The notes under the pieces are model-generated. The model saw nothing but the letters and a program-made list of their open reading frames with translations, was not told the DNA's origin and did no database searches. A stretch of DNA of 64,000 nt, taken from Saccharospirillum sp. GTDB taxonomy: Bacteria; Pseudomonadota; Gammaproteobacteria; Pseudomonadales; Natronospirillaceae. Within the stretch, counting starts at the first letter, position 1, and every line of letters starts with the position of its first letter. The translations under genes and the position numbers were made by a program. Shown one piece after another: positions 1 through 64,000 of the stretch. Location of the stretch: the NCBI GenBank assembly GCA_018402545.1, contig JAGYIL010000001.1, positions 62,001 to 126,000 of the forward strand, in the 5' to 3' direction.

Positions 1-5
1 GTGTA

Positions 6-275
6 TCAGCCACCGGAGAGCGCTTGCAGCACCTGCACATCAGACGACGGCTGCAGTGAGTCAGACAGGGTGTTTCGATCCTGAATCAGGGTGCCGTCAA
101 TAAAGACAGCGATGTTTTTCCGCAGCCGGTGCTGGTCATCCAGAATGTAGCCTGCGAGCGCTGGGTTTTCAGCAAAAATCTGATGCAGCGCGTTGGCCAC
201 GGTGTCTGCCTGAAGTTCGCGAGGCGGACTCAACACATGACGTTGCAGATTGGGCGTGAAGGTAACGGTGATCAT
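6..275 (-). CDS. MoaD/ThiS-like sulfur-carrier protein
   Basis: The 89-residue product ends in Leu-Ser-Gly-Gly, the flexible di-glycine tail of ubiquitin-fold sulfur carriers. In that family the terminal glycine is adenylated and thiocarboxylated so that the protein can donate sulfur for molybdopterin, thiamin or similar cofactors. I start it at the ATG at 275 (M-I-T-V-T-F), where a beta-grasp strand begins. The same frame stays open to 500, but the extra 75 residues look non-coding. No E1-like or MoaE/ThiG partner lies in the window, so the pathway is unknown. Function rests on length, fold pattern and tail only. Confidence 0.65.
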   Translation of the reverse strand: MITVTFTPNLQRHVLSPPRELQADTVANALHQIFAENPALAGYILDDQHRLRKNIAVFIDGTLIQDRNTLSDSLQPSSDVQVLQALSGG

Positions 276-523
276 AGGCTTTGCCCGGTTGCGATGACCT
301 GGCCAGCATAGCTCAGCTTTTTTGCCTTGTCCTGTGGTGCTTGAACGCCAAATCCCGCTGAAGACGAAAGGCTTTTTCACTGCTAACGGACTTTGGGAGC
401 AGCCCTTAAATGGCGGTTCTATAATTCCCCGTTCTGACGCGTTCGTTCTATACTCAATGAACAAGCCAGGGGCTTCCCGGAGGTTGGCTTGCAACAACAA
501 AAAGACTCAATGGAGACAACGGA

Positions 524-931
524 ATGGACGTAGCAACCCTGAACATCTGGGCAATTCTGCTGGCATCACTCATCGGTTTTGCAGTCGGCGCCCTCTGGTA
601 CTCCCCCCTGCTGTTTGCCAATGTCTGGATGCGCGAAGCCGGACTCGACGAAGAAAAAATAAAGTCAGCCAACATGCCCAAAATCTTTGGGCTGTCGTTT
701 ATCTTTTTGCTGATCATGGCCTATTGCCTGGCCATGTTTCTGAATACGCCCGAGATTAACGCAGGCACCGGTGCCTTTTATGGCTTCTTAACCGGCTTTG
801 GCTGGTTGCTGTTTGCCTTTGGTGTGACCGGGCTGTTTGAACAGCGAAGCTGGCACTATATTCTGATTCATGGTGGCTATTGGACCGTTGTGTTTACATT
901 GATGGGCCTGATTCTGGGTGCCTGGCGTTAA
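524..931 (+). CDS. DUF1761 family integral membrane protein
   Basis: A 135-residue protein with four hydrophobic segments (about residues 7-28, 53-72, 81-103 and 112-132). An early A-L-W-Y-S-P-L-L-F motif is typical of DUF1761 proteins, which are small inner-membrane proteins of unknown role. The start at 524 is preceded by a GGAGA ribosome-binding sequence. It is transcribed away from the sulfur-carrier gene and lies 85 bp before the EamA transporter, with which it may share a transcript. The family call is good; no function can be assigned. Confidence 0.8.
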   Translation: MDVATLNIWAILLASLIGFAVGALWYSPLLFANVWMREAGLDEEKIKSANMPKIFGLSFIFLLIMAYCLAMFLNTPEINAGTGAFYGFLTGFGWLLFAFGVTGLFEQRSWHYILIHGGYWTVVFTLMGLILGAWR

Positions 932-1016
932 CAGCTGTTGCAACGCTCCGTGCAGATGCATTCAGGCGTTTGCCGGAGTAGACTCCGGGTTCATTTTTGG
1001 CCTCTGATTACGAACC

Positions 1017-1991
1017 ATGTCCACTGCTATTACTGCACCGGGTACTGCTGCCCGCCAGAAGGTAACGGGGCTGGGCTTTGCCCTGCTGTCTGCGCTGGCC
1101 TTTGGCGGCTCTGGTGCCTTTGCCAAACCGCTGATGGTCGCGGGCATGTCGCCGCTGCATGTGACCTGGCTGCGCTTGCTGGGCATGGTGTTGATTCTGT
1201 TGCCGGTCGCCTGGCATTACCGGCGTTTGTTGCGAACCCAATGGCGCCTACTGATCGCCTATGGCGTGTTCCCCATCGCCGGTGTTCAGGCGCTTTATTT
1301 TGGCGCCGTCTCCCGTATTCCCGTTGCCATTGCGTTGCTGATTGAGTTCCTTGGACCCGTGCTGGTGTTGCTCTGGGTAAGTCTGGTGCGCCGTCAGCCA
1401 GTAGCCGGTTCGGCGATTCTGGGTGTGGCGCTGGCCGTTTTGGGCCTGGCGGGTCTGCTGGAAGTCTGGGATGGTTTGATACTGGACCCACTCGGCTTGT
1501 TGCTCGCGGCTGGTGCTGCGGTGGGCCAGGCGTCTTTCTTTTTACTATCCGACGCAGCGCAGGACGATGTCGAACCCCTTGCACTCATTTCCATTGGCGG
1601 CGTTGTAGCCTTTCTTGCTCTGTCGCTGATCGCTCAGCCCTGGACGTTACCCTGGTCGATACTGGCGGGCGACATCACCATTGCTGGCATACAAACGTCG
1701 GCGATGGTTTCAGTCGTTTGGCTGGGGTTAGTTGCTACTGCACTGGCGTATGTAACCGGCGTCGCCGCTATCCGGCGCTTGTCAGCCCCGGTAGCAGGTG
1801 GTGTGGCCTATTTGGAAGTGGTGACTGCCATTGTGCTGGCCTGGTTGTTGTTGGGTGAGGCGTTATCCACCGCGCAATTGGCGGGGGCTCTGGTCGTTAT
1901 TGCCGGGGCATATCTGGCGCAACGGGCAACACCAGCCGAGAGTCCGCATCCGGAGATTACTTTGGAGGCTAATGACCAGCCCTCAAGTTAA
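1017..1991 (+). CDS. EamA/DMT-family permease
   Basis: A 324-residue protein with about ten transmembrane helices arranged as two EamA repeats (roughly residues 18-147 and 160-305), the architecture of RhaT/YdcZ-type drug and metabolite exporters in the inner membrane. The first repeat opens with a glycine-rich helix (A-L-A-F-G-G-S-G-A-F) and the second ends in a typical L-L-L-G-E-A helix. The C-terminal tail after residue 306 is short and polar. The substrate cannot be read from sequence. A palindromic element follows 50 bp after the stop. Confidence 0.88.
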   Translation: MSTAITAPGTAARQKVTGLGFALLSALAFGGSGAFAKPLMVAGMSPLHVTWLRLLGMVLILLPVAWHYRRLLRTQWRLLIAYGVFPIAGVQALYFGAVSRIPVAIALLIEFLGPVLVLLWVSLVRRQPVAGSAILGVALAVLGLAGLLEVWDGLILDPLGLLLAAGAAVGQASFFLLSDAAQDDVEPLALISIGGVVAFLALSLIAQPWTLPWSILAGDITIAGIQTSAMVSVVWLGLVATALAYVTGVAAIRRLSAPVAGGVAYLEVVTAIVLAWLLLGEALSTAQLAGALVVIAGAYLAQRATPAESPHPEITLEANDQPSS

Positions 1992-2041
1992 ATTCGACTG
2001 AGGGTATAAGGTCTGAGGCTTCTAGTTTAACCCCAGGATAA

Positions 2042-2168
2042 GTGTCAGCTGCCGGGTAGGCTTAGCCGGGGTAGTCCGCAACAAGGATGCTGCGGTCTAG
2101 GCCCCATGGATGGGTTGAGTGGGCGGCACTCCGCCCGACCCCGGCTAAGCCTACCCGGTGGCCGACAC
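2042..2168. repeat. Three-stem intergenic palindrome, copy 1 (long variant)
   Basis: The outer arms 2042-2072 and 2137-2168 are complementary over about 30 bp. Inside sit a hairpin around 2078-2094 (GCAGCA, loop AGGA, TGCTGC, with a mismatch at the loop) and a second around CCCATGGATGGG at 2103-2114. This copy carries about 14 extra bases forming a third hairpin (GGGCGG-CACT-CCGCCC, 2120-2135). It lies between the EamA gene and the hydroxy-acid dehydrogenase gene. Confidence 0.85.
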
Positions 2169-2226
2169 GACCCCAGTGGCAGTGAATGTAACGAGCCTGG
2201 ATTCTTAGTTTAAGGAAGTGTGTTTC

Positions 2227-3381
2227 ATGGCAAAGCCCTGTGATGTTCTCGATTATCAGCGACTGGCCCGTCGTCGGGTTCCTCGGATGTTTTACGATTA
2301 TGCAGACTCCGGTTCCTGGTCCGAGTCGACTTACCGGGCGAATGCATCGGATTTTGACAAGCTGAAATTTCGTCAGCGTGTCGCCGTTGATATGAGTGAT
2401 CGTAATCTTGAAACCACCATGGTTGGCCAGACAGTGTCGATGCCATTGGCGCTGGCGCCGACGGGGTTGACCGGCTTGCAATGGGCTGATGGTGAAATTC
2501 ATGCTGCCCGGGCGGCGGAGAAAGCCGGCGTTCCGTTTACGTTGTCGACCATGAGTATTTGTTCGATTGAGGATGTGGCTGCGCATACCTCCAAGCCGTT
2601 CTGGTTTCAGCTGTATGTGATGCGCGACCGGGATTTTATTGGCCGGTTGATTGACCGTGCCAAAGCTGCCGGATGTAGCGCCCTGGTCGTGACGCTGGAT
2701 CTTCAGATTCTGGGTCAGCGCCATAAAGATGTGCGTAATGGCCTCAGTGCCCCACCGTCGTTTAGTCTCAATAGCTTGTTACAGATTATGGCAAAACCCG
2801 GCTGGGCAATGCGTATGCTGGGCACCAAACGGCGTGGTTTTGGCAATGTAATTGGGCATGTCAAAGGGATCGAGAACATGACCTCGCTGTCGGAATGGTC
2901 GGCCAAGCAGCTGGACCCGAAATTGTCTTGGGATGACATCGCCTGGATCAAAGAGCGCTGGGGTGGGCCAATTATTCTTAAGGGAATTATGGACCCCGAA
3001 GACGCCAAACTGGCGGTAAAAACCGGCGCCGATGCCATTGTTGTGTCTAATCATGGGGGGCGTCAGCTTGATGGAGCACCCTCCACGATTGAAGTGCTGC
3101 CTGCAATTCTGGATGCGGTCGGTGATGACATGGAAGTTCATATTGATGGCGGAATTCACACCGGGCAGGCGATGTTGAAAGCACTGTGTCTCGGTGCCAA
3201 ATCCACCTATATTGGCCGGCCTTTCTTGTACGGTCTTGGCGCGGCCGGTGAAGCCGGTGTGAGTGATGTATTGCGAATTTTAAGGAATGAACTGGATGTC
3301 AGTTTGGCGCTGTGCGGCGAACGTGATATTCAGAAGGTCGGGCGCCATAACCTCTATAACCCGGATGTCTTCTCGCGTTAA
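2227..3381 (+). CDS. FMN-dependent alpha-hydroxy-acid dehydrogenase (L-lactate dehydrogenase-like)
   Basis: A 384-residue TIM-barrel flavoenzyme of the LldD/glycolate-oxidase family, which oxidises L-2-hydroxy acids to 2-oxo acids. The N-terminal Y-Q-R-L-A-R-R-R-V-P and F-Y-D-Y-A-D-S-G segments are typical. The active-site signature S-N-H-G-G-R-Q-L-D-G starts at residue 274, so His276 is the expected proton-abstracting base. The phosphate-binding I-D-G-G and Y-I-G-R-P segments follow. I choose the ATG at 2227 because AAGGAAG ends 9 bp upstream; the GTG at 2218 is too close. Lactate is the commonest substrate, but mandelate or other hydroxy acids are possible. Confidence 0.88.
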   Translation: MAKPCDVLDYQRLARRRVPRMFYDYADSGSWSESTYRANASDFDKLKFRQRVAVDMSDRNLETTMVGQTVSMPLALAPTGLTGLQWADGEIHAARAAEKAGVPFTLSTMSICSIEDVAAHTSKPFWFQLYVMRDRDFIGRLIDRAKAAGCSALVVTLDLQILGQRHKDVRNGLSAPPSFSLNSLLQIMAKPGWAMRMLGTKRRGFGNVIGHVKGIENMTSLSEWSAKQLDPKLSWDDIAWIKERWGGPIILKGIMDPEDAKLAVKTGADAIVVSNHGGRQLDGAPSTIEVLPAILDAVGDDMEVHIDGGIHTGQAMLKALCLGAKSTYIGRPFLYGLGAAGEAGVSDVLRILRNELDVSLALCGERDIQKVGRHNLYNPDVFSR

Positions 3382-4136
3382 CCAAAAATACCCAGGTACA
3401 GAAGTCGTGCGGCCATCAGGGTCAGCACGACCTTCAGAATCGGTTGCACCTGTTCGGCGGTAAAGCGTTCCAGAAAAATCCGCCCGGTGAGTGTGCCGAG
3501 GTAACCGGTGATCAGCATCAGGGCGATCATCAAATACCATTCAGTAAACACAAAGCCGAAAAAGCCAAAGAACACGACCTTCAGTAATTGCTGGCCACTG
3601 ATCATGGCCGCCAGGGTGCCGACCAGTGCAGTGCGCTCGGCAAACATCGATTTGATGGCGGCAAAGACAAAGGGTGCGACACCGCCGACGATCATGCCAA
3701 TAAAAGAGGTAACACCACCGAGCAGTGAAATGAATTTCCGGCCGGCGGGTAACGCAACAGTCGGAAACCAGGCGGTGTATAAAATAAAAGCCCCCATGGC
3801 GATTTGCAGGCCTTCCCCGGGCAAGCGCGTGGCGGCGCCCGCGCCGACGACCGAGCCAGCGAGGCTGCCGATGGAAAACCACAGCACCAGGCGCCAGTCG
3901 ACAAAGCGGTGCAACGTTGTTAATCGCCCTAGGTTGGAGCCAAGCTGCACCACGCCATGAACCGGAATGACCGCAGTGGCTGGCAGCAGGTTGGCCATGA
4001 TCGACAGCAGGGTGATGCCGCCACCGATTCCCAGCGCGGCGGTAATGGCTGAGGTCAGGTAGCTAACGAATACCAGGCTCCAGAACGCCAGTGCGCTCAG
4101 GGAATCCGGCATCCATTGGGTAAAGTGAACCAGCAT
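3378..4136 (-). CDS. TauE/SafE family membrane protein
   Basis: A 252-residue hydrophobic protein with seven to eight predicted helices and two glycine-rich TauE/SafE repeats: G-I-G-G-G-I-T-L-L near residue 37 and I-G-M-I-V-G-G-V-A-P near residue 145. Members export or import small sulfur- or carbon-containing anions such as sulfite, sulfoacetate or taurine-derived sulfite. Its stop codon overlaps that of the convergent dehydrogenase gene by 4 bp, leaving no room for a separate terminator between them. No sulfur-metabolism neighbour indicates the substrate. Confidence 0.85.
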   Translation of the reverse strand: MLVHFTQWMPDSLSALAFWSLVFVSYLTSAITAALGIGGGITLLSIMANLLPATAVIPVHGVVQLGSNLGRLTTLHRFVDWRLVLWFSIGSLAGSVVGAGAATRLPGEGLQIAMGAFILYTAWFPTVALPAGRKFISLLGGVTSFIGMIVGGVAPFVFAAIKSMFAERTALVGTLAAMISGQQLLKVVFFGFFGFVFTEWYLMIALMLITGYLGTLTGRIFLERFTAEQVQPILKVVLTLMAARLLYLGIFG

Positions 4137-4186
4137 GGTTAAAGGGCCCGTGTGACAATCAGAGCGCCATTGTACACTGCCAGGTG

Positions 4187-4717
4187 TTATTTGATGTGAG
4201 CCAGAACGTTCCGGAATTGTGGATGGTCAGCCCGGCCCAGCCATTCAAAAGCTACCATCTCAGTTGAAACAATATCGGCCCCTTGCTGCCGCAATCGCTG
4301 CAGCGCCAGTTCCCGGTTGGCAGGCAGCCGGGAGCCTACCGCATCGGCGACGACCCAGACCCGAAAGCCTGCGTCCAGCAAACCCAAAGAGGTTTGCAGC
4401 ACACAGATATGAGCTTCACAGCCACCAAGAATGACGTGTGTCCGGTGATCTTCTAACGCATTTAGCAGGCCGCTCTCGCAGGCATCGAAGGTATTCTTGT
4501 GCAGCGTTTGCTGGCAGTGCTGATAAATTCGATCGTCATTGGGCCCAAGCTTGTCGGGCGTTTGCTCGGTCCCGATAACGGGTACATCCAGCAACCCGGC
4601 AATAGTAGCCAGGGTGAGGGCCCGCTCAACCACCGCTTCGCCATCGCTGATTGCAGGCAAAAGCCTGCCCTGAAAATCGACCAGAACCAGGGTGGATTTT
4701 GCGGCTGACATTAGCAT
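4187..4717 (-). CDS. Isochorismatase-family cysteine hydrolase
   Basis: A 176-residue protein of the isochorismatase-like fold. The expected triad can be placed as Asp14 (L-V-D-F-Q-G), Lys74 (L-H-K-N-T-F-D-A-C) and Cys105 (E-A-H-I-C-V). Proteins of this short type, related to YcaC and nicotinamidases, hydrolyse amides or imides; isochorismate itself is unlikely without siderophore genes nearby. An AGGAG sequence sits 7 bp before the ATG at 4717, supporting this start over the in-frame ATG at 4711. It is separated by 50 bp from the TauE gene on the same strand. Confidence 0.85.
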   Translation of the reverse strand: MLMSAAKSTLVLVDFQGRLLPAISDGEAVVERALTLATIAGLLDVPVIGTEQTPDKLGPNDDRIYQHCQQTLHKNTFDACESGLLNALEDHRTHVILGGCEAHICVLQTSLGLLDAGFRVWVVADAVGSRLPANRELALQRLRQQGADIVSTEMVAFEWLGRADHPQFRNVLAHIK

Positions 4718-4808
4718 TATGGGGCTCCTTCGGGTCGATTTTGCCTAAGCAAGATTGGTTTGACGTTCATATTAGGGTGGAGATTCGTGTTTTACCACCA
4801 AGTACATT

Positions 4809-5417
4809 CCGTTCAGGGTGAGCCTGTCGAGCTCCCTTGGGGATATGGGCAAGCCGGTGAATGGTTGTGTGCTCCCCAAGGCCCTTCGACAGGCTCAGGG
4901 CGAACGGGGGTGGGCTGAGGTGGTACGGATCCTTATTCCGTTCGGGGTGAGCCTGTCGAACCCCCTTGGGGATATGGGTAAGCCGGTGGATGGTTTTGCT
5001 CCCCAAGGCCCTTCGACAGGCTCAGGGCGAACGGGGGTGGTCTGAGGTGGTACCGATCCTTAATCCGTTCGGGGTGAGCCTGTCGAACCCGTTTGGGGAT
5101 TGGGGTTAACCGGTGGGTGGTTGTGTTCCCCAAGGCCCTTCGACAGGCTCAGGGCGAACGGGGGTGGGCTGAGGTGGTACGGATCCTTAATCCGTTCGGG
5201 GTGAGCCTGTCGAACCCGTTTGGGGATTGGGGTTAACCGGTGGGTGGTTGTGCTCCCCAAGGCCCTTCGACGGGCTCAGGGCGAGCGGGGGTGGTCTGAG
5301 GTGGTACGGTTCATTATTCCGTTCGGGGTGAGCCTGTCGAACCCCCTTGGGGATATGGGTAAGCCGGTGGATGGTTTTGCTCCCCAAGGCCCTTCGACAA
5401 GCTCAGGGCGAACGGGG
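4809..5417. repeat. Five-unit tandem array of REP-type palindromes
   Basis: Units begin at 4809, 4938, 5065, 5192 and 5319, giving a period of 127-129 bp. Each unit is an imperfect palindrome: it opens with CCGTTCGGGGTGAGCCTGTC and closes with CTTCGACAGGCTCAGGGCG followed by AACGG. An inner pair (TTGGGG / CCCCAA) flanks a variable centre, and GGTGGTNCGGATCC-like spacers separate units. This is the widespread proteobacterial repeat with the CTGAGCCTGTCGAAGGG core. Such arrays are usually linked to transcription termination, mRNA protection or repeat mobility. Confidence 0.92.
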
Positions 5418-5421
5418 GATG

Positions 5422-5703
5422 CTATTGCTTGCTTTTCGCCAGCTCCTTTAGCAGACCCCAGTCCCCGTTTATCAATGCAATCTTCTTCTTTCTGCTCCAG
5501 CCTTTTATCCTGAGCTCCATCTTCAAGGCTTCCAATCGAGTTGGAAACGCGTCGCTAAAAACACAGGTAACAGGCCTACGATTGAACGTATAACAGTTGG
5601 GATCCGAGCCCGTTTTGTGCTGGAGTATCCGGTATTCAAGATTATCCGTGTGGCCCGTGTAATAGCTATTGTCGGAGCATTCTAGAAGGTAAACAAAGAA
5701 CAT
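5422..5703 (-). CDS. GIY-YIG domain nuclease
   Basis: A 93-residue single-domain protein of the GIY-YIG endonuclease superfamily. The opening V-Y-L-L-E-C-S-D-N-S-Y-Y-T-G-H-T carries the two tyrosine motifs. The R-I-L-Q-H segment supplies the conserved Arg, and the A-L-K-M-E-L-R-I-K-G helix supplies the metal-binding Glu. Members cleave DNA, but the role of these short stand-alone forms is not established. The stop codon lies only 4 bp beyond the end of the five-unit REP array, so the gene and array are adjacent with no other sequence between. Confidence 0.88.
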   Translation of the reverse strand: MFFVYLLECSDNSYYTGHTDNLEYRILQHKTGSDPNCYTFNRRPVTCVFSDAFPTRLEALKMELRIKGWSRKKKIALINGDWGLLKELAKSKQ

Positions 5704-5765
5704 GGTCTTCTCGGACGCTTTTTAATGACTATAGATTGATTGCCAAAAGAAGACCGTGCTGTCAG

Positions 5766-6527
5766 TCACACCAACAAATACCCCCCATCCACATTGACCA
5801 CGCTGCCGGTGGTGTAGCTGCTGGCATCGCTGGCCCAATATAGCACCTGGCCGGTCATTTCTTCCGGCTCGGCCGCGCGGCGCATCGGGATGTGTGGCAT
5901 CACCTGTTTCATCATGTCCGGGTTGTCGGTAATGGCGCTGGCAAACTTGGTTTTGGTCAGGCCGGGTAACAGGCAGTTCACGCGAATATTGTGGCGGGCC
6001 CACTCTTTGGCGTGGGCTTTGGTCATGGCGATCACGGCTGATTTGGTGATCGAGTACACGCCCTGGAAATCACCCGGGATCACACCATTGACCGAGGCGA
6101 TGTTGATGATGCTGCCGCCGGTTTTTTTCATCGACTGCCCAACCAGATTGGTCATGTAGAAATAGCCGCGAATGTTTACTTCCAGTGTTTTATTGAAGGC
6201 GTCTAGCGGTGTCTGGTCGATCGGGCCGAAGTAGGGGTTGGCTGCTGCGTTGTTGACCAGAATATCGATCTTGCCATGCTGTTCCAACAGGGTTTGAACG
6301 GTCAGTTCCATGGCGTGAAGGTCACCTATGTGGCACGCCGCCGCTTCCCCTTTACCGCCTTTCGCTTTTATTTCGTCAACCACGTCGGCGCAAGCCTCGG
6401 CCTTGCGGCTGGTGACGATGACATAGGCGCCCTGGTCGGCCAGTGCATGGGCAATGGCGGCACCGATGCCTTTGCTGGCGCCAGTGATCAGGGCAATTTT
6501 TCCGGTTAAGTCAAAAGGGTTGGTCAT
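5766..6527 (-). CDS. SDR-family oxidoreductase (last gene of the 4-hydroxyacyl-type operon)
   Basis: A 253-residue classical short-chain dehydrogenase/reductase. The NAD(P)-binding T-G-A-S-K-G-I-G is at residues 15-22, N-N-A-A at 92-95, and the catalytic Ser145, Tyr158 and Lys162 are in place. Gly-Gly-Tyr near the C terminus is typical of the family. It lies 43 bp after the histidine-phosphatase gene, so it is probably the last gene of the five-gene operon. It may act on a hydroxyacyl-CoA or free hydroxy/keto acid intermediate; substrate and cofactor preference are inferred from context only. Confidence 0.87.
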   Translation of the reverse strand: MTNPFDLTGKIALITGASKGIGAAIAHALADQGAYVIVTSRKAEACADVVDEIKAKGGKGEAAACHIGDLHAMELTVQTLLEQHGKIDILVNNAAANPYFGPIDQTPLDAFNKTLEVNIRGYFYMTNLVGQSMKKTGGSIINIASVNGVIPGDFQGVYSITKSAVIAMTKAHAKEWARHNIRVNCLLPGLTKTKFASAITDNPDMMKQVMPHIPMRRAAEPEEMTGQVLYWASDASSYTTGSVVNVDGGYLLV

Positions 6528-6570
6528 GGTTGCTCCGTTTTTATTTGAGCTGATGTCAGTGTGACGGCCA

Positions 6571-7245
6571 TTAATGAAACGTCAGCCAGTCGGGTTGGTC
6601 GATAAAGTGCTGAGTCTGGTTCATGCCTTGCAGGCGCCATTGGCCCCGTTGCGATGCAAGAGTGGTGACGGAGGCATTGTGCAAACCCAGGTTGATGCGC
6701 ATGGCTGCGGCGGCATCCAGTTTCAGCGCCTGGCAAACCAGGGCGGATATCACCCCGCCCGAGGTGAATATCCAGTGTGTTTTATCGTCATCCAGTGTCG
6801 ACAGCGCAGCGGCGGTTCGGGTGTTAAAGTCGGTCCAGCTTTCGGTGTAGGGCGCATCGGTGCCGGCATCAATCCAGCGCTCAAGTGCACCGCGAAACAC
6901 GGATAAAAACGCCCGGCCGGGGTGATCTTCGTGTCCCAGGTCCTGTTGCATTTGGGCCGGGTCCTGCCAGTCGGGGCGGTGCTGGCGAACGATGTCGAGA
7001 AAGTCGAATTCGTTCCAGCGGGCATCGGCGGTCGCGGCCACCTTGTCACCGATCTGCTCGGCAAAAGCCGACTCGCTCTGACGCTGACGCACCAGAGTGC
7101 CGCTGTGGCGCAGGGCCGGCTGCCAATAGGGCCGGTAGTAGTTGGCAAGATGCTGAATCTGCAATCGGCCCAGCGCACTCAACGAATCGTAATCGAGAAT
7201 GTCACGTGAGGCCTGGCCATGTCTTACCAGATAAACGGTGGCCAT
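6571..7245 (-). CDS. Histidine-phosphatase (phosphoglycerate mutase-like) protein
   Basis: A 224-residue member of the histidine phosphatase superfamily. Arg8-His9-Gly10 supplies the phospho-accepting histidine, and an acidic N-E-F-D-F motif follows at residues 78-82. The position that normally carries the second catalytic histidine (S-H-G-G) reads T-S-G-G at residues 161-164, so the active site is atypical and may be slow, altered or non-catalytic. Its ATG overlaps the stop of the upstream kinase gene as TAATG, implying translational coupling. Pairing with a kinase suggests control or repair of a phosphorylated acyl intermediate. Confidence 0.82.
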   Translation of the reverse strand: MATVYLVRHGQASRDILDYDSLSALGRLQIQHLANYYRPYWQPALRHSGTLVRQRQSESAFAEQIGDKVAATADARWNEFDFLDIVRQHRPDWQDPAQMQQDLGHEDHPGRAFLSVFRGALERWIDAGTDAPYTESWTDFNTRTAAALSTLDDDKTHWIFTSGGVISALVCQALKLDAAAAMRINLGLHNASVTTLASQRGQWRLQGMNQTQHFIDQPDWLTFH

Positions 7246-8288
7246 TAGTCGGTCAGCTCATGGCAGCGGTGGTGCAGGTGGGCGACCACGGTGCCGAAAC
7301 CGGCAAAGCGTTTGTCCTGGGTCTGTCCCTGATAAAACCGCGCGTAAATCTGTTGCAGTATGCCGGCCAGGCGAAACAGCCCGAAGACGGAGTAAAACCG
7401 AAAATCGACAGGCGTCAGCCCGCGTGCGTCAAAGTAAGCAGCCACCAGTTCATCGCGAGTCATCATGCCGGGCAGATGAGTGGGCTGCGGGCGAATGGCG
7501 AGCATGGCCGGGTGGTCGTTGGCTTCAACCCAATAGGCAAGGGCGGTGCCTAAATCCATCAGCGGGTCGCCGAGGGTCGCCAGCTCCCAGTCGAGCACGC
7601 CGCGCACATGGAAGTCACTCGGGTCGAGTACCAGGTTGTCGAACCGGTAGTCGTTGTGAATCAGGCAGGCAGGTAGTTCTTCGGGCTGATGCTTTGCAAG
7701 CCATTGACCGATGTCGTCGAAGGTGGGCACATCGGGTGTTTGGGCGCGGGCCAGTCGCTCAGTCCAGCTGGTTACCTGGCGTTCTATGTAACCCTCGCCT
7801 TTGCCGAGCGCTGATAAGCCTGTGGCTTTTACATCAATGCCGTGCAACTCGGCGAGGCCGTTAATGAAGACCTGGCAAAGGTGGCGGCATTGGTCTGCCG
7901 TGAGGTCGCCAGGCGGTGTTCGGCGCAGTATCAGCCCGGGAATGGCCTGCATCAGGTAATAATCGCAACCGAGTACAGGCGAGTCGGTCACAATCAGACG
8001 CACAGACGGGGCTTTCGGGTAGTGCGGGTGCAACGCCTGCATCAGCTCGGCTTCGCGCACCATGTTGTGCGCCCCTTTTGGCAGGGGGCCGTGCGGTGGC
8101 CGACGTAGAATCAACACCTGGTCCGGATACGCCAGTCGATAGGTGAGGTTCGAGGCGCCACCGGGAAACTGTGTAACCTCGGGCGTTCCGGTGAGGTCTG
8201 GCAGGTGCGTTTTCAGCTCCTGGTCCAGCGCGGCAACGTCCAGCGTCTCGCCCTGGCGCATGGCAATGGTGGGGTCGGTCTGGCTCAT
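7245..8288 (-). CDS. APH-fold phosphotransferase, ACAD10/LvaA-like acyl-CoA kinase
   Basis: A 347-residue aminoglycoside-phosphotransferase-fold kinase. The catalytic loop is His211-Asn212-Asp213 with Asn218, and the metal-binding motif is Asp233-Trp-Glu235. The glycine-rich F-P-G-G-A-S-N-L-T-Y segment at residues 41-50 is typical of the phosphotransferase domain of ACAD10/11 and of LvaA. Those enzymes phosphorylate the 4-hydroxyl of 4-hydroxyacyl-CoAs. It overlaps the upstream SDR gene by 4 bp and the downstream phosphatase by 1 bp. An antibiotic-kinase role is unlikely because it sits with an ACAD11-type dehydrogenase. Confidence 0.85.
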   Translation of the reverse strand: MSQTDPTIAMRQGETLDVAALDQELKTHLPDLTGTPEVTQFPGGASNLTYRLAYPDQVLILRRPPHGPLPKGAHNMVREAELMQALHPHYPKAPSVRLIVTDSPVLGCDYYLMQAIPGLILRRTPPGDLTADQCRHLCQVFINGLAELHGIDVKATGLSALGKGEGYIERQVTSWTERLARAQTPDVPTFDDIGQWLAKHQPEELPACLIHNDYRFDNLVLDPSDFHVRGVLDWELATLGDPLMDLGTALAYWVEANDHPAMLAIRPQPTHLPGMMTRDELVAAYFDARGLTPVDFRFYSVFGLFRLAGILQQIYARFYQGQTQDKRFAGFGTVVAHLHHRCHELTD

Positions 8289-9118
8289 TGCGGGGCTCCT
8301 GTATCACGGCGGGCTCTGGCCGGTGACGGCTGCTGCCTCATCATCACCGCATGCAGGGCGCGGTAGGAAAGCCGTTTCAGATACCAGAGCCAGCGTTCGC
8401 GGGCATGGGGCAACACCATAAACTGGCCGCGATCTGCCGCGTTGGCGATGATCTGCGCGACCTGGTCGGCACTGAGCTTGCCTTTGGCCATCAGTTTTTC
8501 AACGGATGCCCGAGCTTTGCTTTCCTGTGGCGGAATGCTGTCCGTTAGTCGGGTTTTAAAGAAAGCCGGACAGACGACGGTTACGCCGATGCCGGCTGGT
8601 TGTAGTTCTTTGTGCAGGGTTTCAGAGAGTGACACCAGCGCCGCCTTGCTCGCGCTGTACGCCGACATATGGCTGGCCGACAATAAACCGGCCATTGAGG
8701 CAACATTAACCACATTTGCGCTTGGCGCTGCTTCCATTAGCGGCAGCAGCAGTCGGGTGAGTCGTGCCGGTGCGAAGACATTAATGCCGAACACGGCCGC
8801 CCAGTTGGCATCGGTCTGGTGTTTCAAGGTGCCGATACTGCCGGCAATACCGGCGTTGTTGTAAAGACGGGAAACGTTGGCTGTGACCGACGCGATCTTG
8901 CTCGCCAGGGTTTCACACTCTGCTGCGTCGGTCAGGTCACAGGCAATAAAGTGAACCTTGCCCGACAAGGCGTCGGCACTGGCCTTCCCCTGGTCGGCAT
9001 CCCGGTCGACCAGAATAACCCGGTCACCCCGGGTGACGTGTACCTTGGCCAGCGCGAACCCCAGGCCATTGGCGCCACCGGTAATAACCACGGTATCAGG
9101 CGTGTTGGAAGTCGGCAT
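8285..9118 (-). CDS. SDR-family oxidoreductase
   Basis: A 277-residue short-chain dehydrogenase. The Rossmann motif T-G-G-A-N-G-L-G is at residues 13-20, Y-N-N-A-G at 86-90, and the catalytic Ser141, Tyr154 and Lys158 are present. A longer C-terminal extension of about 30 basic residues is seen in several lipid-acting SDRs. It is coupled by a 1-bp overlap to the ACAD gene upstream and by 4 bp to the kinase downstream. In the proposed pathway it could interconvert a 4-keto and a 4-hydroxyacyl-CoA, or act after isomerisation; this is inference. Confidence 0.85.
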   Translation of the reverse strand: MPTSNTPDTVVITGGANGLGFALAKVHVTRGDRVILVDRDADQGKASADALSGKVHFIACDLTDAAECETLASKIASVTANVSRLYNNAGIAGSIGTLKHQTDANWAAVFGINVFAPARLTRLLLPLMEAAPSANVVNVASMAGLLSASHMSAYSASKAALVSLSETLHKELQPAGIGVTVVCPAFFKTRLTDSIPPQESKARASVEKLMAKGKLSADQVAQIIANAADRGQFMVLPHARERWLWYLKRLSYRALHAVMMRQQPSPARARRDTGAPQ

Positions 9119-10359
9119 CAGTGCTTGGCTCCGTAGCGTTTCAGTTCGAGTTTGGCGATGGTGGCGCGGTGCACTTCGTCGGGCCCGTCGGCCAGGCGCA
9201 GTACCCGACCACCCGCCCAGAATTCTGCCAGCGGCAGGGCATCGTCAACCCCCGCGCCGCCATGCATCTGAATGGCATCATCGGCTACATTCTGCATCAG
9301 GTTAGCGGCTACGACCTTAATTTGCGCGACTTCCGACAAGGCGCTGCGCACCCCCTCGCGGTCAATCAGCTTGGCGGTATGCAGGCACAACAAGCGCGCC
9401 TGATTAATCGCCATGCGGTGGTTGGCGATGCGCTCCCGGTTACCCCCCAGATCGACCAGCGGCTTGCCAAAGGCGGTGCGCGACAGGCCGCGTTCTATCA
9501 TCAGTTGCAGCAAACGCTCCGCCGCGCCAATGGCGCGCATGGCGTGGTGAATACGCCCGGGGCCGAGCCGGCCCTGGGCAATTTCAAAACCACGGCCAGG
9601 CCCGGCGATTAATGCTGATTTTGGCAAGCGGACGTTATCGAACCGCACCACGCCATGGCCGTAGGGCTTGTGTTCATTACCAAAGACGCTCAGCAACCGC
9701 TCTACCGTAACGCCCGGTGAATGGCGTGGTACCAGTACCATTGAATGTTGCTGGTGGCGCGGTGCCGTCGTGCTGCTGCGGCCCATAAAAATCAGCACTT
9801 CGCAATTCGGATGGCCGGCACCGGTACTCCACCATTTGGTGCCATTAAGCACGACCTCATCGCCTTCCACCTCGGCCGTGGCTTCCATATTGGTGGCGTC
9901 AGACGAGGCCACCTCCGGTTCGGTCATGCAGAACGCCGAGCGAATCCCGCCTTTCAGCAGCGGTGCCAGCCATTGCTGTTGCTGCGCTTCGCTGCCGTAA
10001 TGCAGCAACACTTCCATGTTGCCGGTATCCGGTGCATTGCAATTGAACACCTCAGGCGCCAGCAGGCAGCGGCCCATGGCCTCGGCCATAAAGGCATACT
10101 CATAATTGCTGAACCCCTGGGTGGGTGCAGCGACAGCCAGCCCTTCAAGGCGGGCATCGGGCGGCAGAAACAGGTTCCACAGCCCGGCAGTGCGATTACT
10201 CGCTTTCAAGGCTTCAATCTCAGGCATCAACTGCCAGCCCCGGTCCGGGTTTTTCATCGCTTCGGCAAAAGGGCGTTCGAGCGGAATGATGTCGTTATCG
10301 ACACTGGCCTGTACCCTGGCGAGGGTATCTTTGGCGCGTTTGGACAGATCGTAGACCAT
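9118..10359 (-). CDS. ACAD10/11-type acyl-CoA dehydrogenase
   Basis: A 413-residue acyl-CoA dehydrogenase-fold protein. The segments F-C-M-T-E-P-E-V-A-S-S-D-A-T-N, N-G-T-K-W-W-S-T-G-A-G and M-H-G-G-A-G-V are characteristic of ACAD11. The position of the usual catalytic glutamate (I-Y-E-G-T) reads A-D-G-P-D-E-V-H, as in the ACAD10/11 group, which handles 4-phosphoacyl-CoAs. It is the first gene of the leftward operon, 104 bp from the divergent LysR gene. The likely job is removal of phosphate from the kinase product to give an enoyl-CoA that can enter beta-oxidation. Confidence 0.88.
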   Translation of the reverse strand: MVYDLSKRAKDTLARVQASVDNDIIPLERPFAEAMKNPDRGWQLMPEIEALKASNRTAGLWNLFLPPDARLEGLAVAAPTQGFSNYEYAFMAEAMGRCLLAPEVFNCNAPDTGNMEVLLHYGSEAQQQQWLAPLLKGGIRSAFCMTEPEVASSDATNMEATAEVEGDEVVLNGTKWWSTGAGHPNCEVLIFMGRSSTTAPRHQQHSMVLVPRHSPGVTVERLLSVFGNEHKPYGHGVVRFDNVRLPKSALIAGPGRGFEIAQGRLGPGRIHHAMRAIGAAERLLQLMIERGLSRTAFGKPLVDLGGNRERIANHRMAINQARLLCLHTAKLIDREGVRSALSEVAQIKVVAANLMQNVADDAIQMHGGAGVDDALPLAEFWAGGRVLRLADGPDEVHRATIAKLELKRYGAKH

Positions 10360-10420
10360 GGTGGTTCCCGTCAGCAGAGGCTTGCTTGCAGTCTAGCCAA
10401 GGTCCACGTATAAAAAGAAT

Positions 10421-10440
10421 GAATTCTGTGAATCGAATTC
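10421..10440. promoter_or_regulatory. Inverted repeat between ACAD operon and LysR gene (candidate LysR operator)
   Basis: Two GAATTC hexamers (10421-10426 and 10435-10440) are separated by 8 bp, and the symmetry extends outward as AAT...ATT with some mismatch. The site is in the 104-bp divergent promoter region, where LysR proteins usually bind dyads to control both themselves and the target operon. Binding is inferred from position and symmetry only. Confidence 0.45.
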
Positions 10441-10463
10441 TATTAACCAAATGAATAGTTACC

Positions 10464-11390
10464 GTGAACCTCGATAAGCTCGATCTGAACCTGCTGGTGG
10501 TGATGCGGGTGCTCGATGAATGCCGCTCCACGACCCGGGCGGCGGAGATTTTGCACCTGTCCCAGCCCGCCGTCAGTCATGCCCTGAAGCGATTGCGGCA
10601 GCATTTTGATGACCCGGTGTTTGAACGCCGGGGTCGCACTCTGGTGCCTACTGCCCAGACTCAGCGGCTTCTGGCCGATACCGCCAGCGCCTGGCAGCAA
10701 CTGACGCACGTTCTCAGTGGGTTGGATCATTTCAATCCCGGCACATCAGAGCAGTCGTTTGTAATTGGCCTGAACAACGCGTTTGAAAACGTTATGTTGC
10801 CGTCGCTGATGGCACGGGTGGCCGAGCAGGCTCCCCGGGTGCGCATCGCTGGCCAGGCCATTGCGCGGTCTTCACTGGTCGATGGCCTGGCCCAGGCGCA
10901 ACTGGATCTGGCTATCGATGCGTCGGTGCATGTCAGTGAGCAGATTGAGCAACAAGCGGTATTGCGGTCGGACTACGTGGTCATGGGTCGTCCCGGGCAC
11001 CCTGCTCTGCAGCAGCCGATCAGTCTGGAAACGTACCTGGCCAGCCGGCATATTCTGGTGTCGCGCCGTGCCGACGGGCCCGGACTGGAAGACGACTGGC
11101 TGCTCCGGCACGGTCACCGGCGTGTACCGGCCTTGCGTTGCCAAAGCCTGTGGACGGCCTGTCAGGTGGTTGCCACGACGGATTATCTGCTGACCGTGCC
11201 GCGTCTGTTTCTGCAACAAGCATTGAACATTCAGCGTTTCGATTCAGTCGCGTTTCCGCTGTCGGGGTTGCAGTTGTTGGTTTATATGTACTGGCACCGG
11301 TCACGCGATGCCGACCCGGCAAACCGGTGGCTGCGCAACGAGGTGTTGATGAGTCTTGGCAGGTTGACTGATAAAAAACCCGGAGGTTGA
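10464..11390 (+). CDS. LysR-family transcriptional regulator
   Basis: A 308-residue LysR protein. The N-terminal winged helix-turn-helix (residues about 5-62) contains L-S-Q-P-A-V-S-H-A-L-K-R-L-R, and an effector-binding domain follows to the end. The GTG start at 10464 gives V-N-L-D-K-L-D-L-N-L-L, the usual LysR N terminus. It is divergent from the five-gene ACAD/kinase operon, so it is the most likely regulator of that operon, probably responding to a pathway acyl-CoA or hydroxy acid. The inducer cannot be deduced. Confidence 0.92.
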   Translation: MNLDKLDLNLLVVMRVLDECRSTTRAAEILHLSQPAVSHALKRLRQHFDDPVFERRGRTLVPTAQTQRLLADTASAWQQLTHVLSGLDHFNPGTSEQSFVIGLNNAFENVMLPSLMARVAEQAPRVRIAGQAIARSSLVDGLAQAQLDLAIDASVHVSEQIEQQAVLRSDYVVMGRPGHPALQQPISLETYLASRHILVSRRADGPGLEDDWLLRHGHRRVPALRCQSLWTACQVVATTDYLLTVPRLFLQQALNIQRFDSVAFPLSGLQLLVYMYWHRSRDADPANRWLRNEVLMSLGRLTDKKPGG

Positions 11391-11498
11391 GTCAGGGGTG
11401 ACTCGACTCCCCCCGGTAGGTGCCGTTTAATCGGGCGGTGAGCAGGGGAAACCATCTCAGCCGTCCGTTCTGGCCCGGACGTTCCTGTCCGGTTACGG

Positions 11499-11699
11499 TC
11501 AAGTGCCCCTGGCGGGCGAGTCGGAATCGGGTCTCTCTCTTGCCGGGTCTACCCGGCCACCTTCATCTTCCCAGTCAGCGACAACTTCGGGTTGTGGTAC
11601 TGGCGTGTTGCCGCCTTCCTTATTGGGAGTTGAGCGCTCTTTGGGTGGCGGGCGCTCACTGCCGACCAGTCTCAGTGCGGGTCCTTTTTTGTGCATCAT
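11499..11699 (-). CDS. Small proline- and charge-rich protein of unknown function
   Basis: A 66-residue hydrophilic protein without membrane segments or cysteines. It is basic at the start (H-K-K-G-P) and then has a W-E-D-E-G-G-R-V motif and many Pro, Arg and Asp residues. I accept it as a real gene because a perfect AGGAGG stands 8 bp before the ATG at 11699, stronger than for most genes here. The overlapping plus-strand frames have no such signal. It is likely to be intrinsically disordered. Similar short proteins with a W-E-D/N-E-G-G motif occur in pseudomonads as far as I recall; no function is known. Confidence 0.6.
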   Translation of the reverse strand: MMHKKGPALRLVGSERPPPKERSTPNKEGGNTPVPQPEVVADWEDEGGRVDPARERPDSDSPARGT

Positions 11700-11723
11700 G
11701 ATCCAAACCTCCTGTTGCTGGTT

Positions 11724-11752
11724 GTTGAAAAAGGCTTCCTGCCTTTTTCAAC
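11724..11752 (-). terminator. Hairpin downstream of the OmpA-family gene
   Basis: GTTGAAAAAGGC and GCCTTTTTCAAC form a perfect 12-bp stem with a 5-base loop. Read on the minus strand the stem itself ends in a U-rich stretch. It lies between the end of the OmpA-family gene (11883) and the ribosome-binding site of the small gene at 11699, so it probably terminates the lipoprotein operon or separates the small gene from it. Confidence 0.6.
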
Positions 11753-11882
11753 ACAAGTGCGTCAAACCTTGCTAAGTTCCGGAACATCCCTGCTCCGGTA
11801 GCAGCTTGCTGGCATTCGATGGATTCCAGCAACCTGCCAGGGTTTGCTCTTTCAATGCGTTGCGAATCGTGGTTCTCGCCAA

Positions 11883-12767
11883 TCAGGAAGGGTCATCAAT
11901 GATGATTTCTACCCGACGGTTTTGCTGACGACCGCTGGCCGTGTCGTTGCTGGCAATCGGCTGGTTCATGCTCAGACCCATGGCTGATATTCTGCGCGCG
12001 GAAACGCCCTGCTGAGTCAGATAGGTCATGACCGATTCGGCCCGCTGTCTCGACAGTGCCTGGTTCAGTGACGAACTGCCAACGTTGTCGGTATGCCCCT
12101 CAATTTGAACATTCCGCTCCGGGTATTGCTTCAGAAAGCCCACCAGTTTATTCAGGTTGCCGCTGGCTCCGCCCTGCAACTCTGCGCTTCCGGTTGCAAA
12201 GAGCACGTCACCAAGTGTCAGCACCAGTCCACGGTCAGTAGGCTTGGCTTCCAGTGCGTCAATCTGGCGCTGGTATTCGGCGGCCTGCTGGGCAGCCAGG
12301 GTTGCTGCTCTGGCACTGGCCTGGTCGGCGGCTTCTGCATCACTGCGAGCCCGGTCTGCATCCTGTCGTGCGCGGTCTGCTTCCATGGTGCGCGCTTTGA
12401 GTCGTGCGGCTTCTCGCTCTTCACTGAGCATGGCCCGTTGAACTTCTGCAAAACGTGTTGTTGCTTTGGCCTGGGCAATAGCAACCTTGTTATCGGCAAT
12501 GTAGACCCGGTGCTCACCCAGCGCGGTCTCATCTTCTGAAATCGGCTCTTCAGCAAGTTGCACCGCTTCTTCCGCTTCGCGAAGTTCGACAAGTACCTGA
12601 GAGGCCAGATTGCCGTCATTCTGCAACGCGGTCAGCTTGTTCCGAACCTGAGTTGAACCCTCAGGGCTGACCGGTGATGAAGCGCAGGAGGCAACCAGTA
12701 GCAGTGAGAGTGCCACAGCGCTTAACTGAGACCCGCGTTTTAATCCGTGTGTTGTTAAAGCATTCAT
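11883..12767 (-). CDS. OmpA-family lipoprotein with DUF4398 region
   Basis: A 294-residue envelope lipoprotein. The signal peptide ends in the lipobox L-V-A-S-Cys28. A DUF4398-like helical region follows, then a long Ala/Arg/Glu-rich coiled coil (about residues 100-180). The C-terminal OmpA domain contains the peptidoglycan-binding signature (I-E-G-H-T-D-N-V-G, and N-R-R-V-E-I-I near the end). I choose the ATG at 12767 because TAGGAGA lies 6 bp upstream; the ATG at 12773 overlaps that site. It is translationally close to the DUF4398 lipoprotein upstream and probably tethers outer membrane to peptidoglycan. Confidence 0.88.
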   Translation of the reverse strand: MNALTTHGLKRGSQLSAVALSLLLVASCASSPVSPEGSTQVRNKLTALQNDGNLASQVLVELREAEEAVQLAEEPISEDETALGEHRVYIADNKVAIAQAKATTRFAEVQRAMLSEEREAARLKARTMEADRARQDADRARSDAEAADQASARAATLAAQQAAEYQRQIDALEAKPTDRGLVLTLGDVLFATGSAELQGGASGNLNKLVGFLKQYPERNVQIEGHTDNVGSSSLNQALSRQRAESVMTYLTQQGVSARRISAMGLSMNQPIASNDTASGRQQNRRVEIIIDDPS

Positions 12768-12769
12768 GG

Positions 12770-13165
12770 TCATTCTCCTACTCGTTGCATTTCTTCAATC
12801 AGGGCATCGGTGCTGCGGCTCATTTCCTGGTTAATTTCCAGGGCTTTGGCCGATTCGGTGCGCGCCAGCGCCAGTTCCGCCACAACAAGAGATTCCTGCG
12901 CCAGGCGATCTGCCTGTTCAAATTCTTCGGTAACCACGAACTCTTCAGCGAGAATCAGTTTTTGCTGTGCTTCGTCCAGCTCGGCGCCTGCGTATTGCCG
13001 GGCACCAGCTCTTTCAGCACTGGCGATGGCTTCGCGTGCATTGGTCATGGTGGACTCGGGAGATACCGGCGCTGACGCGCAGGCACTCAGTAGTAGAACC
13101 GTTGCGGCCACCATCAGAGTGGCAAGTAACCGGTTTCCGGATTTTTTGTTGCGTGTTGCGAACAT
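12770..13165 (-). CDS. DUF4398 lipoprotein
   Basis: A 131-residue protein with a lipoprotein signal ending L-L-S-A-Cys29, followed by an Ala/Glu-rich helical DUF4398 domain (N-A-R-E-A-I-A-S-A-E-R and Y-A-G-A-E-L-D-E-A-Q-Q-K-L motifs). Its start region and domain match the N-terminal part of the downstream OmpA-family protein, so the two genes look like paralogues, one with and one without the OmpA domain. The gap of 2 bp to the downstream start implies one transcript. DUF4398 proteins are periplasmic envelope proteins of unknown mechanism. Confidence 0.87.
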   Translation of the reverse strand: MFATRNKKSGNRLLATLMVAATVLLLSACASAPVSPESTMTNAREAIASAERAGARQYAGAELDEAQQKLILAEEFVVTEEFEQADRLAQESLVVAELALARTESAKALEINQEMSRSTDALIEEMQRVGE

Positions 13166-13205
13166 AGTGATATTCCTTCCTGTTGAAAAAAGTGAACTCC
13201 AGTTA

Positions 13206-13427
13206 CTAACGCGGAGAACGCCCTAGAACGAAGATAATCCCGCCAATCATTAGTCCACCAACGCCTGCCAGAACCGGACCCGCGATGGGCTCCCGATCCT
13301 CCATTAACAGGCTCATCGAACCGAGCTTGGCTGCATGGGTTTCCATGGTGTAATTAAACCCGCCATAGGCCAGCGCAAGCGCACCCAGAACAATCAGTAT
13401 GACGGCAAGCCGTTGCATGGTTTTCAT
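13206..13427 (-). CDS. Small two-helix inner-membrane protein
   Basis: A 73-residue protein with one transmembrane segment at residues 6-25, a short periplasmic stretch (Y-G-G-F-N-Y-T-M-E-T-H-A-A-K-L-G) and a second segment at residues 49-68. The pattern matches a common small membrane-protein family with a 'Y-T...L-G' centre, often found beside stress genes. GGGAGG lies a few bases before the ATG at 13427. It is 40 bp upstream of the DUF4398 lipoprotein on the same strand and probably heads the operon. Function unknown. Confidence 0.75.
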   Translation of the reverse strand: MKTMQRLAVILIVLGALALAYGGFNYTMETHAAKLGSMSLLMEDREPIAGPVLAGVGGLMIGGIIFVLGRSPR

Positions 13428-13566
13428 CGATGATTACCTCCCTGTTCATTGTGTGTCCCCTGAACTGTAAGGCGGTAAATAGCTGGCATCTGTACGATAG
13501 CGCACCGAACGCCTTGTCTTTTAAAGCGTAACGTTAAGATCCCTGTTAACCCGAGGCGTTACTGTT

Positions 13567-13725
13567 ATGAGTCTGGCAACCATTCTTTTGATCATTCTGG
13601 TGCTGGCAGTACTGGGTGTTATTCCCGCATGGCCGCACAGCCGTGAATGGGGGTACCTGCCCAGTGGAATTCTGGGGCTTATCGTTGTGATCATACTGGT
13701 GATGTTTCTGACAGGGCGGCTATAA
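13567..13725 (+). CDS. DUF3309 family small membrane protein
   Basis: A 52-residue protein. An N-terminal hydrophobic helix is followed by the hallmark P-A-W-P-H-S-R-E-W-G-Y-L-P-S-G and a second helix ending T-G-R-L. This is the DUF3309 pattern (P-x-W-P-H-S-x-x-W-G-Y-x-P-S-G). It is divergent from the small membrane protein at 13427 and convergent with the CsbD gene. DUF3309 genes are commonly found next to CsbD and other general-stress genes; the molecular role is unknown. Confidence 0.85.
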   Translation: MSLATILLIILVLAVLGVIPAWPHSREWGYLPSGILGLIVVIILVMFLTGRL

Positions 13726-13802
13726 CACTTGCTGTTATTTCTGATGCCCGACAGACGCGGCGGCAGTTGTCCGCAGCGTCTGCTGTCATAGAAAAACTAA
13801 CG

Positions 13803-14015
13803 TTAAGAGGGGACATCTCTTTTGGCTTCTTCAAACTCTTTTACCTGAGTTTCGGCTTCATCTTTGCTGATGCCGTAGGCTTTTTGAATCTCTCCTTTTA
13901 GTTGATCGCGACGCCCGGCAATGACATCAAGCCGGTCGTTGGTCAGCTTGCCCCATTTCGCTTGTGCCTTGCCGCTGAACTCTTTCCAGTTGCCTTCAAT
14001 AATATCCCAGTTCAT
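13803..14015 (-). CDS. CsbD-family stress-response protein
   Basis: A 70-residue soluble protein matching CsbD: M-N-W-D-I-I-E-G-N-W-K-E-F-S-G-K-A-K-like opening, then K-W-G-K-L-T-N-D-R-L and I-A-G-R-R-D-Q-L-K-G. In other bacteria CsbD proteins accumulate under general or osmotic stress. I start it at 14015, where GGAG precedes the ATG; the open frame upstream to 14162 is not supported by family length. It neighbours DUF3309, OmpA/DUF4398 and a Crp-like regulator, which suggests a stress cassette. Confidence 0.9.
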   Translation of the reverse strand: MNWDIIEGNWKEFSGKAQAKWGKLTNDRLDVIAGRRDQLKGEIQKAYGISKDEAETQVKEFEEAKRDVPS

Positions 14016-14696
14016 AGCAATCTCCTTTGGCGATAGGCCTGTTGGAGGAATAGTTGGGCACCGGTGGTGCCCTCCGGTTGAAGCATCGTCCCTGACATGT
14101 TCTACGGTCCCTCTGCTGCCAGCCTGATTCGCTGCAGGTGGGGGCACCGCAAGGATGTCCACACCCCCCGCACTGTGCGCCTGGCAAGTAAGGGGTGTCT
14201 GTTCGCTGTGCCACGTAAAGCCGGGGAGACTTAAAGGCTGGTTTCTATCGGATTTGTGAGCTGATCGACATTCTAGTGGTCTGGCCCGGTGTAATGGGTA
14301 TAAAAGGTGCAGGAAAATTCGTTTAGACAGTCAGCTACTGGCAAGGGTCCGGCGTGCGCCGCAGGAGAAAATTCATTTTTTTTCCACCAATGTTCGATAC
14401 CGCACAGAGCAGTGGCAAATACCGGGATAGCCTGAGTGATAACCGGAATAGTAAGAATGGGCTATCAGTCTTCCTTGCCGCTACCACCGGGATTGGTCAT
14501 GAACGACGTGCAAGGACGATAGGGATAAGGCGAAACTGAAGGACAACAGGGAGGTATTAAGGCGTGTTTGGGAGACTGATAGCCCATTGTTGCCAATCCG
14601 GCACATGCGATAGTCGAAAGGTAAAACACCATGCTTAACGCCAGGGAGATGAGGTATAGTCCAGCGATGACATTGTCAAAAAAGGGAAGCTCTACA
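14016..14696. other. 681-bp intergenic region with a long-range inverted repeat
   Basis: No convincing gene was found between the CsbD and Crp-like genes, which are divergent. The region holds a near-perfect inverted repeat: AATGGGCTATCAGTCTTCC at 14456-14474 pairs with GGAGACTGATAGCCCATT at 14571-14588, enclosing 96 bp. This could be a small RNA with a closing stem, a short mobile repeat, or a regulatory dyad. Promoters for both flanking genes must also lie here. Confidence 0.5.
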
Positions 14697-15446
14697 ATGG
14701 ATCTGGCCTTAGACCCACGTCAAAACAATATTCTTTCTGCCTTACCAGACGATGTGCAACAGCGAATCTTTCCATTTTTGGAAGAAGTGCCCCTGCCGTT
14801 GGGGAAAGTGCTCTATGAAGCGGGCGACAAGATGCGACACGTTTATTTTCCGACAGACAGCATTATTTCCCTGCTTTACGTTATGGAGAGCGGCGCGTCA
14901 GCCGAGATATCCGTCGTTGGCAGGGAGGGGTTGGTCGGTATTTCGCTCTTTATGGGCGGTGAAAGCACCTCCAGCCGTGCTGTGGTACAGAGCGGTGGCA
15001 CGGGTTTCCGGATGCAGGGGCAGCGGCTTATTGATGAATTCAACCGCCATGGTCCGCTGATGTCCCTGGTATTGCGCTATACCCAGGCACTGATCACGCA
15101 GATGGCCCAAACCGCCGTGTGCAACCGTCACCACACCATAGACCAGCAATTGTGCCGCTGGCTACTGTTGTCGCTCGACCGCTTGCCCACCAACCACCTG
15201 ATCATGACGCAGGAGTTGATCGCCAATATGCTGGGCGTGCGGCGGGAGGGAGTTACCGAGGCTGCCGGGCGGCTGCAAAAACTGGGAGTCATTGAATACC
15301 GGCGCGGCCACATTGAAATCCTCGATCGAAAGCAGCTCGAACAATTGAGTTGCGAATGCTATGCCGTCGTAAAGCGGGAGTCAGACCGGCTGCTGCGATC
15401 CGATCCGCACCAGGTCCGTCACCCGGTTGGAGAACGTCAAGTCTGA
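14697..15446 (+). CDS. Crp/Fnr-family transcriptional regulator
   Basis: A 249-residue regulator with an N-terminal cyclic-nucleotide-binding beta-roll (about residues 25-140; V-L-Y-E-A-G-D-K-M-R-H-V-Y-F) and a C-terminal Crp-type winged helix (L-I-A-N-M-L-G-V-R-R-E-G-V-T-E-A-A-G-R-L). It lacks the N-terminal cysteine cluster of Fnr, so an Fe-S oxygen sensor is unlikely. This subtype often sits beside stress genes. I start at 14697, where GGGAAG precedes the ATG; ATGs at 14631 and 14667 are possible. Targets may include the neighbouring CsbD/DUF3309/OmpA genes. Confidence 0.88.
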   Translation: MDLALDPRQNNILSALPDDVQQRIFPFLEEVPLPLGKVLYEAGDKMRHVYFPTDSIISLLYVMESGASAEISVVGREGLVGISLFMGGESTSSRAVVQSGGTGFRMQGQRLIDEFNRHGPLMSLVLRYTQALITQMAQTAVCNRHHTIDQQLCRWLLLSLDRLPTNHLIMTQELIANMLGVRREGVTEAAGRLQKLGVIEYRRGHIEILDRKQLEQLSCECYAVVKRESDRLLRSDPHQVRHPVGERQV

Positions 15447-15558
15447 TGCTTTCGTTCTGCCGTGCACTGCCAGCGGTGGTGCCAGCAGAATCGTTCATGA
15501 TGTCCATTAGTGGGTTCGCGCACAGACACGCTGCAGCCGACACGCCACAGTCAATGCC

Positions 15559-16725
15559 ATGGTCAATGAACTGGATAAGACAATGCCCATTACTCACACT
15601 TCCTCGAAACACTCGCGTGCTGTTTCCTCCAAGCATCCGGAGAATTTGCAGCGTCGCAATGCCAGGTTACCCGATACCAGAGAAGTAACCACGCGGCTCC
15701 TTTCAAGAAAAATGTCGGCCTTCAGTATTTGGGTTCAGTGGCAGTTTCGCGCCTTGTTTCATGTGATGGATACTGCATCGCAAGTGCGAGAAAAACCCAG
15801 ATTGAACGATTTTCTGACGGGTGCACTGGGTACTCTCTCGTTTGAAGACATTGCCCACATTACGCTGGATGCAATTGGCGATGGTGTGTTGGTCGTAGAT
15901 ATGAATGGCAAGGTTATATACCTGAACAAGGTGGCGGAAGCTCTGACCGGCTGGCCTAGTGATGAGGCACTTGGCCAGAATGTTGAGGATGTTTTCTACG
16001 TCATAAACGGCGAGAGCCGTGAGCGTGCAATTAGCCCCTCAAAACGTGCAGTCGACGAAGGCAGAACCGTCGAACTGGCGCTGGGCAGCATACTGATTCG
16101 CCACGATGGTACCGACATGGCCATTGAGGATTCCGCAGCACCCATTCGGAATCACGATGATCAGATCGCCGGTGCCGTTATCGTGTTCCACGATGCCCGC
16201 CAATCCGGTACTGTAATGAAGGAAATGAACCACCAGGCACAGCACGATTTTCTAACCGGCCTGCCCAATCGTATGTTGATGGCCGAGCGGCTAACCCACG
16301 CCATTGGCATGGCGAAACGTCGCCATACCCAGATAGCCTTGTTGTTTCTGGATCTCGATGATTTCAAGAAAATTAATGACACCCAGGGGCACGCCGTGGG
16401 CGATCAGCTGCTCAAAGAGTTGGCTGCCGACATCGTAGATTGTGTGCGTTTTACCGATACCGTGAGCCGCCATGGCGGTGATGAGTTCGTTATTCTGCTG
16501 ACCGAAATTGAGGAAAAACAGGATGCCGCCCATATCGCCGAAAAGTTGCTGGCTCGCTTTGCCGTGCCGCATGAGATTGGTGGCCACAGCCTGACGGTTT
16601 CGTCGAGTATTGGCATCAGTGTCTACCCGGAAAACGGCACCGATGCCAAGTCGCTGATTCACAATTCAGATGCAGCCATGTACCTTGCCAAAGCGGGTGG
16701 CCGCAACAATTATCGATTTTTCTAA
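15559..16725 (+). CDS. PAS-GGDEF diguanylate cyclase
   Basis: A protein of up to 388 residues with a PAS domain (about residues 95-215; A-I-G-D-G-V-L-V-V-D-M-N-G-K-V) and a GGDEF domain (about 225-388; D-F-L-T-G-L-P-N-R, then G-G-D-E-F at 306-310). An R-x-x-D inhibitory site (Arg297-Asp300) stands five residues before GGDEF, so feedback inhibition by c-di-GMP is expected. It makes c-di-GMP from GTP in response to a PAS signal. There is no transmembrane segment. The first 50 residues are poorly conserved in character and the start is uncertain; 15583 and 15712 are alternatives. Confidence 0.85.
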   Translation: MVNELDKTMPITHTSSKHSRAVSSKHPENLQRRNARLPDTREVTTRLLSRKMSAFSIWVQWQFRALFHVMDTASQVREKPRLNDFLTGALGTLSFEDIAHITLDAIGDGVLVVDMNGKVIYLNKVAEALTGWPSDEALGQNVEDVFYVINGESRERAISPSKRAVDEGRTVELALGSILIRHDGTDMAIEDSAAPIRNHDDQIAGAVIVFHDARQSGTVMKEMNHQAQHDFLTGLPNRMLMAERLTHAIGMAKRRHTQIALLFLDLDDFKKINDTQGHAVGDQLLKELAADIVDCVRFTDTVSRHGGDEFVILLTEIEEKQDAAHIAEKLLARFAVPHEIGGHSLTVSSSIGISVYPENGTDAKSLIHNSDAAMYLAKAGGRNNYRFF

Positions 16726-16951
16726 TGGTGCTATAACGACTCTCTGGAAATCTTGAGTTTGCGCTATAAACCGGGTCTGCTACTGGCTATTCAAGGAGCG
16801 TCATTGCCTGGTTGTGGCAACCAAAACTGTTTATGATCCCTTTTTTACACCATGGAATACCGGGTAATCCCACCGTTTTTTGACTGATAGTACCCATGGT
16901 ACCGTCGGCAAGGGGTGCTCTGGCAGTTCCGGTTAGAAGAGAGGGTGTTCA

Positions 16952-17389
16952 TTGAAAGACCGTCATTTTGAAATCCGCCCCTATCGCGAAACAGACCGTG
17001 CTGCGGTGGTTGAGCTTTGGCAAACCACCGGGCTGACCAAGCCGCACAATGACCCCTATAAAGACATCGACCGGAAACTGAAGGTCGACCCGGATCTGTT
17101 TCTGGTCGGCGAGGTGGATGGCACCCTGGTCGCGACAGCAATGGCCGGCTATGAAGGGCATCGTGGCTGGGTAAATTACCTGGCAGTGCAACCGGGCCTG
17201 CATGGGAACGGGTATGGCCGGCAGTTAATGGCGCGGGTTGAAACGTTGCTCAAAGACAGGGGGTGTCCCAAGGTGAATTTGCAAGTTCGTTCCACTAATG
17301 CGGAGGTTATCGCGTTTTATCAGGCATTGGGCTATGTTGTTGATCCGGCGGTGAGTCTGGGCAAACGATTGATTCCCGATACCCGCTGA
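16952..17389 (+). CDS. ypeA: GNAT acetyltransferase, YpeA-like
   Basis: A 145-residue GNAT protein. It has the R-P-Y-R-E-T-D-R-A-A-V-V-E-L-W opening and the acetyl-CoA-binding loop Q-P-G-L-H-G-N-G-Y-G-R-Q-L-M, followed by V-N-L-Q-V-R-S-T-N and F-Y-Q-A-L-G-Y, all characteristic of the YpeA subgroup. I use the TTG at 16952, preceded by an AGAGAGGG ribosome-binding sequence. It precedes a second acetyltransferase by 64 bp on the same strand. The substrate is unknown. Confidence 0.85.
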   Translation: MKDRHFEIRPYRETDRAAVVELWQTTGLTKPHNDPYKDIDRKLKVDPDLFLVGEVDGTLVATAMAGYEGHRGWVNYLAVQPGLHGNGYGRQLMARVETLLKDRGCPKVNLQVRSTNAEVIAFYQALGYVVDPAVSLGKRLIPDTR

Positions 17390-17453
17390 ACCCTGTTTCT
17401 GCGGGCAACCGGTTAGCACGTTACCGGTCCGCTTATTGGGAGTAAATGCCACC

Positions 17454-17912
17454 ATGAAAGCGAACATACAGCAGTTAACTCCAACCGATCTGCCACGCCT
17501 GAATGCCCTGATGCAGGTTTTTGGCGAGGCGTTCGATGACTTGCCGACCTACACCGGGAAACCACCGGCTCCGGAGTATCAACAAAAACTGCTGGGCAGC
17601 GAGGCGTTTATTGCACTGGTGGCGGTGGAGCCAAACGGCACGGTTATCGGTGGCTTGGCGGCTTACGAATTGCCCAAGTTTGAGCAGGCGCGCTGCGAAA
17701 TCTATTTGTACGATCTGGCGGTATTGGCTGACTACCGGAGAAAGGGAGTAGCGACCTCGCTGATCAATGCCTTGCGTCGCATTGCAGCCGACCGGGGCGC
17801 TTATGTGGTCTTTGTTCAGGCCGACACCGGTGTTGAAGACGAAGCCGCCATAGCCTTGTATTCGAAGCTGGGTCAGCGGGAAGAGGTGCTGCACTTTGAT
17901 ATTTCCGTCTAG
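17454..17912 (+). CDS. AAC(3)-I-like aminoglycoside/GNAT N-acetyltransferase
   Basis: A 152-residue GNAT protein that closely follows the AAC(3)-I pattern. It has F-I-A-L-V-A-V-E, A-A-Y-E-L-P-K-F-E-Q-A-R, E-I-Y-L-Y-D-L-A-V, Y-R-R-K-G-V-A-T-S-L-I-N, Y-V-V-F-V-Q-A-D and a final L-G-Q-R-E-E-V-L-H-F-D-I. AAC(3)-I enzymes acetylate the 3-amino group of gentamicin-class aminoglycosides. No integron attC site or mobile gene borders it, so it looks like a resident chromosomal homologue. GGGAG lies about 10 bp before the ATG at 17454. Activity on drugs is a prediction. Confidence 0.85.
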   Translation: MKANIQQLTPTDLPRLNALMQVFGEAFDDLPTYTGKPPAPEYQQKLLGSEAFIALVAVEPNGTVIGGLAAYELPKFEQARCEIYLYDLAVLADYRRKGVATSLINALRRIAADRGAYVVFVQADTGVEDEAAIALYSKLGQREEVLHFDISV

Positions 17913-18077
17913 GAAGGTTCCTTAATGTTTCAGTGGTTCTAATTCCCGCCTGTTTTTCGCCATTCTTGAATTCAATTCACCAACCCCAAGGCTATGGGAA
18001 ACCAAATCAACATCCGGTAGCCCGATGGGCTAGGCTGTTGGATGGCAGACGAGTATCAGGCTCTGGAGGGAGTAAGC

Positions 18078-19145
18078 ATGGAAAAGAACTGGATGATTTA
18101 CGGTGCCTACGGCTACAGCGGTGAGCTGATTGCCCGCGAAGCCGTAGCGCGTGGTTTAACGCCCATGCTGGCCGGTCGCAATGAAGACAGGCTGCGCACT
18201 CTGGCCCACGAACTGAAACTGGGGTTTCGGGTATTTGATTTGTCCGACCCGGTTGCGGTGAAACGTGAGTTGGAAGACATGACCCTGGTGCTGCATTGTG
18301 CCGGTCCGTTTTCCGCGACCAGTGCACCCATGCTGGAAGGGTGTCTTGCAAGCAAGGCGCACTACTTCGACATTACCGGCGAAATGGATGTGTTTGAGCA
18401 CGCCCACAGCGCGCGTATTAATGAACGCGCCCGGGAAGCCGGTATTATCGTTTGCCCGGGTGTCGGGTTTGATGTGGTGCCGACCGATTGCCTGGCCGCC
18501 CAGCTCAAGCAAGCCCTGCCTGACATGACCGAACTCGACCTCGCCTTCAAGGCCGGTGGCCCGATGAGCCCGGGTACTGCCAAAACCTCGGTGGAAGGCA
18601 TGGCGGGCCTGAGCCGGATTCGTCATAAGGGGCGCATTGTGGAAACCCCACTGAAAACACGCCGGCTCGACATGGGGCAGGGCGAACGCACGGCGGTCAG
18701 CATTCCCTGGGGCGATGTCAGTACGGCCTATCACAGCACCGGTGTGGAAAACGTGGTGGTGTATGTCCCGGTAGCCGACCGGACAGTGAAGCGCATGAAG
18801 CGGTTGCAATCGATGCGCTGGTTGATGGGGCAACCCTGGGTGCAATCGTTCCTGAAGCGTCGCATCGAAAAGAACGTACCTGGCCCAACCGCCGACCAAC
18901 GTGCCAGAAGTCGCACTTACCTCTGGGGTGAAGCGCGCAACGCAGCGGGTAAGAAAGTGGTCGGCCGGTTTGAAACGCCCAATGGCTACGACCTGACCAT
19001 CACCGCACCACTGGCGATGGTAACAGCGGTGCTCGAACAAGCGGTTACCGGGGCTGGCAGCACAACGCCCTCGCAGCTGATGGGGCCGGATTTTGTCTGG
19101 TCACTGCCGGGCGTTACGCCGCTGGAACTGACCCGACTGGGTTGA
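18078..19145 (+). CDS. Saccharopine dehydrogenase-like NADP-binding protein (trans-acting enoyl-reductase type)
   Basis: A 355-residue protein with an N-terminal Rossmann fold (I-Y-G-A-Y-G-Y-S-G-E-L at about residues 7-17, then L-A-G-R-N). A V-L-H-C-A-G-P-F segment and the H-Y-F-D-I-T-G-E motif are typical of saccharopine dehydrogenase-like and trans-acting enoyl-reductase proteins. GGAGGG lies just before the ATG at 18078, supporting it over 18042. It stands alone, followed by a likely terminator. No lysine or polyketide genes are nearby, so the substrate is unknown. Confidence 0.82.
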   Translation: MEKNWMIYGAYGYSGELIAREAVARGLTPMLAGRNEDRLRTLAHELKLGFRVFDLSDPVAVKRELEDMTLVLHCAGPFSATSAPMLEGCLASKAHYFDITGEMDVFEHAHSARINERAREAGIIVCPGVGFDVVPTDCLAAQLKQALPDMTELDLAFKAGGPMSPGTAKTSVEGMAGLSRIRHKGRIVETPLKTRRLDMGQGERTAVSIPWGDVSTAYHSTGVENVVVYVPVADRTVKRMKRLQSMRWLMGQPWVQSFLKRRIEKNVPGPTADQRARSRTYLWGEARNAAGKKVVGRFETPNGYDLTITAPLAMVTAVLEQAVTGAGSTTPSQLMGPDFVWSLPGVTPLELTRLG

Positions 19146-19457
19146 AAAAGCACTGACGCTCACGTAATGTGCTGATGCGTCGGGTAGCACCCTTATCCGA
19201 CGCCTGTCTTTCCATTCCATAAAGCGAGCCCTACGCCAATGAAGTGAACCTGTCACCAACGGATGTACTCGATAGTCGAGTAGCAGCCGACCTGCCGATA
19301 AGCTGTGTTACTGAGCTGATTGACTGGTCTGGCCTACGTTGAATTGATGGACAGGTGGCGTTCCGGGGTAGCTGGCTTTTTTGTTGTTGCATTCCCTTTT
19401 TTCTGGCGGTCAGTCCGCATTGCGCGTCACCGGTCCCGTGCCCACGGGAGGGTTTCT
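19146..19457. other. 312-bp intergenic region before the ABC-F gene
   Basis: The first 60 bp contain a hairpin (GCGTCGG 19177-19183, CCGACGC 19197-19203) followed by a pyrimidine-rich stretch, a plausible terminator for the preceding gene. The remainder shows no gene. A frame open from 19320 continues into the ABC-F gene, but its first 46 codons do not resemble that family. The ABC-F promoter should be here. Confidence 0.5.
19177..19203 (+). terminator. Putative terminator hairpin after the saccharopine dehydrogenase-like gene
   Basis: A 7-bp GC-rich stem (GCGTCGG / CCGACGC) with a 13-base loop lies 32 bp after the stop, followed by CTGTCTTTCC. The U-tract is short, so termination may be partial. 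Confidence 0.5.
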
Positions 19458-21038
19458 GTGTCCGATCCAATCTGTTTTTTTAATCAACTGACGCTGCAAT
19501 GGGGCCAAGACCCCCTGTGGTCCGGGTTAAGCTCGTCTCTGCCGGCGGGCGTTACCGCACTGGTGGGGCCTAATGGGCATGGCAAATCGGCCTTGCTGGG
19601 GGTTCTGGCCGGGCAGTACGCGCCCACCCATGGCCAGGTGACCTGGTCAGTCCCGTTTTACTACCAGACCCAGCTGGACCCTCTGACCGGGCCCAGGGTG
19701 GCCGACGCACTGGGCGTCGCCTCCCTGTTTGATGCCTTTAGCCGTCTGGAACAAGGCGATGCCGAGCCCAGTGATCTGGAGCGCGTGGCTGACCACTGGC
19801 ACCGGCCCGCCGAATGGGCAAAACAACTGTCAGACGCCGGGCTCGAGCCAGACCTGGCGCAGCCGGTTGAGGCGCTGAGTGGCGGTCAGCGTACTCGCCT
19901 GGCCCTGTGTCGGGCGCTGATGCATAGCGGTCATTACCTGTTGCTGGATGAGCCCAGCAACCATCTGGACCTTGCCGGCCGGCGCTGGTTGCAGCAGGCA
20001 CTGGCGCGGCACCCAGGCGGCGCTCTGGTGGTTAGCCACGACCGCACCCTGTTGCAACAGGTCGACCGGATTCTGGAGCTGCGCAATGGCCAGTTGGTGG
20101 AGTACGGAGGCGGGTTCGAGCTTTACCAGGCGCAACGCGATGCACAGCTGGCGGCGCAAGAGCAACGGCTGGATCACCTGACCGGCCAGCAGCGAAGGCT
20201 GCAGCAACAACAGCAGGCAACGCTTGAGAAAGCGGCCAGCCGACGCCAGCAGGGCATGCAGGAGCGTCGTTCACACTCTCAGGGCAAACTGCTACTGGGG
20301 CTGCGTAAAAACCGATCGGAACAGACGCAGGCGCGTCTGAGCCAGCAGCAAACCCAGCGTCGCGACGCCCTGAGTGAGGAGCGCCAAACGGCCCAGGCCG
20401 AGCTTGAGCAATTGCGAACCCAGCGACTGGTGATTACTCAACCGAAAGTAACCGGTGCGGTGCAGGTTCACCTGGCGAATCTGAGTTTGCCGTTTGTGAG
20501 GCAGGCGCCGCTTACCTGGACGGTACACGGTGGTGAACGCTGGCGGGTAACGGGCGCAAATGGCAGCGGCAAATCGCTGTTGCTCAAATGCCTGGCGGGG
20601 TGGATTGAGCCACTGGCTGGAGAGCGAGAGGTACGCGGTTCGGTCCGATACCTCGATCAGCACTTCTCCGGGCTGGATCCGTCTGCGTCGGCGCTCGATA
20701 ACCTGCAACGCGACCAGCCCGAACGGCCCGCATCAGAGTTGCGCACCCAGTTGGCCAGTTTGCGCTTGCGCGGCGACCAGGCCTTGCAGCCCGTCGCATC
20801 GCTCAGCGGCGGTGAGCGGTTGAAGGTCGCCTTGCTGTCGCTACTGAGCCACCAGACACCAGTCGATTTAATGTTACTGGATGAACCGGACAATCACCTG
20901 GATCTCGACTCGAAAGCCCTGTTGGAGCAGGCGTTGCAGGACTATGAAGGCACTCTGGTCATAGTGACCCACGACGACACCTTCGCTGAGGCGCTGGCGC
21001 TCGGGGACGAACTGAAGCTAGGCAGGGCTCACTCGTAG
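19458..21038 (+). CDS. ABC-F family ATPase
   Basis: A 526-residue protein with two ABC ATPase domains and no membrane domain. Domain 1 has Walker A G-P-N-G-H-G-K-S at residues 37-44, the signature L-S-G-G-Q-R and L-L-L-D-E-P-S-N-H-L-D-L. A Gln/Arg-rich coiled-coil linker follows. Domain 2 has G-A-N-G-S-G-K-S, L-S-G-G-E-R and L-L-D-E-P-D-N-H-L-D-L. ABC-F proteins act on ribosomes, in translation rescue or antibiotic protection. The GTG at 19458 follows a GGGAGGG sequence and begins family-like sequence. Resistance cannot be claimed from sequence. Confidence 0.9.
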   Translation: MSDPICFFNQLTLQWGQDPLWSGLSSSLPAGVTALVGPNGHGKSALLGVLAGQYAPTHGQVTWSVPFYYQTQLDPLTGPRVADALGVASLFDAFSRLEQGDAEPSDLERVADHWHRPAEWAKQLSDAGLEPDLAQPVEALSGGQRTRLALCRALMHSGHYLLLDEPSNHLDLAGRRWLQQALARHPGGALVVSHDRTLLQQVDRILELRNGQLVEYGGGFELYQAQRDAQLAAQEQRLDHLTGQQRRLQQQQQATLEKAASRRQQGMQERRSHSQGKLLLGLRKNRSEQTQARLSQQQTQRRDALSEERQTAQAELEQLRTQRLVITQPKVTGAVQVHLANLSLPFVRQAPLTWTVHGGERWRVTGANGSGKSLLLKCLAGWIEPLAGEREVRGSVRYLDQHFSGLDPSASALDNLQRDQPERPASELRTQLASLRLRGDQALQPVASLSGGERLKVALLSLLSHQTPVDLMLLDEPDNHLDLDSKALLEQALQDYEGTLVIVTHDDTFAEALALGDELKLGRAHS

Positions 21039-21754
21039 GGCGAGATCGAAGCCACATTCAACCGGTAGCCGGCGGTACCAATGTCGGTATCGGTTTTAAC
21101 AACGTCGATGGTGCCTTTGGCCCAGTAAGGTTCGAACATGTTGTCGAACGCCACGGGTTCATCGAGCACCACGTGAACGATCTGGTTGGCCGGGGGTGGC
21201 GGGGTATGAATGCAGGCGCCGTAGTAGGGCACCAGGAAGAATTCACGGACTTCATCGGCGGCCATTTCCAGCGGTACCAGAAAGCCCGGAATGCGGGCTT
21301 CAACACCATCGAGTGCCTCGACCATGGGGACATCGGCCATGACCGATTGCAGGTCGGAATAGAGGCGCTGTGCTTCCGGGTCTTCATCCGTCAGGTCGTA
21401 AATTTCGTAACTGTCGAGATCGATCTTTTCACGCAGGGTGTTGAAATCGAAATCGGCGGGGAGCAGATCGTCCCAGCTCAGTTCCTGAAACGCCAGGTCG
21501 TCGCCCGGGGCAACCGACATCGGGGCGATTTCCGAGCCTTCGGGCGGCTCCAGGTTTTGTTCTTCTTCAGACAGTGACAGGCCAGGTGAGTCTGCTGTGT
21601 TTTCAGCTACCACTGGTTCGGCCGGGCGATTGGCGATCTCGGCCACGCTGGCCTCTTCCTCGGTCTGGCAGGCGACCAGTGCAAAGGCTGCTGCTACAGT
21701 GAAGACGGCAGTCAGTGAGTGGTGCGACAAGCGGCGGGTAAGGTGCGACAACAT
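21029..21754 (-). CDS. DUF3299 domain lipoprotein
   Basis: A 241-residue lipoprotein with signal peptide and lipobox L-V-A-Cys29. An acidic low-complexity linker (about residues 30-75) leads to a DUF3299 domain with W-D-D-L-L-P, I-P-G-F-L-V-P-L-E and F-L-V-P-Y-Y-G-A-C-I-H-T-P-P-P-P-A-N-Q motifs. DUF3299 proteins are linked to envelope ABC-transport clusters, but no such partner is here. I take the ATG at 21754; the frame is open to 21835, overlapping the divergent gene. The 3' end overlaps the ABC-F gene by 10 bp, convergent. Confidence 0.85.
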   Translation of the reverse strand: MLSHLTRRLSHHSLTAVFTVAAAFALVACQTEEEASVAEIANRPAEPVVAENTADSPGLSLSEEEQNLEPPEGSEIAPMSVAPGDDLAFQELSWDDLLPADFDFNTLREKIDLDSYEIYDLTDEDPEAQRLYSDLQSVMADVPMVEALDGVEARIPGFLVPLEMAADEVREFFLVPYYGACIHTPPPPANQIVHVVLDEPVAFDNMFEPYWAKGTIDVVKTDTDIGTAGYRLNVASISPYE

Positions 21755-21807
21755 GATGGCCCTGTGGTGACGTGTGAAACCGGCGAATGATATGGAGTAA
21801 CGTTTCA

Positions 21808-22434
21808 ATGATACGCCCCCTGAGCGCTGTGCCAAGGCACGGCATCACATTTTTGCTGGCTCTTTACTTCGGGTCTGCCCTAGCCGAGCCGTTGCCGCTT
21901 GAGGCAATAGATACCTGGGCGGAGCACAGCTTCGAAGGTGAGGCGCGGTTTGAGTGGCTCGCCGACGAGGCGTGCCTGCGCATTAGGTCTGACAATACGG
22001 CCTCGGCGCGAATTTGGGAGCAGGAGGTTGAACTCGACAACAGCACCCGGATTCGCTGGCGCTGGCGCGCGGAGCAGGACATTGCCGGGGTCACCCGGCA
22101 GGAAAAACCCGGAGATGATTTTGCCGGCCGCATTTACGTGGCGGTTGAGCACCCGCTGTTTTTCTGGCGCTCACGGGTGCTGGCCTATGTACACGCCAGT
22201 GAAGTGGACATAGACACCCACTGGCCGAATCCCTTTACCAGCCAGTTTCACATGTGGGTGGTCAGCAATGGCGACTCGGGCGACTGGCACCGCATCGAAC
22301 GGCGTATCCTCGATGACTGGGAGATAGCCTTCGGCGACCGGCCCGACCACTTTGACGCCATCGGCCTAAAGGCCGATTCTGATAACAGCAGCCAGCAAAC
22401 CGATTTGTGCCTGGCCGATCTTGAAGTGCAATGA
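21808..22434 (+). CDS. DUF3047 domain secreted protein
   Basis: A 208-residue protein with an N-terminal signal peptide (cleavage likely after A-L-A at about residue 26) and a DUF3047 domain: W-R-W-R-A-E-Q-D, D-D-F-A-G-R-I-Y-V and a late D-D-W-E-I-A-F-G segment. DUF3047 proteins are periplasmic, with a jelly-roll-like predicted fold and unknown function. GGAGTAAC precedes the ATG at 21808. It diverges from the DUF3299 lipoprotein with only 53 bp between starts, so the two may be co-regulated. Confidence 0.85.
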   Translation: MIRPLSAVPRHGITFLLALYFGSALAEPLPLEAIDTWAEHSFEGEARFEWLADEACLRIRSDNTASARIWEQEVELDNSTRIRWRWRAEQDIAGVTRQEKPGDDFAGRIYVAVEHPLFFWRSRVLAYVHASEVDIDTHWPNPFTSQFHMWVVSNGDSGDWHRIERRILDDWEIAFGDRPDHFDAIGLKADSDNSSQQTDLCLADLEVQ

Positions 22435-22484
22435 CGGTTGGATGTCAGGTTTCTGAGTTCGGTTCACCTCAAAGGCGTTGGCCC

Positions 22485-22597
22485 GCACCGGATGCCGGGT
22501 ATGCCTCTGTGGGGTCGGCGTTAATCCTTCCATGGAGCCTAGGCCGCAGCATCCCTGCTGCGGACTACCCCACAGAGGCATACCCGGCACCCGGTGC
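22485..22597. repeat. Three-stem intergenic palindrome, copy 2 (113 bp, inverted orientation)
   Basis: The outer arms start GCACCGGATGCCGGGTATGC and end in the complementary sequence at 22568-22597. The inner stem GCAGCA/TGCTGC encloses a TCCC loop instead of TCCA, and the second arm is TCCATGGA-centred. Weak complementarity continues outside the core (TTTCTGAGTTCGG upstream, CTCCGAAACTTG downstream). It lies between the DUF3047 and DUF2244 genes. Confidence 0.88.
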
Positions 22598-22658
22598 TAG
22601 TCTCCTGAGCAAACTCCGAAACTTGATTTAGGCGAGTTAAAGAGGAGTCGTAAAACGA

Positions 22659-23162
22659 TTGGTCACCGTAAATGCGTCAGACAAGGGACCTTTTCTGGTC
22701 CTGCAGCCCAACCGCTCCATGAGCTGGCAAGGCACCATGAAAGTACTGGGCGCCTTACTGGCCGTCTCAACGGTGATTGTCGCTGGTATGGTGTGGATAG
22801 GTGCCTGGGTGGTACTGCCCTTCGCCGGGCTGGAATGGCTGGCCGTAGCGGCTGGCCTGATCGTCACCGCCTGGCGTTGCCAGCAGCAGGAAGTGCTCTG
22901 GTTCGAAGAAGACCATATCCGACTGGAGCAGGGCGTCTACCGGCGCCAGCGTCATTGGCAGGGGCCGCGGCGCTATACCCGGCTGGTGATTTCACCGCCC
23001 ACTCATCCGCTTGGGCCACCACATCTGGCCCTCGCCTACCGGGATGACCAGCAGGCGTTTGCGGGTTTTTTAAACCCGGGGGATGTGGACTTGCTGATCA
23101 GCGAATGCCAGCGCCGGGGTATGCTGATAGACCGGCGCGCAGGTGATAAGTATCGGGTTTAA
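22659..23162 (+). CDS. DUF2244 domain membrane protein
   Basis: A 167-residue protein with two adjacent transmembrane helices (about residues 28-50 and 54-72), followed by a cytoplasmic domain with E-E-D-H-I-R-L-E-Q and L-I-S-E-C-Q-R-R-G segments, as in DUF2244 proteins. These are inner-membrane proteins of unknown function, often near cytochrome oxidase genes, which are not seen here. The start is a TTG at 22659 with GAGGAG about 12 bp upstream; no ATG gives the full N-terminal strand. Confidence 0.8.
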   Translation: MVTVNASDKGPFLVLQPNRSMSWQGTMKVLGALLAVSTVIVAGMVWIGAWVVLPFAGLEWLAVAAGLIVTAWRCQQQEVLWFEEDHIRLEQGVYRRQRHWQGPRRYTRLVISPPTHPLGPPHLALAYRDDQQAFAGFLNPGDVDLLISECQRRGMLIDRRAGDKYRV

Positions 23163-23183
23163 GGGCCTGGGCGGGTGCAGCGA

Positions 23184-23693
23184 TTATTCCGCCGGGCGCA
23201 GCAGCGACCAGCCCTCGTAAGTATCGTCGGTCAGAATATCGCTCAGAAACAGCACTTCGGCGGCATCGCTGTCTAGGTCGGTAATCTCTACCTTGCGAGT
23301 GAACAGCTTCTTCTCAACCATCACGTGTTTGGGCAGGGTCACATGCCCGGCTTCAACGCTGAATTCGCCTTCAATATCGAACAGGCGAATACCCCGGGCA
23401 TCACGCCGAACGTCTTCGCGTTTCACAAACCGGTAGTCACCGGGTGCCAGCCGACCCATCACCGCGTAGGTCTGGTTTTCCACGACCGGCATGCGCAAAC
23501 GGTGCTGTTCACCACTGGCAACGTCTTCAACGGTGAACATGAAATCGTATTCCAGCTCGGTATCGCCACGGACTTCGATATCGGCCGCGAAGATCACCAG
23601 GCCTTCGTTCTCACCGGCATAAGGGGCTTTGGTGGGGTTGGAAGAGCAGGCCGCCAGCGAGAGGGCCGCGAGCAGAATCAGTACGTGTTTCAT
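23184..23693 (-). CDS. Lipoprotein of unknown function
   Basis: A 169-residue lipoprotein with a short signal ending L-A-A-Cys16 and Ser at +2, which predicts outer-membrane sorting. The mature part is rich in beta-strand-like sequence, with a V-M-G-R-L-A-P-G-D-Y-R-F segment resembling small carboxypeptidase-regulatory or transthyretin-like beta domains. I do not recognise a named family. It converges on the DUF2244 gene (21 bp apart) and diverges from the isovaleryl-CoA dehydrogenase gene. Confidence 0.78.
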   Translation of the reverse strand: MKHVLILLAALSLAACSSNPTKAPYAGENEGLVIFAADIEVRGDTELEYDFMFTVEDVASGEQHRLRMPVVENQTYAVMGRLAPGDYRFVKREDVRRDARGIRLFDIEGEFSVEAGHVTLPKHVMVEKKLFTRKVEITDLDSDAAEVLFLSDILTDDTYEGWSLLRPAE

Positions 23694-23844
23694 GAGTTAA
23701 CCTGTGGTTATTCGTGTTGGCGCTACAATACCCGATTGCTTCAGCACTGGGCAGCCCGCCTGACCCATCTTTTACAGACCCCGCCCACCAGGCGCTTTTC
23801 CAGAAAGCGTCAACTTCTCTTGACTACCCCCTTAGCTGGTCTAA

Positions 23845-23862
23845 GTTGACGTTAACGTCAAC
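23845..23862. promoter_or_regulatory. Perfect 18-bp palindrome upstream of ivd (candidate LiuR operator)
   Basis: GTTGACGTTAACGTCAAC is a perfect palindrome 61 bp before the ivd start. MerR-family LiuR regulators of leucine catabolism in gammaproteobacteria bind ACGT-containing dyads of this type, as I recall them, so this is a good candidate operator for the liu genes. A partial half-site (CGTCAAC) lies about 35 bp upstream. No liuR gene is in the window. Confidence 0.6.
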
Positions 23863-23923
23863 GTTAATTAGCCTGCAGCGACTGATCCAATCAAAACAAA
23901 TCCAACAGGACGGCAGATTCGCT

Positions 23924-25090
23924 ATGAACAGTTACCCCGCATTAAACTTCGGCCTGGGCGAGACCCTTGACATGCTGCGCGACACCGTCCGTGATTTCGC
24001 CCAGAAAGAAATCGCCCCGCGCGCCGCAGCGATCGACCACGACAACCTCTTCCCGGCCGATCTGTGGCAAAAATTCGGCGACCTGGGCCTGCTCGGCATC
24101 ACGGTTGACGAAGAACTCGGTGGCACCGGCATGGGCTACCTGGCCCACATGGTCGCCATGGAAGAGATCAGCCGGGCCTCGGCTTCAGTGGGCCTGAGCT
24201 ACGGCGCTCACTCCAACCTTTGCGTCAACCAGATTCGCCGCAACGGCAGCGCTGAACAGAAAGCCAAATACCTGCCTAAACTGATCAGCGGTGAACACGT
24301 CGGCGCGCTGGCAATGAGCGAACCGGGCGCCGGCTCCGATGTGGTCAGTATGAAGCTCAAAGCCGAGCTCAAGGACGACCACTACCTGCTCAACGGCAAC
24401 AAAATGTGGATCACCAACGGCCCGGACGCCGATGTACTGGTGGTCTACGCCAAAACCGACCCGGCCGGCGGCAAGCGCGGCATTACCGCCTTCCTGATCG
24501 AAAAAGACTTCCCCGGTTTCAGCACCGCCCAGAAGCTCGACAAACTGGGCATGCGCGGCAGCAACACCTGCGAGCTGGTGTTCGTAGACTGCAAAGTCCC
24601 GGTCGAAAACGTCATGGGCAACGAGGGCGACGGCGTAAAAATCCTGATGAGCGGCCTCGACTACGAACGCGCGGTCCTCGCCGCCGGCCCGGTCGGCATC
24701 ATGCAAGCCTGTCTCGATGTTGTCTTACCCTACGTGCACGAACGCGAACAGTTCGGCCAGCCCATCGGCGAGTTCCAGCTCGTGCAGGGCAAAGTCGCCG
24801 ACATGTACACCCGTTTAAATGCCTGCCGCGCCTACGTCTATGCGGTCGGTGCGGCCTGCGACCGCGGCGAAACCACCCGCAAAGACGCCGCCGGTGCCAT
24901 CCTCTACGCCGCCGAAAACGCAACCCAGGCGGCCCTCGATGCAATTCAGGTACTCGGCGGCAACGGCTACATCAACGAATACCCAACCGGCCGTCTACTG
25001 CGCGACGCCAAACTCTACGAAATCGGCGCGGGCACCAGTGAGATCCGCCGCATGCTCATCGGCCGGGAACTCTTCAACGAAACCCGTTGA
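23924..25090 (+). CDS. liuA: Isovaleryl-CoA dehydrogenase
   Basis: A 388-residue acyl-CoA dehydrogenase that oxidises isovaleryl-CoA to 3-methylcrotonyl-CoA in leucine degradation, passing electrons to ETF. The isovaleryl type is recognised by [11 protein letters not shown] near the C terminus, where most family members have I-Y-E-G-T. It also has its catalytic glutamate in G-L-D-Y-E-R (Glu248). I start at 23924; the upstream open frame is not family-like and contains the palindromic operator. It heads the leucine catabolic block, followed by two palindromic elements. Confidence 0.93.
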
Positions 25091-25154
25091 GTTTGGTGGT
25101 GCTGGTTGGCTCGGTGGTTGAACGGCGGCTTGGTTTAGTTATGTGGCGGAAGTC

Positions 25155-25269
25155 GCTCTGGAAGTCGGGTACGGCCCTGGCGGGTCGCTGCAAGTACTTC
25201 CATGTAAGCTCGGCGGTCCCCATCCATGGGGACCGACGCCCCGCCAGCACCGCACCCGACCCCCAGAGC
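25155..25269. repeat. Three-stem intergenic palindrome, copy 3 (115-bp subtype)
   Basis: The outer arms GCTCTGGAAGTCGGGT and ACCCGACCCCCAGAGC enclose further complementary sequence (CCTGGCGGG / CCCGCCAGC). Inside are a TCCA-loop arm (TACTTCCATGTA) and a long arm CGGTCCCCA-TCCA-TGGGGACCG. The same subtype recurs in inverse orientation at 32414-32528 with compensating base changes. Confidence 0.85.
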
Positions 25270-25344
25270 TGGTCCACGGTGGTTGTTTAGCATGCACAAG
25301 ACGAAAAGATTTAATTGCTGAGTGACTATTTAACCGAGACACGA

Positions 25345-25457
25345 GTGCAGGGTGTTGGGTGAGCCTTTCCGGGGAAGTCCGCAGCATGGATGCTGCGGTC
25401 TAGGCCCCATGGAAGGGTTCACGCCGACCCCGGAAAGGCTTACCCGACGCCTTGCAC
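25345..25457. repeat. Three-stem intergenic palindrome, copy 4 (113 bp)
   Basis: The outer arms begin GTGCAGGGTGTTGGGT and end in the complement at 25457. The inner stem GCAGCA-TGGA-TGCTGC is followed by CCCCATGGAAGGG and the constant TTCACGCCGACCCC segment. It lies 71 bp before the second acyl-CoA dehydrogenase gene. Confidence 0.88.
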
Positions 25458-25528
25458 GGATTCCCCGGCAATCAGGCAGGGTAAGCCGTACTCAGGCAAC
25501 CTGAACAAAAACGACAGGCACTATATTC

Positions 25529-26689
25529 ATGACAGTACAGTCCGATTTTGGGTTAAGTGATATTCAGATCATGATGCGTGATGCTGCGCGTGCCTTTGCG
25601 CGCGAGCAGTTGAAACCGCATTCGGCTGAGTGGGATCGCAGTGGTGAGCATCCGATTGATGTGATTCGGGCCATGGGTCAGCAGGGGTTTTATGGGTTGA
25701 CTGTGCCGGAGGAACTTGGGGGTGTGGAGGCCGGGTATCTGACGTTGGCGCTCGTGGTTGAAGAAATTGCCCGGGGTGATGGTGCCTTGTCGACCATTAC
25801 CTCTGTTATGAATTCTGTGGTCTGTGGGCCTTTGCTTGGGTTTGGGTCTGCGGAGCAGCAACAGGCATGGCTGGTGCCACTGGCCAGTGGCGAAAAATTG
25901 GGTGCGTTTTGTCTGACCGAGCCGCAGGCCGGGTCGGATGCTTCAGCGTTAAAAACCCGGGCGATCAAAACCGATAGCGGTTGGGTGTTGAATGGCACCA
26001 AGCAGTTTATCACCAATGGCGCGATTGCTGATCTTGCCATTGTGTTTGCGGTGACGGACCCGGCGGCGGGTAAGAAAGGCATAAGTGCTTTTCTGGTGCC
26101 AACGCATTTGCCTTGTTACGAAGTAAGCCGCGTCGAAGAAAAAATGGGGCAGCGGGCGTCGGATACGGCTCAGCTAACCTTTAACGATCTTGCCTTGCCT
26201 GCCGATGCCTTGCTGGGCAAGGAAGGCCAGGGCTATTCGATTGCCCTGGGTAATCTTGAAGGTGGGCGTATTGGGATTGCCGCTCAGTGCGTGGGTATGG
26301 CACAGGCAGCGCATGAAGTGGCTTGTGCTTACGCACTTGAACGCACCAGCTTTGGTGAGCCCTTAATGACGTATCAGGCCGTAAGTTTTCGGCTGGCGAA
26401 CATGGCGACGCAAATTGAAGCGGCGCGGCAACTCGTGTGGCATGCAGCGCGGCTGAAAGACGCCGGTTTGCCCTGTTTGCGCGAAGCCGCCATGGCCAAA
26501 ATATTTGCCAGCGAAATGGCCGAAAAAGTCTGCTCCGATGCACTGCAGACTTTAGGCGGCTATGGTTACCTCAGTGACTTCCCGCTGGAGCAGATTGCCC
26601 GCGATGTGCGGGTAACCAAAATTTACGAAGGCACCAGTGATATTCAGAATTTAATTATCGTTCGATCCATTGAGGAGCGTGGCGCATGA
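25529..26689 (+). CDS. Acyl-CoA dehydrogenase within the leucine-degradation operon
   Basis: A 386-residue FAD-dependent acyl-CoA dehydrogenase. The catalytic glutamate is Glu367 in I-Y-E-G-T-S-D-I-Q, the position used by short-chain and branched-chain enzymes, so this is not a second isovaleryl-type enzyme. Its stop overlaps the start of the carboxylase beta gene by 4 bp. It uses more TTG, GGG and GTT-type codons than the GCC-rich genes on each side, which suggests a different history. Likely substrates are 2-methylbutyryl-, isobutyryl- or short straight-chain acyl-CoA; undetermined. Confidence 0.87.
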
Positions 26690-28293
26690 GCCGGATTCAA
26701 TCGCGCATCGACGTGCGCGGCGAACAGTTTCAGCGGCAGGAAAAGGCAAACCGCGAGCTGCGTGACCAATTGCAACAACGCTTGCACCAGATCGAGCTCG
26801 GCGGTGGTGAAGGCCCGCGCGCCAAACACCTCGCCCGGGGCAAACGCTTGCCGCGTGAACGTATCGAACGCTTGCTGGATGCCGGTTCTCCGTTTCTGGA
26901 AATTGCGCCACTGGCGGCCTGGGGTCTGTACGAAAACGCCGTGCCCAGCGCTGGAGTAATTGCAGGCATTGGCCGGGTCGAAGGTATTGATTGCTTGATC
27001 GTTGCGAACGACGCAACCGTTAAAGGCGGCACCTATTACCCGATGACGGTTAAAAAACATTTGCGCGCCCAGGCCATTGCGGCTGAAAACCGTTTGCCCT
27101 GCATTTACCTCGTCGACAGCGGCGGCGCGTACTTGCCACTGCAGGATGAAGTCTTCCCCGATCGTGACCATTTTGGCCGCATTTTTTTCAACCAGGCCAA
27201 CCTATCAGCCCAGGGCATTCCACAACTTGCCGTTGTAATGGGTTCCTGCACAGCGGGCGGCGCCTATGTGCCCGCCATGTGTGACCAGAGCATCATCGTG
27301 CGCAACCAGGGCACCATCTTTCTCGGCGGCCCGCCGCTGGTAAAAGCCGCCACCGGCGAAGAAGTCTCGGCCGAAGACCTGGGCGGCGGTGATGTACACG
27401 CGCGCACCAGTGGCGTCGCCGACTACCTGGCCGACAACGATGATCACGCTCTGGTGCAGGCGCGCCAGGCCGTTCGCCACTTTAATTGGCCGGCAAAACC
27501 CGAACGGGGTTTGCAGCCAGCCGAGCCACCGGCCTACCCGGCCGAAGAAATCTACGGCCTGATCCCCGACGATACCCGCACACCCATCGATGCCCGTGAA
27601 CTGATTGCGCGCATAGTCGATGGCTCCAGACTGGATGAATTCAAAGCCCTGTATGGCACCACTCTGGTTTGCGGCTTCGCTCACATCGAAGGCCAGCCGG
27701 TCGGCATTCTCGCCAACAACGGCATTCTGTTTTCGGAATCGGCTTTAAAGGGCGCGCACTTTATCGAACTGTGCAATCAGCGCGACATCCCACTGGTCTT
27801 CTTGCAAAACATCAGCGGTTTTATGGTTGGCAAGAAATACGAAAACGGCGGCATCGCCAAAGACGGTGCCAAACTCGTCACCGCCGTGGCCTGCGCAAAA
27901 GTGCCGAAATACACCATCATCACCGGCGGCAGTTTCGGCGCCGGTAACTACGGTATGTGCGGCCGCGCCTACGACCCAAGGTTCCTGTGGACCTGGCCCA
28001 ATGCCCGTATTTCAGTGATGGGTGGTGAACAGGCTGCGAACGTATTGGCTACAGTAAAAGCCGATCAGAAAGCGGCGGCAGGGGAGCCGATGACCGAAGC
28101 GGAGTTAGCCGATTTCAAAGCGCCAATTCAGGCGCAATACGAAACCCAGGGCGATCCTTACTACGCCACGGGTCGACTCTGGGATGACGGTATTATCGAC
28201 CCGGCTGACACCCGTGCTGTGCTTGCACTGGCACTGTCGGCCAGCCGAAATGCACCAACCGAAAAAACACGTTATGGCGTGTTCCGGATGTAA
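26686..28293 (+). CDS. liuB: Methylcrotonyl-CoA carboxylase, carboxyltransferase (beta) subunit
   Basis: A 535-residue biotin-dependent carboxyltransferase. It carries the paired crotonase-like halves of the family, with G-G-A-Y-V-P-A-M near residue 190, [11 protein letters not shown] and [16 protein letters not shown] in the second half. The last of these distinguishes methylcrotonyl- from propionyl- and acetyl-CoA carboxylases. With the alpha subunit encoded at 29282 it converts 3-methylcrotonyl-CoA to 3-methylglutaconyl-CoA. It is coupled to the upstream dehydrogenase; a palindromic element follows. Confidence 0.93.
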
Positions 28294-28324
28294 TTGATTT
28301 AGATTTGGAGTTTGCACTAGCTGA

Positions 28325-28437
28325 GTGCTGGCTGCCGGGTGTGCTTATCCGGGGTAGTCCGTAGCATGGATGCTACGGTCTAGGCCCCATGGATGGGTTC
28401 ACGCCGACCCCGGATAAGCACACCCGGTGGCCAGCAC
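28325..28437. repeat. Three-stem intergenic palindrome, copy 5 (113 bp)
   Basis: The outer arms begin GTGCTGGCTGCCGGGTGTGC and end with the complement GGCCAGCAC. The inner stem reads GTAGCA-TGGA-TGCTAC, a compensated change relative to GCAGCA/TGCTGC in other copies. It sits between the liuB and liuC genes, inside what would otherwise be one operon. Confidence 0.9.
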
Positions 28438-28499
28438 GGCCTCTTGGCAACGCTGTACAGTGGACCTCCGAGTATTGACTGTTTTAGACAGGAGTCGTT

Positions 28500-29281
28500 A
28501 TGCAGGCATTAACTGTTCGACAAGAAGGTGTTGTCGCTTATTTGACACTGAATCGGCCGGAGGTTCGCAATGCCTTTGGCGCGGAACTGATCGCTGAGCT
28601 GACGCATCAGGTTGACGCACTTGATGCCAACCCAGCCGTTAGAGTTCTGGTGCTGCAGGCCGAAGGCAAACATTTCAGTGCCGGTGCCGATTTGAACTGG
28701 ATGCGGGCAATGAAAGACCGCACTGAAACCGAAAACCGGGACGACGCGCGAAAACTGGCGACGCTGATGCAGAAACTCGATGCCTGTCGCAAGCCGCTGG
28801 TGGGCGTTACCCAGGGTGCGGCCATGGGTGGCGGTGTTGGGTTGCTGGCTTGCTGCGACATTGTGCTGGCGACTAAGAACGCGTTTTTTGCTCTGAGTGA
28901 AGTGCGGCTGGGTTTGACCCCGGCAACTATTTCTCCCTTTGTGGTGCGTGCCATGGGTGCCCGTCAGGCACGGCGTTATTTTCAAACGGGTGAGCGGTTC
29001 ACTGTTCAACAGGCCTGCGCCATGGGCCTGGTGCACGAAGTTGTCGATGAAGAAGACCTGGCGGCTGAACTGTCGCGCTTGCTCAGCGACCTGACCACCG
29101 GCGGGCCCGAGGCCCAGGCCATGGCGAAGGCCCTTGTAAAAGACGTTGCTCAGCGCCCGGTCGACGATGAACTTATGGATGAGCTTGCCGAACGCATCGG
29201 CCGTCAACGCGTCGGTGCCGAAGGCCAGGAAGGGCTGACCGCCTTTCTCGACAAGCGCAACCCGAACTGGATTGAACCCTC

Positions 29282-29285
<4 letters not shown>
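28500..29285 (+). CDS. liuC: Methylglutaconyl-CoA hydratase (enoyl-CoA hydratase family)
   Basis: A 261-residue crotonase-fold protein with the oxyanion-hole segments H-F-S-A-G-A-D-L-N-W-M and G-A-A-M-G-G-G-V-G-L. The S-A-G-A-D-L-N-W-M-R form is typical of methylglutaconyl-CoA hydratases, which hydrate 3-methylglutaconyl-CoA to HMG-CoA. Its stop overlaps the start of the carboxylase alpha gene by 4 bp, so it is translated with the next two genes. The context makes the assignment firm. Confidence 0.92.
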
Positions 29286-31263
<1,978 letters not shown>

Positions 31264-31267
<4 letters not shown>

Positions 31268-32154
31268 GCAGGCCAGCGGTAAATCTCGTCGAAGTCGGGC
31301 CGCGAGACGGCCTGCAAAATGAATCAACACCCCTGTCGGTGACCGACCGGCTGGCGCTGATCCGGCGGCTGGTTGGGGCGGGTCTAACGACGGTTGAGGC
31401 AGGCAGTTTCGTCTCGCCAAAATGGGTCCCGCAAATGAGCGGAACCGATCAGGTTCTGGCCGGGCTGGACCTGAACAATGTCGAACGCTACCCGGTGCTG
31501 GTACCCAACCTGAAAGGCTGGGAAGCAGCCCAGGCCTCCGGTGCGAAAGACATCGCCATCTTCGGCGCCGCCAGCGAAACCTTTAGCCAGAAAAACATCA
31601 ACTGCTCGATCAGGGAGAGCCTGGCCCGCTTCAAGCCGGTGGCAGAGCAAGCGCTGGCCGCCGACGTACGCGTACGCGGCTACGTCAGTTGCCTGGTCGC
31701 CTGCCCCTACGAAGGCGAAATCACCCCGGCACAGGTACTACCGGTCGTCCGCGCCCTGTTCGATATGGGCTGCTACGAAGTCAGCCTGGGCGACACCATC
31801 GGTCGCGGCACGCCACGCCAGATCAAAGCGGTACTCACCGCCCTGTTGGCCGAGCACGATGCCGACCAACTGGCTCTCCATTGCCACGATACCTATGGCA
31901 TGGCCGCCGCCAACATCATGGCGGGTCTCGACCTCGGCATCCGCACCTTCGACAGCAGCGTCGGCGGTGCCGGCGGCTGCCCCTATGCGCCCGGAGCCAG
32001 CGGCAATGTCGCCACCGAAGAGGTGGTCTACCTTCTGGAAAACGAGGGCTTCGATACCGGCGTCGACCTTGAGGAGCTGGCGGCTACAGGTCGGTGGTTG
32101 TTTGAAAAGCTGGGCAAGCCTGTGCCATCCAAGGTTAGCCAGGCCATGAGTTGA
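31264..32154 (+). CDS. liuE: Hydroxymethylglutaryl-CoA lyase
   Basis: A 296-residue TIM-barrel aldolase of the HMGL-like family that cleaves HMG-CoA to acetoacetate and acetyl-CoA, the last step of leucine degradation. The N-terminal V-E-V-G-P-R-D-G-L-Q-N-E and the signature G-G-A-G-G-C-P-Y-A-P-G-A-S-G-N containing the active-site cysteine are both present. It overlaps liuD by 4 bp and is the last gene of that transcript; two palindromic elements follow before the bkd genes. Confidence 0.94.
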
Positions 32155-32194
32155 GGTCCGTGGCAAGTTGTTGAGCTGCTTGGGAGGTTGGGTC

Positions 32195-32303
32195 GGGGGT
32201 GCCGGGTAGGCCTTTTGCGGACACGCCGTGAACCCATCCGTGGGGGCTCGAAGATCACATCCATGTGATCTCACGGTCCGAAAAAGGCCTACCCGTCACC
32301 CCC
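32195..32303. repeat. Three-stem intergenic palindrome, copy 6 (divergent subtype)
   Basis: The outer arms begin GGGGGTGCCGGGTAGGCC and end with GGCCTACCCGTCACCCCC. The inner arms are AGATCACA-TCCA-TGTGATCT and CCCA-TCCG-TGGG. Complementarity extends outside the core (TTGAGCTGCTTGGGAGG at 32171 against CCTGAAGCCGCTCAA at 32303-32317). Confidence 0.85.
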
Positions 32304-32413
32304 TGAAGCCGCTCAAGTGGTTTCAATCCAACTAAATAACAATGAACAAAGGCGTGGGTGGTTAGTTTCGGTTCATCTTTCTATGGTTTTTTTGGATTAA
32401 CCGCCTGAGACCA

Positions 32414-32528
32414 GCGATGGGTGTTGGGTGCAGCCTTGGCGGGGCGTCGGTCACCATGGGTGGTGACCGCCGAGCTTACACGGACGTACTTGCAGCGACC
32501 CGCCAAGGCTGTACCCAGCGCCCATCGC
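32414..32528. repeat. Three-stem intergenic palindrome, copy 7 (115-bp subtype, inverse of copy 3)
   Basis: The outer arms GCGATGGGTGTTGGGT and ACCCAGCGCCCATCGC enclose CGGTCACCA-TGGG-TGGTGACCG. The stem differs from copy 3 (CCCC/GGGG there, CACC/GGTG here) but pairs fully. It lies between liuE and the bkd operon. Confidence 0.87.
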
Positions 32529-32730
32529 GGCCCAAAGCCACAAACGTAAACCGAACCCAACAGGGTGGCTCGTGACAGAAACACAGCGGTGGCTGCGAAC
32601 CCAACCATTTGCCCCTAAGCTAAGCTAACTGGAACCGGGGTGATCCTCCGGGGCCAAAGATGACTTGAAACGGGAGCGCCCAAAAGGCGGTCTGAAATGT
32701 TAATAAACTATAAGAACAGGAACGGGTCCT

Positions 32731-33897
32731 ATGAGTAAAAGCATCCATAAGCCAGGCTTTGTGCTGGGCGATGCCCTCGATATCCCCACCTTTAAAGTAT
32801 TGAAGCAGGACGGCACCTTGTATAAGGGTGCGCAGGAACCTGAATTTGATAAAGAGATGGCGTTGAAGCTGTATGACGACCTGGTGTTCATTCGGGTGTT
32901 GGATGAACGCATGGTTGGGGCGCAGCGCCAGGGTCGTATTCCGTTTTATCTGGCCTCGCTCGGTGAAGAAGCCGCGAGTGTGGGCAGTGCGGGTGCGTTG
33001 AAGCCTCAGGATATGATTTTTGCGCAATACCGGGAGCAGGGTGCCTTGCGCCACCGGGGGTTCAGTGTCGATCAGTTTATGGATCAGTGCTTTTCCAATG
33101 AGCGCGATCTGGGCAAAGGCCGCCAGATGCCGATTCACTACGGCAGCAAAGAACTGAATTACAACACCATTTCCTCGCCCCTTGGTACCCAGATTCCGCA
33201 AGCCGCCGGTTATGCCTACGGTCAGAAACTGGACGGCCTTGATGCCTGTACCATCTGTTATTTTGGTGAGGGTGCCGCCAGTGAGGGGGACTTCCATGCC
33301 GGCCTGAATATGGCGGCCGTGTTGAAATGCCCGACGATCTTTTTGTGTCGCAACAACGGGTATGCGATTTCCACGCCGTCGGCCGAGCAGTTCAGTGGTG
33401 ATGGTGTCGCCTCGCGCGGTATTGGGTATGGTATTGCCACGCTGCGCGTTGACGGTAACGACTTGCTGGCCGTGTATGCGGCCACTGCTGCAGCCCGCGC
33501 CTATGCACTCGAACACAATGCACCGGTGTTGATTGAGGCCATGTCTTATCGGCTCGGGGCACACTCCACCTCCGATGATCCGACGGGTTATCGCTCCAAA
33601 GACGAAGAAGCCCAATGGGCCAAGAAAGACCCGATCCTGCGCTACAAACACTGGCTGACCAACAAGGGCTGGTGGAGTGATGAGCAGGAGAAAACCCTGT
33701 ACGCCGAACACCGGGCCAACATTCTGGCCGCGATGAAAGCCGCCGAGAAGCGACCGGTGCCGACCATTGATCATCTGATTACCGACGTTTACGACGAACC
33801 GACACCGCATTTGCGTCAGCAATTGAAACAACTGAAAGCGCACATGCGCAAATACCCGGATCAGTACCCGAAAACATCAGGGAGGTTGGACGCATGA
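32731..33897 (+). CDS. bkdA1: Branched-chain 2-oxoacid dehydrogenase E1 alpha subunit
   Basis: A 388-residue thiamin-diphosphate enzyme subunit. The ThDP/Mg motif runs from Gly179 (G-E-G-A-A-S-E-G-D) to Asn208-Asn209 (C-R-N-N-G-Y-A-I-S), and the phosphorylation-loop-like [12 protein letters not shown] is conserved. It decarboxylates the 2-oxo acids from Leu, Ile and Val with E1beta and passes the acyl group to E2. Its end overlaps bkdA2 by 4 bp. It lies directly after the liu genes, so Leu degradation is encoded almost completely in this block. Confidence 0.93.
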
Positions 33898-34871
33898 GTC
33901 AGATGAATCTGTTACAGGCGATCAACAACGCCCTGATGACCGCCATGGAAAAAGACGACAAAGTCGTTTGTTTCGGTGAAGACGTCGGCCACTTCGGTGG
34001 CGTGTTTCGGGCGACCAGTCACTTGCAGGAAAAGTTCGGCCGGGCGCGTTGTTTTAATACGCCGCTGACCGAGCAGGGCATCATTGGCTTTGCCAATGGT
34101 CTGGCGTCGCAAGGGCACAAAGCCATCGCTGAAATTCAGTTTGGTGATTATATTTTTCCGGCATTTGACCAGATCGTTAACGAGACGGCCAAGTTCCGCT
34201 ACCGCAGTGGTAACGAATTCAATGTCGGTGGCCTGACCATTCGCACGCCTTACGGCGGTGGCATTCGCGGCGGGCATTACCACTCGCAAAGCCCCGAAGC
34301 GTACTTTGCGCATACTCCCGGTTTGAAAATTGTCGTGCCGCGCAACCCGCATCAGGCCAAAGGGCTGTTGCTGGCCTCGATTCGCGATGACAACCCGGTG
34401 ATTTTCTTTGAACCGAAGCGCTTGTATCGCGCCGCCGTGGGTGACGTGCCTGAAGAGGACTATGAACTGCCCATCGGTGTCGCCGAAACCGTACGCGAAG
34501 GACAGGATTGCACGCTGCTCGCCTGGGGCGCCCAGATGGAAGTGGCCAGCAAGGCCGCCGAGCGGGCGGAAAAGGAAGGCATCGACTGCGAAGTCATTGA
34601 CCTGCGCAGCATTCTGCCCTGGGATGTCGACGCCGTGGTCGCCTCGGTGAAGAAAACCGGCCGCCTGGTCGTTACCCATGAAGCCCCGCTGACCAATGGT
34701 TTTGGCGCCGAAATCGCTGCTACTGTTCAGGAACAGGCGTTTTTGCACCTCGAAGCCCCGGTGAATCGCGTCTGCGGGCTCGATGTGCCGTATCCGTTGT
34801 CTCACGAGGCCGAATACATGCCGGATGAGACCAAGGTCTTCGAAGCCATTGTCGCCACAATGAATTATTAA
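33894..34871 (+). CDS. bkdA2: Branched-chain 2-oxoacid dehydrogenase E1 beta subunit
   Basis: A 325-residue transketolase-like subunit with the [12 protein letters not shown] opening and [33 protein letters not shown] is characteristic of branched-chain E1beta rather than pyruvate dehydrogenase. It forms the alpha2-beta2 E1 tetramer with the upstream gene product and is followed by E2 after 11 bp. Confidence 0.94.
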
Positions 34872-34882
34872 GGAGCAGGACC

Positions 34883-36469
34883 ATGAAAGAAGATTTTATC
34901 CTGCCGGACATCGGCGAAGGCATTGTCGAGTGTGAACTGGTGGAATGGCTGGTTGAAGAAGGCGACACCGTGGTCGAAGACCAGCCGGTGGCCGACGTAC
35001 AGACCGACAAAGCCCTGGTGCAAATTCCCGCCAAACACGCGGGCCGGGTGCTGAAGCGTTACGTTGAGCAGGGCGAGATAGCGAAAGTACATGCCCCCCT
35101 GTTCGCATTGGAAATCGCCGACGAAGCGCCCGTTTCCACCAACAAAATGGACGAAAAGGCCAAGCCGGAAACCCCCGGGGCCGAACAACCGACAGCTCAA
35201 CCCGTCACGCAAAACGATTACGAAGAAGACTTCATTCTGCCGGACATTGGCGAAGGCATCGTTGAATGCGAACTGGTCGAATGGCTGGTCGAGGAAGGCG
35301 ATACCGTCACCGAAGATCAGCCTGTAGCCGATGTGCAAACTGACAAAGCCCTGGTGCAGATTCCCGCCAAGCATGCGGGCCGCGTGGTAAAACGCTACGT
35401 CGAACAAGGCGAAATCGCCAAAGTTCATTCACCACTGTTCCGGCTGGCACTGAGCGACTACGAAGGCCATGCACCCACCGCCCCGGCCGTCGCTCAACCC
35501 AAGGCACCGGAAGCAGTGACGCAAACGCGCCAGAGCATCAGCAGCACCGATGAAAACCGGCGCAAGGTACTGGCAACCCCGGCCGTGCGACGCATTGCCC
35601 GGGAGCATGCTATTGAACTGGGCAATGTACCTGCCTCCGGCAAGAACGGTCGGGTACTGAAAGAAGACATGCTGCGTTATCTGGGTGAACTGGACGATGA
35701 GCCGGCAGCCCAAGCCAAGCCAGCGGAGTCAGCCAAACCCACAGCAAAACCAGCAGGCAAGGGCGAGGTCGAAGTCATTCCCGTAAAAGGCATGCGCGCC
35801 GCCATGGCCCGGCAGATGACGCACTCGGCCCAGACGATTCCGCACTTTACCTATTCGGAAGAAATCGACGTCACCGAACTGACCCGGCTGCGCCGCTCGC
35901 TGAATCAGCGGCTGGAAAGCCAGGGCGTGAAGTTAACGGTGATGAGTCTTTTCATCAAGAGCCTGTCCGTCGCACTCAAACGCCACCCCATTGTGAACAG
36001 CCACATGAGCGACGCGGGCGACGAAATCCACCAGTTCGCCGATCACAACATTGGCATGGCGGTAGACTCACCCATGGGCTTGCTGGTGCCAAACATCAAA
36101 GGCGTTCAAAACCTGAGCCTGCTGGAACTGGCAGATGAGATAAAACGCCTGACCGAAGCCGGACGATCAGGCCGCCTGAGCCCCGATGATTTGAAAGGCG
36201 GCACCATTACCGTTTCCAACATCGGTTCCATTGGCGGCACGGTCACTACACCCATCGTGAATGCACCCGAAGTGGCGATTGTGGGTATCGGTCGACTACA
36301 ACGCCTGCCAAGACCCAACAAGAATGATGAACTCGAAATTCGGGACATCATTCAGGTTAGTTGGTCTGGTGATCATCGGGTGTTGGATGGCGGTACCATT
36401 GCCCGTTTCTGCAACGACTGGAAAGCCTTGTTGGAGCAGCCGCAAGATATGGTGCTGTGGATGGTTTAG
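34883..36469 (+). CDS. bkdB: Branched-chain 2-oxoacid dehydrogenase E2 (dihydrolipoyl acyltransferase) with two lipoyl domains
   Basis: A 528-residue acyltransferase. Two almost identical lipoyl domains (residues about 1-78 and 113-190) carry lipoyl lysines Lys43 and Lys155 in T-D-K-A-L. They are followed by a peripheral-subunit-binding domain (about 228-268, V-L-A-T-P-A-V-R-R-I-A-R) and the catalytic domain with His498 and Asp502 in H-R-V-L-D-G-G. BkdB usually has one lipoyl domain. The two copies here differ at many synonymous positions but few residues, so the duplication is not very recent. No E3 gene follows; a shared lipoamide dehydrogenase must be supplied elsewhere. Confidence 0.93.
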   Translation: MKEDFILPDIGEGIVECELVEWLVEEGDTVVEDQPVADVQTDKALVQIPAKHAGRVLKRYVEQGEIAKVHAPLFALEIADEAPVSTNKMDEKAKPETPGAEQPTAQPVTQNDYEEDFILPDIGEGIVECELVEWLVEEGDTVTEDQPVADVQTDKALVQIPAKHAGRVVKRYVEQGEIAKVHSPLFRLALSDYEGHAPTAPAVAQPKAPEAVTQTRQSISSTDENRRKVLATPAVRRIAREHAIELGNVPASGKNGRVLKEDMLRYLGELDDEPAAQAKPAESAKPTAKPAGKGEVEVIPVKGMRAAMARQMTHSAQTIPHFTYSEEIDVTELTRLRRSLNQRLESQGVKLTVMSLFIKSLSVALKRHPIVNSHMSDAGDEIHQFADHNIGMAVDSPMGLLVPNIKGVQNLSLLELADEIKRLTEAGRSGRLSPDDLKGGTITVSNIGSIGGTVTTPIVNAPEVAIVGIGRLQRLPRPNKNDELEIRDIIQVSWSGDHRVLDGGTIARFCNDWKALLEQPQDMVLWMV

Positions 36470-36498
36470 AGGTAAAAACGCAGGCGTTTGGGTAGGAT

Positions 36499-36596
36499 CC
36501 CGTTCGCCCTGAGCCTGTCGAAGGGCCTTGGGGAGCATGACCAATCACAGGTTAAAGTGCGTCCCCAAGGGGGTTCGACAAGCTCACCCCGAACGG
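36499..36596. repeat. REP-type palindrome after bkdB
   Basis: It opens with CCGTTCGCCCTGAGCCTGTC and closes with TTCGACAAGCTCACCCCG plus AACGG, with inner CTTGGGG/CCCCAAG arms. It is the same family as the array at 4809-5417 but in the opposite orientation. A partial fragment (CCGAACGGAATTGGGG) follows near 36626. It lies between the convergent ends of bkdB and the nitroreductase gene and may terminate both. Confidence 0.88.
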
Positions 36597-36665
36597 AATG
36601 GAGAGTGGTGGCAATTCAATCCACTCCGAACGGAATTGGGGAGGATGGCACCTCAGTCCGCTCGC

Positions 36666-37400
36666 TTACTTCAATAAAAACCCACGCTTCTGCAAGAACG
36701 GCAACATATGTGGCCGCGCTTCTTTTTGCAGCATGCCTGAGATCTGCTCGCTCCAGCTCTGGCTTTTCGGATTGCCGCTGCGGGTCGCGTAGTAGTGGCG
36801 GACGTGTTCGTCGTAGTCTTTAACCGTGGCCACATCGTCTGGCTGGTAGCCATTCTGCTTCAGCACAACCGAGACCGGCAGGCGGGGTTTGACCTCCGGG
36901 TTCTGGTCCGGGTAGCCGATGCAGAGGCCGAAGACCGGGTAGACCAGATCGGGCAGGCCGAGGACTTCACTGACGCCTTCCGGGTTATTGCGCAACGCGC
37001 CGATGTAGCAGATGCCGAGATCCTGAGATTCGGCCGCGACGACCAGATTCTGGGCGAACAGCGCGGCATCGACCGAAGCGGTCAGGAACTGCTCGGTAAA
37101 ACCGCTCAGCATGGGGGCATCGTGCATTTCGCAGGCTTGCTTGTGGCGGTTCATATCAGCACAGAACACGAAAAAGACCGGCGCTTCGTTAATGTATTTC
37201 TGGTTATTACCCAATTCAGCCAGCTTGGCGCGTTTTTCCGGGTCGGTGACCTGAATGACCGTCGTCGTCTGAATAAAGCTAGAGGTCGCCGCACCCTGGC
37301 CGCAACGGATCAGATCTTCAACCAGTGCCTGCGGGACTGGTTTATCAGTGAAAGCGCGAATAGAGCGGTGGGACTGGAGCAATTGGGTAACAGCGTTCAT
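36666..37400 (-). CDS. NfsA-type NADPH nitroreductase
   Basis: A 244-residue flavin-dependent nitroreductase. The FMN-binding H-R-S-I-R-A-F-T-D-K-P-V is at residues 11-22 and Q-G-A-A-T-S-S-F-I-Q-T-T at about 35-46. L-G-I-C-Y-I-G-A-L-R-N-N-P and the C-terminal F-L-Q-K-R-G-F-L-L-K are as in NfsA. These enzymes reduce nitroaromatics and quinones by two electrons using NADPH. It is a monocistronic gene; the divergent 2OG-oxygenase-like gene begins 168 bp away. Confidence 0.9.
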   Translation of the reverse strand: MNAVTQLLQSHRSIRAFTDKPVPQALVEDLIRCGQGAATSSFIQTTTVIQVTDPEKRAKLAELGNNQKYINEAPVFFVFCADMNRHKQACEMHDAPMLSGFTEQFLTASVDAALFAQNLVVAAESQDLGICYIGALRNNPEGVSEVLGLPDLVYPVFGLCIGYPDQNPEVKPRLPVSVVLKQNGYQPDDVATVKDYDEHVRHYYATRSGNPKSQSWSEQISGMLQKEARPHMLPFLQKRGFLLK

Positions 37401-37567
37401 TCAAATCTCCGGATCAGGGGTTAAAACATTAGGTTCAGGGTACCACGGACGGGCCGATCAGGGTCGACCGCTTCGTTCCCTCAACGCAACAGCCAGCAAC
37501 GTTTGTCTGGCCGGGGCCCTGGCCGTACACTGGCGGCAACCAGACGTTACTATCGGGCCTGTTTGTC

Positions 37568-38266
37568 ATGAGCCAAGACTCCCAACCAAGTACTACTGCC
37601 GTTGCCAGTTCAGATGATGCAGCGACGATCGAACCGATTCCTCTATGGGGCAGCGAACTGTTCATCGCAACCCTGGCCGAGCATTCACTGATTGCCAGCC
37701 ATCTGATTTCACACATCTACCGCCATCACGCCCAACACAAAACGGCCGTCGCCAGTGAGGTCGCGGTAGGCGCCAAGCAGCACCTGTTCGAGAGCGAGCT
37801 GGACTTTCTCGACGGAGACGACCTCGACGTGCAGGTACTCAACCAGGCGTTATCGTCACTGGTTCTGGACATCGCCGCCTATGTAAACGAAGGCCACTGG
37901 CCCGAGGATGCCAGCGCCGAAGCCACCATTACCGAAAGCTGGTACCACCTTACCCAGACGGGCGGCTACCACGATGCCCACTCCCATCCCAACTGCTCCT
38001 GGTGCGGTATCTACTACCTCGACGCAGGCGATACCGACTTCGACCGGCGCAGCGGCGTAAACCGATTTTACGACCCAAGGGTCAATGCCGATCATTTCCT
38101 GGATGCGGGAAGTCTTTACCTGAACGGGCAGGGGATTTACGACATTCAGCCTGTGGCCGGGCAAGTGGTGATCTTTCCATCTTATCTAAAACACTCGGCC
38201 CTGCCGTACTTCGGCAGCAAAGACCGGGTTGTTGTGGCGTTCAATGCGCGGGTCGATTTTGTATAA
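37568..38266 (+). CDS. TIGR02466-like putative 2-oxoglutarate/Fe(II) oxygenase
   Basis: A 232-residue protein with the double-stranded beta-helix signature of the TIGR02466 family. The iron ligands are probably in G-G-Y-H-D-A-H-S-H-P-N (about residues 138-148) and the distal His in F-P-S-Y-L-K-H-S, followed by the R-V-V-V-A-F-N strand that usually carries the 2-oxoglutarate-binding Arg. Substrates of this family are unknown. The first 20 residues are low complexity. A palindromic element follows 30 bp after the stop. Confidence 0.8.
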   Translation: MSQDSQPSTTAVASSDDAATIEPIPLWGSELFIATLAEHSLIASHLISHIYRHHAQHKTAVASEVAVGAKQHLFESELDFLDGDDLDVQVLNQALSSLVLDIAAYVNEGHWPEDASAEATITESWYHLTQTGGYHDAHSHPNCSWCGIYYLDAGDTDFDRRSGVNRFYDPRVNADHFLDAGSLYLNGQGIYDIQPVAGQVVIFPSYLKHSALPYFGSKDRVVVAFNARVDFV

Positions 38267-38296
38267 CTCGAAATTTGGACTAACCGATGAAAGCTA

Positions 38297-38422
38297 GCCC
38301 TCGGCACTGACCGTGTCACTGCAGGGCGTCTGCAGCATGGATGCTGCAGTCGAGCCCCCATGGATGGGTCTACGGCGCCGAAACGTCGGACCGCCCGCAG
38401 GGGCACGGTCAGTGTCGAGGGC
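38297..38422. repeat. Three-stem intergenic palindrome, copy 8 (long variant)
   Basis: The outer arms begin GCCCTCGGCACTGACCGTG and end GGTCAGTGTCGAGGGC. The inner arms are CTGCAGCA-TGGA-TGCTGCAG and CCCATGGATGGG. An extra segment near 38372-38396 can fold as a further arm, as in copy 1. It sits between convergent genes. Confidence 0.85.
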
Positions 38423-38451
38423 GGGTTACCGCCACAGACCTAGTTTAAGCA

Positions 38452-39987
38452 CTAAGTTGGATTCCGCCGCGTCAGGCTGAACAGGTCTTTGCGCCGGTCT
38501 TTCAGGTTAGTAACCGAACCTTCGCTGCGCACCAGTTTCAGTTTGTTGAAATCGAGATCCGAGAAGAAGATCATTTCGGTATTGGGCGTGGTTTCGTTCA
38601 ACACCGCATCGTGCGGGAAGGCGAAATCCGACGGGCTGAAAACCGCACTCTGGGCGTACTGAATATCGAGGTTCTCGATCGACGGCAGGTTACCAACGCT
38701 GCCGCACAACACCACATAACACTCGTTTTCGATCGCCCGGGCCTGCGAACAGTGGCGCACTCGCAGATAACCGTTTTTGGTATCGGTCCAGAATGGCACG
38801 AAAAGAATGTCCATATCATCATCGGCCAGCAGCCGGCTCAGCTCCGGGAATTCAACGTCGTAACAGACCTGCATGCCAATGCGTCCGGCATCGGTGTCGA
38901 ACACCGCCAGTTCATTGCCACCCTCGATGATCCAGTCGCGCCGCTCCTGAGGCGTAATGTGCAGCTTGGCCTGGCGTTCCTGGGTGCCATCGCGGCGGAA
39001 CAGATAGGCAATGTTGTACAGGTAGCCATCTTCATCGGCCTCAATCATAGAGCCACCGATGATGTTGATGTTGTAGCTCACCGCCATCCGGCTCATTTCG
39101 GTCTTGAAGCGTTCGGTGAAGGTACCCAGAAAGCGAATCGCCTCCACCTGATCGGTTTGGTCGGTCAGGCCCATCAAGGGCGCATTGAACAGCTCCGGGA
39201 AGACGGCAAAATCACTCTGGTAGCCTGACAGCGCGTCCACGAAGTATTCAACTTGCTGCAATACGTCTTCAACGGACGCAAACTCCCGCATTTGCCACTG
39301 AACGGCACCAACCCGGGCGTGGTTTCGGGTGTTGTCGAGCACCCGGTCGGCCGGCTCATAGAGAATGTTGTTCCACTCAAGCAGGGTAGCGAACCCCAGG
39401 GATTTCTCGTCTTCCGGCAAATAACGCCGCATCAGGCGTTTTACCTGAAAATCGTTGGCCAGCTGGAACGAGAGAATCGGGTCATGTATTTCCTTGCGGG
39501 CGACCTGTTCAATGTATTCAGTCGGCTTCAGCTCGTCGGCGTGCTCGTGGTAATTGGGAATCCGCCCGCCGGCCAGAATGGCGCGCAGATTCAGCTGCCG
39601 GCACAACTCCTTGCGCGAGTCGTAAAGCCGACGGCCCAGGCGGTGCCCCCGGTAATCCGGGTCGATCAACACATCGAGCCCGTACATGGCATCGCCGCTG
39701 GTGTTGTTCAGAATGATCTCGCGCTGGCCGATCAGGTCGTCGTACTTGTGCGGGTTGGAGAAGGTGGTGTAGTCCACCAGCACACTCAGCGCCACGCCGA
39801 CCAGTTCACCATCGTCATCAATGGCGATCTGGCCGTCCGGAAAATCCTTGATCAGGCGGTTAATGGTGTCTTCCGGCCAGGCTCCGCCAATATCGTCGTA
39901 TACCCGGTCCATCAGTTTCTGGAGTTGGGGGTAGTCACCCACCACCAGATTACGCAGGTGAAGGTGGAGATCGTCAGATTGCATCAT
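38452..39987 (-). CDS. Fused GNAT acetyltransferase and carbon-nitrogen hydrolase
   Basis: A 511-residue two-domain protein. Residues about 8-185 form a GNAT domain (D-P-D-Y-R-G-H-R-L-G-R-R-L-Y-D-S-R acetyl-CoA loop). Residues about 215-500 form a nitrilase-superfamily domain with the Glu-Lys-Cys triad visible as A-V-F-P-E-L-F, A-K-L-H-I-T-P and M-Q-V-C-Y-D-V-E-F-P. Such fusions are a recognised family, but the substrate is not known to me. The domain pairing suggests sequential acylation and amide hydrolysis of one small amine. No partner genes adjoin; palindromes lie on both sides. Confidence 0.9.
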   Translation of the reverse strand: MMQSDDLHLHLRNLVVGDYPQLQKLMDRVYDDIGGAWPEDTINRLIKDFPDGQIAIDDDGELVGVALSVLVDYTTFSNPHKYDDLIGQREIILNNTSGDAMYGLDVLIDPDYRGHRLGRRLYDSRKELCRQLNLRAILAGGRIPNYHEHADELKPTEYIEQVARKEIHDPILSFQLANDFQVKRLMRRYLPEDEKSLGFATLLEWNNILYEPADRVLDNTRNHARVGAVQWQMREFASVEDVLQQVEYFVDALSGYQSDFAVFPELFNAPLMGLTDQTDQVEAIRFLGTFTERFKTEMSRMAVSYNINIIGGSMIEADEDGYLYNIAYLFRRDGTQERQAKLHITPQERRDWIIEGGNELAVFDTDAGRIGMQVCYDVEFPELSRLLADDDMDILFVPFWTDTKNGYLRVRHCSQARAIENECYVVLCGSVGNLPSIENLDIQYAQSAVFSPSDFAFPHDAVLNETTPNTEMIFFSDLDFNKLKLVRSEGSVTNLKDRRKDLFSLTRRNPT

Positions 39988-40051
39988 CGGCTATGTCCTG
40001 AGAGTGTCGCTCGCATTCCGGTGCCAGGGTTTACTTTGTTGCCTATGGTTC

Positions 40052-40164
40052 GTGTCGGCAACCGGGTTGACCCTTCCGGGGTCGGCGTAAACTCATCCAT
40101 GAGGCCTAGACCGAAACATCCATGTTTCGGACTTCCCCGGAAGGGTCAACCCGGTCACCGCCAC
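40052..40164. repeat. Three-stem intergenic palindrome, copy 9 (113 bp)
   Basis: The outer arms GTGTCGGCAACCGGGTTGAC and the complement ending GTCACCGCCAC enclose CCGAAACA-TCCA-TGTTTCGG. Here the inner stem has changed to AAACA/TGTTT with full pairing kept. It is 65 bp upstream of the GNAT-nitrilase start. Confidence 0.9.
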
Positions 40165-40288
40165 TTGGATAGTGCCAACTTTGAATGCGAGTCTTTAAGA
40201 ATTAGACGACCAGTTTACCAGTTTGTATGGGGGTCTGCTGAGAAGCTGAGGTTTGTATTACTCGAGTTCGGCGTTTGCAACCAGTTGA

Positions 40289-40401
40289 GTGTCAGGTGCT
40301 GGGTATCCCTGTCTGGGGAAGTCCGCAGCAAGGATGCTGCGGTCTAGGCCCCATGGACGGGTTCACGCCGGCCCCAGACAGGGATACCCAGTGCCTGGCA
40401 C
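40289..40401. repeat. Three-stem intergenic palindrome, copy 10 (113 bp)
   Basis: The outer arms begin GTGTCAGGTGCTGGGTATCC and end in the complement GTGCCTGGCAC. The inner stem GCAGCA-AGGA-TGCTGC has one loop change. The flanks GAGTTCGGCGTTT and AACCCGAACTCCG are partly complementary. It lies 54 bp after the NnrU stop codon (minus strand). Confidence 0.88.
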
Positions 40402-40454
40402 GGGCTCTTGGCACCAAAGCAAACCCGAACTCCGAAACTTGCGCTGTAGAAAAC

Positions 40455-41033
40455 TCAGCCGAAGGGCGGAACGCCGATCAGCCATTGGTGAGCCCAGAAG
40501 GCGAACACAACATAGGCGATGAGGCCGCCGGCTACGGCGAAAACGTCGCATTTGGCGCTTTTGACCGGGTATTGTGTGTTGTTTGCCCGATCTTTACGGC
40601 GCGCATGAATGAAATAGAGCACGCCCCATGCCAGAAAGCTACCGAACAGCAGAATGTCAGCCAGGGTGCCGTTGGCGATTAAATGGGCAATGGCCCAGGT
40701 TTTTACTGCCAGTACCATGGGGTGGCCGAACCGGGCTTTGATGCGGTTGCCTGGTACGTAGGCGGCGGCAAGAAAAATAAAGGCAGGAATCATCAGCAGC
40801 GCCGAGAGGTGGCGGGTCCAGCCGGGGGCGAACCAGACCCAGACTGGTTCGAGCCGGGCCATGCCGTAGCCCCAGATGATCAGGCCAAAGCCCAGCAGTG
40901 AGAGCAAACTGTACAGACCTTTCCAGGGCATCAGACCCATCTGGCGAATCATCGATTCGCGCCATTGCGGCGCCAACATGTGGGTGGAATGCATGCCGAG
41001 AAAAATAACCAGGCCGATGACCAGTGCGATCAT
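40455..41033 (-). CDS. NnrU-family membrane protein
   Basis: A 192-residue integral membrane protein with five to six helices and the NnrU pattern: G-M-H-S-T-H-M near residue 18, R-F-G-H-P-M-V-L-A-V-K-T-W-A-I-A-H-L and L-F-G-S-F-L-A-W-G-V. NnrU was named from denitrification clusters, and related proteins occur in tetrapyrrole or isoprenoid pathways. No nitrogen-oxide genes are nearby. I use the ATG at 41033; the open frame extends to 41120 without family similarity. Confidence 0.85.
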   Translation of the reverse strand: MIALVIGLVIFLGMHSTHMLAPQWRESMIRQMGLMPWKGLYSLLSLLGFGLIIWGYGMARLEPVWVWFAPGWTRHLSALLMIPAFIFLAAAYVPGNRIKARFGHPMVLAVKTWAIAHLIANGTLADILLFGSFLAWGVLYFIHARRKDRANNTQYPVKSAKCDVFAVAGGLIAYVVFAFWAHQWLIGVPPFG

Positions 41034-41225
41034 GTTAAATCCTTTATGACACGGTTTGGGAAGGGAGCCGCGGTACAGATTAGCGGAGCGCAGGCGGGCT
41101 GTACACTGGCTGATAGTCACCAGTGTGAACTTCTACCGGAATCTGCCAAATACAGCATGCTGTCACTTAATGCTTGAGTGACGGCGATACCTTCGATACA
41201 AAGCGGACTGAATTTATCCCCGGTG

Positions 41226-41945
41226 ATGACTGTGTCTGACGATTCAGCCTCAAATCTGTCGCATTTCCTGGCTGGCCTGCGTGCCAGCGCTTCACTGGCC
41301 ATCGGTTACGTGCCCATGGCGTTCTCCTTTGGTGTGGTCGCGTTGCAGGCAAACCTCGCGCCCTGGCAGGCCATGGCCATTTCAATCATCGTGTTCGCCG
41401 GTGCAGCCCAGTTTATTCTGGTCAGCCTGCTCGCGGCTGGCACCGGTGGGCTGACGGCACTGACAGCCGTTCTATTGCTGAATGTGCGGCACGTCTTCTA
41501 TGGCCCGGCCCTGGCGGCGCAGCTGGCTCGCAAACCGGGCCGCTGGTCGCCATTGCTGGCATTTGGCCTTACCGATGAAGCCTTCGCCACCGCCATGTCC
41601 GAAGCCACCCGGCGCAAACTGCCGCCGGTCTGGTGCGTGGGCGTAGGGTTGGGTGCTTATGGCTCCTGGGTTTTGGGTACAGCACTGGGCGTTATGTTAG
41701 GCGCGGGTCTGGGGGGCGATGAGGGCGTGATTGGCCAGGCGCTCGGCTTTGTGTTGCCCGCCCTGTTCATTGCCTTGCTCGGTCAGGCCTTTCAGCGAGC
41801 GCTTTGGCCGGTGATCGCCGTCAGCGCCGTGCTGACCGGCGTGTCACTGCTTTGGTTGCCCGGGCATGTGGCGATGATCATCGGCATGGTCGGTGGCGCG
41901 CTGATCCGCCCCTGGGTCGAGCTACATCGGGAGAAGCTGTCTTGA
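41226..41945 (+). CDS. azlC: AzlC-family branched-chain amino acid exporter, large subunit
   Basis: A 239-residue membrane protein with the AzlC signature: G-Y-V-P-M-A-F-S-F-G-V near residue 30, F-A-G-A-A-Q-F-I-L-V and L-N-V-R-H-V-F-Y-G-P. With AzlD it exports branched-chain amino acids and analogues. I prefer the ATG at 41226, which gives the usual length; the in-frame GTG at 41178 would add 16 residues. Neither has a strong ribosome-binding site. The stop overlaps the AzlD start. Confidence 0.88.
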   Translation: MTVSDDSASNLSHFLAGLRASASLAIGYVPMAFSFGVVALQANLAPWQAMAISIIVFAGAAQFILVSLLAAGTGGLTALTAVLLLNVRHVFYGPALAAQLARKPGRWSPLLAFGLTDEAFATAMSEATRRKLPPVWCVGVGLGAYGSWVLGTALGVMLGAGLGGDEGVIGQALGFVLPALFIALLGQAFQRALWPVIAVSAVLTGVSLLWLPGHVAMIIGMVGGALIRPWVELHREKLS

Positions 41946-42256
41946 ATTTTCTCACGCTGATCCTGCTGGCCGGGGCGGGTACCTTTCTGATGCGTTTTCT
42001 GCCTCTGGTCACCGGGTCTGGCTTGTCTCAACGCCCGTCGCGACTGACGCTGATGCTCAGCGCACTGGGGCTGACGGCGATTACCGCCTTGATTGTGCTC
42101 TCACTGGTGGGGCTGTGGCAGCCGCAGCAGCCCGTCGGATCAACGCTGCGCCTGGTGGCTGGCAGCGCGTCGGTGCTGGTGGCATTGCGGGTGAGTGGTC
42201 ATGTAGGTGTGGCGACTTTGATGGGCGCGGTGGTGTATGGCTTGACGGGATTATAG
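41942..42256 (+). CDS. azlD: AzlD-family branched-chain amino acid exporter, small subunit
   Basis: A 104-residue membrane protein with three to four helices, including the F-L-M-R-F-L-P-L opening typical of AzlD and the L-R-V-S-G-H-V-G-V-A-T-L-M-G-A-V-V-Y motif near the C terminus. It starts with TTG at 41942, overlapping the azlC stop by 4 bp, so translation is coupled. It is the obligate partner of AzlC. The IS element begins 58 bp after its stop, inside a REP sequence. Confidence 0.87.
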   Translation: MNFLTLILLAGAGTFLMRFLPLVTGSGLSQRPSRLTLMLSALGLTAITALIVLSLVGLWQPQQPVGSTLRLVAGSASVLVALRVSGHVGVATLMGAVVYGLTGL

Positions 42257-42285
42257 GGCGGGGTTCACCGGAGGTTTGTCATACA

Positions 42286-42314
42286 CCCCAAGGCCCTTCG
42301 ACAGGCTCAGGGCG
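42286..42314. repeat. Left half of a REP palindrome split by the IS element
   Basis: CCCCAAGGCCCTTCGACAGG continues as CTCAGGGCG, then breaks at 42314. The missing continuation AACGGGGGTGG is found at 43707 on the other side of the IS. Confidence 0.9.
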
Positions 42315-42330
42315 TATATGGTCTCCTCCC

Positions 42331-42593
42331 ATTGTGCAAGCAACTTCGTTGATGTGTTTTCAGGTTTGCTGTCGTATATCCGGCCTGTTCTCGAGGCTTA
42401 GCCTCTGGCCTTGATGATAATGCGCGCATATTGTCCTATACGAACGGTCGGCCTCTAAAGCCATCGCCCTGATCAGGTTTTCAATATGCCGGTCTGACCT
42501 GTGTCACATCAATGTCTGTTACTTACGCAACCTGGGACGTGCTCTCCTTCTTTCAACGTGCTCGGTTTGCAGGTTAGTCTGTTTGCAGTCAGG
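42331..42593 (-). ncRNA. Candidate bridge/seekRNA of the IS1111-type element
   Basis: This non-coding end lies downstream of the transposase, where IS1111 elements encode their guide RNA. It contains TCGCCCTGA at 42464-42472, the reverse complement of the target's left half TCAGGGCGA, and CGAACGG at 42441-42447, identical to the target's right half. Together they read the REP site with an overlap at the core. TCGTATAT at 42372-42379 equals the IS end junction (T-CG-TATAT), a likely donor guide. A nested hairpin (GGCC...GAGGC-TTA-GCCTC.GGCC, 42382-42410) separates the loops. Exact RNA ends are unknown. Confidence 0.75.
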
Positions 42594-43658
42594 TTAACCC
42601 GCAGGCTGGTAGGATTTGCCCCGGGCTACAATCACCCAAGCCACCCGTACCAGTTTGTTGACCAGCGCCACAACCGCTTTGTTAAAGCCTCGTCGCGCAA
42701 CTAGGCTCTGTATCCATTGACTGAGCCGATCGTCTTTCCCCCTTTTGACGGCCGCCGCCACAACGGCTCGACACCCGTGTACCATGGCCGCTCTCAGGTT
42801 TGGATCACCGCGCTTGGTAATGCCGTAAAGGGACTCCCGCCCGCCCGTGCTGTATTGACGGGGCACAACTCCCAGGGCGGCTGACGCATCTCGCCCCCGA
42901 CTGAACTGGTGTCCATTGCCCATCCAGCACGCCAGCTGACTGCTTACAACAGGGCCAACTCCCGGCAGTTCCATTAACTTCTGACAAACCGGGTTTTGTT
43001 TGACCTGCTCATTCAAACACCGATCAAACCAGTCCAGTTCTTCTTGTAACGCCAGCCAATGTTGATAACGTCGATGCAGCAGTTCTCTGAACCGGGGGCT
43101 TAGCCCATTCTCCGCGTCTTCCAATACCCAGGGGATTTCCTTGCGGAACGAAGCGACCCCTTGCGCAATGACCAGTCCATACTCAGACAGCAACCCTCGC
43201 ATCTGATTGATCAGACCCGTTTGATCCTGCTTCAAGCGATTACGGATTCGGTGGAATGCCTGGTCGTCCTGGTGATCCTGTGTCTTGACCTGGACCGGTC
43301 GAATCCTGCCATGTTGGCAAGCCTCGGCAATCGCCAGTGCATCATTGCGGTCGTTCTTTTGACCACGCAGATAGCCTTTTACATGTTGGCTTGGCAATAA
43401 CTGTACAGCTCGCCCGGCCGCTTGCAGCGTTCTGGCCAGGTGGTGTGCTCCAGAGCAGGCTTCCATGGCAATCACATCAACGTCGGCATTCATCAGGTAC
43501 TCGAGTACCTGCTGGCGTCTCAACGTGCGTTGGCGCACCTGCTTTCCATGCCCATTCAAAATAGCCGCTTGAAAGGAGTTCTTTGCCAAATCCAAGCCTA
43601 ATACGCTAATGTTGTTCACGGTCTCCTCCACTCTTTTGATTGTTGTCTTCAACTCCAA
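42594..43658 (-). CDS. IS110-family transposase
   Basis: A 354-residue recombinase. The N-terminal RuvC-like DEDD domain has its Asp in G-L-D-L-A-K-N-S-F, Glu in A-M-E-A-C-S-G-A-H-H, and two Asp in K-N-D-R-N-D-A-L. A coiled-coil middle leads to a C-terminal Transposase_20 domain with L-P-G-V-G-P-V-V-S-S-Q-L, and the catalytic serine is probably in Q-Y-S-T-G-G-R-E-S-L. The enzyme uses a guide RNA to choose its target. All domains look intact, so the element may be active. Confidence 0.95.
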   Translation of the reverse strand: MELKTTIKRVEETVNNISVLGLDLAKNSFQAAILNGHGKQVRQRTLRRQQVLEYLMNADVDVIAMEACSGAHHLARTLQAAGRAVQLLPSQHVKGYLRGQKNDRNDALAIAEACQHGRIRPVQVKTQDHQDDQAFHRIRNRLKQDQTGLINQMRGLLSEYGLVIAQGVASFRKEIPWVLEDAENGLSPRFRELLHRRYQHWLALQEELDWFDRCLNEQVKQNPVCQKLMELPGVGPVVSSQLACWMGNGHQFSRGRDASAALGVVPRQYSTGGRESLYGITKRGDPNLRAAMVHGCRAVVAAAVKRGKDDRLSQWIQSLVARRGFNKAVVALVNKLVRVAWVIVARGKSYQPAG

Positions 43659-43741
43659 TCATGGCACATTGTGATGCCGCTTGAGGGGGAGGAGACCATT
43701 CCATCGAACGGGGGTGGGTATGAATTGCCATCGTTCCAATT

Positions 43742-43838
43742 CCGTTCGGGGTGAGCTTGTCGAACCCTCTTGGGGCTTGGGTCTGGCCGGTGGTTGGTTA
43801 TGCTCCCCAAGACCCTTCGACGGGCTCAGGGCGAACGG
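43742..43838. repeat. REP-type palindrome beside the IS element
   Basis: A complete unit (CCGTTCGGGGTGAGCTTGTC to CGACGGGCTCAGGGCG plus AACGG). Together with the split copy it forms a two-unit tandem REP, so the IS entered one unit of a REP pair after azlD. Confidence 0.9.
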
Positions 43839-43881
43839 ATGGGTAGGTTGGTGTTTTGTCGGGCTGGGAGTGATGTAGTAT

Positions 43882-44340
43882 TCAGCCCTCAGGGTGGTCC
43901 AGCTCGATAATGCGTTCCAGCATGCCCAGCAACCACTCTTTCTCACCCTTGTTCATCACCTGCTCAAAATGCGCCTCGTGTGCCAGCACTTTCTTGTGCA
44001 GATTCTCGGTGAACCGCACACCCTCGTCAGTCAGAAACAGGGCATAGGAGCGCCGGTCTGAATCTGACTGGCGGCGTTCGATCAGCCTCTGCTTTTCGAG
44101 TTTATCGACCGCCGACACCATGGCCGAGCGATCGGTATCGATGGCATTGGCCACGGCGGTTTGCGTCAGCCCCGGGTTGTCCCGCACCACACACAGAATA
44201 CCAAACAGACCCGGTGTTACCCCCTGCTCGGTACAGGTTGCCGTGAAATTTTCGAAATAGGCAAGTTGCGCCCGGCGCAACCGGTAACCCACCAGGCTGT
44301 TGAGCAGTGTGGCATCTATTTTTGGGGTGTCCTGGGTCAT
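43882..44340 (-). CDS. MarR-family transcriptional regulator
   Basis: A 152-residue MarR protein. It has the winged helix-turn-helix (T-Q-T-A-V-A-N-A-I-D-T-D-R-S-A-M-V-S at about residues 59-76), the wing D-S-D-R-R-S-Y-A-L-F-L-T and flanking dimerisation helices. An AGGAG sequence precedes the ATG at 44340; the upstream ATG at 44409 lacks one. MarR proteins of this kind commonly repress hydroxycinnamate genes and are released by the CoA thioester, so it is the best candidate regulator of the aromatic-acid island that follows. Confidence 0.88.
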   Translation of the reverse strand: MTQDTPKIDATLLNSLVGYRLRRAQLAYFENFTATCTEQGVTPGLFGILCVVRDNPGLTQTAVANAIDTDRSAMVSAVDKLEKQRLIERRQSDSDRRSYALFLTDEGVRFTENLHKKVLAHEAHFEQVMNKGEKEWLLGMLERIIELDHPEG

Positions 44341-44467
44341 CGGGGCTCCTACTAAATGTCTGCCAGCGGTGGCATGTTTGGCGTTCCTCAACGGAAACAA
44401 AGCGTCCATATTACCATCTCACGTTTCACAGTTCATATTGCTTACTCCACCGAGCACGCAATACTAA

Positions 44468-44580
44468 GTGCAGGCTGCCGGGTATCCCGATCCGGGGAAG
44501 TCCACAACATGGATGTTGTGGTCTAGGCCCCATGGATGGGTTAACGCCGACCCCGGATCGGGATACCCGGTGGCCTGCAC
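44468..44580. repeat. Three-stem intergenic palindrome, copy 11 (113 bp)
   Basis: The outer arms begin GTGCAGGCTGCCGGGTATCC and end with GGTGGCCTGCAC. The inner stem is CACAACA-TGGA-TGTTGTG, another fully compensated variant. It lies between the marR start and the TRAP large-permease stop (both minus strand); the rest of this 324-bp gap shows no gene. Confidence 0.9.
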
Positions 44581-44664
44581 GGACGATTGGCGCTGTAGTA
44601 GACCCAGAAAGGGCAAACCCACCAGCCAGCAAAAACTCCTGGCTCCTGAGTTAGCTCTGAAAGT

Positions 44665-45963
44665 TCAACTACCCGTCAGCACTAGCACGATCGCCGGGAA
44701 GAAGATGACCAGTGCTACCACCACCAGGTCGGCCACCAGGAAGGTACTGACGCCCTTGAAAATATCGACCAGGCTGGCGTATTGGCTGGCTACGCCACGT
44801 ATCACAAAAATGTTCATGCCGACCGGCGGCGTGATCATCCCGATCTCCAGCAGTTTTACCAGCAGCACGCCAAACCAGATCAGGCTGATGTCGTATTGCT
44901 CGAAAATCGGCATCAGAATCGGTAGCGTGACCAGCATGGCGCCAAAGGGTTCCATAAAGAGCCCGAGGAACAGATAGATCAGCACCACCACCAGCATCAG
45001 TTGCAGATAGGTCGGGTCCCAGCCCGATACCGCCTGGGAGATAAAGCCCGCCAGACCACTCAGACTGAGGAAGACCGTAAACATGCTGGCGCCCACCCCG
45101 ATGATCAGTAACGACGCCGTGGTCGACAGGGTCTCCAGCAATGAGGTGCGAATCAGCCCCCAGCTCAGCTTGCCCAGCACCGCCGAAATAATGATGGCAC
45201 CGGCTGCACCGATGGCACCGGCTTCAGTCGCCGTGAAGAAGCCACTGAACAGGCCGCCGAACACCATAAAACCCAACAACAACACCGGCCAGATCTCACG
45301 AATGGCCTGGGCCGGGCTGTAATCGTAAGCGCCCTCGAGCTTGCGCGGCACAATGTCGGGCCGGCGCCAGCTGACCAGCAAAATAACGATGGTGTAACTG
45401 AGGGCGGTCAGCAGACCAATGGTGATGCCACCGAGGAAAACCTGAGTAATGGATACCTGGGCGAATACACCATAAACGATCATCAGAATGCTGGGCGGAA
45501 TCAGCGCGCCAATGGTACCGCCAGCGGCGATAGTGCCGCAGGCAAAGCTCGGCTTGTAACCGCTGTTGACCATCTCAGGAATCGCAATACGGCCCATGGC
45601 CGCTGCGCAGGCCAGGCTCGAACCGGATACCGCCGCAAAGCCGGAGCTGGCAAAAATACTGGAAATCGCCAGACCACCCGGCAGCCAGCGAAACACCACC
45701 TTGGCCGCATTAAACAGCCCGGCAGTGAGGCCCGCGTGGTAACTGACGAAACCCATCAGCAAAAACATGGGTACCGCGCTCAGGGTCCACTTGGCCACAA
45801 AATCATAGGGCGTGCCGGCGAGCATGCCGATGGCTACATCCCAGTTAATCATCCAGGTGACGCCGCCAAGCGAGACCGCCATTAACGCCAATGCCACCGG
45901 CACCCGCAAGGCCAGCAATACCAGCAGAGCAACCAGACCGTAAAAACCGATTTCAACCGACAT
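44665..45963 (-). CDS. TRAP transporter large permease (DctM type)
   Basis: A 432-residue protein with about twelve transmembrane helices and the DctM pattern: F-A-S-S-G-F-A-A-V-S-G-S-S-L-A-C-A-A-A-M-G, then G-A-L-I-P-P-S-I-L-M-I-V-Y-G and late I-T-P-P-V-G-M-N-I-F-V. It is the channel subunit that imports a carboxylate using a sodium or proton gradient. It follows the small permease by 9 bp on the same strand. Given the adjacent catabolic genes, the cargo is probably an aromatic acid. Confidence 0.93.
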   Translation of the reverse strand: MSVEIGFYGLVALLVLLALRVPVALALMAVSLGGVTWMINWDVAIGMLAGTPYDFVAKWTLSAVPMFLLMGFVSYHAGLTAGLFNAAKVVFRWLPGGLAISSIFASSGFAAVSGSSLACAAAMGRIAIPEMVNSGYKPSFACGTIAAGGTIGALIPPSILMIVYGVFAQVSITQVFLGGITIGLLTALSYTIVILLVSWRRPDIVPRKLEGAYDYSPAQAIREIWPVLLLGFMVFGGLFSGFFTATEAGAIGAAGAIIISAVLGKLSWGLIRTSLLETLSTTASLLIIGVGASMFTVFLSLSGLAGFISQAVSGWDPTYLQLMLVVVLIYLFLGLFMEPFGAMLVTLPILMPIFEQYDISLIWFGVLLVKLLEIGMITPPVGMNIFVIRGVASQYASLVDIFKGVSTFLVADLVVVALVIFFPAIVLVLTGS

Positions 45964-45972
45964 GGTGAATCC

Positions 45973-46500
45973 TTACTCCGGAGCGTTGGATGAGGTGGTG
46001 GCCGAGAGCGTCGTCACCAGTCGAATCAGGCAGACAAGGCACGCGAGGGCAAACGAGATGGGAATAACGAAATAGGTTGGCCAGACCGGCATCGGGAAAT
46101 CGAGCGACATAATATAGGCACCGCGTTCAAATTGTTCGACGGCCTTGGTCCAGGTCGCCACCATAAAAATAAAATAAATCAGTAGGGAAATAACCGCGAC
46201 CAGCACATCCGTCCAGGCTTTGAAGCGGTCACCCAGCATATCGCTGACCGCTTCAACCGCGATCATATTGCGCTGATGTTCCACCCAGGCCAGCGGCAGC
46301 AGGGCGAGTGTGATCATGTAATAGCGGGTCACAATTTCCAGCGTGGCAGGAATGGAGTACGAAAGGGTGCTGCGCAAAACCACATCCGCCGTAACATGGA
46401 TCAGCATGGCGGCAATGCCCAGTGTGCCCAGCAACGCCAGTGCCCGGGACAACTGATCGGCCAGGCGATTTAATCCGGTGATCGACATCGTGTAAGTCAC
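45973..46500 (-). CDS. TRAP transporter small permease (DctQ type)
   Basis: A 175-residue protein with four helices (about residues 20-40, 50-70, 95-115 and 135-160) and the E-H-Q-R-N-M-I-A-V-E segment seen in DctQ proteins. It forms the membrane complex with the large permease. The start is a GTG at 46500 or an ATG at 46488; neither has a strong ribosome-binding site. A terminator-like hairpin lies between it and the upstream binding-protein gene. Confidence 0.88.
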   Translation of the reverse strand: MTYTMSITGLNRLADQLSRALALLGTLGIAAMLIHVTADVVLRSTLSYSIPATLEIVTRYYMITLALLPLAWVEHQRNMIAVEAVSDMLGDRFKAWTDVLVAVISLLIYFIFMVATWTKAVEQFERGAYIMSLDFPMPVWPTYFVIPISFALACLVCLIRLVTTLSATTSSNAPE

Positions 46501-46532
46501 TCACGTTCTTATGAAAAGTGATGGAAAGTGAT

Positions 46533-46563
46533 AAAAAAGGCGGCGACCTGAGGGTGCGCCGCC
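46533..46563 (-). terminator. Intra-operon terminator/attenuator after the TRAP binding-protein gene
   Basis: On the minus strand GGCGGCG and CGCCGCC pair around an 11-base loop and are followed by six T residues, a classical intrinsic terminator. It is 33 bp after the dctP-type stop and before the permease genes, so most transcripts should stop there. That would make more binding protein than permease. Confidence 0.8.
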
Positions 46564-46596
46564 AATTGCTTAAGACAAGGTTAGATCAGGGGATCC

Positions 46597-47730
46597 TTAC
46601 TGAACACCATAGGTAGAAAAGTCGACCTTGGCCCAGACCTCTTCATTAACCCGCTCTGCAATGGCTTCCGGGTCGTTGTCGAGTTCGGTGGCAATGGCCG
46701 TCCATTTATCAACCAGAGTGGTGAATTGCTCCAGCTTGGCTTCCACGTTGTTCAGGTCATAACGGGATTCGGCATCGGCGATCACCTGAGCCATGTCGTC
46801 TACAACAAAGGTAGCCGTTGCATCCAGCAATTCCTGGCTGGGTTCAACAAACTCGATGCCTTCACTGCGCGCCAGTGCTTCGGCTTCGGCAGGCATTTCA
46901 TGGGCCCAGCGCTGAGTTGCCAGAGCGCTCGACAGGCTGGACGACTCGGCCAGCATCTTGCGGTCGGCTTCGCTCAGGCGAGCCCAGCTGTTGCGACCGA
47001 AGGCATGGGAAATGGTGGAGTGGTAAGTGCCCAGGCGAATAGTGGTGATGTGGGTGATCACATCGTCGAGCCGGAACGAGATCAAATCGGCCGACGACGC
47101 GATGGTGCCATCGAGAATGCCCTGGGAAATGGCTTCGAAGGTTTCACCAACCGAGGTGTTGGAAGGCGATGCACCCATGGCGCTGGCCCAGCGAGCATAC
47201 TGGGGGTTACCGGCACGCAAACGCAGACCCTGCATGTCGTCGAGGTCGCGGACCGGTTCGGTGGTCAGCAGCTGGTAAAGGTCGGAAGCGTGGCTGCTGG
47301 TGTACACAATGCCCAGGCTCTTCAGATTTTCCTGGCAGTCTGCACAGTTGACGATGTAGTCGGTCATCGCGGCGCCCATCGCCTGGGAGTTGGTGCCCTG
47401 GAAGGACAGGTCGCCGACCAGATTGATTTCTGGCAGATCCGATGGGAAATAAGCAGGCAGGAACATGCCGGCGTCGGCCAGGCCGCTGGTGACAGCATTG
47501 CGCATATTGCCCAGGTTGGCCACTTCGGTGCCCAGAATGTTGCCGGTCATCCGGTTGCCAGTCTTCTCGGCCACTTGCTCCTGGAAGCTGGTGAACAAGG
47601 GGGTGTGGCCCGGGTGAGCCGGTGGCGTGCCCGGAGCCAGGCGCAGGTTTTCGGCGTGAGCGGCCTGAGTGGCAAAGGCCAATGCAGCGGCGCTCAGGGT
47701 CAGGGTGGCAAGAAATCCGGTAGTACGCAT
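46597..47730 (-). CDS. TRAP transporter periplasmic substrate-binding protein (DctP type)
   Basis: A 377-residue protein with a signal peptide cleaved after A-H-A at residue 26. The mature part begins E-N-L-R-L-A-P-G-T and shows the DctP-like L-R-L-R-A-G-N-P-Q-Y-A-R-W motif, whose Arg usually binds the ligand carboxylate. AGAGGTT precedes the ATG at 47730; the frame is open to 47850 without signal-peptide character. It is the first gene of the TRAP operon and divergent from the beta-oxidation genes, so it probably captures their substrate. Confidence 0.9.
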   Translation of the reverse strand: MRTTGFLATLTLSAAALAFATQAAHAENLRLAPGTPPAHPGHTPLFTSFQEQVAEKTGNRMTGNILGTEVANLGNMRNAVTSGLADAGMFLPAYFPSDLPEINLVGDLSFQGTNSQAMGAAMTDYIVNCADCQENLKSLGIVYTSSHASDLYQLLTTEPVRDLDDMQGLRLRAGNPQYARWASAMGASPSNTSVGETFEAISQGILDGTIASSADLISFRLDDVITHITTIRLGTYHSTISHAFGRNSWARLSEADRKMLAESSSLSSALATQRWAHEMPAEAEALARSEGIEFVEPSQELLDATATFVVDDMAQVIADAESRYDLNNVEAKLEQFTTLVDKWTAIATELDNDPEAIAERVNEEVWAKVDFSTYGVQ

Positions 47731-48103
47731 CTTGGTAACCTCTTTTGTGTCTTGTTGTATTTGTGGGTCGTGCCGGTGTTCCATCGGCGCCGTCTGGCAC
47801 CGAGTAAAGTCTGTGTTGTTTATGTCATACATTGTTGTGCTTATCAACATAAATAGCGTAAATCTTGGATGGCCTTAACCCGTCTGAGGAGGAGTATGGA
47901 CCCGAAGTAATCTGAGTTAGAGCCCTCTATAGAGCGATTTGTTCCAAGGCAGTTGTTGTTTATCGCAAAATATGATTAAAAATAAATTGTTTACAAGTAC
48001 AACAATTAATCGGTAGTCTTTGCCTCAAAGAATTCATTGGTGGCCACCGGGTACAAACCTTAACTAACCGGCGGCCTCCAACCCGATCAGGATGGGAATC
48101 GCA
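47731..48103. promoter_or_regulatory. Divergent promoter region between TRAP operon and beta-oxidation genes
   Basis: This 373-bp AT-richer stretch contains no gene. Two dyads stand out: TGTTG-N7-CAACA at 47833-47849 and the palindrome TTGTTTACAA at 47987-47996, which is extended to TTGTT-N9-AACAA. Either could be the binding site of the nearby MarR protein or another regulator controlling both transcripts. No sequence-specific regulator assignment is possible. Confidence 0.45.
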
Positions 48104-48862
48104 ATGACCGACACCGCACTGGTAACGATGGACATCAACGAGGGCATTGCCCACGTTCGTCTCAATCGCCCTGCCAAACACAATGCCATTAACGACGCTC
48201 TGCTACTTGAGCTGGAAGCACTGTTCAACCCGCTGGACGATGCCATTCGCGTGGTGGTGCTGACTGGCTCGGGCGATAACTTCTGCGCCGGGCTCGACCT
48301 GGCGGAGCACCAGGCCCGGGAACCCTTTGAAGTGGTACGTCACTCTCAGATGTGGCACCGGGTGTTCGGCAAGATGACTAACGCCGGTATCCCCATTGTG
48401 GCTGTGTTGAAGGGCGCAGTGATTGGCGGCGGCCTTGAGCTGGCCGCCACCGCCCATGTGCGCATCGCCGAAGACTCCACCTTTTTCCGCTTGCCTGAAG
48501 GCCGCCACGGCATTTTTGTTGGTGGCGGCGCTTCGGTGCGGGTCGCCGGTGTAATAGGTGCAGGCCGAATGACGGAGATGATGCTCACCGGCCGCACCCT
48601 GAGCGCCGATGAAGGCGAACGGGTGGGCCTGGCGCATTATCGTGTGGCTGAAGGCGAAGGCGAGGCCAAAGCCCGCGAGCTGGCGGCCAGCATCGCGCAG
48701 AATTCTCAGTTGTCGAACTGGGCTATGGTCAGTGCCATGAGCCGCATCGACAGCATGTCGATGGACGACGGCTTGTTTACCGAATCGCTGGTCGCCGGCA
48801 TGACCCAGACCAGCCCCGAGGTTCAGGCCCGCATAGGCCAATTTCTGAACAGGAAGAAATGA
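48104..48862 (+). CDS. Enoyl-CoA hydratase/crotonase-family protein
   Basis: A 252-residue crotonase-fold enzyme. The oxyanion-hole segments are F-C-A-G-L-D-L-A-E and G-A-V-I-G-G-G-L-E-L-A-A, and the catalytic-glutamate region is L-P-E-G-R-H-G. The ATG at 48104 follows AGGATGGGA. It overlaps the thiolase start by 4 bp. With thiolase, SDR, dehydrogenase and CoA ligase it forms a beta-oxidation set; here it would hydrate a cinnamoyl-type CoA. It lacks the N-terminal pattern I expect for the feruloyl-CoA hydratase-lyase that gives vanillin directly. Confidence 0.85.
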   Translation: MTDTALVTMDINEGIAHVRLNRPAKHNAINDALLLELEALFNPLDDAIRVVVLTGSGDNFCAGLDLAEHQAREPFEVVRHSQMWHRVFGKMTNAGIPIVAVLKGAVIGGGLELAATAHVRIAEDSTFFRLPEGRHGIFVGGGASVRVAGVIGAGRMTEMMLTGRTLSADEGERVGLAHYRVAEGEGEAKARELAASIAQNSQLSNWAMVSAMSRIDSMSMDDGLFTESLVAGMTQTSPEVQARIGQFLNRKK

Positions 48863-50124
48863 TCATGAGCAATACTTATCAGGCGTCCGAGCGCGATGCG
48901 CTCATATCCGAATACGATGATATCTATCTGGTCGACGGCCGGCGCACGCCCTTCGCCGACTACTGCGGCGTAATGCGTGAAGTCTCACCGATCGATCTGG
49001 GCATCTACGCCGCCCGCGCCACCTTCGAGCACAGCGGTATTCCGGCCAGCGATGTTGATGCGGTGATTGCCGGCAGCGTTGCCCAGGCCAGTTTCGATGC
49101 CTTTATGCTACCGCGCCACATCGGCTTGTATTCCGGCGTAAAACAAACCGCACCGTCACTGCTGGTGCACCGGCTCTGTGCCACTGGTTTTGAAGCCATT
49201 CTGACCGCCGCCGACCAGATCAAACTCGGCAAAGCCAAACTGGTGCTGTGCGCCGGCGCCGAATCGATGTCACGCAACCCGGTAGCCTCCTACACCCAGC
49301 GGGCCGGCTTCAAACTCGGCCAGGTTGAGTTCGGTGATTTCCTCTGGGAAGCGATGATCGACACCGCCCCGGATATGGCCATGGGCCACACCGCTGAAGA
49401 ACTGGCGAAACGCTACAACATCAGCCGCGCCGACGTTGACGACTACGCCGCACGCAGTTTCGCCACGGCGATTGATGCCTGGGATCGGGGCTTTTACAAC
49501 GACGAAGTGGTATCCGTCAGCAGCACAGAATTCCCACTCGAAGGCTATAAAACCCGCGGTCTCAAACTCTCCGACCGGGCTGCCAGTTTCGACCGCGACG
49601 GCCATGTTCGCCCCAGCCCGCTGGAAATTCTCAGCAAGCTGCGCCCAGCCTTTGGCGGTGTGCAAACCGGCGGTAATTCCTCGGCCATTGTCGACGGTGC
49701 AGCCGCTGTTCTGGTCGCCTCTGGTGATTATGTTCGGGCGCATGGCCTGAAACCCCTGGCCAGAATTGTCGGCGGTTCGGTGGTCGGCGTACCGCCGGAA
49801 ATCATGGGTATTGGCCCGGCCCCGGCGATCAGCAGTGTGCTTGCCAGTCAGAAAATGAAGCTGGCTGACATCGGCCGCATTGAAATCAACGAAGCCTTCG
49901 GCGCCCAGTACCTGGCAGTTGAACGTGAACTCGGCCTCGACCGCGACAAGGTGAATGTGAACGGCGGCGCCATCGCCATCGGTCATCCGCTGGGTGTAAC
50001 CGGTGTGCGCCTCACCCACACCGTGGCCCGCCAGTTGAAAGAAAGCGGCGAGCAATTCGGCATTTCCTCGGCCTGTGCCGGGGGCGGGCAGGGCATCAGT
50101 GTGCTGCTGGAAAATGCGGGTTAA
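48859..50124 (+). CDS. Thiolase (acetyl-CoA C-acyltransferase)
   Basis: A 421-residue thiolase. The acylated cysteine lies in H-R-L-C-A-T-G-F (about residue 98). The second half has [15 protein letters not shown] with the active-site His, and the final Cys is in S-A-C-A-G-G-G-Q-G. It cleaves a 3-ketoacyl-CoA to acetyl-CoA and a shortened acyl-CoA. The unusually long N-terminal lead of about 25 residues before the first strand is as translated from the ATG at 48859. It is followed by the SDR after 9 bp. Confidence 0.91.
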
Positions 50125-50133
50125 GGGGGCATC

Positions 50134-50901
50134 ATGAAACTGTCTGAACTCAATGCCCTGGTCACCGGGGCCAGTTCCGGCCTCGGCGAAGCCGTGGCGC
50201 GCCATCTGGTAGCCGCCGGTGCCCGGGTTACACTGGCCGATGTAAACGACGAAGCCGGACGCCGGCTTGCCGAAGAGCTCGGCGACAATGCCGTATTTGC
50301 CCACACTGACATCACCGACGAAGCCAACGTCGGCGCTACGTTGGCGGCTTTGCAGGAACGCTGGGGTCCCCTCAACGCTCTGATCAATTGCGCCGGCATT
50401 CCCGGTGCCGAACGGGTGCTCGGCCGCAAGGGCGTACACCGCCTGGAAACCTTTTCGCGCGCCATTCAGGTCAACCTGATCGGCACGTTTAATGTGATTC
50501 GCCTGGCGGCCGAGGTAATGCAGCACACGCCGCCGAACGACGGGCTGGAGCAGGGCGTTATCATCAACACCGCCTCGGTTGCCGCCTACGATGGCCAGAT
50601 CGGCCAGGCGGCTTATTCGGCCTCCAAAGGCGGCATCGTCAGCATGACACTGCCACTGGCGCGGGAACTCTCGGCGTTCGGCATTCGGGTGATGACCATT
50701 GCGCCCGGCCTGTTTAAAACGCCGATGATGTCGGTCTTGCCCGAAGAGGTGCAGCAATCACTCGGCGATTCGGTGCCGTTCCCGGCTCGCCTGGGCGAAC
50801 CAGAAGAATTCGCCGCGCTTGCCGCCCACATTCTGGAAAACCCCATGCTCAACGGCGAAGTCATCCGCCTCGATGGCGCGCTGCGCATGGCGGCGAGGTA
50901 A
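50134..50901 (+). CDS. SDR-family 3-hydroxyacyl-CoA dehydrogenase (HSD17B10-like)
   Basis: A 255-residue short-chain dehydrogenase resembling type-2 3-hydroxyacyl-CoA dehydrogenases. It has [12 protein letters not shown] at residues 10-21, I-N-C-A-G-I-P-G, and the catalytic Ser and Tyr-x-x-x-Lys in [10 protein letters not shown] and [18 protein letters not shown] is typical of the type-2 group. It would oxidise the hydratase product to the 3-keto-CoA for the thiolase. The next gene starts 4 bp after its stop. Confidence 0.88.
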
Positions 50902-50905
50902 TGTC

Positions 50906-52669
50906 ATGACGGCCTATCGAGTTCCGGTTGAAGACATCCGTTTCGGTCTGCAGCATCTGATTGGCCGCAACCGGCTAAACCAGTTAGCCGCCTGTGAGGC
51001 ACTCGATGACGAACTGATGAGTGCCGTCATCGACGAAGCCGCCCGCTTTGCCGAACAAGTACTGGCACCGTTAAATGCGACCGGCGATCAGCAAGGTTGT
51101 CGCCTCGACCAGGGCCGGGTAACAACGCCGGATGGCTGGGCAGAGGCTTACGCACAATTCCGCGAAGCCGGCTGGACCGGCCTGTGCCTGCCGGAAGCAC
51201 TCGGCGGCCAGGCATTACCCAAGGTGCTGGCCATGGCTGTCACCGAAGGCTGGCAGGGCGCGAACCTGGCATTCAGCCTGATTCAGCCGCTGACCGAAGG
51301 CGCCGTCGAAGCCATACTGGCCAGTGGCGATACCAACCTGATCGAACAGTACGGCGAACACCTGGTCAGCGGCGACTGGACCGCCACCATGGCGCTCACC
51401 GAACCCGCTGCAGGCTCAGACCTTGGCCTGATGAAAACCCGGGCAGTACCGGATGAGCAGGGCGGCTACCGTCTGCACGGCGACAAGCTCTACATCACCT
51501 ATGGCGAGCACGATTTCACCGAACGCAAACTCCACCTGGTGCTGGCGCGCCTTCAGGATGCACCGGCAGGCAGCAAAGGCATTTCGTTGTTTGCAGTGCC
51601 GAGCCACATCGAAGACCAGAACGGTCAGCTGCAGCCAAACGACGTGGTCTGCACCGGCATCGAACACAAGCTCGGCCTGCACGGCAGCCCGACCTGTTCA
51701 CTGCAATTGGGTGGCAAGCAGGGGGCCTGGGGCCAGCTGGTTGGTGAACCCAATCGCGGTCTTGCAGTCATGTTCGTGATGATGAACGAGGCCCGTTTAA
51801 GCGTCGGCCTGCAAGGTGTCGCCGTCGGCGAACGAGCCTACCAGGCCGCCCTGGCCTGGGCGCAGGAGCGAAAACAAGGCCGTCATGTCGAAACCGGCAA
51901 AGGTCCGGTGGCCCTGGTAGAACACCCGGATATTCAACGCCTGCTGCTCGGCATGCGCAGCCGGCTGTTTGCCGCCCGCATGCTCGGTCTGCACCTGGGC
52001 CACCAGGTCGATTGCGTCCGCGAGAAAACGCACCCCGAATCTCAACAAGCGCAACAGGAACTCGATCTACTAACGCCCATTTTCAAAGCACACATCACCG
52101 AAATGGCCAACCGTTTGACCGGCGATGCCATTCAAATTTTCGGCGGCATGGGTTTTATCGAAGAAACCGGCGTTGCCCAGTTCTATCGCGACCTGCGCAT
52201 CAGCACCATTTATGAAGGCACTACCGGCATTCAGGCGCAGGATTTTCTGTTCAGAAAAATCCAACGCGACAATGGCGAAGTCTTTTACGACTGGCTGAAC
52301 CGAATAAAAACCAATCTTCAGCCACTCAGCGAACACCCGGAGTGTTCATCAGACTGGGCACTGCTAACCCGAAAAATCGATGCCCTGCGCAACACAGTTC
52401 GCGATCTGCTGGAACACCAAAGCAACAACGCAACCCTGATGCACGCAGCCTCAGTAGCACTACTGGAAGCCACCGGCATTCTGGCCCTTGGCTGGCAACT
52501 GGGTCTGTCAGTCCTGGCTGCCGAAAACGACGGCGTAACACCCAAAGAACGAAACAACATTCAGGCATTACTGGCGTTCTACTGCGCGCACCATTTACCA
52601 GAAATTCGAGTACACCTGGATCGGGTTCAAAATGCGGATCGTGGGCTTCTTAAGTACCAGTTCGGATGA
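50906..52669 (+). CDS. Acyl-CoA dehydrogenase with C-terminal extension domain
   Basis: A 587-residue dehydrogenase of the long form related to DmdC and FadE-like enzymes. The N-terminal and middle domains have M-A-L-T-E-P-A-A-G-S-D-L-G, and the catalytic Glu437 is in I-Y-E-G-T-T-G-I-Q. An extra helical domain of about 130 residues follows. It oxidises an acyl-CoA to the 2-enoyl-CoA; beside a cinnamate-type ligase it could act on phenylpropanoyl-CoA. The start at 50906 is preferred because the longer frame overlaps the SDR gene in a different frame. Confidence 0.9.
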   Translation: MTAYRVPVEDIRFGLQHLIGRNRLNQLAACEALDDELMSAVIDEAARFAEQVLAPLNATGDQQGCRLDQGRVTTPDGWAEAYAQFREAGWTGLCLPEALGGQALPKVLAMAVTEGWQGANLAFSLIQPLTEGAVEAILASGDTNLIEQYGEHLVSGDWTATMALTEPAAGSDLGLMKTRAVPDEQGGYRLHGDKLYITYGEHDFTERKLHLVLARLQDAPAGSKGISLFAVPSHIEDQNGQLQPNDVVCTGIEHKLGLHGSPTCSLQLGGKQGAWGQLVGEPNRGLAVMFVMMNEARLSVGLQGVAVGERAYQAALAWAQERKQGRHVETGKGPVALVEHPDIQRLLLGMRSRLFAARMLGLHLGHQVDCVREKTHPESQQAQQELDLLTPIFKAHITEMANRLTGDAIQIFGGMGFIEETGVAQFYRDLRISTIYEGTTGIQAQDFLFRKIQRDNGEVFYDWLNRIKTNLQPLSEHPECSSDWALLTRKIDALRNTVRDLLEHQSNNATLMHAASVALLEATGILALGWQLGLSVLAAENDGVTPKERNNIQALLAFYCAHHLPEIRVHLDRVQNADRGLLKYQFG

Positions 52670-52739
52670 GCTTTTTGTCATGAGTTCGTTACGGCGCACG
52701 GGTATGCCTTTGCAGGGTTGGCCTTATTGCTATGAGTTC

Positions 52740-52852
52740 GTGCCAACTGCCGGGTTGGTCTATCCGGGGTCGGCGTGAACCCGTCCATGGGGCCTAGGCT
52801 TCGGCATCCATGCCTAAGACTACCCCGGATAGACCAACCCGGCAGCTGTCAC
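52740..52852. repeat. Three-stem intergenic palindrome, copy 12 (113 bp, inverted)
   Basis: The outer arms begin GTGCCAACTGCCGGGTTGGTC and end with the complement CAGCTGTCAC. The inner arm CTTCGGCA-TCCA-TGCCTAAG has one mismatch. It lies 70 bp after the acyl-CoA dehydrogenase stop. Confidence 0.87.
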
Positions 52853-52936
52853 TTGGATTGGTGGCAACATTTCATCTGAAAGATCGAATAGTTTTTCACG
52901 AGGTTTTAGAAAAATTTTAGGTTGGCAATTGATGCA

Positions 52937-53042
52937 GGGTTGCAGGGGCGTTTCACGCAGTAGCGGGCAGGAAGCCCGCGTGCCGGTTGGTGGCACAGGG
53001 ATGTGCCTGCAAGCGGTACGGAGTGAAGCGGGCCTGCAACCC
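52937..53042. repeat. Three-stem intergenic palindrome, copy 13 (divergent subtype)
   Basis: The outer arms are GGGTTGCAGGGGCGTTTCAC and GTGAAGCGGGCCTGCAACCC. Inside are GCGGGC-AGGAA-GCCCGC and GGCACA-GGGA-TGTGCC. The sequence is unlike the main type, but the three-stem layout with NGGA loops is the same. It lies about 100 bp before the CoA-ligase gene, directly after copy 12. Confidence 0.75.
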
Positions 53043-53140
53043 GAACGACGGCCACCGAATAATATTCAACGTTAACCACAGTAACCACGAAGGCTCAAAA
53101 TAAAAAAGAGCCGGGTGACTTAAAATAAGAAGGTGAGGAC

Positions 53141-54985
53141 ATGGCAACAGGTTACCGCGATATTGAGATTGGTCGGGCGACAGCCCGGTTGACGAAGCGT
53201 TCCGATGGCACTCAGTTGCTGGAAACCGAAGAGCAACTGCCAGCCTATCCCGATACGCTGATCGAGCGATTGGATCACTGGGCAAGCGTGGCGCCAGACC
53301 GGGTGTTTGTGGCTGAGCGTAATGGCGAGGGTGAATGGGCGCCGGTCAGTTATGGTGAAACGCTGCAGCGGGTTCGTTCGCTTTCGCAGGCGTTGTTGGA
53401 TATGGGGCTGTCGCCCGAGCGGCCACTTGCGATTTTGAGTGGCAATAGCACCGAGCATTTATTGCTGGCGCTGGCGGCCATGTATGTGGGTATTCCCTAT
53501 GCGCCCTTGTCTCCGGCTTATTGTCTGATCAGCAAGGATTTTGGTAAGGCAAAATACATTTGTGATCTGCTGACACCGGGTGCTTATCTTGTGGATAAGG
53601 CCGCTGACTACGGTGATGCGCTGAATGCGATTGCAGCCGACGATGCTGAAGTCATTGCCATTGATTCAACCGGCTATGCCGTTGGGGCGCTCGCATTTGA
53701 AAGCTTGCTGGCTACCCCGGTTACTGATGCCGTCGACAAGGCTCACGCGGTGCTGACACCCGATACCATTGCCAAATTTCTGTTTACCTCTGGTTCTACC
53801 GGTATGCCCAAGGGTGTGATCAACACCAACCGCATGCTGGCCTCGAATCAGGAAATGCTCGCTGGTGTTATGCCGTTTCTGAAAAAAGAGCCACCGGTTT
53901 TGCTCGACTGGTTGCCCTGGAACCATACCTTTGGTGGTAACCACAATGTGGGCATTGTGTTGTACAACGGTGGTACCTTATACATCGATGATGGCAAGCC
54001 GACGCCGGCGTTGTTTGAACGCACCATTCGCAACCTTCAGGAAATATCGCCAACGGTATATTTCAATGTGCCCAAGGGGTTTGAGCTTCTGGCCGATCGC
54101 CTTGAACAAGACGCTGCGTTGCGCGACCGCTTCTTCCGTGATCTGAACCTGATGTTTTTTGCCGGCGCTGGCCTTGCCCAGCATGTGTGGGACAAGCTGG
54201 ATAATCTGGCCATTAAATCCATTGGCGCCAAGATTGGCATGCTGACCGGTCTGGGCGCGACAGAGACGGCGCCTTCGGCGATGTTTGCCTCGCTGGAAGA
54301 ATCTCAGTCCGGTGTGATTGGGTTGCCGGCGCTGGGTGTGTCGGTAAAGCTGGTGCCGAACGGCGGCAAGCTTGAATGCCGGGTCAAAGGCCCGAATGTG
54401 ATGCCGGGTTACTGGCGTCAGCCGGAAGTGACCGCCAAGGTCTTTGATGACGAAGGCTTCTATTGTTTGGGCGATGCCGCCAAGTTTATCGACCCGGACA
54501 ACCCTCAACGCGGCATGAAATTCGATGGTCGCATCTCCGAAGATTTCAAACTCGATACCGGTACCTGGGTTAGTGTCGGGCCGCTGCGTGCGCGAATCAT
54601 CGACACCGGTGCGCCTGTGGTGCAGGACGTTGTAATCGCCGGGCTCGACCGGGCCTTTGTGTCCGCGCTGGTGTTTCCCGAGCGGGAGCAGTGCCGGCTG
54701 CTGGCGGGTCTGGATGCAGACGCCGACATCGACGAGGTGGTGAAGCATCCCGCCGTGATTGAACGGTTCAAGCAATTGTTGCGTGATCTCAAAGCCAGCA
54801 GCACGGGCAGCTCGAACCGGGTTGAACGGCTGGTGCTGCTCACTGAATTGCCGCGTCTCGATGCCCATGAAATTACCGACAAAGGCTCGATCAACCAGCG
54901 CGCCGTTCTGGAAAACCGCGCCGCTGTCGTTGATGACATCTACCAGTCTGTCCCGTCCGCCGCTGTTATTAAACTCACCGATTAA
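53141..54985 (+). CDS. Feruloyl-CoA synthetase-like AMP-forming CoA ligase
   Basis: A 614-residue adenylate-forming enzyme. The P-loop is F-T-S-G-S-T-G-M-P-K-G-V (about residues 211-222). W-L-P-W-N-H-T-F-G-G-N-H-N and G-L-G-A-T-E-T-A-P resemble feruloyl-CoA synthetases, and a C-terminal domain ends in D-K-G-S-I-N-Q with the catalytic Lys. It would activate ferulate, p-coumarate or a related acid with ATP and CoA. The start follows GAAGGTGAGG. Two palindromic elements separate it from the upstream beta-oxidation genes. Confidence 0.88.
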   Translation: MATGYRDIEIGRATARLTKRSDGTQLLETEEQLPAYPDTLIERLDHWASVAPDRVFVAERNGEGEWAPVSYGETLQRVRSLSQALLDMGLSPERPLAILSGNSTEHLLLALAAMYVGIPYAPLSPAYCLISKDFGKAKYICDLLTPGAYLVDKAADYGDALNAIAADDAEVIAIDSTGYAVGALAFESLLATPVTDAVDKAHAVLTPDTIAKFLFTSGSTGMPKGVINTNRMLASNQEMLAGVMPFLKKEPPVLLDWLPWNHTFGGNHNVGIVLYNGGTLYIDDGKPTPALFERTIRNLQEISPTVYFNVPKGFELLADRLEQDAALRDRFFRDLNLMFFAGAGLAQHVWDKLDNLAIKSIGAKIGMLTGLGATETAPSAMFASLEESQSGVIGLPALGVSVKLVPNGGKLECRVKGPNVMPGYWRQPEVTAKVFDDEGFYCLGDAAKFIDPDNPQRGMKFDGRISEDFKLDTGTWVSVGPLRARIIDTGAPVVQDVVIAGLDRAFVSALVFPEREQCRLLAGLDADADIDEVVKHPAVIERFKQLLRDLKASSTGSSNRVERLVLLTELPRLDAHEITDKGSINQRAVLENRAAVVDDIYQSVPSAAVIKLTD

Positions 54986-54995
54986 GGATCCCCCC

Positions 54996-55412
54996 ATGCT
55001 CATTAACCGACACACACAAACCATCGAATGGGGTGATTGCGACCCGGCCGGCATCGTGTTTTACCCGCGTTATTTTGCCTACTTCGATGCCTGCACCGGC
55101 AAACTCTTTGCCAAAGCCGGTTTTCCAAAGTTCGATATGCTGAAGCAGTTCAATATTGTCGGTATTCCCATGGTCGATACACGCTCGAAATTTTATATCC
55201 CGTCGCACTTCGGCGAAGAAGTGGTGATTGAATCGACCATTACCGAATTCCGGCGCAGCAGTTTCGATGTACATCACCGTATTTTGAAAGGCGATGCTCT
55301 GGCCGTCGAAGGGTTCGAAACCCGCGTCTGGGTTGGTAAAGACCCGGAAGATCCCGACAAGATCAAATCCCAGCCCATTCCGCAGGAAGTGCTGCGAGCT
55401 TTCAACGTCTGA
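54996..55412 (+). CDS. Acyl-CoA thioesterase (4-hydroxybenzoyl-CoA thioesterase family)
   Basis: A 138-residue hotdog-fold thioesterase. The catalytic Asp16 is in W-G-D-C-D-P-A-G-I-V-F-Y-P, the signature of the 4-hydroxybenzoyl-CoA thioesterase group. It is 10 bp after the CoA ligase. In a beta-oxidative hydroxycinnamate route the thiolase yields 4-hydroxybenzoyl- or vanilloyl-CoA, and this enzyme would release the free benzoate. The larger open frame from 54759 is not used because it overlaps the ligase gene. Confidence 0.9.
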   Translation: MLINRHTQTIEWGDCDPAGIVFYPRYFAYFDACTGKLFAKAGFPKFDMLKQFNIVGIPMVDTRSKFYIPSHFGEEVVIESTITEFRRSSFDVHHRILKGDALAVEGFETRVWVGKDPEDPDKIKSQPIPQEVLRAFNV

Positions 55413-55447
55413 ATTGTCGTCTCTATAAAAACAAAAAGGAGATTTCT

Positions 55448-57106
55448 ATGAGCGTAAAACGCACACTGCTGGCCAGCCTGCTTGCCGCTGGTACTGCACC
55501 CGCATTCGCCGCAGGCCTGGCCTGCACGAATGACAGCATTGGAGCCCTGGAAAGCGCCGATCTGTCGATCAGCCAAATCGAAACCGTCGCCGCTGGTGAC
55601 GACTTCGCCGTCGACCATTGCCGCATTCTGGGGGCCGCCCACGCTCCCACCGGGGCCGATGGCAAAGACTATCAGATCAGTTTCGAACTGCGCTTGCCCA
55701 ACGACTGGAACCAGCGCTTCGTCCACCAGTTCAATGGCGGCAACGACGGCGCGGTTGTCCCCGCCGTGGGTGAACTGAAAGGCGGCGATGAATCCGACAC
55801 CGCCCTGAACCGCGGCTATGCCGTGGTTTCCAGCGATGCCGGCCACGCCGGCGATGCCAACCCCGATGCGGGCCTGGCCGGTGGTGCCCGCTTTGGTTTT
55901 GACCCTGAAGCCCGTCGTGATTACGGCTATTCCGCCGTCAGCAAACTGCACCCGCTGGCAACTGAAATGGTAGAAACCTATTACGACAACAGCATCGACT
56001 ACACCTACGGCGTCGGTGGTTCCAACGGCGGGCGTCATGCCATGGTCGCCGCCTCGCGCATGCCCGAAGCCTTCGATGGCTTGCTGGTCGGCTACCCCGG
56101 CTTCAACCTGCCCCGGGCCGCAGTGCAACATGCCTGGGATATTCAGGCATTCAAAGCCATCAACGGCGACGTAAGAACCGCCTTCAGCCGTGAGCAATTA
56201 ATAGCCGTAGCCGACGGTATCGCCCAGGCCTGTGATTCGCTGGACGGACTCGAAGACGGCTACATCGCCGACACCGATGCCTGCCAGTCAGCCTTCAACA
56301 TCGAATCCCTGCAATGCGATGCCGCCATGGCGGGTAACTGCCTGAGCAAAGCCCAGGTAGCCGCCCTCAAGGCCATTCACAACGGCCCGGTTAACTCCCA
56401 GGGCGTGCCCCTGTACAGCGACTGGCCCTGGGACATCGGCATCGGCTCTGGCGACTGGCGCTTCTGGAAACTCGAAACCCCGATTCCACCCTGGAACAAC
56501 CAACCCCTGATCGGCGTTATGGGTTCCGCCTCTCTGGCGCAGCTGTTTACCACACCGCCCACCGAAGTAGCCGGCACCCCCCAGGCGCTCGAACAGTACC
56601 TGCTCGACTTCGACTTCGACAGCGACGCCCCGAAAATCTACGCCACCACCGACCGCTACCCCGAATCGGCCATGGACTACATGACCCCACCCGACTCGGA
56701 AAACCCAACCCTGGCCGACTTTAACGACCAGGGCGGCAAGATGCTGATCTTCCACGGCGTCAGCGACCCGGTGTTCTCCGTCAATGACACCACAAACTGG
56801 TACCAGAAACTCGATGCCAACAACAACGACGAGGCAGAAGCCTTCGCCCGCTACTACCGCGTCCCCGGTATGCCACACGGCGCCGGTGGCCCCACAGTGG
56901 ATGATTTCGACTTCTTCACCGCACTGGTTGAGTGGGTCGAACAGGGTAAGGCACCTGAAGCCGTTGTAGCAGGCGTAATGCCAGGCAATGACGATGCCAT
57001 GGCGCAACTGGGTCAGGTAGAGCGTAAACTTTGCCCCTACCCACAAGTAGCGAGATACACAGGTGGTAATGACGCTTCGGCTGCTAGCTTTGCGTGCGAA
57101 GAATGA
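55448..57106 (+). CDS. Secreted tannase/feruloyl-esterase family hydrolase
   Basis: A 552-residue exported hydrolase with a signal peptide cleaved near A-F-A at residue 21. The tannase/feruloyl esterase domain has the nucleophile Ser in G-V-G-G-S-N-G-G-R-H-A, the acid in F-H-G-V-S-D-P-V-F-S and the His in M-P-H-G-A-G-G. Several cysteines suggest disulfides. Members release ferulate, gallate or other aromatic acids from esters. It closes the cluster and would feed the TRAP transporter and CoA ligase. A phenolic-ester substrate is inferred. Confidence 0.88.
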   Translation: MSVKRTLLASLLAAGTAPAFAAGLACTNDSIGALESADLSISQIETVAAGDDFAVDHCRILGAAHAPTGADGKDYQISFELRLPNDWNQRFVHQFNGGNDGAVVPAVGELKGGDESDTALNRGYAVVSSDAGHAGDANPDAGLAGGARFGFDPEARRDYGYSAVSKLHPLATEMVETYYDNSIDYTYGVGGSNGGRHAMVAASRMPEAFDGLLVGYPGFNLPRAAVQHAWDIQAFKAINGDVRTAFSREQLIAVADGIAQACDSLDGLEDGYIADTDACQSAFNIESLQCDAAMAGNCLSKAQVAALKAIHNGPVNSQGVPLYSDWPWDIGIGSGDWRFWKLETPIPPWNNQPLIGVMGSASLAQLFTTPPTEVAGTPQALEQYLLDFDFDSDAPKIYATTDRYPESAMDYMTPPDSENPTLADFNDQGGKMLIFHGVSDPVFSVNDTTNWYQKLDANNNDEAEAFARYYRVPGMPHGAGGPTVDDFDFFTALVEWVEQGKAPEAVVAGVMPGNDDAMAQLGQVERKLCPYPQVARYTGGNDASAASFACEE

Positions 57107-57217
57107 TCAACTTATGACCGCTAAGATTCAAAGAAACTGGGTAGGTTTCAATTTGTAACCTCTGGCTCAACCGACATGGGTTAGAAATTCGAGATAACTT
57201 AACCTGAGATAACCTCA

Positions 57218-57324
57218 GGACCACCGGGTGCACCTATTGGGGGTCGTTAGACCGCATGGATGCGGTCTCCGAGCCTACATGGATGTATTCACGGCGTACC
57301 TCCAATAGGTGTACCCGGTGGTCC
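57218..57324. repeat. Three-stem intergenic palindrome, copy 14 (107-bp subtype with extended arms)
   Basis: The outer arms GGACCACCGGGTGCACC and GGTGTACCCGGTGGTCC enclose AGACCGCA-TGGA-TGCGGTCT and TACA-TGGA-TGTA. The flanks are also complementary: CATGGGTTAGAAATTCG at about 57175 pairs with CGAATTTCTAATCCATG at about 57369, so the palindrome spans over 200 bp. It lies between the esterase and RhlE genes. Confidence 0.88.
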
Positions 57325-57537
57325 GATAGCCACCGACGAAACATTGACCACTAAGCCAGGTTACCCAGCGAATTTCTAATCCATGGCGCCACCAGACCAG
57401 TCTATTACCTACCCAAACATGGCGTTCTGCAGCCCCTTCCTGTAAGCTGCACCGCCGCTCAAAAACGGGCGCCGCGACCTGCCTGTTAAAAGGATGGGTC
57501 ACCCATCTTTGTCTTTTAAATAGAGAACCTCCGAACT

Positions 57538-58872
57538 ATGAGCTTTGCCTCTCTCGGCCTGTCATTGCCACTGCAGAAAGCAGTGGCCGACCAAGGCTAT
57601 GATACACCGTCACCCATTCAGGCCCAGGCGATCCCCGCCGTACTGTCCGGCCGTGATGTGATGGCCGCTGCCCAGACCGGCACCGGCAAAACCGCAGGCT
57701 TTACCCTGCCCCTGTTGCAACGCCTTGCTGACGGCGAACGTGCCCGCAGCAACAGCACCCGCGCATTGATTCTGACCCCAACCCGGGAGCTGGCTGCCCA
57801 GATTCAGGAAAGCGTCGTGACTTACGGCCGCCACCTGAACCTGAGCTCCACCGTTGTTTTCGGCGGCGTAAAGATTAACCCGCAAATGATGGCTCTGCGC
57901 AAAGGCGCCGACATCCTGGTGGCCACACCCGGTCGTCTTCTCGACCTGTTCAACCAGCGTGCGGTTAACTTCAAACAACTCGAAGTACTGGTGCTCGACG
58001 AAGCCGACCGCATGCTCGACATGGGCTTCATCAACGACATCAAGAAAATTCTGGCCGTTCTGCCCAAAGAACGCCAGAACCTGCTGTTCTCGGCCACGTT
58101 TTCACCGGAAATTCGCACCCTGGCCAAAGGCCTGGTGAACGACCCGGTCGAAATCTCGGTAACGCCACGTAACACCACGGCCGCTACCGTGACCCAACTG
58201 GTGCACACCGTCGATAAAAAGCGCAAGCCCGCTCTGCTGGCCAAGCTGATTCACGACGGCGGCTGGCAACAGGCGCTGGTGTTTACCCGCACCAAGCACG
58301 GCGCCAACAAGCTGACCGAATTTCTTGAAAAGAACGACATCCGTGCTGCCGCGATTCACGGCAACAAGAGCCAGGGCGCCCGCACCAAGGCACTGGCCAA
58401 CTTCAAGGCCGGTAAAGTCAGCATTCTGGTGGCGACCGACATCGCCGCCCGGGGTCTCGACATCGACCAGCTGCCACAGGTAGTGAACTTCGACTTGCCC
58501 AACATTGCCGAAGACTACGTACACCGCATCGGTCGTACCGGTCGCGCCGGCGCCTCCGGCAAGGCCATTTCCCTGGTCAGCGCCGATGAAGCGGATTTTC
58601 TGGCCGGCATCGAAAAGCTGACCAGTCAGCGCATCGAGCGTACCGAAATCGAAGGCTTCGAGCCGGAGCAACGGGTACCGGAAGGCCGTGCCAGCAGCAA
58701 GCGGCCGGTCAGCAACTCACGACCGGCTCGTTCGCAGTCGCCGCGCAATGGCAACAGCCAGGGCCGCTCGTCCGGTGATCGCAACGATCGCCGTTCTGAT
58801 ACCCCGGCCAACAAGCCAACCGTACGTCGCAAGCCAAGACCTGCACGCCCGCGCAGTTCTGCAACGGCTTGA
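57538..58872 (+). CDS. rhlE: DEAD-box RNA helicase RhlE
   Basis: A 444-residue ATP-dependent RNA helicase. It has the Q motif near residue 27 ([10 protein letters not shown]), motif I A-Q-T-G-T-G-K-T at 45-52, P-T-R-E-L-A, the Walker B box [15 protein letters not shown] and [10 protein letters not shown]. After residue 385 comes a basic Ser/Arg/Pro-rich tail typical of RhlE, likely to bind RNA. RhlE acts in ribosome assembly and RNA turnover. The gene is followed by a terminator-like hairpin. Confidence 0.93.
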
Positions 58873-59311
58873 TGTAAGTTCGGGTTACCGGGGCGAGTTT
58901 CGCCCGGTAGCCCCCTCTGTTCTTCCCCGTGTGACAACCAACTCCCTACAACTGTAGCGAACTTCTTCCTACACCTATTCCTACACTTATATTATGGGTG
59001 TCTTTGCTCAATGCCAAACGCTGGTCTATACCTGATGTCGTTGCGGCAATGCTTCCGTTTGCAGTACCCCATCCTAAAAACAGTCTGTGAACTGGCAGGC
59101 GTAACAAAAAGAATCATGTAAAGAGGCCGGGAGCCAGGCCGATATGAGGGTTTGCACCAGGCAATTGAAGATCAATGTGCCTGCAGTGCGAGTTGTCCGG
59201 GTCGAGTACCGAGTAAGCGTTGCGTACAGTTGCAGTCAGATAACGGAAACCGGTTGGTCTTGCCCGATTACAGATAGTAATAACGCCTGCTAGCAGGACG
59301 TGGAGGACGTA
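58873..59311. other. 439-bp intergenic region after rhlE
   Basis: Apart from the hairpin at 58886-58909 I see no gene or repeat. The segment before the chemoreceptor gene should hold its promoter, but no clear flagellar sigma-28 box (TAAA-N15-GCCGATAA) was found. Confidence 0.4.
58886..58909 (+). terminator. Hairpin after rhlE
   Basis: TACCGGGGCGA and TCGCCCGGTA pair over 10 bp with a single bulged G, 13 bp after the stop. The following CCCCCTCTGTTCTTCC is pyrimidine-rich but not a pure T run, so this is a probable rather than certain intrinsic terminator. Confidence 0.55.
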
Positions 59312-60865
59312 GTGAGAAATAATCAACCGGTTACTGATAAGGAAATTTCTTTTTCAACCGACGAGAAACTGATCTCGTCCACCGATCTGAAAGGCCGGAT
59401 AAAACACTGCAACGATGCCTTTGAACGCGTCAGTGGCTTCACCCGGGAAGAGCTTATCGGTCAGCCCCACAACATCATCCGCCACCCGGACATGCCGCCC
59501 GAAGCCTATGAGGTGATGTGGTCACACCTGAAGGCCAACCAACCCTGGATGGGCTTGGTCAAGAACCGCTGCAAGAACGGTGACTATTACTGGGTGAACG
59601 CCTACGTAACGCCCGTCACCGAAAACGGCACGGTCATTGGCTACGAATCGGTTCGTCGTGCCCCCGAACGCAGCGACGTCGAACGAGCCGCAAAACTTTA
59701 CCGGAAGATAAAGAATTCTGGCTTTAAAGCCGGCCCAGCATTGCCACCGAAGCAAACACTGGCAACCGCCCTGGTAGCGCTGGTATCACTGGCCCTGTTC
59801 GTTTCTGGTGAGACGGTTCTGGCTTATGGCTTGGCGCTAGTTGCACTGGTAGGGTTGTCGGGCTGGTGGTCGCTGTCGCGGCGCTCGCTAATGGCCGGGC
59901 TTAATAAACTGCTCGGAAAATCGTTCAAACACGACCTGGCTGTCAAAAGCTATACCGACGATGCCCGCGATCTGGGCCGCCTGAAAGTGGCCATTATGAG
60001 CGAGCAGGCACACCTGGATACGGTGCTAACCCGCATTCAGGATGCCTCACTCCGTGCCAGAAACGATGCCTCTGAAGCCTTGAACATGGCCAGCGAAGCC
60101 CAGGCTGAAATGCTCAAGCAGCAGGATGAATCAGACCAGGTAGCGGCTGCGATGAACCAGATGACGGCCACCATTAACGAAGTGTCCGATCACGTGCAGC
60201 AAACCGCTAACAGAGCAGAAGAGGCCAGTGGCCTGGCCAAAGAGGGCGCAGCAGTATCGCGCAAGACGCATCAGGCCATTGAGCACCTGAAAACCAAGGT
60301 TGACGCAATTAGCAAAGCGGTTGGCGATTTGTCGAAGCAAACCGAAACCATCATGGGTGCCGCCCAGATCATTGAGCAAATTGCAGAGCAGACCAACCTG
60401 CTGGCCTTGAACGCAGCGATTGAGGCAGCGCGAGCTGGCGAGTCGGGGCGTGGCTTTGCGGTTGTTGCCGATGAGGTGCGCCAGCTGGCGCAACGTACCC
60501 AGGGGTCGACTCAGGAAATTCACTCGATCATTGCCGAACTGAAAAACCGGGCTAAACAGGCGATTACCGTCGCTGGTGAAGGGCAAAAAGATGCCGAAGA
60601 AGGGCTCAAGCAGGTCACCATTTCGTCTGAAAAACTCGATGGCATCGCCGAGTCGGTCAACGGTATTGCCAGCATGTCTCAGGAGATGGCCGCTGCGGTG
60701 GAGGAGCAAGCCCAGGTGTCGGAGCAAATTAACCAGCAAATCGTCACCATCTCGAACCTGGCATCCAGCAATACCGACCTCTCAACCCATGCTGCAGAAC
60801 GCATAGGTCAGGTGCATAAAGTAGCCCAGGAGCTGGATGAACTGGTGAACCGGTTTAAACGGTAG
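59312..60865 (+). CDS. PAS-domain methyl-accepting chemotaxis protein (Aer-like)
   Basis: A 517-residue receptor. The N-terminal PAS domain (about residues 10-110) has [26 protein letters not shown]-like sequence, as in Aer energy sensors. Two adjacent hydrophobic segments (about 150-190) follow, then a cytoplasmic signalling domain with [24 protein letters not shown] stands 5 bp before the GTG at 59312. It probably senses redox state through a flavin; the cofactor is inferred. Confidence 0.9.
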
Positions 60866-61279
60866 TCATACCAATTTTAGCGAGCAGAGGGTAGGGTTGT
60901 TATAACAGCCCGGAGGCCGCCGCTCGCTTTGAATCGACCTTGGAACCGATACGGCCCGCAATGCCCCGTGTTTTAAGCCATTCTGTGCCTTTGGTGAAAT
61001 AGTGTTGCGAAAGGACGCAACAGGAAGGATTTTTTTGTTATGGAATGTAAGCTATTTAGAAGCTAGACATTTCTTGGATATTGAATCAACTAACCTCCCA
61101 TTGGACGACAATCAACTCAATTAATAACCAGAATGATTGTGACGAATAGCCATAAACGGGTTCAGTCGACGTTGATGGGGCGTATTTCAAAACCGCTCTG
61201 CTTGCTGTTCAGAATTGACTGCTAGTCTGATTCCAAACCGTGCCTATTTATACAATGACTTGGGGGTTGGACAAAGACC
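60866..61279. other. 414-bp intergenic region between chemoreceptor genes
   Basis: It shows two small hairpins: AGCGAGC...GCTCGCT between about 60890 and 60929, and GTTGCG-AAAGGA-CGCAAC at 61004-61021, followed after 9 bp by seven T residues. Either could end the PAS chemoreceptor transcript. No gene is seen in the rest, which is AT-richer and should contain the promoter of the next receptor. Confidence 0.4.
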
Positions 61280-62875
61280 ATGTTTGATCGCATCACACAG
61301 CCGATTTATAACCTCTCTACGCGCATGAAACTCTTTGGTGGCTTTGGCATCGTGCTGTTGCTGACGGCCAGCATCGCCGTGACCGGCTTTCAGAATATCA
61401 ATGGCGTGGCTGAAGAGTACCAGCGTCTGAGGCAACTGGATTCGGTGGGCGCGCAGATGGCGGATGCACGGATGGCGGAGAAGAACTACATCATTCGACA
61501 GCAGCAAAGCAACCTGGATGAGAATGAACGCCGGCTCGATTTATTGCGGGAAGAAGCAACGACACTGCTGGAAGTCACCGACAAGCCCCGTACACGAACA
61601 GCCATGCAGGCGATCATTGAAGAAGCGGATCTCTACGAAGCCAATTTTGATGTCATGGTTGATGGCATTCGAAACAACGCTAGCGAAGCCGAGCTGGCAG
61701 GGTATGAGGAGGCGTTGGTTTCCAGTGCCAGAGATATTGAAACCATCATCCGTGGCTACAGTGAAGATCGCGAAACCGAGCTCAATCAAACGGTGCAAAG
61801 TGCTGAGAAGGTTATTCTCTGGGCCGCTGCGATTGCTCTGGTACTGGGTGCAATCATTGCGATCACCATCACGGCGATGATCAGCAAGCCGTTGTTGAAG
61901 CTAGTGGATGTTATGACCGAACTGGCTTCGGGAAATCTCGATCAGGAACTGGTGACCCAGCGTACCGATGAAGTCGGTGTGCTGATGAAAACCACCAATA
62001 AGATGATACTGAGCCTGCAGCAATTGATTGGTCGTCTGGGGTCGGGCATCACCCAACTGACCTCTGCCAGCGAAGAGATGTCCGCCGTTGCACAGGAAAA
62101 TACGAGGATCATCACCGAACAGAAGAACGAGACCGACCAAGTCGCCACGGCAATGAATGAAATGACCGCCACCGTGCGTGAAGTCGCGCAAAATGCGGAA
62201 GAAGCGTCTGGCTCAGCCCAGGAGTGTGAGCAGCTAACCCGCGAAGGGGGTGGGCTGGTTCGCAACAACATTAAACAGACCGAAGAGCTGGCCGATGAAG
62301 TGGCCGAAGCCACCCGGGCAATCGTCGAGTTGAAGGAAGACAGCGATAAAATCGGTACCGTGCTGGACGTGATTGCCGGCATTGCCGATCAAACCAATCT
62401 GTTGGCGCTCAACGCCGCCATTGAAGCTGCCCGCGCCGGTGAAGCGGGGCGGGGCTTTGCGGTCGTGGCCGATGAAGTGCGCGGATTGTCCCGTCGTACT
62501 CAGGAGTCGACCGAACAGATTGAAGCACTGATCACCAACCTGCAAAAAAAGGCTGACCAGACTGCCAGTGCCATGAAGCAAAGTTCCGAGCGGGCGGAAG
62601 CCACCAAGGGCCCGGCCAATCAGGCGCGGGAAGCGTTCAAGTCAATCACCGAAGCGGTGACCCAAATTCAGGCGATGAATCAGCAAATCGCTGCGGCGGT
62701 GACCCAGCAAAGTGCGGTGGCTGAAGATATCAATCGCAGCATTCTGACCATCTCCGAGTCGGCGGATCAAACCGCAACGGCCAGTGAGGAAACCTTGCAG
62801 TCGAATCAGGAGCTGAGTCGATTGGGTGTCGAGCTACAGGAGCTGGCCGGCCAGTTCAGGCTGAGTAGGGTCTGA
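61280..62875 (+). CDS. Methyl-accepting chemotaxis protein
   Basis: A 531-residue transmembrane receptor. TM1 is at about residues 14-36, followed by a helical periplasmic sensor (four-helix-bundle type, about 37-175), TM2 at about 176-197 and a HAMP domain ([17 protein letters not shown]). The signalling domain has [27 protein letters not shown] at its tip. No C-terminal CheR pentapeptide is present. It is a close paralogue of the receptor starting at 63664. Confidence 0.93.
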
Positions 62876-62934
62876 GACATCAGGCCAAAGAAGCTGAGCT
62901 TTCCATTCAGGTCATTGGTTGCTGGCCGTGCTAG

Positions 62935-63225
62935 GGAGCCTCTGAATAACTCCCCCGGGGCTCTGGCTTATCCGAGGGGCGTTGCCACAAGGCGGACTCA
63001 TGCAGGAATTTCTGGACCTTTCAAGTGAGTCCGCCTTGTGGCAACGTTCCTCGGAAAGTCGGAATGCCGCACCACACGTAGGGCGCGGCCAAAACGTCCT
63101 GCCCCGGCGTTGCACTTCTTGACAAGGGCTACGGCCATTGCGCTTCGAAGTGCGTCGGAGTGCCGCCCACTTGGGCAAAACGTTTTGGCTCGCGCAGAGC
63201 CCTGGGGGAGTTGGCCAGAGGCTCC
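62935..63225. mobile_element. MITE-like element with CTAG target duplication
   Basis: A 291-bp non-coding unit with terminal inverted repeats: GGAGCCTCTG at 62935-62944 and its complement CAGAGGCTCC at 63216-63225. It is flanked on both sides by CTAG (62931-62934 and 63226-63229), and the repeat continues inward imperfectly (ACTCCCCCGGGGCTCTG / CAGAGCCCTGGGGGAGT). A 4-bp CTAR-type duplication is typical of IS5-subgroup elements, so this may be a non-autonomous derivative. A strong internal hairpin lies at 62972-63054. No transposase is encoded. Confidence 0.75.
62972..63054. repeat. Long hairpin inside the MITE-like element
   Basis: CGTTGCCACAAGGCGGACTC at about 62980 pairs perfectly with its complement ending near 63046. 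The pairing extends to CCGAGG/CCTCGG, giving about 29 bp with two mismatches and a 25-base loop (63001-63025). It could be an RNA hairpin, a terminator for the preceding receptor gene or a transposition signal. Confidence 0.85.
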
Positions 63226-63229
63226 CTAG

Positions 63230-63663
63230 ATATTGGTGCATTAATGAAGGTTTAAACATCATTAGGAGATGTGACCTGCGTCACAGAAAGTGATTCGGTC
63301 GCTTTTTTCATGAATTCAAAGTCATATGGTTATTTTTTGTAAACACCATGATTAGAAAAAGGTAATTATCGTTTTAATTGATCGACTATAAGGCCACTAA
63401 TTAACGTTCTGTAAATGCCTAACCTTCCAAGAAAGTAATGATCAAAAATCCCTTCGCAGCGCCGTTTATTACCGTTTATGAGATTCACACCCTGTTGGCG
63501 CTGGAATAAATTCCCTAGATTAATAGTTTAGTGATCAAACGGATACTCAAAACTGCCAATAATCTGACATGATCGAAAAATCCGATGCTCCGTATAATCA
63601 ATTGAATGAGTACAAAGAAGGAGATGCGAGGTGCGTCTCCAGACCGACTATTAGGACTCGGAT
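63230..63663. other. AT-rich leader region before the last chemoreceptor
   Basis: This 434-bp region is clearly more AT-rich than the rest of the window and shows no gene. GCCAATAA at 63555-63562 resembles a sigma-28 -10 box (GCCGATAA), but the -35 position (TCAAACGG) fits poorly. AAGGAGATG at about 63619 is ribosome-binding-site-like but 36 bp from the start codon. Confidence 0.4.
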
Positions 63664-64000
63664 ATGTTTGATTTTATTACCCAACCTATCTACAACTTAT
63701 CGACACGCTTAAAACTCTTTCTGGGCTTTGGGCTTGTACTATTGCTTACCGCTGGTATTGCCATTACCGGTTATCAGAACCTGAATCTCGTTAGCAGCGA
63801 GTATCAACAGGTTATTGCCTCTGATTCTTTAGCTATGCGTATGGCCAATGCCCGAATAGCTGAAAAGAATTATGTGATTCGTCAGGAGCAGCGCTACCTG
63901 GATCAAGTGGCGAGTATTCTTGACGACGTGCGCAATGATGCAAACGCTATTATGGATGCAACCGATAACCCACGCAGCCGGGCAGTCATGTTGGAAGTGA
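63664..64000 (+). CDS. Methyl-accepting chemotaxis protein, N-terminal part (cut by window end)
   Basis: The first 112 residues are visible. TM1 is at about residues 14-36, then comes the start of a periplasmic helical sensor. It matches the receptor at 61280 closely from the first residue (M-F-D[12 protein letters not shown] and M-A-N-A-R-I-A-E-K-N-Y-V-I-R-Q against [15 protein letters not shown]), so the two arose by tandem duplication. The rest lies beyond the window. Confidence 0.9.
   Translation, partial: MFDFITQPIYNLSTRLKLFLGFGLVLLLTAGIAITGYQNLNLVSSEYQQVIASDSLAMRMANARIAEKNYVIRQEQRYLDQVASILDDVRNDANAIMDATDNPRSRAVMLEV

What the first reader, a model, noticed from the sequence alone, without database searches (positions are those of the whole stretch)
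2042..57324. A 14-copy, three-stem palindromic element with covarying stems
Copies lie at 2042, 22485, 25155, 25345, 28325, 32195, 32414, 38297, 40052, 40289, 44468, 52740, 52937 and 57218, all intergenic. Seven or more are exactly 113 bp. Each has an outer stem of about 30 bp and two inner hairpins whose loops are TGGA or TCCA (a few AGGA, GGGA, TCCC or TCCG). The inner stem changes between copies as GCAGC/GCTGC, GTAGC/GCTAC, ACAAC/GTTGT, AAACA/TGTTT and GATCACA/TGTGATC, always keeping pairing, and the outer arms differ in the same compensated way. Such covariation implies selection on the folded form (RNA or cruciform DNA) or a copying mechanism that repairs both arms. I do not recognise the family.
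Basis: seen in the sequence. Interest (0 to 1): 0.88.

Follow-up and report, generated by a model that had tools for sequence, protein, structure and literature searches.

The report
Scattered RNA elements with CsrA-binding hairpins
A bacterium carries well over a hundred scattered copies of a three-armed element whose two hairpin tips look like docking sites for the global regulator CsrA, and the copies examined appear to be kept intact as folded RNA.

Summary
Thirteen of 14 copies are one family: a roughly 31-bp outer stem, two inner hairpins, 37 of 49 pairs with double-sided changes. The 14th (52937) is a sister type. One strand's fold is what is kept: in 74 cores the outer stem has 171 G•T against 4 A•C mispairs, while terminal inverted repeats of the same elements have 16 against 15. 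This points to RNA, not to a cruciform or arm repair. Six copies shared with a sister species keep pairing.

Both tips read CANGGANG in 69 and 70 of 74 cores, the published CsrA/RsmE hexaloop, and csrA is present. The closest family is Rfam TwoAYGGAY (RF01731), already proposed to bind CsrA; the window copies score below its cut-off.

New: at least 150 copies in one genome, most likely Saccharospirillum, many with terminal inverted repeats, close pairs head-to-head in 16 of 16 cases, and matches in 28 of 184 genomes of the class, own included. Transcription, CsrA binding and the mobilising enzyme are inferred.

The parts
2042..2168 (+). element copy, 127 bp, with 14 extra nt in the hairpin 2 bulge
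22485..22597 (-). element copy, 113 bp; the interval 22430-22635 is missing at the same place in the sister genome G001
22445..22462 (.). left terminal inverted repeat of the 22485 copy (TCAGGTTTCTGAGTTCGG)
22609..22626 (.). right terminal inverted repeat of the 22485 copy (GCAAACTCCGAAACTTGA)
25155..25269 (-). element copy, 115 bp; orthologous in G001 with four neighbouring compensated pairs in hairpin 1
25345..25457 (+). element copy, 113 bp; head-to-head partner of 25155; orthologous in G001
28325..28437 (+). element copy, 113 bp, best match to the model; in G001 the same spacer holds a copy in the opposite orientation
28365..28372 (+). hairpin 1 tip CATGGATG (CANGGANG)
28388..28395 (+). 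hairpin 2 tip CATGGATG (CANGGANG), 23 nt after the first
32195..32303 (-). element copy, 109 bp; orthologous in G001
32414..32528 (+). element copy, 115 bp; head-to-head partner of 32195; 95.7% identical in G001; its hairpin 1 tip reads CATGGGTG, so the GGA is lost here
38297..38422 (+). element copy with a different outer stem, 126 bp
40052..40164 (-). element copy, 113 bp
40289..40401 (+). element copy, 113 bp; head-to-head partner of 40052
40425..40442 (.). right terminal inverted repeat of the 40289 copy (CCGAACTCCGAAACTTGC)
44468..44580 (+). element copy, 113 bp; no copy found at this place in G001
52740..52852 (-). element copy, 113 bp; orthologous in G001; the one copy matched by Rfam RF01731 in 20000-58000, 34.1 bits, cut-off 43
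52937..53042 (+). sister-type element (tips CAGGAAG and CAGGGATG), head-to-head with 52740; conserved in G001
57218..57324 (+). element copy, 107 bp between stem ends; orthologous in G001 with compensated changes

Best explanation
Each copy is a DNA-borne element whose middle (mostly 107-127 bp) encodes a three-way-junction RNA. A long outer stem of free sequence holds up two hairpins, and each hairpin presents a CsrA hexaloop (C[ANGGAX]G) placed so that one CsrA dimer could clamp both. The element spreads as a short non-autonomous transposon-like unit with terminal inverted repeats near ACTCAAGTTTCGGAGTTCG. Copies stay under selection as RNA after insertion. Their likeliest action is to bind CsrA, either as many dispersed decoys that buffer free CsrA or in cis on the transcripts that contain them. 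Shown by computation: the fold, its covariation, single-strand selection, the loop consensus, continued pairing at six orthologous sites, and the terminal repeats. Inferred: transcription, CsrA binding, the effect on genes, and mobility by an unseen transposase.
For: Fold and covariation. Outer-stem G-T 171 against A-C 4 in 74 cores, with the terminal repeats at 16 against 15 as internal control (Fisher p 1.7e-7 on 83:4 against 16:15). The bias holds for copies sense (45:3), antisense (15:1), convergent (17:0) and divergent (2:0) to their neighbours (72 of the 74 cores), and in 28 distinct copies from other genomes of the class (27:3). Tips CANGGANG in 69 and 70 of 74 cores; variation sits mainly at the N of hairpin 1 and the X of hairpin 2. 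27 of 28 copies from other genomes carry two such tips. This is the published CsrA/RsmE motif: hexaloop ANGGAX directly on a stem (passages of PMC4005645), and SELEX RUACARGGAUGU, mostly 6-nt loops, two-site bridging over 10-63 nt with an optimum from about 18 nt (passages of PMC7652899). In the 28325 copy 20 nt lie between the two GGA triplets. csrA in 38 of 38 genomes; the own CsrA aligns over residues 1-59 to a solved CsrA chain. Six orthologous copies, 172 outer-stem pairs: 137 unchanged, 15 one-sided changes all between G-U and Watson-Crick and none A-C, 14 two-sided Watson-Crick, 6 involving a mismatch. Missing interval at 22485 in G001. Terminal repeat found 50 times forward and 55 reverse, control 0 and 0.
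Against: No transcription or binding data. No promoter excess upstream of copies or in pair spacers. Downstream T-runs (13 of 115) are rarer than A-runs (30 of 115), so no terminator sign. How copies antisense to both neighbours are transcribed is unexplained. The wobble bias is clear only in the outer stem: hairpin 1 has G-T 5 against A-C 3, and hairpin 2 has 3 against 35; all 35 of the latter sit at the A and X of the loop, which the CsrA reading treats as unpaired. In the other genomes the hairpins give 12 against 7. An earlier set from other genomes gave an outer-stem 37 against 11 (A3, 30 rows), but it contains reverse-strand echoes of the same copies. The terminal-repeat control rests on 31 mispairs in 25 of 117 copies. 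csrA occurs in every genome searched, including the 17 of 38 without a match to R1 at E up to 0.001, so its presence does not discriminate. Most SELEX hairpins had four or fewer contiguous pairs and very stable stems were thought unfavourable; hairpin 1 here has 8-9. The 32414 copy has lost GGA in hairpin 1. The orthologue test rests on six copies and one sister genome; exchange between copies is not excluded. No autonomous partner with these terminal repeats was seen, and no target-site duplication could be read at the one empty site examined.
Confidence: 0.62

Rival explanations
1. A plain mobile palindrome: the structure is needed as single-stranded DNA of one strand during transposition or replication (like attC or REP hairpins, recalled), and insertions are otherwise neutral.
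For: Terminal inverted repeats, a missing interval and inverted orientation at the same spacer. One-strand bias is also expected of a single-stranded DNA hairpin, since G-T is tolerated there. No promoter seen.
Against: Orthologous copies keep pairing with 15 one-sided G-U and 0 A-C changes since the split from a sister genome about 18% different over 11 kb, which neutral dead copies would not. Terminal repeats decay symmetrically. The tips match an RNA-binding protein's consensus position by position.
Confidence: 0.2
2. A cis-acting mRNA element (3' UTR stabiliser, decay block or attenuator) in which the stem matters and the GGA tips are incidental.
For: Intergenic, often close behind stop codons (median 70 nt to the upstream gene when on the same strand), rare between divergent genes: 6 of 112, where such spacers make up 37650 of about 156000 bases of spacer of 150 bp or more.
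Against: No orientation preference between co-directional genes (41 sense, 36 antisense), and the G-T bias also holds in antisense copies (15:1). The loops are among the most conserved parts. 23 of 24 tips stay CANGGANG in the six orthologous pairs (read).
Confidence: 0.1
3. Cruciform DNA site, or arm-to-arm correction by template switching, with no RNA role.
For: Long near-perfect inverted repeats; four neighbouring pairs of hairpin 1 changed together between orthologues of 25155.
Against: Both processes treat the strands alike, yet the outer-stem bias is 83:4 without two founder wobble pairs, and 37:3 after clustering.
Confidence: 0.04

Closest known systems
TwoAYGGAY RNA (Rfam RF01731; listed in a table of PMC2864571, passage seen; proposed CsrA binder in PMC4333381, passages seen)
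   Same: Outer stem, then two adjacent hairpins with AYGGAY-type loops; the Rfam model aligns end to end to the 52740 copy with both CAUGGAUG-type loops in place; 5 of 8 RF01731 matches in the own genome at E up to 0.01 (62 of 151 candidates scored) coincide with copies found by R1.
   Different: 0 window copies reach the Rfam cut-off; hairpin 2 is shorter with a 5-nt bulge; the second loop base of hairpin 1 is G or A in 34 of 74 cores, so not strictly AYGGAY; here it is a high-copy interspersed element with terminal inverted repeats.
CsrB/CsrC and RsmX/Y/Z sponge RNAs
   Same: Several GGA hairpins for CsrA/RsmA.
   Different: Those are few-locus sRNAs with many sites (recalled); here two sites per copy and at least 150 copies. 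CsrB and RsmZ models score over cut-off in 0 of 12 genomes, though sub-threshold CsrB matches exist in relatives (best 49.8 bits, cut-off 71, in G020), so CsrB-like sRNAs are not excluded.
MITEs and REPIN/BIME elements
   Same: Short, intergenic, multi-copy, terminal inverted repeats; inverted doublets recall REPINs (recalled).
   Different: The interior is a fold under single-strand selection with CsrA-type tips; no autonomous partner identified.

Membership tests
TwoAYGGAY (RF01731) | Reaches the Rfam gathering score (43 bits) | tested here: not met
   0 matches over the window at gathering; best copy in 20000-58000 34.1 bits. Elsewhere 8 of 32 genomes have a match over cut-off, the own genome among them at C6:287664, a sister type.
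TwoAYGGAY (RF01731) | Two adjacent hairpins with AYGGAY loops on an outer stem | tested here: met
   Architecture met in the 13 aligned copies; strict Y at loop position 2 in only 40 of 74 hairpin 1 tips.
CsrA/RsmA-binding RNA | GGA in a hexaloop ANGGAX directly on a stem, two sites within bridging distance | tested here: met
   CANGGANG in 69 and 70 of 74 cores; 20 nt between the GGA triplets in the 28325 copy
CsrA/RsmA-binding RNA | Binds CsrA | not testable with these tools
   Needs gel shift or CLIP
CsrB / RsmZ sRNA family | Match to the Rfam models RF00018 / RF00166 over cut-off | tested here: not met
   0 of 12 genomes over cut-off for each; neither model matches the window at gathering
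MITE | Terminal inverted repeats | tested here: met
   25 of 117 copies keep a terminal helix scoring at least 13; repeat found 50 and 55 times, control 0
MITE | Target-site duplication and empty sites | tested here: inconclusive
   Missing interval at 22485 in G001, no duplication readable; flanks also differ
MITE | Autonomous partner with the same terminal repeats | tested here: inconclusive
   Places listed scanned by eye; the one region fetched because two repeats lay 1.3 kb apart holds an IS481-type transposase that lies inside a copy

The most novel reading that the evidence does not exclude
A transposon-like element has dispersed CsrA docking sites across a chromosome, some hundreds of copies with two sites each, and these insertions are kept under RNA-level selection, so that CsrA activity is buffered by a mobile, genome-wide set of decoys instead of by a few CsrB-type sRNAs alone. 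The same element family recurs in 27 family-level groups of the 184 Gammaproteobacteria genomes sampled.
Probability: 0.4. Interest if true: 0.86.

Novelty: new variant of a known kind. Interest (0 to 1): 0.72.

Why it matters
CsrA is a global regulator thought to be titrated by a handful of sRNAs. If hundreds of mobile copies carry CsrA sites and are kept by selection, the Csr network has a dispersed, transposable layer. It would also suggest what TwoAYGGAY RNAs are in Gammaproteobacteria, and it gives a ready experiment, since the sites can be read from sequence. The G•U against A•C comparison, with the element's own terminal repeats as control, is a simple way to tell selection on one folded strand from DNA palindromes in repeat families.

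Tried and rejected
Cruciform DNA and arm-to-arm repair: rejected on the strand bias.

Mutational strand bias as the cause of the G•T excess: judged unlikely because terminal repeats of the same copies show 16:15, a small sample.

A shared divergent promoter to explain head-to-head pairs: no promoter excess; left open.

IS481 as mobiliser: the copy near C1:2714-2715 kb is interrupted by an IS481-type element.

mir-734, mir-9242, mir-3151 and Ysr224 matches in Rfam: far below their cut-offs; taken as chance matches to long or GC-rich stems.

Carriage on plasmids, phages or viral contigs: no match (one copy and one exact pattern only).

Print novelty: I saw only the listed part of searches (for example 15 of 100 papers, 10 of 2,654); no listed title or abstract start describes interspersed CsrA-binding repeats. 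The library lacks most subscription papers, and supplements could not be read.

A broader model R2 was not built; R1 was used throughout, so distant relatives are under-counted, and large searches score only part of the candidates (19 per genome, 92). In one search one own stretch, L109, was left out; one search had found nothing in it. The 113-nt subset (74 of 117) was used for pair counts because it can be paired by position without an aligner. Reverse-strand echoes of the same copies were left out of A2 and A4 by the E-value cut and remain in A3.
Full report
WHAT IS THERE. The 14 listed sites were read out and folded. Thirteen align as one family in one orientation, five of them after reverse complementing. 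The fold is an outer stem of about 31 bp, hairpin 1 (two pairs, a mismatch, then eight to nine pairs), an unpaired conserved A, hairpin 2 (three pairs, then four pairs with a 5-nt 3' bulge) and an unpaired conserved G. Of 49 pairs, 37 have changes on both sides, 93.9% of cells pair, and 0 of 500 shuffles reach this; partners slid by one column pair 38-40%. The fourteenth, 52937-53042, has the same shape but is not found by the model at E up to 1; by eye its relatives are the sister type L153/L154.

HOW MANY. The covariance model R1 gives 150 matches in the own genome, all E of 2e-19 or better, 150 being the number scored out of 2241 first-look candidates. In 464 contiguous kb there are 41 copies, one cut by a stretch boundary: 13 in the window and 28 in the next 400 kb. 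That extrapolates to about 300-375 copies. By my own gene calls none of 117 copies is covered by a gene (partial overlaps not counted); of 112 with both neighbours, 41 are sense and 36 antisense between co-directional genes, 29 between convergent and 6 between divergent genes.

WHICH STRAND, AND IS IT RNA. In 74 cores of 113 nt, paired by position from the ends, the outer stem has 1908 Watson-Crick cells, 171 G•T, 4 A•C and 63 other. Two pair positions are wobble in most copies; without them it is 83 against 4, and after clustering at 85% identity (34 representatives) 37 against 3, binomial p 2e-8. The terminal inverted repeats of the same elements show 16 against 15 in the 25 of 117 copies that keep them. 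So the core, not the ends, is held as a single-strand fold. The bias is 45:3 in sense, 15:1 in antisense, 17:0 in convergent and 2:0 in divergent copies (72 cores), and 27:3 in 28 distinct copies from other genomes of the class. The hairpins are too conserved to add much: hairpin 1 has 5 against 3, and hairpin 2 has 3 against 35, all 35 at the A and X of the loop; in the other genomes the hairpins give 12 against 7. A set from other genomes that still held reverse-strand echoes gave 37 against 11 (A3). Single-stranded DNA of that strand is not excluded by this test alone.

SELECTION AFTER INSERTION. A sister genome (G001) aligns to most of the window in pieces of 73-85% identity. Six copies are orthologous by position and alignment. 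Over five of them, 145 outer-stem pairs: 117 same, 12 one-sided between Watson-Crick and G•U, 11 two-sided Watson-Crick, 5 involving a mismatch, none A•C. The sixth adds 27 pairs: 20 same, 3 one-sided G•U, 4 two-sided, one of which gives a mismatch. Three of the six (25155, 32195, 52740) are antisense to both neighbouring genes. 23 of the 24 tips keep CANGGANG; the exception is hairpin 1 of 32414 in the window (read). Exchange between copies is not excluded. At 22485 the element and short flanks are missing in G001, at 44468 no copy was found there, and at 28325 G001 holds a copy in the opposite orientation.

WHAT THE TIPS ARE. Hairpin 1 is mostly C-A-N-G-G-A-T-G and hairpin 2 C-A-T-G-G-A-N-G; the pattern CANGGANG holds in 69 and 70 of 74 cores. 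Passages of PMC4005645 define the high-affinity CsrA/RsmE motif as a hexaloop ANGGAX directly on a stem. Passages of the review PMC7652899 give the SELEX consensus RUACARGGAUGU, mostly six-nt loops, and bridging of two sites 10 to 63 nt apart with an optimum from about 18 nt. In the 28325 copy 20 nt separate the GGA triplets. The genome has one csrA match, as do 31 of the 38 genomes searched (own included); 38 of 38 have at least one. The own protein aligns over residues 1-59 to a solved CsrA chain. Against: stems here are longer than most SELEX winners, and csrA presence does not discriminate because genomes without an R1 match also have it.

CLOSEST FAMILY. Rfam finds nothing in the window at its cut-offs. 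At relaxed threshold over 20000-58000, RF01731 TwoAYGGAY covers the 52740 copy end to end at 34.1 bits against a cut-off of 43, with both loops in register. In 32 genomes RF01731 matches at E up to 0.01 in 16 and over cut-off in 8. In the own genome 5 of its 8 matches are copies that R1 also finds, and the best (49.6 bits) is a sister type. PMC4333381 proposed from motif matches that TwoAYGGAY binds CsrA, speaking of Clostridia; the table of PMC2864571 lists human gut, Gammaproteobacteria and Clostridiales. I therefore call this a high-copy, transposon-like variant of the TwoAYGGAY kind, not a formal member by score. CsrB and RsmZ models are over cut-off in 0 of 12 genomes; sub-threshold CsrB matches in relatives (49.8 bits in G020, 32.6 in G004, 26.5 in G001; cut-off 71) leave CsrB-like sRNAs possible there, while the own genome has only E 0.3.

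DISTRIBUTION AND HOST. An exact pattern from the core hits five stretches, four from Saccharospirillum and one from Marinobacter persicus; records of the own genome may be left out there. Contig 4 of same-genus genome G004 has the same length, 465,683 bases, as a Saccharospirillum salsuginis record, and a copy with the same score and coordinates is found on both, so the window most likely belongs to that genus (Gammaproteobacteria). R1 matches 21 of 38 genomes of genus, family and order, own included, at E up to 0.001, and 28 of 184 genomes drawn from the class, own included, at E up to 1e-6, in 27 of 165 genera (stricter filters).

MOBILITY AND ARRANGEMENT. Intact copies are bounded by inverted repeats near ACTCAAGTTTCGGAGTTCG; a pattern from it occurs 50 times forward and 55 reverse in the genome with 0 and 0 in the control, many as inverted pairs spanning about 182-199 bp, some only 86-107 bp as if the core had been lost. 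A second terminal type, near TGTCATGAGTTAGAAATTCG, bounds others. In some copies the inverted repeat runs on into locus-specific palindromes, which would fit insertion into hairpins. No transposase with these ends was found. Of pairs closer than 450 bp, 16 of 16 in the own stretches and 18 of 19 in other genomes are head-to-head. I have no explanation; promoter-like sequence is not enriched between them.

VERDICT. The family is a CsrA-motif RNA of the TwoAYGGAY kind that has become a dispersed, probably mobile, repeat and is held by selection on one folded strand, most likely RNA. Transcription, CsrA binding, and the choice between decoy and cis action need experiments.

Noticed in passing
window 4809-5415 and 36497-36599: A different palindromic repeat (CCCTTCGACAGGCTCAGGGCGAACGG and its complement), ten arms in alternating orientation at 4809-5415; the 36497-36599 stretch has relatives elsewhere in the genome.
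   Followed up: no
window 42597-43658 (-): IS110-family transposase gene in a stretch not aligned to G001; near-identical copies (97-98%) of the stretch at about 42286-43852 lie at G000 C1:1177866 and C4:221245.
   Followed up: partly
L237 773-2086 (G000:C1:2714272-2715585): An IS481-type transposase unit sits between hairpin 1 and hairpin 2 of an element copy, with CCTAGG on both sides of the insert.
   Followed up: partly
G000:C1:1715150-1715235, 1597305-1597411, 2714272-2714361; G001 at the 38297 locus: Inverted terminal repeats only 86-107 bp apart, apparently copies that lost the palindromic core.
   Followed up: partly
L166 1556-2596 (G001:C53): Four CANGGANG motifs in a row at about 270-470 bp spacing; RF01731 matches three of them only over its two-hairpin middle.
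   Followed up: no
G035 (same order): Nine csrA matches in a genome with 61 element matches.
   Followed up: no
L228 and L230 (G096): Near-identical copies whose flanks are swapped relative to the inner hairpins, as if the palindrome had inverted in place.
   Followed up: no
window 62971-63055: A 30-bp inverted repeat, 93% complementary, 25 nt apart, behind a chemotaxis receptor gene.
   Followed up: no
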